A DNA stretch of 33,830 nucleotides from Candidatus Nitrosopumilus sp. GTDB lineage: Archaea > Thermoproteota > Nitrososphaeria > Nitrososphaerales > Nitrosopumilaceae. The stretch spans positions 1 to 33,830 of the forward strand of contig RKRY01000127.1 of the NCBI GenBank assembly GCA_007571135.1, in the 5' to 3' direction. A program made the translations under genes and the position numbers. Of the stretch, positions 1-33,830 are shown piece by piece (positions within the stretch are counted from its first letter, which is position 1; each line of letters opens with the position of its first letter). The notes under the pieces were generated by a model that worked only from the letters and a program-made list of their open reading frames with translations, was not told the origin of the DNA and did no database searches.

Positions 1-226
1 CATGGTTGAATTTGTATCCTAACATGTTAAACACTGCAATATCAGATTCGGGGGCTATTCCTCTGCCCACGGAAATTACTTCGCCAATTACCCCATTGCT
101 TGCAATTTTATCTAAGACCGGCGTATTTGCAGCCTGCAGGGGTGTTCTCCCGTCTAGATCAGGATGTGGAAGGTCTCCGACCCCGTCCAATAACACGTAT
201 ACCAGATGTACGTCCGAATTATTCAT
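1..226 (-). CDS. apgM: 2,3-bisphosphoglycerate-independent phosphoglycerate mutase, archaeal type (N-terminal part, truncated by window edge)
   Basis: Reverse translation MNNSDVHLVYVLLDGVGDLPHPDLDGRTPLQAANTPVLDKIASNGVIGEVISVGRGIAPESDIAVFNMLGY resembles the ApgM N-terminus (DGxGD, TPLxAAxTPxLDxxAxxG, PxSDxAxxxxLGY). Confidence 0.82.
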   Translation of the reverse strand, partial: MNNSDVHLVYVLLDGVGDLPHPDLDGRTPLQAANTPVLDKIASNGVIGEVISVGRGIAPESDIAVFNMLGYKFNH

Positions 227-257
227 GCTTGGAGGGATCTGATTCCATACTTTAAGT

Positions 258-362
258 CTTGCAAAACATTTTACTGGCATCAGACTTTCCCGCTTCCGCT
301 CAGCATCATCACAACACTATCCTAGTTAACTTGCAAAACATTTTACTGGCATCAGACTTTCC
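258..362. repeat. Repeat-spacer-repeat unit: 33-nt perfect direct repeat (258-290, 330-362), 39-nt spacer, period 72
   Basis: cttgcaaaacattttactggcatcagactttcc present twice without mismatch; a partial third copy (cttgtaaaacatt) begins at 398. Confidence 0.9.
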
Positions 363-412
363 TGTCAAAGAGGTTCAGACACGAGTTTGTTTCCTGACTT
401 GTAAAACATTAC

Positions 413-702
413 CATAGCAAAGATCATAAATTCGTGAGGTGTTTTCCTGTAATCGGTCAAGTCAGCTTTGACAATTTCAACAAATTATGCAAGATTTATC
501 AAATTATTGAAAAATATACAGTATGTGAGCTATGAACTCCAATTTTTTACAAGTTCCTTTATGTGACTTGACCGATTACGTATGCAAGCTATGAACTCCA
601 ATTTTTTACAAATTCTTTCATGCGACTTAACCGGTTATGTTTTCCTAGGGTCTGTTCCTGTGATTGAACATTTGACCTCATGAACTTTTGCTTCTTGCTA
701 TG
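413..702. mobile_element. MITE-like element family 2, copy 1, interrupted by a family 1 element
   Basis: Outer parts catagcaaagatcataaattcgtgaggtgttttcct ... agggtctgttcctgtgattgaacatttgacctcatgaacttttgcttcttgctatg match the uninterrupted copy at 28162-28254. Confidence 0.75.
449..638. mobile_element. MITE-like element family 1, copy 1 (190 bp including a duplicated right end), flanked by 8-bp target duplication
   Basis: GTAATCGGTCAAGTCA (449-464) and its exact reverse complement (564-579); a 59-bp right-end unit is duplicated (521-579, 580-638); flanks gttttcct at 441-448 and 639-646. Confidence 0.85.
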
Positions 703-876
703 CCAGCATACACATACGCATACACAACACGTCTTACCTCCGCGCCTCCCTCCCATCTCCTACAAAAATGAATTATCACCGATAAATTCTACAACTGCTT
801 AGTTTTGAAATCTTGTCTCTCCTTTTTGATAGATCTTAGTAAACGTTTTAACAGACAGATGTTTCAAATTACAATT

Positions 877-1893
877 ATGGGAGATATACGCAAAGATTAT
901 GTTTCTGAACGCTTTATGATCGTCTCCAAAAAAGATGACAAGTCAGTAGATCCTAAAAAGTTCCCATACGCCCCTGGAAACGAATCGATGACAAATCCCT
1001 CCGTGCTGTCACTTGTCGCAAAAAACGGAATGCTGCAAAGACTGCAAGATAGTGAAGATGGACATGTTGAAGGATGGTCTATTAGAGTTTTTGAGAGCAA
1101 GAATCCCATCGTATCTGTCAAGACTGAAAATTCATACAGTGAAAGGCCATTTTATAGCGAACCGGCATATGGCTATCATTATATTGTTGTTGCATCTCCA
1201 AACCGAAAAGATACGCTTGCGACAATTGATGCCGAACAGTGGTCTAATGTTCTAGTTGTAGTCCAAGACAGGCTGCGTTGGTTGTATACGCAAAAGGGCG
1301 TAACATATATCTCAATTTACGCTGATCAAGGCGACTTGGCAGGAAGCACAAACCCGCATCCCCACCTCAACATGCTTACCTTCTCTACAATCCCCCCACT
1401 AATCGAAGAAGAAGCTGAGGCATCCCACAAGATTCTAAATGAGAAAGGCGTATGTCCAATGTGTCAAACAGTCGGTGAGGAGATTGGCGGTCCTAGACAG
1501 GTTCTTCAGACTGATGGTTTTATCGCTTTTTGTCCCTGGGCGCCTTCATATCCGTACGAATTTTGGGTTGCACCTAAAAAACACATTACAAGCTTCGCTA
1601 AAATTACCCAAAAGGAGATAAATGATCTGTCGTTAATCTTGAGAGCAACTCTGGGCGGCTTGACTAAAACCGTAAAAAACGTCTCTTACAATCTCGTGTT
1701 TCATCTGTCTCCTGAGAAGAAAAACAGCCGGCAGATACATTGGCATGTTGAAATTTATCCAATTACAAAGTCCTGGTCCGGCCTCGAGCGTGGCTATGGA
1801 ATATATCTAAACGATATCTCCCCCGAACAAGCTGCCAAAGAACTTGGAGTGGCATGCAGAAAAGAACTTGCAAGTCTGGTAGGCATAGTGTAA
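877..1893 (+). CDS. Galactose-1-phosphate uridylyltransferase family protein (HIT superfamily)
   Basis: MGDIRKDYVSERFMIVS..., NPHPHLN motif, CPMC putative zinc pair, HWHVEIYP near C-terminus. Start chosen at ATG 877; ORF stays open from TTG 805. Confidence 0.8.
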   Translation: MGDIRKDYVSERFMIVSKKDDKSVDPKKFPYAPGNESMTNPSVLSLVAKNGMLQRLQDSEDGHVEGWSIRVFESKNPIVSVKTENSYSERPFYSEPAYGYHYIVVASPNRKDTLATIDAEQWSNVLVVVQDRLRWLYTQKGVTYISIYADQGDLAGSTNPHPHLNMLTFSTIPPLIEEEAEASHKILNEKGVCPMCQTVGEEIGGPRQVLQTDGFIAFCPWAPSYPYEFWVAPKKHITSFAKITQKEINDLSLILRATLGGLTKTVKNVSYNLVFHLSPEKKNSRQIHWHVEIYPITKSWSGLERGYGIYLNDISPEQAAKELGVACRKELASLVGIV

Positions 1894-1934
1894 CCTCTGA
1901 ATGGTTTATTTATCAACCGGCCTCCTTTAATGAC

Positions 1935-2375
1935 ATGTCTCTGGAAAGATGGCTTGCAGTTGCCAGTGTTGGACTGTTTGCAATGTTTGCCGGGGAGATG
2001 TTTTCAGTCTACAATTTCATGATTGATGTTCCTGATGACTTTGAGTACGCTCAAGGTTTTGCCGCAGATCCTAAGATACTTCAGTTCATCTCCATCGGTG
2101 TGGCCCCTGCAGGCGTGTTGGCAGCCATTGCATTTATCATGTCAAGACAGTATGGCTCAAAACAGGTTGGCGGACTAATCGCTGGCGGGGGGGTCATCTT
2201 GCTTGCAGGAATGCTTGTATGTTACCTCATAATTCCAAGAATTCCCATATCTTACGTTACTGATGCAGTAGTTTACGTCCCGGTCGTCTTTATGGCCCTG
2301 TCTGCACCGGTGATGGGATTTGGCCTGTACCTCTTCAAACGCAGGGTGAGGCGACCAAAGAAAGAGTATTTCTAG
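1935..2375 (+). CDS. Hypothetical membrane protein (several predicted TM helices)
   Basis: ORF MSLERWLAVASVGLFAMFAGEMF... with long hydrophobic segments and basic C-terminus. Confidence 0.55.
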   Translation: MSLERWLAVASVGLFAMFAGEMFSVYNFMIDVPDDFEYAQGFAADPKILQFISIGVAPAGVLAAIAFIMSRQYGSKQVGGLIAGGGVILLAGMLVCYLIIPRIPISYVTDAVVYVPVVFMALSAPVMGFGLYLFKRRVRRPKKEYF

Positions 2376-2809
2376 GCGTGATCATACCTCATTCCGTTTG
2401 CAGTTGCCTGAAACCCGATCTTTTCATAATACGGTCTGAGACTGTCTGTGCAATGCAAAACCGTCTTGTAGCAGCCTCGATTCTTTGATTCTTCAAGCAG
2501 ATGTCTGATGATCTTCTCTCCGATCCCCCGTCCTTGAAACTTTCTGGATACGGCAACATCCTCTATGTGGCCCGCCAGGCCCCCATCATGGATGAATTTT
2601 TGCTCAATTAGCAGTGTGGCTGCTCCTACGACCCTCCCGTCAACTTTTGCAACTGCAATGATGTGATCCTTGTTTGAGTTAACTTTCTCAAAGACTTTCT
2701 CGGCCTTTGATCTTTTCATGCTGCCTGTCTCTCTTAGCGAGTCCAGAGATGCAAGGAACCCGTTCCACAGATCTTCTTTTTGCAAATCACGAATAATCAG
2801 TTTAGACAT
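2372..2809 (-). CDS. GNAT family N-acetyltransferase, glucosamine-phosphate acetyltransferase (GNA1)-like
   Basis: MSKLIIRDLQKEDLWNGFLASLDSL...GHIEDVAVSRKFQGRGIGEKIIRHLLEESKNRGCYKTVLHCTDSLRPYYEKIGF; GHIEDV and RGxGxK motifs. Confidence 0.8.
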   Translation of the reverse strand: MSKLIIRDLQKEDLWNGFLASLDSLRETGSMKRSKAEKVFEKVNSNKDHIIAVAKVDGRVVGAATLLIEQKFIHDGGLAGHIEDVAVSRKFQGRGIGEKIIRHLLEESKNRGCYKTVLHCTDSLRPYYEKIGFQATANGMRYDHA

Positions 2810-2814
2810 TTGGT

Positions 2815-3519
2815 TCAAATCCTGCCCAGTCTCTGTATGTATTGCTGATGTATCATCTTGTAGGATGCCTTGCTTCCGATATCTGTAAATCCATCCTTCC
2901 CTGTCACAAATGCGTTTACTGGTCTCTTGTCGCCTACCACTTCTTTTATCACGCTGTCCATTCCGTACGGCCTGTTTTTTGGAATGTATTTGAAGATTTC
3001 GCGTTCCATCACATAGCATCCCATGTTGATGTTGGCTTCGATCTCTGGCTTTTCATTCCAGCTTGTAACCCTGCCATTCTTTGTCGTTTCAATCACCCCA
3101 TACGGCAGATTTGTCTTGTATTTGTGCAGACTCATCGTAACAAACGATCTTTTCTTCAAGTGTTCCTTTATCATGCCCTTTAAGTTAAAATTGAAGACAG
3201 AATCTCCATACATGCAAACAAAGGTCCCGTCTAGAAACCCTTCGGCAGTCTTTAATTGACCTGCCGTGGCAAGCGGCCTATCTGAAACCGCATATTCTAT
3301 GTTTGTCCCAAACCGCCTCCCGTCTTCAAAATAGTCCTCGATGGCTCTTCTAAGATAGCTTACGCACAGTACAATGGATCTTACTCCGTTCTTTTTGTTC
3401 CAATCTATCAGGTGTTCTAAAATCGGCTTCTCCCCCAAAGGCAGCATCGGCTTTGGCAAAAACGTAGTATACGGCTGGAGTCTAGTGCCCAAACCTCCTG
3501 CCAGAATCACTGCTTTCAC
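2815..3519 (-). CDS. NDP-sugar nucleotidyltransferase
   Basis: MKAVILAGGLGTRLQPYTTFLPKPMLPLGEKPILEHLI is the canonical nucleotidyltransferase signature; followed directly by the GNA1-like gene. Confidence 0.88.
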   Translation of the reverse strand: MKAVILAGGLGTRLQPYTTFLPKPMLPLGEKPILEHLIDWNKKNGVRSIVLCVSYLRRAIEDYFEDGRRFGTNIEYAVSDRPLATAGQLKTAEGFLDGTFVCMYGDSVFNFNLKGMIKEHLKKRSFVTMSLHKYKTNLPYGVIETTKNGRVTSWNEKPEIEANINMGCYVMEREIFKYIPKNRPYGMDSVIKEVVGDKRPVNAFVTGKDGFTDIGSKASYKMIHQQYIQRLGRI

Positions 3520-3543
3520 ACCATCCTGTCATAAAATGAATAT

Positions 3544-4863
3544 TTATGTCTGAGATTTTATGCATGAAACGATCTTTGTAATCTTCTCAACGACTTTTCT
3601 CGGATTCTCCCCAAATACAATCATCATTGCCTCCTTCCCAAAGTCTCCTTTGTGAAAAATTACGTCCGGGTTTCTTTCCAAATCCTTTATGGCAGACCCC
3701 ATTCCCCATTGAATAGACGAGCCCCCAGTTTTCACACTCTTAGGTTCTGACCCTCTGTCGTAGCCTGCCACCACAAATTTCTTTTCCGAGATCTTTTTGA
3801 GGGTCTCCTCCCGATATTTTATGTTGATTGCTGATTTTATATCGGGAAATTTTTTGCTGATTGCTAGCAGAGCCGTTGCGACGTGTGTCGAACCACCGTA
3901 CCTCAAGTCCCCTGCAACGATGACTCCCGTACCGGATTTGACGATTCTTCCGGAAATCCCCAGGACGTCCAGGGTCGACTTTGGATTTGTCTTTGAAATA
4001 ACAAAATTTGTCTGGCATTCTGGAATTATCCGGTGTACGTTTTTGATCTCCGTAAATTTTTGAATCTCAGATGAGAGCTCTTTTTGGAGCGAATCCTCAA
4101 CCAGGCTGCCTGTCACGGCAACCCCGCATCCAATTCTTCTTGCGTCTTTTATGGACTTTAATGTGAACTCTTTGGCGAATTTTGCCGATTCCCTGACACT
4201 TTTTTTGTTTGCAAGTGAGAATGTGACAAGGGCCGAATACGTGCATCCGCTCCCGTGATTCTCTCTGAATATTCTTTGAGCAGATAGTGAGTACATGGAA
4301 TCCTTTTCGAGCACCAGATCTTCGATCAAATCTTCATCCTTTTTAATTCCGGTAACTATGACATTTTTTGCGCCCCAGTCCTGGATTCTCCTTGCAATCC
4401 TTTCAATTGTGTTTGACGGTGAAACCTTGGAATTTGTAATGATCTCAGCTTCAAATCTGTTTGGCGTGATGACTGTTGAAATTGGAACAATGTACCTTCT
4501 AAAATCCTTTAATGCATCTCTTTCAATCAGCATTCCTCCCGTCGTGGATTTTATGACCGGATCGACTACTATTGGAGCTTTAAGCCCGCTTAATTCTTTG
4601 AAAAGAAATCGGATTATCTTAGAATTGTAGACCATTCCGATCTTCACTGCGTCTATTTTAAAATCGGACAGGATTGAATCTAGCTGACTTTTTAAAATTT
4701 TAATCGATACCGGCTCGACCATTCCAAAACTTGAAGTGTTCTGGCCCGTAATTGCTGTAACTACTGTAAAGCAATTCGCATCCGTGGTTGCAAATAATTT
4801 GACATCGCTTTGGATTCCGGCCCCCGATGACGGATCAGAACCCCCTATGCAAAGTAGGTTCAC
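3544..4863 (-). CDS. thiD: Bifunctional HMP(-P) kinase / ThiN-type thiamine-phosphate synthase fusion
   Basis: N-terminal MNLLCIGGSDPSSGAGIQSDVKLF...VVDPVIKSTTGG...GSGCTYSA (ThiD) and C-terminal ThiN-like region. Confidence 0.88.
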   Translation of the reverse strand: MNLLCIGGSDPSSGAGIQSDVKLFATTDANCFTVVTAITGQNTSSFGMVEPVSIKILKSQLDSILSDFKIDAVKIGMVYNSKIIRFLFKELSGLKAPIVVDPVIKSTTGGMLIERDALKDFRRYIVPISTVITPNRFEAEIITNSKVSPSNTIERIARRIQDWGAKNVIVTGIKKDEDLIEDLVLEKDSMYSLSAQRIFRENHGSGCTYSALVTFSLANKKSVRESAKFAKEFTLKSIKDARRIGCGVAVTGSLVEDSLQKELSSEIQKFTEIKNVHRIIPECQTNFVISKTNPKSTLDVLGISGRIVKSGTGVIVAGDLRYGGSTHVATALLAISKKFPDIKSAINIKYREETLKKISEKKFVVAGYDRGSEPKSVKTGGSSIQWGMGSAIKDLERNPDVIFHKGDFGKEAMMIVFGENPRKVVEKITKIVSCIKSQT

Positions 4864-5270
4864 ATTGATCTTTTCATTTTTCCCCTAATCTGCTTTTCCA
4901 TTTTTCACCGCAGAATGCCCAAACAGCAGTTTTGCGATACAGGACGGATATATGATAAAATCTCATGCGGCCACTACAGTTTTGACGCACTGCATGTCGC
5001 CTCCCATCAATCACTAAAAAAGACGAAAAATTCCTTGGAGTGCTTCAAACACCGGACTTCCTAGGCTCAAAAAGTCCCTGTAAAATGTTAAGAATATTCA
5101 GATCCCCCCCCAAACAGTCTTGTCTGAAAGCCATTTTTTGAAAAAGGCATCTAAAACCGACACCGCAATCCGCCTCTACCGAGTTAACCGATCTAAAATG
5201 ATCAGTGGCTATAGGACAAGGATCTCCGTGATTTGATGATGTTTAAATCAGGTGAGCCTAAAGACTACTT

Positions 5271-6593
5271 ATGGCTACACAGATGACGTCGGCCCGCAGG
5301 GGCGTTGCAACCGACGAGATGAGACAAGTTGCAAAAGATGAAGACGTCTCTATTGACTGGCTGATTCCAAAAATTGCAAATGGATCCATCATCATTCCAA
5401 GCAATAACGCAAGACCCCAAAAGATTCACAATGTGGGAATTGGGAAAGGTTTGAAGACGAAGGTCAACGTAAACATTGGCACCTCTACATTAAACGTCAA
5501 TCTAGACGAGGAGATCGAAAAGGCAAAGGTCGCAGTAAAATATCATGCCGACACCATGATGGATCTTAGCGATGGCGGTGACGTAAAAAAGATACGGCAG
5601 ACGTTATTGGACGTGGCACCAATAACATTTGGAACAGTTCCAATTTATGAGGCATACAATTATGGCGTTGAGGTTCACAGGAACCCGCTGAACCTGACTG
5701 AGGATGACTACATTAAGGCATTTGAAAACAACGTAAAAGACGGCGTTGATTACACGACGATTCATTGTGGCATAACAAAGGACATTGCAAAGAGAATCTT
5801 AAGAGTCCAGAGACGCGGAGGCGTGGTTAGCAAGGGCGGGACAATTACTGCCGCATGGATGCTAAAGCATGACAAGGAAAACCCGTACCTGACTCATTAC
5901 GACTATCTGATCGAGGTTGCAAGGAGGTATGATGTTACATTTAGCCTTGGAGACGCCCTTAGACCTGGTTCGATTCTAGATTCCCATGACGAGTTGCAAG
6001 TCCAAGAGATGATCAACGTTTCGCAACTGACTAAACGCGCACATGAGCAGGACGTTCAGGTAATGGTTGAGGGTCCGGGACATGTTCCACTTGACGAGGT
6101 TGCAGCCAATGTCAGACTGGCCAAGTCGTTGATTGGCAACGTCCCATACTATGTTCTAGGACCGCTCGTAACTGACATTGCGTCCGGCCATGATCATATC
6201 GCAAGCGCAATTGGTGCCGCCGTTTCAGCAAGCGAGGGAGTTGATTTACTGTGCTACCTTACTCCGTCTGAACACCTGGCATTGCCCAATACCGAAGAGG
6301 TAAAATCAGGATTGATAGCATACAGGATTGCCGCACACGCAGGAGACCTTGTAAAGATTAGAGAAAAAGCCATCAAATGGGATGCGGAGATGACTGAGGC
6401 ACGCCGGACCCTTGATTGGGAGAGACAGATTGCACTGTCCATAGATCCAGAAGAGGCAGCAAGGATTCATGGCAGAACAGGCCAGCATCCCGGAAACAAC
6501 GTTCCTTGTACTATGTGCGGGGGCGCATGCGTATACATGATGCTTCCCCAGCAGAGGAAATATGAGAGTGAAAATGAGGCTACAACAAGCTGA
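5271..6593 (+). CDS. thiC: Phosphomethylpyrimidine synthase
   Basis: Full-length ThiC features: NIGTS, MDLSDGGD, HCGI, EGPGHVPLDE, YYVLGPLVTDIASGHDHI, C-terminal CTMCGGACVY cluster motif. Confidence 0.96.
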   Translation: MATQMTSARRGVATDEMRQVAKDEDVSIDWLIPKIANGSIIIPSNNARPQKIHNVGIGKGLKTKVNVNIGTSTLNVNLDEEIEKAKVAVKYHADTMMDLSDGGDVKKIRQTLLDVAPITFGTVPIYEAYNYGVEVHRNPLNLTEDDYIKAFENNVKDGVDYTTIHCGITKDIAKRILRVQRRGGVVSKGGTITAAWMLKHDKENPYLTHYDYLIEVARRYDVTFSLGDALRPGSILDSHDELQVQEMINVSQLTKRAHEQDVQVMVEGPGHVPLDEVAANVRLAKSLIGNVPYYVLGPLVTDIASGHDHIASAIGAAVSASEGVDLLCYLTPSEHLALPNTEEVKSGLIAYRIAAHAGDLVKIREKAIKWDAEMTEARRTLDWERQIALSIDPEEAARIHGRTGQHPGNNVPCTMCGGACVYMMLPQQRKYESENEATTS

Positions 6594-6999
6594 GTAGCAC
6601 CCTTTGCAGGCCCGGCACCGTCTCGTAACCTTCCAATTCGTCTGCGTCGATCCACCTAAACTCAGAGTTTTCCCAATTCAGCCTGATGACCGGATCTTTT
6701 GCTTCAAACAGGAATGGAAAAATTTCCCATTCGTGATCTTTGTGTTGTGGCAAACTCACCATGATCTCTTGGGCCGCCCTGACTAGCGTGACATCTTTTT
6801 CAGCAATTCCCACCTCTTCAAAAATTTCAACCTTGGCCCGCCGAAGTGGCTCCTCATTTTCTTCTATAACTCCGCTAATTCCTGCCCACAGTCCCCTCAT
6901 GGATTTTACTTGGCCACTCCGCTTTAGGATCAGCAGTCTCCTGCCGTCTCGAATAAATGACGTGACAATTTTCGTCAGGCGCACCCCGTTACTTTTCAA
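6580..6999 (-). CDS. NUDIX hydrolase
   Basis: GLWAGISGVIEENEEPLRRAKVEIFEEVGI matches the Nudix box pattern. Confidence 0.85.
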   Translation of the reverse strand: MKSNGVRLTKIVTSFIRDGRRLLILKRSGQVKSMRGLWAGISGVIEENEEPLRRAKVEIFEEVGIAEKDVTLVRAAQEIMVSLPQHKDHEWEIFPFLFEAKDPVIRLNWENSEFRWIDADELEGYETVPGLQRVLLSLL

Positions 7000-7932
7000 C
7001 GGCCTTGACCATCTTAGTCATCCTTTTGTAAGACTTGTTGATGTCTGTGTGCTTGCCGAGCCTCTCTTGGCAGTCCTTGATGTACTTTACAACTTCCTCT
7101 GTCTTTGACTCTTGCACTGCGGTAAGCAGCCGTCCTATGTCCTTCCATAGCTCTTCGGCAACCCTTCGAATCTCCGGATTTGCAATGATCGTCTCAATCA
7201 ATTCCGGCGATTCTGTCATGATGCTTTCGGCCAGCGTCTTTTGGACTCTGAAGGTTGTCCCGGACATTTTTTCTGTCAGCAACATCTTCTCATCTTTTGA
7301 AACAATGTTTGCAAATACCAAGTTCATCAAATGGGTCAATCCCAAGATTACTGCAATCTTTTTGTCATGTTCGACTACGTCAATCGTGACAAAGTTTGCC
7401 CCTTCAAACAGCGATTTTGCAACCGCCAATTCTTTTTTAGCGTCCTTGACAGGGACTGAGATTATGTTCTGCCCCCTCATCGTCTTGATACCTGGTCCGA
7501 ACATCGGATGAATGCAGATCGGGTTAATCTTTGCAGGCATCCTTGTCAATGATGAGACGACTTTGGATTTTTCTGAAGAAATTTCAATCAGGTACGTTCC
7601 CCGCTTCATCTCTTTTGCAATCAGTCTGATGATCTCAGGGGTCTTTCTTGTAGGCGTGCATAGCACAACATAATCGGCCTTCAAAATTGCACCGACAAGT
7701 GATTCTGCCTGGATGATCTCCTTTCCTGCGGCCGCCTTTTTTTCTGAATCATATCCTGTTACCTCAAAACCCTTGCCTAGAAAATATTTTGAGAACCACT
7801 GTCCCATCTGCCCTCCTGCGCCTATGACTGTTATCTTCTTTTTTTGCTTCAGAACCCATCAGTGCTCCGGTATGAGACATTGCCTCCTGCGCCTATGACT
7901 GTTACCTTCTTTTTTTGCCCCTTCTTCTTCAT
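6989..7932 (-). pseudogene. tyrA: Prephenate dehydrogenase with 5' end interrupted by a 71-bp repeat-spacer insertion; ORF track start (7807) lies inside the dinucleotide-binding motif
   Basis: ATG at 7932 overlaps the upstream stop (ATGA) and reads MKKKGQKKKVTVIGAGG then goes to a stop; the second copy reads KKKITVIGAGGQMGQWFSKYF in another frame. Confidence 0.7.
7812..7918. repeat. Repeat-spacer-repeat unit: ~36-nt repeat (7812-7847, 7883-7918), 35-nt spacer, period 71
   Basis: cctcctgcgcctatgactgtta[t/c]cttctttttttgc twice. Confidence 0.9.
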
Positions 7933-9299
7933 TGACTAACACCCATGACGCTACTTAGTATATTCATTCCTTCAATTAGTGTTTTTTCGTCCTGACACGC
8001 TGAAATCCTGATGAAATTTTGGTAATTTCCAAATCCCGCTCCTGGAGCGATTGCCAGTCCTTTTTCAAGTGCGTTGCTGGCAAATCTTGCCCCGTCAAAC
8101 CCCTCTTGGTTTACTCTGGCAAACAGGTACATTGCCCCATCAGGGACCGCAAACTCTAATCCTGCCCCTTGAGCCTTTTTTGCCAATAGTTTCAGTCTGT
8201 TTTGTACGGTATTAGAGTTATTGGATGTATCAGCTTCTAACGCTCTCATGGCAACGTATTGGACTGGTTCAGGTACGCTGGTAAGGCACAGTGCCTCTAA
8301 TCTTGCCATCTTTTCTATAATTGCAGGTTCTGCTATGGCGTAACCGATTCTAAACCCCGTCATTGCATGCGATTTTGAAAATGACTGGGTGATGACGCTT
8401 TTATCATAGTTGTAAGCAAGGACGCTCTTCCAACCGTCTCTTGCATACCCTGAGTAAATCTCGTCACTTAGGACGTACAGGCCGTTCTCCTTAGATATTT
8501 GCATGATGTCATCTTGCAGTCTTTCCGGAAGGATCTTTCCAGTCGGGTTGTTTGGATAGTTTAGAACTATCATCTTGGTATTTGCATTGATCGCTGATTT
8601 GATCTCCTCCAAGTCCGGCTCCCACCTGTTCTCTAGTGTCGTACTGATCGTCCTGATCTTGATTCCTGCATTAAACGCACAGTCCTTGTATGCAGGCCAT
8701 GCCGGCTCGATTACAATCATCTCGTCTCCCAGATTAAGCAGCGTTGTAATTGCCGCAAATACAGAAAATCTCGCACCAGGGCTTACGATGATGTTCTCTT
8801 TAGTAACATTTTGACCGAATTTGCTTGTTGCATGCCCTGCAAGTGCCTCCCGAAATGACGGCATGCCTTTTGGATGGCCGTATCTTAGAAAACCCCTGTC
8901 ATACACTTCACTTAGTGCATTCTTGACGATTTGAGGAGGTAAAAAGTCCGGTTCACCGACCTCCATGTGGATGATCTTCTTTCCTTTTTGTTCTAGCGAT
9001 TTGGCCTTTAAGAAGATCGAGAGATGCGTGTGCTCGTCAGCTGATTGGACTTTTACCGATTCGTTTAGTAAAACGTTCAAAAATTTTGTAGCAATCGTCT
9101 CCTCCAATCCTATGTCGTTGCACAGCAAGATCACCTTATTACGTAGGATGCTTTCTCGCGATTCATCTGTGACTCCTTTTCCGATGGCCCTCTTTACTTC
9201 CCCAATTCCTTTTGCAATCTCCGTTCTGGTTTTGAGCAGTTTGATCATCTCAAGTGTAACTTCGTCCATCCTGTTTCTCAGGCTTTCGATGTCAGACAT
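7929..9299 (-). CDS. Chorismate mutase (AroQ-like) fused to class I/II aminotransferase
   Basis: N-terminal MSDIESLRNRMDEVTLEMIKLLKTRTEIAKGIGEVKRAIGK...; then aminotransferase motifs MEVGEPDF, NYPNNPTG, LSDEIYSGYARDG, TQSFSKSHAMTGFRIGY. Confidence 0.9.
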   Translation of the reverse strand: MSDIESLRNRMDEVTLEMIKLLKTRTEIAKGIGEVKRAIGKGVTDESRESILRNKVILLCNDIGLEETIATKFLNVLLNESVKVQSADEHTHLSIFLKAKSLEQKGKKIIHMEVGEPDFLPPQIVKNALSEVYDRGFLRYGHPKGMPSFREALAGHATSKFGQNVTKENIIVSPGARFSVFAAITTLLNLGDEMIVIEPAWPAYKDCAFNAGIKIRTISTTLENRWEPDLEEIKSAINANTKMIVLNYPNNPTGKILPERLQDDIMQISKENGLYVLSDEIYSGYARDGWKSVLAYNYDKSVITQSFSKSHAMTGFRIGYAIAEPAIIEKMARLEALCLTSVPEPVQYVAMRALEADTSNNSNTVQNRLKLLAKKAQGAGLEFAVPDGAMYLFARVNQEGFDGARFASNALEKGLAIAPGAGFGNYQNFIRISACQDEKTLIEGMNILSSVMGVSQ

Positions 9300-9300
9300 T

Positions 9301-10398
9301 TTACAGTACTGGCCTGATTGCTCCTGCCAAGAGTGCGTGATCTGCAATGGTTAGCGCAACTAGAGAGTCTACAACAGGCGGGGCACGCGGTACGACACAG
9401 GGGTCATGCCTCCCCTTTACTTGTAAGACGGTCTCTTTTTTGGTCTTTATGCTTACAGTACTCTGTCTCTGAGCAATCGAGGATGCTGGTTTGAATGCAA
9501 CTCTCATTGTAATTGGCATGCCGTTGGAGATGCCCCCCAGGATTCCGCCAGAGTTGTTTGTCTTAGTAACAATCTTTTCCCCCTTGATCGTATATGGATC
9601 ATTATTCTCCGAACCAAACAGTTTGGAACCCTCAAACCCTGAGCCAAATTCCACTCCCTTTACGGATGGAATGGAGAACATTGCCCCGCTCAAATCAGAT
9701 TCCAGGGAATTGAAGATTGGCTCTCCCAATCCTACGGGAACGTTTGTTGTAACGGACTCTATTATCCCTCCAAGCGAGTCTCCCCTCCTTTTTGCATCCA
9801 AAATCTTCTCTCTCATTATCTTTGCAGTTCTAGTTTCTGGACATCTGATTTCATTTTTGTAAATAGAACCAACCATCTTTTCGTTGAATCCCCTCTCCAT
9901 CCTTACTTTTCCAATCTGCACTGTGTACGAATTTGTTTCAATTCCAAGTGTTGTTTTGAGAAGTTTTCTTGCAATGGCACCTCCCATAACGTGTGTTGCA
10001 GTCAGCCTTCCAGAGAACCTCCCCCCGCCCCTGTAATCATTGTGTTGATTGTATTTAATCAGGGCAGGATAGTCTGAATGGCCGGGACGAAGTTTCGTTC
10101 TCAAATCATCATAATCCCTTGATCTTTGATCGCTGTTACAAATTAACATCGTAATTGGAGCACCGGTTGTTTGTCCTCTGAAGACTCCCGAGATGATTTC
10201 TACGACATCCCCCTCCCGTCTTTGCGTTGAGATTACACTCTGACCGGGCTTTCTTTGATCTAACATCTCCTGAATATATTTCTCATCAATCTCCAATCCT
10301 GCAGGACATCCGTCTAGTACCGCACCTATTGATCTTCCATGGCTTTCCCCAAAGCTAGTTAGGACAAGACGATGACCAATAGAACTTCCAGACAACAC
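9301..10398 (-). CDS. aroC: Chorismate synthase
   Basis: GHRLVLTSFGESHG, RPGHSDYPALIKYNQHNDYRGGGRFSGRLTA, GRHDPCVVPRAPPVVDSL. Confidence 0.95.
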   Translation of the reverse strand: MLSGSSIGHRLVLTSFGESHGRSIGAVLDGCPAGLEIDEKYIQEMLDQRKPGQSVISTQRREGDVVEIISGVFRGQTTGAPITMLICNSDQRSRDYDDLRTKLRPGHSDYPALIKYNQHNDYRGGGRFSGRLTATHVMGGAIARKLLKTTLGIETNSYTVQIGKVRMERGFNEKMVGSIYKNEIRCPETRTAKIMREKILDAKRRGDSLGGIIESVTTNVPVGLGEPIFNSLESDLSGAMFSIPSVKGVEFGSGFEGSKLFGSENNDPYTIKGEKIVTKTNNSGGILGGISNGMPITMRVAFKPASSIAQRQSTVSIKTKKETVLQVKGRHDPCVVPRAPPVVDSLVALTIADHALLAGAIRPVL

Positions 10399-10435
10399 AC
10401 TATCATGGTAATATGATGCTTATAATTCCTCATTC

Positions 10436-10807
10436 TTAACAAGGAATTTTGAATGTTTTTGTTGGGCCGGCCTGCCTTACATCTTGCTTTTCAAGCATTT
10501 TTGGCCATGACATACTGATCAGCAGAGGTAGTTGTGAAGCAGACTGTTGGAGTGTGTGTTTTATGCTTGGCTGCTTGGCTGCCTGCAGGCCGTTCCCAAA
10601 ATTGCCAAGGTTGAAGCTGGTTTTCCGATCATCAGATCCAGACAATCGTAATATATGTGCCAGCCAAAAGTCTTGAGATGTGTTGATGTGACTAAGAAGA
10701 CATGCAAATAAACACATAACCGCTGTTCTGATAAAAAAGTTCACACCTGTCTGCACCAAAGCATTGATGATCAAGAGGATCTGCCCTGCTCCCAGGCATG
10801 CCTCCAT
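10436..10807 (-). CDS. Orphan ORF of unknown function between aroA and aroC (may not be a real gene)
   Basis: 123-aa ORF in operon orientation, no recognisable family. Confidence 0.25.
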   Translation of the reverse strand: MEACLGAGQILLIINALVQTGVNFFIRTAVMCLFACLLSHINTSQDFWLAHILRLSGSDDRKTSFNLGNFGNGLQAAKQPSIKHTLQQSASQLPLLISMSWPKMLEKQDVRQAGPTKTFKIPC

Positions 10808-10823
10808 CTCTTAGTCGATTCTT

Positions 10824-12113
10824 TTAAAGACAGCCCGTTTGCTGGATCTCAATCTCTGCACCCAACCTGCCCATCTCTTCAATGAAATTTGGGTATGACA
10901 CATTCACTGAATCAGGATCTGTGACAATACAATCGCCAACAAACATTGCAGCTATGCAAAATGCCATAAATAGCCTGTGATCATTTTCGACATTTAACTC
11001 CGCACTGCTTAACCTGTTGCATGGTTCTAAGATTAGCCCGTCTTTGTTTTCTTGAACACCGACTCCAATCTTCTTTAGTTCCCTTGTTATGGTTGCGATT
11101 CTGTCAGTCTCTTTTAGTCTTGCGTGTCTCACATTGGCTATCTCAATCGGCCTTGAGGATTTTAGAACAAGTATTGCCAAAGGTGGGAGTAGGTCTGGAG
11201 AATCACTTAAATCAAATCTTCCACCGTTGAGTTTCTCAGGAGGCTCAACCCTAATCCCCTTACCGTCCATTATGACTGGCACCCCAAGCTGCTCTAGAAT
11301 ATCAACGAATACTTTGTCGCCTTGTGGCAAACTTCCAACGTCACCTCTGATTGTGACTTTTTCTCCGGATAGTGTTGCTGCTGCAAGCAACAATGCCAGA
11401 CTGGAGAAATCTGCTGGGACGGAAAATGTTGTGGCTTTGTAGGACTGCGGTACAACATTATATTTTTTGTAGGGCACCAATGCTTGAACTGACACTCCAA
11501 ACTTTCTCATCGTGGCTATGGTCGCATCGATGTAGGGTTTTGAGACCAGATTGCCCACAATTGATAGGCTAATTCCATTTTCCGTCAGTGGCGCACAAAT
11601 TAGGAGTGACGAGATAAACTGACTGGAAAAATTTCCCGGTATTGAGACATCCCCTCCTGAGATTCTCCCCTGAATTCTTATTGGTGGCCTCCCGTCTATC
11701 GAAGAGCACTTTGCTCCCATGTCGCTTAATGCATCAAGCAGTGGCTGCATGGGACGTCTTTGCAGGCTTTTGTCTCCTGTCAGGACGATCTCTTTGGAGA
11801 ATAATCCTGCAATACCTGATGCTATTCTGATTGTAGTACCCGAGTTTTCGGCGTTGATCTCAGATACATTCGTGCCTAAATTAATGGGATTTTTGACTAT
11901 TACCGATGAGCCGTTGATCTCGATCTCTGCACCGAACTTTCTGCATGCGTCAATCGTAGCCTTTGTATCTGCTGAAAGTAGTACATTTTCTACCGTACTC
12001 TCTTTTCCTGCCAGGGCTGCTAGAAAAATTGCCCTGTGCGTATAACTCTTGTTGGGAGGACAGTCGATCTCCCCTGAAATCTTTGATTTTGATATCCTAC
12101 AACTCATGGGCAT
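10824..12113 (-). CDS. aroA: 3-phosphoshikimate 1-carboxyvinyltransferase (EPSP synthase)
   Basis: PPNKSYTHRAIFLAALAGKESTVEN, NSGTTIRIASGI, GDKSLQRRPMQPLLDAL, RLKETDRI. Confidence 0.95.
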   Translation of the reverse strand: MPMSCRISKSKISGEIDCPPNKSYTHRAIFLAALAGKESTVENVLLSADTKATIDACRKFGAEIEINGSSVIVKNPINLGTNVSEINAENSGTTIRIASGIAGLFSKEIVLTGDKSLQRRPMQPLLDALSDMGAKCSSIDGRPPIRIQGRISGGDVSIPGNFSSQFISSLLICAPLTENGISLSIVGNLVSKPYIDATIATMRKFGVSVQALVPYKKYNVVPQSYKATTFSVPADFSSLALLLAAATLSGEKVTIRGDVGSLPQGDKVFVDILEQLGVPVIMDGKGIRVEPPEKLNGGRFDLSDSPDLLPPLAILVLKSSRPIEIANVRHARLKETDRIATITRELKKIGVGVQENKDGLILEPCNRLSSAELNVENDHRLFMAFCIAAMFVGDCIVTDPDSVNVSYPNFIEEMGRLGAEIEIQQTGCL

Positions 12114-12951
12114 CTGCCTTTTTGTTGCTGATCTTCGAGACGATGATCCTGCCCTCTAAATGTGAAAATGCCTTTTTGATGCTTGCCTTGTTATCTCTTT
12201 TGGTTATTGCGGCAATCGATGGCCCATTTCCCGAGACTGATGCCCCTGATGCCCCCCTCGCGATCAGTGTTGTAATTATCTTGGGATCTGAGTTTAGAAT
12301 TGACGCAGTAGCCAGCCCGTTGATGGTCATCGCCTCCCAATACTTTTGTCTTCTTGCCAGATCCCATGCACTATCAAAGACTGAAGATAGCGCCTTGAGA
12401 TTCTTGGGATTCCCCCGTTTACGCTTTCTTGGGACAAAAATTACAGCGACTAGATCTGCAGGGCCCCTTCCATATTGCACCCTTTTCTTTGTTGCATTAT
12501 CAGTAACATTGAACCCCCCATAGTAACATGAACAAGCATCGTCATACGCCCCCGTGATACTTACTTTTGATTCGATGGATGCATCAACTCCTGCAAGAAG
12601 GATCTGTTGATCTGTCACCCTTGGCTTGAAAATTTTTGCACATGCCAATGCAACTGCCGAGGATATGGCACTGGAACTTTTTAATCCATAACCTGTCGGT
12701 ATCTCTGAATTTAGCGTAATGGCAACCCTGTTTTTTTCCAGATCCGTTTTTGGGATGATTTTCTCCACCGTCTTGCTGATTAATCTTGAACTCAAACTCT
12801 TGTTTTCAGAACGTATTGTGATTCCTTTTCCATGACTCGTCTCAACTGCCGCCTCCACCTTGAGATCAATTCCAAGTGTAGCACCCTTTTGCGTTGCAAT
12901 TGCATTTACAAGGGATACTGCTCCGTGAACGGTGGCTACGGCTTTTGCCAT
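12097..12951 (-). CDS. aroK: Shikimate kinase, archaeal GHMP type
   Basis: GHMP-type GYGLKSSSAISSAVALACAK and GNGPSIAA; located between aroA and aroE. Confidence 0.9.
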   Translation of the reverse strand: MAKAVATVHGAVSLVNAIATQKGATLGIDLKVEAAVETSHGKGITIRSENKSLSSRLISKTVEKIIPKTDLEKNRVAITLNSEIPTGYGLKSSSAISSAVALACAKIFKPRVTDQQILLAGVDASIESKVSITGAYDDACSCYYGGFNVTDNATKKRVQYGRGPADLVAVIFVPRKRKRGNPKNLKALSSVFDSAWDLARRQKYWEAMTINGLATASILNSDPKIITTLIARGASGASVSGNGPSIAAITKRDNKASIKKAFSHLEGRIIVSKISNKKADAHEL

Positions 12952-13788
12952 CTAGACTCCTCCTCCCAAGAGTGCCTTTTTCATAGCATCATAAGGCGCT
13001 TTTACGTCGTGCCAGATCTCAAATGCTCGTACTGCTTGGCCTAGTAGCATTTCATAGCCAAAGATTATCCTTGCCCCTCTCTCCTTTGCCCTTTTGATAA
13101 AATCCGTATTCATTGGCATATACACAATATCATACACAATGGCATCCCCTCTAAGGCTGTCAAGTGATATCGGACTCCTTTCATTTTTCAGTCCCACCGA
13201 TGTGGCATTTACTACTATGTCATAGTTTTTTGCAGAATCTCCCACCTCGGCTACTCCCACATGTGTCGCGTCCAATCCGTTTTCCTTTGAAAATTCTGAC
13301 AGTTCTTCTGCTTTTTGTACGGTCCTATTTGCAATGGTTATCTCCCCTGCCTTCTCTTTTGCAAATCCTGCAACGATTGCACGTGCGGCCCCTCCGGCTC
13401 CCAATAGCAGCACTTTGAGATCTTTGATTGGGATGCCTTTTTTCTTAAACGGATCCAAGAACCCATCCATGTCCGTGTTGTATCCTTTTAGGACTCCGTC
13501 CTTATTCTCAACTGTGTTGACAGCACCAATCAAACTGCATGACTCGTCAAGCTTGTCGGCATGTTTTACCATCTCGACTTTGTGAGGGACAGTGACGTTA
13601 AATCCGCTGACCTGAATCTTTTTCAACCCCTCAATCCCGCTTTTTAGTTGGCCTTTTGGAATTCTGTACGCAATGTATGAGCAGCCTAAATTTAATTCCC
13701 TAAAAGCTGCACTGTGAATGTTCGGGGAGAGGGAGTGATCAATCGGATCACCTATTACTGCAAACAACCCTGACATCTTGTTTTTCAA
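12952..13788 (-). CDS. aroE: Shikimate dehydrogenase
   Basis: VIGDPIDHSLSPNIHSAAF, GFNVTVPHKVEMV, GAVNTV, NTDMDGF, LLGAGGAARAI. Confidence 0.95.
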   Translation of the reverse strand: MKNKMSGLFAVIGDPIDHSLSPNIHSAAFRELNLGCSYIAYRIPKGQLKSGIEGLKKIQVSGFNVTVPHKVEMVKHADKLDESCSLIGAVNTVENKDGVLKGYNTDMDGFLDPFKKKGIPIKDLKVLLLGAGGAARAIVAGFAKEKAGEITIANRTVQKAEELSEFSKENGLDATHVGVAEVGDSAKNYDIVVNATSVGLKNERSPISLDSLRGDAIVYDIVYMPMNTDFIKRAKERGARIIFGYEMLLGQAVRAFEIWHDVKAPYDAMKKALLGGGV

Positions 13789-13811
13789 AGTACTGTGACT
13801 GATTTAAACTC

Positions 13812-14495
13812 TCAATTTTTTATTTTTTTAAGATTGATGATTCTCTTTACTTCGTCTACGCTAAACTGGCCTGGTGCAACTGCCTTTCCTAGTGATGCGT
13901 AGGTATACGGACTTCCAAGATACAGGCATAAAATTCTGGAAATCCTGCCAAAATCCCCCATGGCAAATGAGATTAGGTTGTTTTTCCCCTCGCACCTACC
14001 GTACAATTCCAGCATCCTTGTAGAATCATCAGTCGATTTTGCAGTGCCTACGATTTTGACAAAATTTGAAAACCTGCTCATGTCCACCATCCTCTTTTTG
14101 AGCTCAGCTGCGTTTGGGGTCTTCTTAAAGTCATGCCATGAAATTAAGAGTCTGGTCTTAGTTGATTCTAGAAATTTTGCCAGGGCCACATTTTTCTTTA
14201 TTGCGTTAAACTCGACATCTAAAAGATATGGATCGTATTTTGCAATAAGTTTGATGAGTGCGATTCTCTCTTTTTCACTTCCTAGAAACTGACCGCCCTC
14301 ACTCTTTGGCCTTAACGTACAAACAATTCTGCCGAGATCCTTTTTAACCAATTCAAGCGTTTTGGGGATGTCATTGATTTTTAGGAAATCAAATCTTACT
14401 TCTATGTAATCAGATCTCCTTAGTGCGATTTTGGCTGTTTGTCCTACTTTTAATGGCGTCTTTTCTGCTATTGAGACACATGTTTTGTATTTCAT
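13812..14495 (-). CDS. aroD: 3-dehydroquinate dehydratase, type I
   Basis: DYIEVRFDFL, IVCTLRPKSEGGQF, LLISWHDFKKTPN, VKIVGTAKS. Confidence 0.88.
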   Translation of the reverse strand: MKYKTCVSIAEKTPLKVGQTAKIALRRSDYIEVRFDFLKINDIPKTLELVKKDLGRIVCTLRPKSEGGQFLGSEKERIALIKLIAKYDPYLLDVEFNAIKKNVALAKFLESTKTRLLISWHDFKKTPNAAELKKRMVDMSRFSNFVKIVGTAKSTDDSTRMLELYGRCEGKNNLISFAMGDFGRISRILCLYLGSPYTYASLGKAVAPGQFSVDEVKRIINLKKIKN

Positions 14496-14496
14496 T

Positions 14497-15561
14497 TCAT
14501 TTTTCTAGTATGTACTCGTCAGAGACCTCCATTCCAAAGTGCCTTCCGGTTGCTGGTCTTGCATGAACCATTACCGTGTCACCCTTTTTGAGATGGGTTA
14601 CAGAGACTAACTGTCCGTTCTGTTTTACAAATCTAATCGTCTCGGCATCTTGAGCGATGATTCCCCCAATCTCTCCGCCTGTCGATGCCTTTATCATTAA
14701 CATCGGCCTGCGCTCAATCTTTGATCTTCCCACAGTTGCCCTTCTGACTTTTCCTTTGGGATTGAGAATTAGAACTTCGGAACCCGTCTCAACCTCAGAT
14801 AGATAGCTGGTAGTCCCATCAGGCGATAGCGTGTAGCAGTGAACCGCTCCTGCATTTACCCTAAATGGTCTTGGTGACGTAAAAGATGATCCCACTGATT
14901 CATTGTGCACCAAAAACAAAAAGTTTGATCTGCTTCCAACAAGCATTCCTTCTCCCTTGTGAAGCATTGACGCAGTGTCGACGCAGACTCGTTCCCCGTC
15001 TCCCACTTCTTTGATCTCGACGATCTTTGCAGGTTTCATCTCAAAGATTCTTGCTCCAAGATAGACCATCGTTTCTTTGACTTTGCTAATTGATGATGTG
15101 CTAAAGATTACTCCATCTACTCCCACCTCTAAAATCGAGAACATCTTTCTAACTTCCTCTGAAGTTCTTGCCATTGTGAAAATCTTGGTATGTACTTTGT
15201 GAAGTTTTGCAATAATGTTTTCTAGCGGGATGATCTTCCAATCCCTAACCTCTACAATGACAAAGTCCAATCCTTTCATTGCGGCATTTAGGATGTCCTC
15301 GATGTCTGAATTTGATAGGACCTGAAACTTTCTGCCTATCTTCTTTCCTTTTAGCTTTGCATATACTGCATCTTTTTCAAGAACTACAAGGTTTGCGTTA
15401 CTTGACGGATAAACCGTCTGGAGTTTTGATTTCTTTCCTCCCAATTTTTTTGGATCAAGATACACCGTCTTGATTCCTTCGCCTTCTAACTGTGGGAGAA
15501 GTTTGTCCAACTGTGCCTGTGAGCCCTTTGGCAAAATAATTAATTCCTTTGTTTTACTCAA
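14497..15561 (-). CDS. 3-dehydroquinate synthase II (archaeal type)
   Basis: SRSNFLFLVHNESVGSSFTSPRPFRVNAGAVHCYTL...YLSEVETGSEVL; located next to ADH synthase. Confidence 0.92.
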   Translation of the reverse strand: MSKTKELIILPKGSQAQLDKLLPQLEGEGIKTVYLDPKKLGGKKSKLQTVYPSSNANLVVLEKDAVYAKLKGKKIGRKFQVLSNSDIEDILNAAMKGLDFVIVEVRDWKIIPLENIIAKLHKVHTKIFTMARTSEEVRKMFSILEVGVDGVIFSTSSISKVKETMVYLGARIFEMKPAKIVEIKEVGDGERVCVDTASMLHKGEGMLVGSRSNFLFLVHNESVGSSFTSPRPFRVNAGAVHCYTLSPDGTTSYLSEVETGSEVLILNPKGKVRRATVGRSKIERRPMLMIKASTGGEIGGIIAQDAETIRFVKQNGQLVSVTHLKKGDTVMVHARPATGRHFGMEVSDEYILEK

Positions 15562-16336
15562 TTTTTTTCATTGCTTCCTTTGCAGTTCCTTTTCGGAATA
15601 TAATTTCAGCTAGTGCTTCAACCATTTTTTCAGGAGCCTTGTGGGCAAAGATGTTTCGCCCATACGTCACGCCTTTTGCTCCGGCTGCCATGACGTCCTC
15701 AGTCATTTGAAGGATGTCCAGATCGGTTTTTGCCTTTGGTCCTCCCGCAATCACGATCGGTACCGGCGTGTTCTTTACAATCTCTGCAAACGAGTCTACA
15801 TCCCCTGTATATACCGTCTTTACAATGTCGGCACCGAATTCTGCCCCAATTCTTGCAACATGTGCTACAATTTTTGGATCATGTGGATCCTTGACATTCT
15901 CTCCTCTGGGATACATCATTGCTAAAAGCGGCATTCCCCATCTGTGACATTGATCAGTTGTCATCCCAAGCTGCTCTAGCATCTCTGGTTCTTCTTTTCC
16001 ACCGATGTTGATGTGGAGAGAAACTCCGTCAGCGCCCATTGCCACTGCCTCTCTGACAGTTCCTGTCAGCATCTTTTTGTTTGGAGATAATGACAATGAC
16101 GTACTACCTGAAAAATGAACTAAGACTCCAATCTTTGGGGGTTTTGGCAAAGTCTTAAGAATTCCTTTGTTGATGATGACACTTGTAAGTCCGTGTCCCT
16201 CACATTTGTAAATAGTTGCCGCGGGGTCGGTGAGACCCTCAATAGGCCCATTTGAGATGCCATGATCCATAGGAATGCAGAGCATCTTTCCTTTTCTTAA
16301 AATTCGATTTAATCTAATTTGATTGCCAGACACCAT
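15554..16336 (-). CDS. 2-amino-3,7-dideoxy-D-threo-hept-6-ulosonate synthase (FBP aldolase/ADH synthase family)
   Basis: [64 protein letters not shown]. Start taken at MVSGNQIRL. Confidence 0.92.
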
Positions 16337-16488
16337 GCACTGATCTGATTTTTGTACCCTACTTAAAATTAATGTGAAACTGAGGAGTTGTTTAAACCAG
16401 GCCCGTACACGCCATGAACCCCATTTCCAGTTGCGCTTTCTCATGGCATACTGCGTTTTATCTCCGTTACGTCGGGCTATGTCTAGGT

Positions 16489-16668
16489 ATAGCTACGAGC
16501 ATAAATCCATCGGTATCGCGCCACCTGCCTTCCAGTTGTAATTGGATCCAGTCTTTCGCAATAGTTACGAGCATAAATCCATCGGTATCGCGCCACTGGG
16601 ATAGTATTCGGTGCTGTCCGTTATCGTCTCAGATAGCTACGAGCATAAATCCATCGGTATCGCGCCAC
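16489..16668. CRISPR. Minimal CRISPR-like array: three 36-nt repeats, two 36-nt spacers, period exactly 72; no cas genes in window
   Basis: atag[c/t]tacgagcataaatccatcggtatcgcgccac at 16489-16524, 16561-16596, 16633-16668; spacers unrelated to each other. Confidence 0.5.
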
Positions 16669-17200
16669 CGATACACACATAGATCCCTGCATTCCACGCG
16701 TTGTCATGACATCAGACAACACGGATCTCAGAATGGAATGCAAAAGGGAGAGAAACTTTGCGATCGGAAGAAGGATACTTGCAGCACACATGGTCTGCTA
16801 GCAGGGCCTCACCGCGACGCGCACGGCAGAGCTCCTGATGCAGTGTCCAGACTGGGTAAGCATGTGGGTGCGTAGTGTCTACGTTAGATAAGAGCTTATC
16901 TTGACGGGTCCGACCTTACCGTTATCCAGCATTGCACGAATCGACTCCTTTATCTCCTTTGTATTCCTATACAACCTGTTGCCGGTGCCCTTGCGGATCA
17001 TGCGTCACTGTATCTCTACCGGGTTGAGCTCCAGTGTGTACGGGAGAAGGTATCCAAGCACTACGTCGTCTCATGATCATCAGGATATTTTTTTACCGCG
17101 ACCGATTTGTGGTATCCAACGCTGTCAAGACATGCGAGGATCCTACCAAATCTTTTACGCAGCTCCTCTAGGAACCCGATAAGGCTCCCGCCGTCTGCCC

Positions 17201-17311
17201 TGTCTGCAAACCGGCAGACAAACCCGTCCCTGTGCAACCCCAAATGAGATCAGATAGTCTATTGAGCGGGCGGTGTCTGCAAACCGGAAGACAAACCCGT
17301 CCCTGTGCAAC
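17201..17311. repeat. Repeat-spacer-repeat unit: 38-nt repeat (17201-17238, 17274-17311), 35-nt spacer, period 73
   Basis: tgtctgcaaaccgg[c/a]agacaaacccgtccctgtgcaac twice. Confidence 0.92.
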
Positions 17312-17366
17312 GCGCCAAACGAGTGGAACCTTTTTCCTGACAGGCTGACAGGTGTTGTCACCGGCA

Positions 17367-17475
17367 TGCCGATCGGGTACCATCCGTTCCAGATGTTCCA
17401 CTGGTCCAAAGACGCGCGTGGTACTCCTGTCATTTTTGTATGCCGATCGGGTACCACCCGTTCTAGGTGTTCCAC
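17367..17475. repeat. Repeat-spacer-repeat unit: 35-nt repeat (17367-17401, 17441-17475), 39-nt spacer, period 74
   Basis: tgccgatcgggtacca[t/c]ccgttc[c/t]ag[a/g]tgttccac twice. Confidence 0.88.
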
Positions 17476-18227
17476 CCTATGATGTAAGATGTCTCATCAT
17501 GGCAATTGCCTGTATTCCATGGCCGCGTGGCGTCTTACGTCCTTCTATCTTTTTTTTAAACGCGTTCCGTTCGTATTCTGAGACGGCCTTTGGGTGTTTT
17601 GGCCTTGGCCTGCGTGATGGGAAGCATCCTGTGCAGCAGATCATACATGCCGGAGGAGGCGTACATTGCGCCGAACTTTTTCCCGACGTGTACTATCAGC
17701 AGTCGTGCCGTCCACAATGATGACTCGAACCCGCATCTGTCAGGACCTGCAATCAGGTCTGTCCGCAGCTGCCTGAGCTGCTCTGGCGTGAGCTTGCACG
17801 ATGCGCCCGGCCTTGTCTCGTCGCATATGCCGCCAAAACCGTCCCTCACAGTCCGTCCCGGCCAGTTGCGTATGGCAAGTACGGCCTGTCAAGGGAGTCA
17901 GATATGACATACGCCGACATCCTCTCCTTTCTCATGGCGTATGCCAAGAGTCTGTCTTTTGCCTTGGGATTCCTCTCTTCTTTGTGCATCCAGCGCGGCC
18001 GCGCCAGGCCGATGCCCCTTAGAAAACCACATTTGGTAAGCGTCTTTTTTGATTTAACCATGCAATATGACAGATGTCCCGTGATCATACACTTCGATCA
18101 GTCTTTGTTGACAAAATGATAAGTGATTGTCAATCGGGATCACTACGCATCTGTTGGCATTTCACTTTTCTTTTTTGTACATGTACCTATCAAGAATTAA
18201 ATAGAAATTCCAAAGGATAAAAATCAA

Positions 18228-19346
18228 TTGAGTCAGACAACAGAACAAATTCAAAAAAGCGATATCGGGGATATTTTAGAAAATTCCTTAAATGGACAAA
18301 GGCCTGATCCAGAAGGCTGCATGAGACTTTTAGAATCTGATGATGTGCATTTAATGGGACTGGTTTCGGGTCATCTGACTAGAAGGCGATTTGGGAAAAA
18401 GGCTTCCTTTGTAAATAACATAATTTTGAATTATACCAATGTCTGTATTACTGATTGCAAGTTTTGTGCATTTTACCGTTCTCCTGGAGATGACGATTCA
18501 TACACTTTGACGCTTGATCAAATAGAGGCAAGAGTAAAGACTTCTTGGGACATGTTCAATATTCGGCAGGTTTTGATTCAAGGTGGACACAATCCAAATT
18601 TGAAAGTTGAATATTATGAAGATGCTTTTAGAATGATTCGTGAAAAATTCCCAAAGGTCGGAGTACATGGATTGTCAACTTCTGAAATTGACATGATTGC
18701 AAGAGTTGAAAAATCATCTACCAAAGAAATTCTTTTTAGGTTAAAAGAGGCCGGTTTGCAATCCGTGCCTGGCGCAGGAGCTGAAATCTTGGTTGATTCC
18801 GTTAAGGATGTGATCAGTCCAAAGAAAATCTCAAGTTCTGACTGGATTAGAATCATGGATGAAGCGCATTCACTTGGTCTTCCGGCATCAGCTACAATGA
18901 TGTATGGGCATGTAGAAAACAAGCAGGATATCGTCGATCACTTTTTCAAAATTGTCAAACTACAAGAAAAGACGAGGGGATTCATGGCGTTTATACCTTG
19001 GAATTTTGAACCAAACAATACTTTGATGAATGAAGAAGGCCTTGTTGGATATGGAACCGGCGGAACGCAACTCTTGAAGATGATTGCAATTTCCAGACTG
19101 GTGTTTGACGGGTTGATACCACACATTCAATCTTCGTGGCTTACAAATGGGGTTGGAATGGCACAACTAGCACTCCAATACGGTGCTGATGACTTTGGCG
19201 GTACCCTGATTGGTGAAGAGGTGGTTTCCTGTACCGGTGCCCGCTCGACTGAACTTACCGACAAAATCATTACGGATGCAATTCATCAAATTGGTTATCA
19301 GGTAGAAGAGAGAGATAATTTCTACAATCCTATTTTAGTATCATAA
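18228..19346 (+). CDS. mqnC: Radical SAM protein of the MqnC/CofH family, likely cyclic dehypoxanthinyl futalosine synthase
   Basis: NYTNVCITDCKFCAFYR radical SAM cluster motif, LIQGGHNPNLKVEYYEDAFRMIREKFP, PGAGAEIL, ATMMYGHVE, GADDFGGTLIGEEVV. TTG start. Confidence 0.78.
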   Translation: MSQTTEQIQKSDIGDILENSLNGQRPDPEGCMRLLESDDVHLMGLVSGHLTRRRFGKKASFVNNIILNYTNVCITDCKFCAFYRSPGDDDSYTLTLDQIEARVKTSWDMFNIRQVLIQGGHNPNLKVEYYEDAFRMIREKFPKVGVHGLSTSEIDMIARVEKSSTKEILFRLKEAGLQSVPGAGAEILVDSVKDVISPKKISSSDWIRIMDEAHSLGLPASATMMYGHVENKQDIVDHFFKIVKLQEKTRGFMAFIPWNFEPNNTLMNEEGLVGYGTGGTQLLKMIAISRLVFDGLIPHIQSSWLTNGVGMAQLALQYGADDFGGTLIGEEVVSCTGARSTELTDKIITDAIHQIGYQVEERDNFYNPILVS

Positions 19347-20783
19347 TCCATATTCGGACCATCTGGAATCTACGAGATTTTTTGTTTCATCATCAACCTT
19401 TACTTGTTGTTGAATCTCTCGCGTGTATCCCTCTTCCTTTGTCTTCTGGGTTGCATCAATTCCCATTTTCGAACCCAGGTTGACAAGAGGCGATGCTGGA
19501 TCTAACGTGTCAGTTGGCACATTGTTGATAATTGTAGTATCTCTTGCAGCATCAGTTCTAGTGGTAATTGCCCACAAGACATCATTTATGTCATGGACAT
19601 CAATGTCTTGGTCTACTACGACAAATATCTTAGTTAGAGACAACTGGCCCATTCCCCATAGTCCCATCATGACTTTTTTTGCTTGTCCTGGATACCTTTT
19701 TTTAATTGAGATGATCGCAAAACCTTGGAACCAGCCTGCAGCCGGCAAGCTAAAGTCAACTACTTCTGGATGGAACATTCTAATTAATGGTAAAAATGAA
19801 CGTTCGATAACTTTGCCAATATACGCATCCTCGAGGATAGGTTTTCCTACAACTGTTGTAACATAAACAGGATTCTTCCTTCTCATAATCCCGGTTAATG
19901 TAAAAGTTGGGTATGGTTCGACTGGTGTGTAATATCCCGTATGATCTCCAAACGGTCCTTCGTCTCTAATGTCTACAGGATCGACGTATCCTTCTAAAAC
20001 GATCTCTGCATTTGCCGGTACATCCAAATCAACGGTTTTGCATTTTACTGTCTTGATTCCTTCTTTTCTTGTAATTCCTGAAAACAAGTATTTGTCCAGT
20101 CCTTCAGGAACCGGTGCGACTGATGAAAATATTGTTGACGGTTCTGAACCAATAATTACCGCAGTCGGGATTTTCTCTCCTTTGTCTTTTGAAATTTCTC
20201 CATGATGGGCTCCTCGCTTGTGTCTTTGCCAGTGCATTAGTGCATGAGTCTTGTCTACAATTTGCATTCTGTAAACACCCAAATTTCTAACACCTGTCTC
20301 AGGATGTTTTGTTGCAACCAACCCCAGGGTGATAAATCGTCCTGCGTCATCAGGCCATGATTTTAGAATTGGCAAATCTTCAAATGATGCATCAGTTGAG
20401 GTAATTTCTGTCACAGGTCCTGAGGCTTCTGGTTTTGGAAACGATGAAGTCATCTTTGACAACTCTGGAAGTTTTTTTATTTTTCCAAGTAATCCTGATG
20501 GGATATCCATCCTTGTCATATCTACAATTCTCTGACCAATCTCTGTAAAATCAGTCATCTCCAAACCAATCTCCAACCTTCTCATTGAGCCAAACGCATT
20601 GCCCAAAACTGGCATATCGTACCCTTTGACATTTTCAAATAGAATTGCGGGACCGTCTGAATATGCCCCTCTTCTCATAATCTCGGCAATCTCTAGATTT
20701 GGGTCAACATCAGTCTTCACTCGTTTTAATTCCCCCTGTCTTTCTAATTCTGTGATAAACTCTTGAATGCTTTCAATTGGCAA
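19341..20783 (-). CDS. UbiD family decarboxylase (possibly menaquinone-pathway MqnL-like)
   Basis: UbiD-type GPFGDHTGYYTPVEPYPTFTLTGIMRRKNPVY and related blocks; 3' end overlaps the mqnC-like gene by 6 nt. Confidence 0.85.
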   Translation of the reverse strand: MPIESIQEFITELERQGELKRVKTDVDPNLEIAEIMRRGAYSDGPAILFENVKGYDMPVLGNAFGSMRRLEIGLEMTDFTEIGQRIVDMTRMDIPSGLLGKIKKLPELSKMTSSFPKPEASGPVTEITSTDASFEDLPILKSWPDDAGRFITLGLVATKHPETGVRNLGVYRMQIVDKTHALMHWQRHKRGAHHGEISKDKGEKIPTAVIIGSEPSTIFSSVAPVPEGLDKYLFSGITRKEGIKTVKCKTVDLDVPANAEIVLEGYVDPVDIRDEGPFGDHTGYYTPVEPYPTFTLTGIMRRKNPVYVTTVVGKPILEDAYIGKVIERSFLPLIRMFHPEVVDFSLPAAGWFQGFAIISIKKRYPGQAKKVMMGLWGMGQLSLTKIFVVVDQDIDVHDINDVLWAITTRTDAARDTTIINNVPTDTLDPASPLVNLGSKMGIDATQKTKEEGYTREIQQQVKVDDETKNLVDSRWSEYGL

Positions 20784-20832
20784 TGTATGCCTAAAGGTTA
20801 GTTCAAGTTAAAATGTTACTAACTAGCCTTTG

Positions 20833-21219
20833 CTACAATGGCGGCAATTCTGTTTTTTTATCATAACCGCCAGAACCGAATTTACAGTAAAAGCATAATT
20901 CAGATTCCCTGTATTTTAGCTGCTCTACTTGAATTGCTCCAAGTTTGAGTGCGATTTTTGTTAGTAGTTTGTATTTTAGCGGCATTGCAGGGATCACTTC
21001 TTCCATATACACCCTGTAATGATCAGGACAGAACTTGAGTGTGACTTTGGATGGTTCCTTGCCTTTTTCGTTTACCTGTTTGGTGAAATTGATCTGTTCT
21101 CTGATGTATTCGTGCTTCGGGCACGGACAGTCTTTACCTCCAGGATGTTTGTATGCAGGAGTGTTCCTCCAATCAAAATCTGGAAATTCCTTCTCAAAAT
21201 CATCCATGGTATTTATCAA
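20833..21219 (-). CDS. Hypothetical protein with paired Cys motifs
   Basis: ORF with CPCPKH, CPDH and CFYC motifs suggesting metal binding. Confidence 0.55.
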   Translation of the reverse strand: MINTMDDFEKEFPDFDWRNTPAYKHPGGKDCPCPKHEYIREQINFTKQVNEKGKEPSKVTLKFCPDHYRVYMEEVIPAMPLKYKLLTKIALKLGAIQVEQLKYRESELCFYCKFGSGGYDKKTELPPL

Positions 21220-21305
21220 TACATTTGTGCATATAAAACTTGATCAGGTTTTGTTAGCGGTAATCAACCCAAATGTACATAAACCCCACATAATCCATAC
21301 AGAAT

Positions 21306-22070
21306 ATGGCAGTGACTAAAAAGCAGACCAAAAAAGATCTTGAAGCAAAAATTTCAGAATTAGAAGAAAAACTATCAAAATTATCTGCACAACTTTCAAA
21401 GCCGGCAGAGGTCCCAAAGCCAAAGGAGTCCCCAAAGCCGGCAGAGACCAAACCCGCCGAACCAACCAAACAGAAGGGGACTCTTCCCAAGGGGATGGAA
21501 CAGCCGGCAGAGACCAAACCCGCCGAACCAACCAAACAGAAGGGGACTCTTCCCAAGGGGATGGAACAGCCGGCAGAGGTCCCAAAGCCGGCAGAGACCA
21601 AACCCGCCGAACCAACCAAACAGAAGGGGACTCTTCCCAAGGGGATGGAACAGCCGGCAGAGGTCCCAAAGCCGGCAGAGACAGACGCGCAACCTCCGCC
21701 AACGATTCAGGCAGCATTAGAGGATGCTTACTATGATGCTCCGGAAACAAGTTTCCATGATTATAGAGCAAAAGTAACAGGTTACTCTCCAGCTCCAAAC
21801 AGATACTTTGTTAGAAGGACCGCCCCAGTGGGGAAAATCCCAACAACAAACTGGAATGAACAAAAAGTCAAAGTCACGGGTTACACACAACCATCACACC
21901 AATACTTTGCAACAAGACCAAGACTTGCATACCATCCACCAGACAAAATGTTTGGGGGTTTCAGTGGTGGCACCATGATCGTCGATGGTGTTAATGCACA
22001 GGTGCAAACACAACAAGCATACACTCTGGAACCGCCAAAACCAAAAGGTACGCTTCCAAAAGGGTTCTAA
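21306..22070 (+). CDS. Repeat protein: coiled-coil-like N-terminus, Pro/Lys-rich tandem repeats, C-terminal KVTGY repeats
   Basis: KKDLEAKISELEEKLSKLSAQL; PAETKPAEPTKQKGTLPKGMEQ three times; AKVTGYSPAPNRYFVRR and VKVTGYTQPSHQYFATR. Confidence 0.75.
   Translation: MAVTKKQTKKDLEAKISELEEKLSKLSAQLSKPAEVPKPKESPKPAETKPAEPTKQKGTLPKGMEQPAETKPAEPTKQKGTLPKGMEQPAEVPKPAETKPAEPTKQKGTLPKGMEQPAEVPKPAETDAQPPPTIQAALEDAYYDAPETSFHDYRAKVTGYSPAPNRYFVRRTAPVGKIPTTNWNEQKVKVTGYTQPSHQYFATRPRLAYHPPDKMFGGFSGGTMIVDGVNAQVQTQQAYTLEPPKPKGTLPKGF
21401..21680. repeat. In-frame near-identical tandem repeats (66-nt and 18-nt modules)
   Basis: 66-nt unit at 21437, 21503 and 21587; 18-nt gccggcagaggtcccaaa at 21401, 21569 and 21653. 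Confidence 0.92.
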
Positions 22071-22137
22071 TCCAAAAGCATCTGTTATTTTCTCTTTTTA
22101 CCGTAATGTTCTTTTGTCATGTTGTTGCATCCTACCT

Positions 22138-22329
22138 GTGCCCCCAAAAATCAAGTGTCCCAATTGCCAACAAAATGAATGGCTTGTAAGTCCTGAGATA
22201 AACTATCTTCCTAGAGTCATGCAGATGGATGATGGGAAATATGCTGCAGATGTCGATAACGGCATTCATATTCGATTATGGAGATGTAACAACTGCATGT
22301 ATGTAATGCAATTCTGGGAACCTGATTAA
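22138..22329 (+). CDS. Small zinc-ribbon-like protein
   Basis: GTG start, PPKIKCPNCQQNEWLVSPEINYLPRVMQ...LWRCNNCMYVMQFWEPD with two CxxC pairs. Confidence 0.6.
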   Translation: MPPKIKCPNCQQNEWLVSPEINYLPRVMQMDDGKYAADVDNGIHIRLWRCNNCMYVMQFWEPD

Positions 22330-22422
22330 CAAAACGGGATCGTGTTTACTTTCAGAATTCTTGGAAATATTTACAGTTTATCATGTAATTTTTAAAAAAA
22401 TTCCTGTCTGTGCGTTGGTCAT

Positions 22423-22700
22423 CTCACCCTTCTGCGTCTGGCGTATGATCCACGCACCTTGTCTGTATTCAGCTTCATGTGTGTACCGTCCACGCAGACA
22501 TATTTGTGCAGTCTTCTCTTCCAGGCCCACACACTAGCATGTTGCATAACCTGCCTAAATTAGGATAATCTTGGACAAAGATGGCTTTGAAAAGCAAGTT
22601 GTGCAACATACTGCCACACACCAGTGTTTCTGGTGCTCATATCGATGCGCAGTCGGCCCAGCCCTCTGGACAGGGGGTGAACGACTTTTTGTACAACAGA
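22423..22700 (-). pseudogene. Transposase relic (DDE-type fragment)
   Basis: Reverse reading MQHASVWAWKRRLHKYVCVDGTHMKLNTDKVRGSYARRRRVR* resembles the SVWxW...VDxTxxKxN block of IS6/ISNCY-type transposases; not a full gene. Confidence 0.35.
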
Positions 22701-22751
22701 CAAACTATTGGACATCCAAATACATAAATTCCTTGATGTGGTGTTTATTTC

Positions 22752-22934
22752 ATGGCAACTCACGGTTCGCTTACTAAGGCAGGCAAGGTACGAGGACAAA
22801 CCCCTAAAGTTGAAGGAAGAAAAATTACAGGTACAAACTCTAGTCTTAGAAATAAGAGTAATTTCAAAAAGAGGTTTGTCTTAGGTAGGATTCCGGGTCA
22901 GAATAAGCCGGGCCAAAAACGGAGAAGACGTTAA
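22752..22934 (+). CDS. 30S ribosomal protein eS30
   Basis: MATHGSLTKAGKVRGQTPKVEGRKITGTNSSLRNKSNFKKRFVLGRIPGQNKPGQKRRRR: HGSLxxAGKVRGQTPKV. Confidence 0.88.
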   Translation: MATHGSLTKAGKVRGQTPKVEGRKITGTNSSLRNKSNFKKRFVLGRIPGQNKPGQKRRRR

Positions 22935-23094
22935 TCAAATTTTCAAGTAATTTTATCAAATAACTATCAATCATCAGAACACATGCGTTGTACCCAGACA
23001 GTCGTGCATCAGGAATCTCTCCCCATACTGAACATCAAGTAACTCTCAGAGCACCTGCCATCATAAACAGTCCATCAGCAAGCAGGGTATTTTC

Positions 23095-23225
23095 GTAATC
23101 GGTTAAGCCACATGAAAGAATTTGTAAAAAATGGAAGCTCATGGCTTGTATATTGTATATTTTGTAATAACTTGATAAATCTTGTATAATTAGTTGAAAT
23201 TGTCCAAACTGACTTGACCGATTAC
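23095..23225. mobile_element. MITE-like element family 1, copy 2 (131 bp, inverted relative to copy 1), flanked by 8-bp target duplication
   Basis: gtaatcggttaagcca...tgacttgaccgattac, flanks gtattttc at 23087-23094 and 23226-23233; interior matches the reverse complement of 449-579. Confidence 0.9.
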
Positions 23226-23321
23226 GTATTTTCAGTACCGTCTGAGTGACTTCTGTCCTTCCCTGTCACATATGGTTACAATACACAATCCATATGCGCG
23301 TTGAAAATAGCATATCCACGG

Positions 23322-24323
23322 TCACGTGTTTGGTTTCTCAGGCATTAGTCCTTTTGGTCTAAACATCAATACAACTAGCATGATGCCACCCAGTAGCAGG
23401 TAGTCAAGCCATATGATATCAAACGGTATCAGACCATCTAGACCATCATTAAAGTAAATCACAAGTTTTCTTATCGCAACAAAGATTATTGTTCCCACCA
23501 AGACGCCCTTGTTGTTTGCAAGTCCTCCAACAAGTATCATGACGAAGGGCAAAAACGTCCAGTTAAGCCTGTTGTATCCAAATGCAACAACCCCCTCGAC
23601 ATATGACGCATAAAGTAGACCGCCCAGTGCGGCTATCATGCCTGCTACCATAAGCACTTTCATCTTAATTTTTGTAGTATCTCGCCCCAGTGCCTGAACT
23701 GCAGTCTCGTCATCGCGCATTGCTCGTAGCAGACGGCCTACAGGTGAGCCTGTAAACTTTGATACAGCAAAATACACCATACCTGCAAAGCCCAACAACA
23801 ATACACTAAACATTAAGAACCTGTACTCCTCAGGAACGAATGATAGCAAATCAGGTACACGTACGCCAAGCGTTCCACCAACCAGTTCCTCTTGATTTAT
23901 GCCGACTATCCGTATCATCTCGCCAAATGCCAAGAGGACTATTGCCAGATAGTCCCCACGCAGTCTTATTGCCGGGTATGATGATAAAAGACCAAGCAGC
24001 ATTCCGACTGCCATGGCAACAGATATGGTTATACCAAATACCAGAAAACCCAGTTCCGGATGCACTGCAAGGCGTTCATTTATCAGCTGGGTCATCTCCA
24101 GGTTGTCATGTATGCTGTGCTGTGTCATGCCAAACATCACGCCGTACAGACCAATTGGCAGCATTCCCATAACAAAGGCCCCCGCACCCACTGCCAACAC
24201 CTTCCCAAAGTTAGGAATCCCAGCAAAGCCAAACTCCAAGTTCAGGCTAAGGTTAATGATAAGATAGATGGAAAATATTGCTACAAGGTCCGCTAGAAAT
24301 ATTATCCATGGCTCTAACATCAT
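23322..24323 (-). CDS. livM: Branched-chain amino acid-type ABC transporter permease (LivM family)
   Basis: GLLSSYPAIRLRGDYLAIVLLAFGEMIRIV, GRLLRAMRDDETAVQALGRDTTKIK, GLLYASYVEGVV. Confidence 0.85.
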   Translation of the reverse strand: MMLEPWIIFLADLVAIFSIYLIINLSLNLEFGFAGIPNFGKVLAVGAGAFVMGMLPIGLYGVMFGMTQHSIHDNLEMTQLINERLAVHPELGFLVFGITISVAMAVGMLLGLLSSYPAIRLRGDYLAIVLLAFGEMIRIVGINQEELVGGTLGVRVPDLLSFVPEEYRFLMFSVLLLGFAGMVYFAVSKFTGSPVGRLLRAMRDDETAVQALGRDTTKIKMKVLMVAGMIAALGGLLYASYVEGVVAFGYNRLNWTFLPFVMILVGGLANNKGVLVGTIIFVAIRKLVIYFNDGLDGLIPFDIIWLDYLLLGGIMLVVLMFRPKGLMPEKPNT

Positions 24324-25225
24324 ATCCTCTCCTGTACTTTCTTGATAATCTCAGACAAACCTCGTGGCCACAGCAGCAGCGTGGTTATGATGAACAAGAA
24401 TGGAATTATAGGTCTGTAAGATACTATCCAATAACCAAAGTTCCTAGCAAGCAGATCAGTTACAAGTATCTCACTAAAGCCAATTACCAACCCGCCAACG
24501 ATACTGCCATAAATGGATGTAAAGCCGCCCACGATGCTTCCTGCAAATACGCTTGGCAGTAGCAGTACTGAAAGTCCGGGATCTCCCTGAAACCACACAG
24601 CCAAGAAGACACCTGCAGTTCCGCCAAGGCCGCCGCTCAAAAACCACGAGACGCAAAAAACTCTCTGCGTGTTAATGCAGTAGATTTGGGCAAGTGATGT
24701 ATTCTCAATTGAGCAGCGCATCTTTATGCCAAACTTTGTCTTGTACAGCATATAGTACAATCCCAGTACCAGGCATGCAGTAGCTGCAAGGGACAAGATA
24801 AGTATTGCAGGCATGTCAAAGATCAGTATATCATGGCTTCTCAGGGTAAAGTCTCGCGATATTACTTGGAACTCGCTTGTAATTGTATCAGCTAGTATGT
24901 TTAGTATTCCAATCATAAAGATGTCAAATGAGAGTGTTGCGACAATTAGGGGCAAAAATGACTTTGTCCTCTTTTGCAGTATGCGCAATACAAAATAATA
25001 CAAAAACAGGCTTGTGGCACCTGACACTACAAATGCCATAGGTATCGCAAGGTACGGGTTTGCATCAAATATCTTTGTGACAATTAGGGCCATGTACATG
25101 CCAAGTATCGCAAATGAAGTATGCGCAAAGTTTGGGACGTTTGTAATCTTGTATGTCAGTGTCAGACCCACACATAAAATCGACAGTATCGTGGCATATA
25201 TTGCCGCATCAACTAGTATTATCAT
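24320..25225 (-). CDS. livH: Branched-chain amino acid-type ABC transporter permease (LivH family)
   Basis: VGLTLTYKITNVPNFAHTSFAILGMYMAL; GGFTSIYGSIVGGLVIGFSEIL. Start chosen at MIILVDAAIYATI. Confidence 0.85.
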   Translation of the reverse strand: MIILVDAAIYATILSILCVGLTLTYKITNVPNFAHTSFAILGMYMALIVTKIFDANPYLAIPMAFVVSGATSLFLYYFVLRILQKRTKSFLPLIVATLSFDIFMIGILNILADTITSEFQVISRDFTLRSHDILIFDMPAILILSLAATACLVLGLYYMLYKTKFGIKMRCSIENTSLAQIYCINTQRVFCVSWFLSGGLGGTAGVFLAVWFQGDPGLSVLLLPSVFAGSIVGGFTSIYGSIVGGLVIGFSEILVTDLLARNFGYWIVSYRPIIPFLFIITTLLLWPRGLSEIIKKVQERI

Positions 25226-25916
25226 CTGCAAGCCCCAAAAATTTAGAATCAAAGTCCTTGTCTGCCAGTAGCACATCTGGCTTGCCTGAAAACATCTTCT
25301 TGCCGCCTGCAAACAGATAGCACCGATCACCGATTGCAAGTGCGTCTTTGACGTTTTGCTCAACTAGGACTATGCAGTTGTGTAGTGCCGTCTGTATCTC
25401 CTTTATCTTCTCCAGCACCATATTAGATGCGGCAGGTGAGAGGCTGGCAGTTGGTTCATCAAAAAGTATGATGTTAGGTTTTTTTGATATGCACATTGCC
25501 ATTGCCAGCAGTTGGCGCTGTCCGCCGCTGAGATCCTTTGCCTTTTGATGTAGCCTGTCTTGCAGCATGGGAAAGAACTCAAAGATATGGTTCCAGTCAG
25601 GCTTGTCTGGCATACTTGCAACAAGCAGATTGTCTCTGATGGTAATATCTCCAAAGACATTGTTTGTCTGTGGCATGTAAGATACCATGGACATTATCTT
25701 GTAGGTAGGAAGTCCTGTGATGCGCTTATCATACAAGGATATCTCACCAGAGTAAACATCTGCAAGTCCACATATCGCTTTTAGTAATGTGCTTTTGCCT
25801 GATCCGTTAGATCCCACTATCACAGTAATTTGCTGCCCTGCTTCAAAAGAGACATCATACAGTATCTGATGCTTGCCATAACCGCAACAAAGGGAGTCTA
25901 TTGATATTGGCATCAT
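25209..25916 (-). CDS. livF: ABC transporter ATP-binding protein (LivF family)
   Basis: Walker A GSNGSGKSTLLKAI, LSGGQRQLLAMAMCISKKPNIILFDEPTASLSPAA. Confidence 0.88.
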   Translation of the reverse strand: MMPISIDSLCCGYGKHQILYDVSFEAGQQITVIVGSNGSGKSTLLKAICGLADVYSGEISLYDKRITGLPTYKIMSMVSYMPQTNNVFGDITIRDNLLVASMPDKPDWNHIFEFFPMLQDRLHQKAKDLSGGQRQLLAMAMCISKKPNIILFDEPTASLSPAASNMVLEKIKEIQTALHNCIVLVEQNVKDALAIGDRCYLFAGGKKMFSGKPDVLLADKDFDSKFLGLADDNTS

Positions 25917-26662
25917 CTCAGATACGACTCTATTACTTTCTTGTTGTGCAGTATCTTATCAGGCGTGTCACTTGCAAGTAGCTTGCCGCCATCTAGCACC
26001 ATGCAAAAATTTGCATACTGTAAGGCAATATCAAGCCTGTGCTCTATTATTAGAAAGGTCGTCTTTGTTGCATTACATATCTGTGTGATCTTTTTGAATA
26101 TCTTGTGTGCAAGAACCGGGTTGATACCAGCTATTGGCTCATCAAGCAAGACAAGCTTGCAATCAGACATTAGTACTTTTCCTAACTCAAGCAGTTTTAT
26201 CTGCCCCCCGCTAAGATCATAGGCCAGGTTGTCTTGCAGTTCTTTTAGGCCAAGCTCCTCTAGTATTGATAGTGCCTTCTCTTTGATGTTCTTTTCAGTT
26301 TGGTTCCATCTCTTTGGAAACAGCGCGTCGACAAATCCCTCACAGGTGCCGCTCTTTGCTACAAGGAGATTTTCAAGAACGGACAAGTTCTCAAAGAGCC
26401 GCGGTGTTTGAAATGTTCTGATGATGCCTTTGTGAAATATCTGGTGAGGGGGCTTGTTGGTTATTGGTTCTCGGCAAAACATAATGGCGCCTCCGCTAGT
26501 CCTTTGAAACCCCGATATGCAGTTAATCAGCGTTGTCTTGCCTGAGCCATTTGAACCCATAAGCAAGTTGATCTTATGCGGCCTTGGAGTTAAGGAGACG
26601 CTATCAACTGCCCTTATGCCGCCAAAAGTCTTTGTAAGATCATCTAATATTAAATCACTCAT
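25913..26662 (-). CDS. livG: ABC transporter ATP-binding protein (LivG family)
   Basis: MSDLILDDLTKTFGGIRAVDSVSL, Walker A GSNGSGKTTLINCISG, RTFQTPRLFENLSVLENLLVA, LSGGQIKLLELGKVL. Confidence 0.88.
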   Translation of the reverse strand: MSDLILDDLTKTFGGIRAVDSVSLTPRPHKINLLMGSNGSGKTTLINCISGFQRTSGGAIMFCREPITNKPPHQIFHKGIIRTFQTPRLFENLSVLENLLVAKSGTCEGFVDALFPKRWNQTEKNIKEKALSILEELGLKELQDNLAYDLSGGQIKLLELGKVLMSDCKLVLLDEPIAGINPVLAHKIFKKITQICNATKTTFLIIEHRLDIALQYANFCMVLDGGKLLASDTPDKILHNKKVIESYLR

Positions 26663-27899
26663 CATAAAAATCAAAGGCATTCTCACTTACGTGATAATAC
26701 CCATGCAGATACCAACCATCCTCGCCTATGCTCCACAAGGCATAGTTTGATATGGCCAAGTCTCCAGCATCATTAAATGTGATCTTCCCAATTGCGCCAT
26801 CATCATATGTTGCGGCAACATCAGGAAGGGCAGAAATAATTACCGCAGAATCAGTGGAACCTGTCTCCAGGACGGCATTGCCAATTAGCCATACTGCGTC
26901 ATATGCAGAGTATGCATACGCATTGGGAATGGAGCCTGTCTGCTCTATTAGAGCCTGATTAATGTGCTGGACAGTTGGGCTGTCCGGTGCTGAGAACTGG
27001 GTTGTAACAAGGCCTACATCAGTGGCAAATGCAGTTGCTATCTTGTCTGATGTAATGGCATCGTCATTTGAAGAGCCATCAGATCCATACCAGCTTACAT
27101 TACGCAGGTTGTCATAAGAGCCCACAAAATTAAAGAGGTGTACTACTTCTGAAAAACCAATTACCAGCACTGCAATCTCGTCGTTTGTATAGCCATCTTG
27201 GACATAGTTGCTTACGATACCGTCAAGCAACGATGCCTCCGAAGAAAAGACTGTAACTTCAGGGGAGTATCTGATGCCGGGGTCTACCGTTCCTCCCAGT
27301 GAGACAAAGGAGTCAAGAGTTGACTCGTAAAGACCGTCCCCCCAGACATCACCGCGATATATTGGCACTATTACCTTGATGCCATCATACACAAACAGTT
27401 CTGCTAGGACCTTGCCCTGTTTTGTGTCATCTGGGATTAGTCTGTAAATATTGTCGTCTATGGCAAGTTTTGGTGATGTGGATGATGGCGAGATTAGCAA
27501 CATTCCGTTAGAGTCGGCATAAGACTTTATGTTGTTTAGTTCAGCGCTTGTCTGTGTCCCAACAATTAAACTAATACCTTTGGAGTTTAGGGACTGGATC
27601 TTTTCGAGTGCGACTACCGGATCTGTCTGCGTATCTTCTACTATCAACTCCATGGAATAGTCAGAGTCAAGCGCAATTAGATGCTTGTTAAAGTCCTCTA
27701 CTGCTAGTTGTACTGCCAAGTTGCTGTCCGAACCATGACTTGCAAGATCCCCTGTGGCTGGAAGCAGTGCACCAATTGTTATTGCATTAGGGCTTGTATC
27801 CACAGACATTTCTGATGCGTCTTGTTGAGAATAAAATGCTAAAGATGATGCGATTATAACTATAATTATGCCTGCAATTATTGGATAAAATTTGTTCAA
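26655..27899 (-). CDS. livK: ABC transporter substrate-binding protein (LivK-like)
   Basis: N-terminal membrane segment, ITIGALLPATGDLASHGSDSNLAVQLAVEDFN; overlaps livG. Confidence 0.85.
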   Translation of the reverse strand: MNKFYPIIAGIIIVIIASSLAFYSQQDASEMSVDTSPNAITIGALLPATGDLASHGSDSNLAVQLAVEDFNKHLIALDSDYSMELIVEDTQTDPVVALEKIQSLNSKGISLIVGTQTSAELNNIKSYADSNGMLLISPSSTSPKLAIDDNIYRLIPDDTKQGKVLAELFVYDGIKVIVPIYRGDVWGDGLYESTLDSFVSLGGTVDPGIRYSPEVTVFSSEASLLDGIVSNYVQDGYTNDEIAVLVIGFSEVVHLFNFVGSYDNLRNVSWYGSDGSSNDDAITSDKIATAFATDVGLVTTQFSAPDSPTVQHINQALIEQTGSIPNAYAYSAYDAVWLIGNAVLETGSTDSAVIISALPDVAATYDDGAIGKITFNDAGDLAISNYALWSIGEDGWYLHGYYHVSENAFDFYDE

Positions 27900-28161
27900 T
27901 TTACCATGAACACAAGGATAGTTTAATTTAAACTTTAAGAAGCCTGGTGTATATTGTTTGTGCCGTATCCATAGCTGAGATCAAATGGCACGCATAATCA
28001 GACACCGGTAAAGATTCATGCCAAATACCAGACATACAAAGATCGTACATATTCAGATGCAGTTTGACTGAACTTGCCCAGATAGAAGACATGAAGATTT
28101 GAGAAAGTCGGCATCAAGGCTATCTGTGAGAGTGCAGACGTCACGAAGGGAAGTATTTTGA

Positions 28162-28254
28162 CATAGCAAGGATCATAAATTTGTGAGGTGTTTTCTCAGG
28201 GTTTGTGCCTGTAATTGGACATTTGACCTCATGAACTTTTGCTTCCTGCTATAG
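28162..28254. mobile_element. MITE-like element family 2, copy 2 (93 bp, uninterrupted)
   Basis: catagcaaggatcataaatttgtgaggt...acctcatgaacttttgcttcctgctatag; imperfect terminal inverted repeats (about 20 of 27 positions). Confidence 0.75.
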
Positions 28255-28390
28255 CGATGCTTGACGTATTAAGGTTGGGATCGCCAAAATGATCGATTGT
28301 TTATTGTAAATGCGACGTTACTTGAAGAAGAGTCATCAGCATACCACCAAACGAGAACAGGTGTTAAAGGCAATGCATCTTCAACAGCAT

Positions 28391-28411
28391 GTTTTTTTAA
28401 TTTAAAAAAAC
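28391..28411 (-). terminator. Palindrome/terminator-like hairpin overlapping the NRAMP-like stop codon
   Basis: GTTTTTTTA-att-TAAAAAAAC, 9-bp perfect stem with U-rich arm. Confidence 0.4.
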
Positions 28412-29691
28412 TTGGTTACGACAAATACGCCTGCAAAGCCTACCAAAAACACAAGGCCCGCATAGCTTAGCATTTTCAAAAATATTGAGGGCCTGTGTTG
28501 TTTTTCTAAGAACCGTCCACGTACAAGCTTAAAATTAAAGATTGCAATCACAGGTGCAATAACAAAAGACAACACAGTTGCAAAATCAACTAGAGATTTT
28601 AGATTGTTACCAAACGCAAGGATTACTATCAAAGAGCCCAATGCCAAGACAACTAGTATTGAAAAGTATGTGTGATTGTAATGGGTATCAGGCGTATCTT
28701 TTCTGGTAAATAGCAATTGTGTCGTTCTGTGTATTGAACGGGAGTACCCATCAAAAGCTGCAATGATAGTACCAAACATTACGGAGAAAGCACAAGTCGA
28801 TATCAAGATGTAACTCCACTCACCGATGGTTTTCGAGTATAGTGTGATTACGCTGTGCGCAAATTTGGCATTGTTGTTTGGCAGCTCAGTTCCAGTGCCA
28901 TAAAACATGAAAGCGCCCAACGTTACGAACATTACTGCAAGTACTGCAGTAATGACATATGCCAGTCTGAACTCAAACAGTGTCTCTTTGAGTGTAGGTC
29001 GGTACTTGCTTTGTTTAATTCTGGCTAGCGTCCACAAGCTGTTCCAGCTGGAAAGATCGATTGCAGTTGGCATCCAACCCATTAGTGCAAGCAAAAAGAA
29101 GATCCCTCTATCATCCCACAATTCTCTTGGTTCAAAGGTCTCAGATGTATGTGTTGGTCCGCCATGCAACGCAAATGCAAATGCGGCTACTGTAGATACA
29201 AGCATGACTATTGCGACTATTTTGATAATGCCATCCAATGCACTGTATCGTCCCACCGCTAAAATCCCAACGCATATTGCAAATAAGGCTACAAGTGTCC
29301 ATCCTCCCGTAGAATCCAAGCCAAACAAATTCTCAAAAAACCCTGCAGTTACAAATCCGACTGCTCCAGTTACAAAAAACATCGAGCAGATAGTTATGAT
29401 AAAATACATCCAGAGTGCCGGCCTGCCTAGTCTTAGGTACCCGTCAATTATGCTTGTTTGTGTGGCCACAGCATAACGGGAGCCGTACTCAAAGAAAGGA
29501 TACTTTAGTACGTTTGCCAGTATCACAAATCCCATAATCATCAAGCCAAACTCAGCACCTGCACGCGTTGATTGCACTAGGTGAGATACACCGATGGCAG
29601 TACTTGCAAACAAGATGCCCGGACCTGCAGTTTTTGTGTATGTGGTTAGCCTGTTCAATTTTAAGCCTGTGTGAGGATCCGGATTATTCAC
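28402..29691 (-). CDS. NRAMP (SLC11) family-like transporter
   Basis: GPGILFASTAIGVSHLVQSTRAGAEFGLMIMGFVILANVLKYPFFEYGSRYAVATQTSIIDGYLRLG and GWMPTAIDLSSWNSLW. Confidence 0.75.
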   Translation of the reverse strand: MNNPDPHTGLKLNRLTTYTKTAGPGILFASTAIGVSHLVQSTRAGAEFGLMIMGFVILANVLKYPFFEYGSRYAVATQTSIIDGYLRLGRPALWMYFIITICSMFFVTGAVGFVTAGFFENLFGLDSTGGWTLVALFAICVGILAVGRYSALDGIIKIVAIVMLVSTVAAFAFALHGGPTHTSETFEPRELWDDRGIFFLLALMGWMPTAIDLSSWNSLWTLARIKQSKYRPTLKETLFEFRLAYVITAVLAVMFVTLGAFMFYGTGTELPNNNAKFAHSVITLYSKTIGEWSYILISTCAFSVMFGTIIAAFDGYSRSIHRTTQLLFTRKDTPDTHYNHTYFSILVVLALGSLIVILAFGNNLKSLVDFATVLSFVIAPVIAIFNFKLVRGRFLEKQHRPSIFLKMLSYAGLVFLVGFAGVFVVTKFF

Positions 29692-30244
29692 TAATAATTA
29701 AAACTAAGCACCAAATACCCTCAGACATACAGCTCAACTCAAGAACAATTGGCTGGCAAATATCTTATGATTGTCTTAATCTAGTAATCAGTGCGCCAAA
29801 TTCAGCCGCAAATGATTAAGAATCAACTGCCATACAATGAAATGTGATAAAAATGTACTTCCAAAGCATGTTAGAACCAGCAGACCAAGAGATGATGGCA
29901 AGAGAAAGATCATCGACTGAATAACCCACATGACTACTTTGGGATGCGGATAAATGAGATATCTGCAAGATATGACAAGATGTTGTGACATCTATAATCA
30001 GATTTCTAGGATATCTATTCCATTCTGGTTGAAAGTGAATATAACTTGCATATTCGTTGGTCTGTTCTACGATTTCAGTGTTTTATGATTCTCGTGGAGT
30101 TGCAAAAGAATCACCAACAACGGATGTTGAAAGTAATGTAAGAGAAATCATCATCATGATGGCTAATTTTACAATACCATATCGCCAAATAATACTATTA
30201 ATTCATCGGTACAAATTCAAGAGAGAAGGCAGTCTCCAAGAATT

Positions 30245-30439
30245 TCAAAAATCAAGCCCAATAGAAGGAGATGGTTTCTTTTCCTTGGTAGGACAGGATT
30301 TGCCTTCACCGTCTTCACCTCCACCATGAGGTGTCACATCAGAGGTTTGTGCAAATACTGAATCCATTGGAAGTGCAACTGAAAAGATTGACACTAGTAC
30401 AATAATTGAAAACATGACAATCTTTGAATTCATACCCAT
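30245..30439 (-). CDS. Small secreted protein (signal peptide, 64 aa)
   Basis: MGMNSKIVMFSIIVLVSIFSVALPMDSVFAQ followed by a short polar tail. Confidence 0.45.
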   Translation of the reverse strand: MGMNSKIVMFSIIVLVSIFSVALPMDSVFAQTSDVTPHGGGEDGEGKSCPTKEKKPSPSIGLDF

Positions 30440-30595
30440 GGTAGGGAGTTTTAGAATTTAAGTATAATGAATCCCGAGAGTAGAGAGGGATTGTCCAGAA
30501 CTTTGCAATCAGTTGCAGATACATCGCCAGTTTGTCTGTCTTTTGCTACGTGTCGCGTGTCGATCGGCAGATTGGAGCAGGATCTCTTCACATGT

Positions 30596-30702
30596 CAGAA
30601 CAAGGCGCCATGCAAACAGCAGGCCGTGTGCTGGATTGACACCGATTACTGCAATTTGTGAAATGACCAGAACAAGGCGCCATGCAAACAGCAGGCCATG
30701 TG
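30596..30702. repeat. Repeat-spacer-repeat unit: 35-nt repeat (30596-30630, 30668-30702), 37-nt spacer, period 72
   Basis: cagaacaaggcgccatgcaaacagcaggcc[g/a]tgtg twice. Confidence 0.92.
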
Positions 30703-31210
30703 TGGGTCAGCTGAATGTCTCGCGTTTTGTCCTAGCACGGAGTAAAAGTGGAAGAGGGATCTTGCTCGAGAATGCCGGCCGACACGCGCCAAGCCGTGAA
30801 AGGAAACGGCCTGACGCCGCATATGAAACTGGTTTATGCAATCCCGGACAACCCAGAATCTGAATCAGGTTTCAAGAATTTTTTCTGCATTGGTTCCATC
30901 GATAGTCCAAGTTAGATATCCAACACTGCTGCTCTTAAAGCAAACACTTGACGCGTCAATACCGACTACTTTTTTGCCGGTGTGAAATTGTATCATTCCT
31001 AAGATCATCTGATCTTTTGCCAAATAGTATACTGGAACATGGATGTAATTCCCAGTTACAAGCGAATTGAGATAATGCCCACATGCTAAAGGCCAGCCTA
31101 GTCACAATTCAAGTTGAAGATCATGGAATTTCTACTATCTCAATATCAGAAAATGACGCTTCTAATTCTGCTAGAAATTTGGTTCTAAAGGGTTTCTGAT
31201 ATTCATTTAG

Positions 31211-31420
31211 TCATTTGTCATATTCTGCCCACATTACGATTTTCTCCGAGTGTCCTGCAATGTCATCATCGTCTTCAGGAAGATATGCAATCTCTGTTAC
31301 TTGCAATAATTCTTTTAGCATCGGATCAACTTCTGATTTAGAAAATTGGAGGTCGTCTGTAAAAACTCGAACAGTTGTAACTGCCTTGTCTTTACCATTG
31401 AAAACAAGATTGCGCCACAT
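31211..31420 (-). CDS. Hypothetical protein (possible fragment)
   Basis: ORF MWRNLVFNGKDKAVTTVRVFTDDLQFS...; no recognised family. Confidence 0.35.
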   Translation of the reverse strand: MWRNLVFNGKDKAVTTVRVFTDDLQFSKSEVDPMLKELLQVTEIAYLPEDDDDIAGHSEKIVMWAEYDK

Positions 31421-31426
31421 CCAAAA

Positions 31427-31935
31427 TCAAATCAGATTTTTGACTGAAGAGATTCTTTGAATCAAACCAATCTCGATAGATATTACCAATCCATCAGTGT
31501 CTTCATTCTCAAGATACCGGGGTTTGTAATCAAATTTGACTTCAGTCATTGTATCTACAGTTCCAAAGTCGCGAATCCAAATGTCTGCAACGCCAGATAT
31601 TTGAATTATTTCGTCAGAAATTCGCCCTTCAAACAAATGCCTTGTCGCCTCGTCTACAAGTAAGAAATGTCATCTTTACCAGGGATTTTGCTAGCTGTAT
31701 TGATATCATATTCTATAATTTCTGAAAATACCTGTTGGCAGCATTCCTCACTGATTGAGGGCGTAATCATCACTATTACAGATTTGGAATCACATTTCGG
31801 AGACATTTTTAGAGATTCTGCATGTTCTTCAATTTGTTTAATGTTATTCATGTTACTAGATGAAGGTATTGAAATTATAACGATAATGAAGGTGATAATG
31901 CCAAGGGAAATTAGCCCAGTCTTTTTCTTCGACAT
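31427..31935 (-). pseudogene. Membrane-anchored hypothetical protein, apparently split by a frameshift
   Basis: ...GKDDISYL* (31654-31935) and, in another frame, VDEATRHLFEGRISDEIIQISGVADIW... continue each other at the same site. Confidence 0.4.
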
Positions 31936-31947
31936 GGGAATAATTAC

Positions 31948-32387
31948 CTATGATTTCATTGTAAGTAAATGGCAATGAGATCTATGATGAATGTGGTTTA
32001 TGATATCATCAAATAGGGTAATTTCTTCTTGTGAGAGTTTTGGATAGTCTACAACTAGCAAGTCAGTTTTGTGATCTTTGACATAATCAATTACCCAGTG
32101 GGAGATATTTTCAACTAGTGCAAATTTTGTCTTGATTGTCACACCTTGTTTCTGGGCAATCTCTTTCCAGTTTTCTAATTCAGCCTTTAGTTTGTCTACT
32201 TGAGTTTGTGTTGTTTTTTGTCAGATTTCGTCTCAAAGAAGTAAAACTTTGGAGGGATTTTGTACAGACATTCAATGACTGTTAGTTCGGCATCAAATTT
32301 TTTTGCCATCTCAAGACCAAGATCAAAGGATTTCTTTGTGTGAGTGGGAGTGATAATTGCAACAACTACCTTCTTAATTGACATCCA
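31948..32387 (-). pseudogene. UspA-like universal stress protein split by a frameshift at an A-rich tract
   Basis: MSIKKVVVAIITPTHTKKSFDLGLEMAKKFDAELTVIECLYK... then, in another frame, TQVDKLKAELENWKEIAQKQGVTIKTKFALVENISHWVIDYVKDHKTDLLVVDY... Confidence 0.65.
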
Positions 32388-32441
32388 AATGGAATACAAA
32401 ATTGTTCTATTTCACCCTTTGCAGACATGAGAGATAGAAAA

Positions 32442-32672
32442 TTATTTGATCAAGCCACTTTGATGTAATGTCTTTACATGGCATTGCGTCTGCGCTTTGG
32501 GTTTTTTGGAATGAACATTTTTCTCAAGCTGATTTTCTAATGTTTCATGCTTGGATTTCAAAGTATTTTTCATGGATCCACGAACAATCTGCCAACTAGA
32601 ATCTTTGACTGACTGTACCCATGCAACATGGTCCCAGCCAGGTAACTGAAATCCCGACCGTCTTAGCACCAT
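32442..32672 (-). CDS. Small hypothetical protein
   Basis: 76-aa ORF, lysine/glutamine-rich C-terminal half; no recognised family. Confidence 0.3.
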   Translation of the reverse strand: MVLRRSGFQLPGWDHVAWVQSVKDSSWQIVRGSMKNTLKSKHETLENQLEKNVHSKKPKAQTQCHVKTLHQSGLIK

Positions 32673-32687
32673 GATGATCTTAGGGGA

Positions 32688-33806
32688 CTAGGAGTCACAG
32701 CCATGTTTCAGTGCCCACGGTTGAGTCGAGAATTCGCTTTGATCGCAAAATGCAGAATAAAGGTCGCCTAGTCCCAGATCAAGCAACTCTTTATTCAGAT
32801 TCATATCGTTACAATAGACCACTCCCAGAATTCTGCCAAGCTTGTCCTCAACTTGTTTGTCATCTTGATCAACTACAGCTACGGAATTCACCGGGCATAT
32901 CTGCTCGATAAAGCTGCGAGCTTGCCCGCCATCATGCTTTAATTTAGGGGCATCAACTAATGCAAATCTGACAATTTCGTCATCTATTTGAAGAATATCC
33001 CCGTCAACGATTTTTACAACGGTGCCAGAAATACATTTGGCAGATCCCAAACACGTATCGTTTTTAGATTCGTCTGAGCCATCACCGGACCCTGCATCAA
33101 TTTCTAAAGAAAGAGAATCAATCTGGGATGTTTGAACTCGGATTATTCCGCTACCAACTAGATATTCAATTCCTTTTACAAAATCATAGTCGGAAATCAT
33201 TCCGTCTGCCCACCACGTGGCATTTGTTTTAATCCATGATGGAATTTCACCATCTGTCTCTTCTCTTGTTTGAGTTGTTGGGATTGAAATGGTTCCTTCC
33301 TTGATCAGAAACTCTATTCCAGAAACAAATGTTTGATCGTCTATCGAACCGTCTGCCCACCACGTGGCATTGCTTCGTATCCAGTTTGGGATTTTATTCT
33401 GATTTGATATGCTTTCAACATTGATTGATAGTGATTCATGTTGGTAAGTGCATATTTCTCTATGAACTTCTCTGCATTGGCTAATTACTTGTATGGAGTA
33501 AAATCCTATCTCTGCATCAGTTGTTATTGGAATCTCTATGGAAAATACTCCGTCAGTATTACTTGTTGCGTATTCGTCAAAGATTTTTACTTCTTTAGGA
33601 TTTATTGCAGTTATTCTTAACAATACGTCGGATGTTGGCTCATCATTGTAACTTACCCATCCTGAAATTATGATGTCTTCTCCTTGTTTGTAGTTAATTT
33701 TGTCTGATGCTATTATTGGGCTAGACACATGGGTTTGATGTGAATCTAAAACTATGATGTTTGAAGAAGATAAAACGACTACGAGCATCAATATGCCTTT
33801 CATCAT
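32688..33806 (-). CDS. Secreted protein: Ig-like N-terminal region, two IPxWIxxNATWWADG repeats, C-terminal SNase (thermonuclease)-like domain
   Basis: Signal peptide MMKGILMLVVVLSSSNIIVL; IPNWIRSNATWWADGSIDDQTFVSGIEFL and IPSWIKTNATWWADGMISDYDFVKGIEYL; GTVVKIVDGDILQIDDEIVRFALVDAPKL...DKLGRILGVVYC. Confidence 0.75.
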   Translation of the reverse strand: MMKGILMLVVVLSSSNIIVLDSHQTHVSSPIIASDKINYKQGEDIIISGWVSYNDEPTSDVLLRITAINPKEVKIFDEYATSNTDGVFSIEIPITTDAEIGFYSIQVISQCREVHREICTYQHESLSINVESISNQNKIPNWIRSNATWWADGSIDDQTFVSGIEFLIKEGTISIPTTQTREETDGEIPSWIKTNATWWADGMISDYDFVKGIEYLVGSGIIRVQTSQIDSLSLEIDAGSGDGSDESKNDTCLGSAKCISGTVVKIVDGDILQIDDEIVRFALVDAPKLKHDGGQARSFIEQICPVNSVAVVDQDDKQVEDKLGRILGVVYCNDMNLNKELLDLGLGDLYSAFCDQSEFSTQPWALKHGCDS

Positions 33807-33830
33807 ATTGTTTCCCGAAAGAACTACTAT

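Follow-up and report, generated by a model that had tools for sequence, protein, structure and literature searches.

Neo-CRISPR-like insertions of about 36 nt with 36-bp target duplications scattered across a Nitrosopumilus genome

Six repeat-spacer-repeat units in one contig

The window, here the whole stretch of 33,830 nt that was analyzed, is contig C98 of a 1.47-Mb draft genome (175 contigs, 90.6% complete) that gene content and nearest relatives assign to Nitrosopumilus. Its UbiD-like protein (19341-20783) displayed 94% identity to the closest named record, from Nitrosopumilus sp. IP29b_bin.65, and no RNA families or tRNAs were found within the window. A preliminary description had reported six units in which a direct repeat flanks an unrelated spacer, and all six were recovered with the same positions and periods. 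Their repeats measure 33-38 nt at 92-100% identity, and their spacers of 35-39 nt are unrelated. The units and the features that carry them are as follows:

U1, 258-362, intergenic: repeat 258-290, spacer 291-329 (39 nt), repeat 330-362; period 72, repeats 100% identical
tyrA, 6992-7807, minus strand: remaining part of the prephenate dehydrogenase gene with the N-terminus split by U2; Pfam PDH_N and PDH_C
U2, 7812-7918, in the 5' end of tyrA (minus strand): repeat 7812-7847, spacer 7848-7882, repeat 7883-7918; period 71
U3, 16489-16669, mini-array: repeats starting at 16489, 16561, and 16633 with two differing spacers of 35-36 nt; periods 72+72, repeats 95-100% identical
Decayed IS630-like transposon, 16867-18150, minus strand: carrier of U4 and U5; many genomic copies by blastn, HTH_33 winged-helix match
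U4, 17201-17311: repeat 17201-17238, spacer 17239-17273, repeat 17274-17311; period 73
U5, 17366-17475: repeat 17366-17401, spacer 17402-17439, repeat 17440-17475; period 74
U6, 30596-30702: repeat 30596-30630, spacer 30631-30667, repeat 30668-30702; period 72, repeats 97% identical

The remainder of the transposon, which had no model match, would be of the IS630/DDE_3 type as read off its translation. The window also holds a dispersed non-coding element of ~131 bp (449-579, 580-637, 23094-23225, and 28153-28252) with dozens of genomic copies in a MITE-like expansion, and an ORF (21306-22070) without a Pfam match that contains in-frame tandem repeats of 66 and 84 bp at 21400-21662 (EPTKQKGTLPKGMEQPAETKPA).

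Empty sites and a fixed insertion geometry

Comparison with unoccupied sites, as proposed in the preliminary description, bore out its view of each event as an insertion of ~36 nt accompanied by a target duplication of ~36 bp. Joining the flanks of U2 yields a frame encoding MKKKGQKKKVTVIGAGGQMGQWF, which matches the tyrA start of 18 congeners, whereas a stop codon interrupts the occupied frame; tyrA orthologues were present in 38 of 40 congeneric genomes. Eight sister sites of U4 carry a single repeat and no spacer. The 36-bp duplication at the U5 target is common to the window, L158, and L103, each with a different spacer, and the same target is empty in L149, L140, L012, and L080. A further sister copy of the transposon (L143 16516-16972) holds a larger insertion at the U5 site, in which a ~21-bp motif is repeated in tandem and a copy of the 131-bp element also occurs. 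In total, about 20 units have empty counterparts elsewhere in their own genome. The empty orthologous and paralogous sites demonstrate that the units arose by insertion.

Some units were used repeatedly and grew to two or three spacers. Three such sites were identified, namely U3 (three repeats, two spacers), L146 (four repeats, three spacers), and L166 (three repeats, two spacers). The U3 repeat corresponds to the last ~36 bp of a dispersed element that recurs in L132, L129, L101, and L080, with copies at 16489-16525 and 16633-16796 of the window, L132 5789-5952, and L129 7661-7600; since the target is exactly the element end, U3 was inserted at the junction of element and flank. The repeat-spacer architecture and these mini-arrays might suggest remnants of ordinary CRISPR arrays or a single dispersed repeat family, a reading that is scarcely credible given that the repeats are unrelated between sites and that each is the local target sequence, occurring singly in the empty orthologue or paralogue. 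For units with empty sites this origin was excluded.

A scan for repeat pairs at all offsets, covering 971 kb of the 1.47-Mb genome (about two thirds, with the remaining third covered by query only), gathered 51 clean units, one of which (L085_7947) is doubtful as it sits within a collagen-like repeat. With low-complexity pairs removed, there were 6.7 pairs per offset at 70-75 versus 0.085 elsewhere in the range 40-120, or ~80 times the background. The peaks lay at 72 (28 pairs) and 73 (17 pairs), and nearly all offsets outside 70-75 held few pairs each, many of them protein repeats. By proportion, about 75 units would be expected in the whole assembly. Several contig ends carry units or ends of multi-copy elements (e.g., L125:1, L111:14-53, and L127:13-52), so the assembly probably breaks at such repeats and may understate how many units exist. 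The comparison set for 36/36 units comprised 139 loci from relatives (1.57 Mb in total), and no such geometry was found there except in canonical CRISPR arrays adjoining cas1. The genome-wide excess that the preliminary description had proposed to look for is therefore present in its own genome and lacking in the relatives apart from these arrays, and its claim of unrelated targets sharing one geometry held for the 51 units, in which the repeat differs from site to site and is in each case the local target sequence.

Across the units, apparent lengths were 36.7 +/- 2.4 nt for the repeat, 35.6 +/- 2.6 nt for the spacer, and 72.3 +/- 1.2 nt for their sum. Simulating a constant 36-bp duplication together with an inserted fragment of 36.3 +/- 1.2 nt, with chance extension and mutation permitted, returned near-identical numbers, indicating that the target duplication is essentially fixed at 36 bp. 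The spread of apparent repeat lengths (32-45) is thus mostly chance extension and later mutation around that value, with a small excess beyond the model for repeats of at least 42 nt (6% observed versus 2.5% simulated). A ruler acting on the constant sum, as the correlation of -0.89 between repeat and spacer length might suggest, was rejected because the simulated fixed duplication already yields -0.85.

The repeat copies are identical in about half of the units and differ by point mutations, down to 89-92% identity, in about half. Hardly any old, diverged units lie below the score threshold, and with diverged units so scarce the activity looks recent. The point mutations also bear on an assembly or library artefact, in which chimeric reads would have been joined by the assembler, a concern raised in the preliminary description and encouraged by the short-read-like draft of 175 contigs with its many dispersed repeats. 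Such an artefact is very improbable, as it would not account for mutational differences between the copies, the lengths are fixed at 36 with no tie to a k-mer, and the fragmented draft genomes of relatives contain no such units.

Inserted fragments and target preference

At least 19 of 54 spacers, and hence at least a third, match other loci of their own genome, so that host sequence makes up much of what was inserted. Fifteen of these match within the scanned two thirds, most of them over the full length at 94-100% identity, and four match own contigs outside the scanned part (C161, C172, and twice C153). The count is a lower bound since 40 of 86 candidates were scored in this search. Two further spacers (L154_492 and L122_6180) matched only at conserved places in congeners. 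In clear cases the source match starts and stops at the unit boundaries. The U2 spacer shows 94% identity to own contig L129:6-39 and also matches a conserved place in congeners, and the U6 spacer is identical over 36/36 positions to own contig L098:3745-3710, within an open frame of 233 codons; no source was located for the U1 spacer when its own genome was searched. The fragment sources include protein genes, and one reads like the 3' end of a tRNA, an assignment supported by its unchanged occurrence in most congeners.

Most spacers had no identified source among the own genome, congeners, and phage records. The comparison with viral data suggested in the preliminary description gave no viral match, as the spacers were without a match in phage records and four window spacers, including both from U3, had no exact 21-mer in IMG/VR; instead many proved to be host DNA, which had not been foreseen. 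That description had also considered that spacers might derive from adjacent sequence. Simple tandem duplication was rejected, because the spacers bear no relation to the sequence around them, and for many a match lies at a distant locus of the genome. No clear PAM emerged from the source loci; TTN adjoined one or the other side of 6 of 13 protospacers, with about 2 expected (p about 0.01, from an uncorrected hand count with ambiguous ends).

Target preference was analyzed for 90 boundaries, each oriented from the flank inward to the repeat. Position -2 was G/C in 73% (p 3e-8), T was depleted at +1 (p 4e-5), and an A-rich run at +6 to +9 was followed by G/C at +12 (p 5e-4). The preference is weak and has the same sense at both ends, which is the pattern that a two-fold symmetric integrase would leave. 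The units lie mostly in short-frame, non-coding, or transposon DNA and seldom interrupt long frames, as a loss of harmful insertions would predict.

The boundary motif and the sources together bear on a templated repair origin, in which fill-in at a break with long staggered ends would duplicate ~36 bp and a distant fragment would be ligated in at the same time. Fragments copied from distant own loci and the slight excess of long repeats are in keeping with such repair. It is nevertheless quite improbable, since variable lengths would be expected and both lengths are tightly fixed here, and since recurrent use of one site with identical boundaries along with the symmetric boundary motif requires an enzyme with a ruler.

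The candidate integrase and known systems

Pfam models for Cas1, Cas2, DevR/Cas7, and the Cas10 palm had no match in the whole 90.6%-complete assembly, which also lacked a match to the reverse transcriptase domain (PF00078, RVT_1) and to the type I-G repeat of the genus. The sole Cas4-like match, a frame of 215 aa below the cut-off, is probably a solo nuclease. Cas1-family genes were found in 33 of 95 congeners. One of these, G079, encodes a type I-G module (L172 396-2384 and the array that follows) with a Cas4-Cas1 fusion scored as Cas1g and with Cas2g, and the array has 36-bp repeats, spacers of 35-39, and a period of 71-75. The preliminary inference of an off-target Cas1-Cas2-like integrase is thus upheld in part, by the genome-wide excess and by a geometry equal to that of CRISPR arrays in the genus, while the cas1 and cas2 genes it had proposed to seek elsewhere in the genome were not detected by Pfam models in the assembly.

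The units probably originated through "neo-CRISPR" formation, in which a Cas1-Cas2 complex of the CRISPR type integrates spacers off target, on an unusual natural scale, with the identity of the enzyme drawn from the geometry of its products. A Cas1-Cas2-type integrase, perhaps aided by Cas4, which the genus's type I-G modules include, would capture DNA fragments of ~36 nt, many of them from the host chromosome, and insert them at numerous places outside CRISPR arrays. The two active sites of the enzyme would attack opposite target strands 36 bp apart, gap filling would duplicate the intervening 36 bp to leave a repeat-spacer-repeat unit, and some units would be re-used to hold two or three spacers. 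The integrase gene may lie in the unassembled or unbinned part of the genome, may have been lost, or may reside on a mobile element. The units would be by-products that now serve no function and persist mainly in non-coding or transposon DNA. Since the enzyme genes are absent from the assembly, the pattern is described as working like neo-CRISPR formation and not as a proven member of that class.

An integrase or transposase unrelated to Cas1 that carries host fragments of ~36 nt and attacks the strands 36 bp apart is rather unlikely; it would amount to a second, non-CRISPR form of spacer integration in archaea. This alternative draws on an assembly without cas1/cas2 despite the recent look of half of the units, whose repeats are identical, and on identified fragments that are mainly host DNA. 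In contrast, all measured features fit the products of Cas1-Cas2 as well as the CRISPR array geometry seen in the genus, no candidate gene for another enzyme was found, and ~10% of the genome is missing from the assembly.

Integration of the Cas1-Cas2 type, if responsible, bears on the open question of how CRISPR arrays originate from nothing. Dozens of single-event footprints are available with empty alleles and with source DNA identifiable for a third, so that one can measure in nature the ruler, how targets are chosen, which sources are favored, and how young arrays grow. The footprints further suggest a mutagenic side to spacer integration, in that it can break genes such as tyrA and scatter host sequence. 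Should the enzyme not be Cas1, the units would represent a new integration system.

Casposons span kilobases, carry terminal inverted repeats, and leave target duplications of about 14-15 bp. They share Cas1-family chemistry with the proposed mechanism, and several congeners have Cas1-family genes, but the inserts here are ~36 nt long without terminal repeats, the duplications are 36 bp, and the assembly holds no Cas1 gene; a casposon origin was rejected on these grounds. Acquisition from RNA by an RT-Cas1 was likewise rejected, as no reverse transcriptase domain was found in the assembly. The type I-G arrays of the genus (L172, G079) match the units in repeat length (36), spacer length (35-39), and period (71-75), but those arrays use one repeat sequence and are clustered beside cas genes, whereas each unit has its own repeat and the units are scattered without cas genes. 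The units are not canonical CRISPR arrays, as the repeat differs per site, at most four copies occur (L146), and cas genes are lacking.

To our knowledge, natural off-target spacer integration has been documented only sparsely. Work by Nivala, Shipman and Church from 2018 reportedly relied on overexpressed Cas1-Cas2 in E. coli, with few natural cases suggested. Overexpression of Cas1-Cas2 leads to spacer integrations in non-array regions (PMC11788318), and off-target Cas1-Cas2 events favor a leader-repeat-like sequence context (PMC6895254). The literature searched had no match for the term "neo-CRISPR"; two papers cite work on off-target integration of this kind (PMC11788318; PMC9456107). The units resemble neo-CRISPR events in being single units at non-CRISPR sites with a repeat-length target duplication, a spacer-length fragment, and a loose site preference. 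They differ from those obtained by overexpression in E. coli in that the assembly holds neither a CRISPR locus nor cas1, and in that dozens of natural units with much host DNA occur in one genome. What is novel relative to known off-target integration is the absence of a CRISPR locus, the host-DNA content, and the scale.
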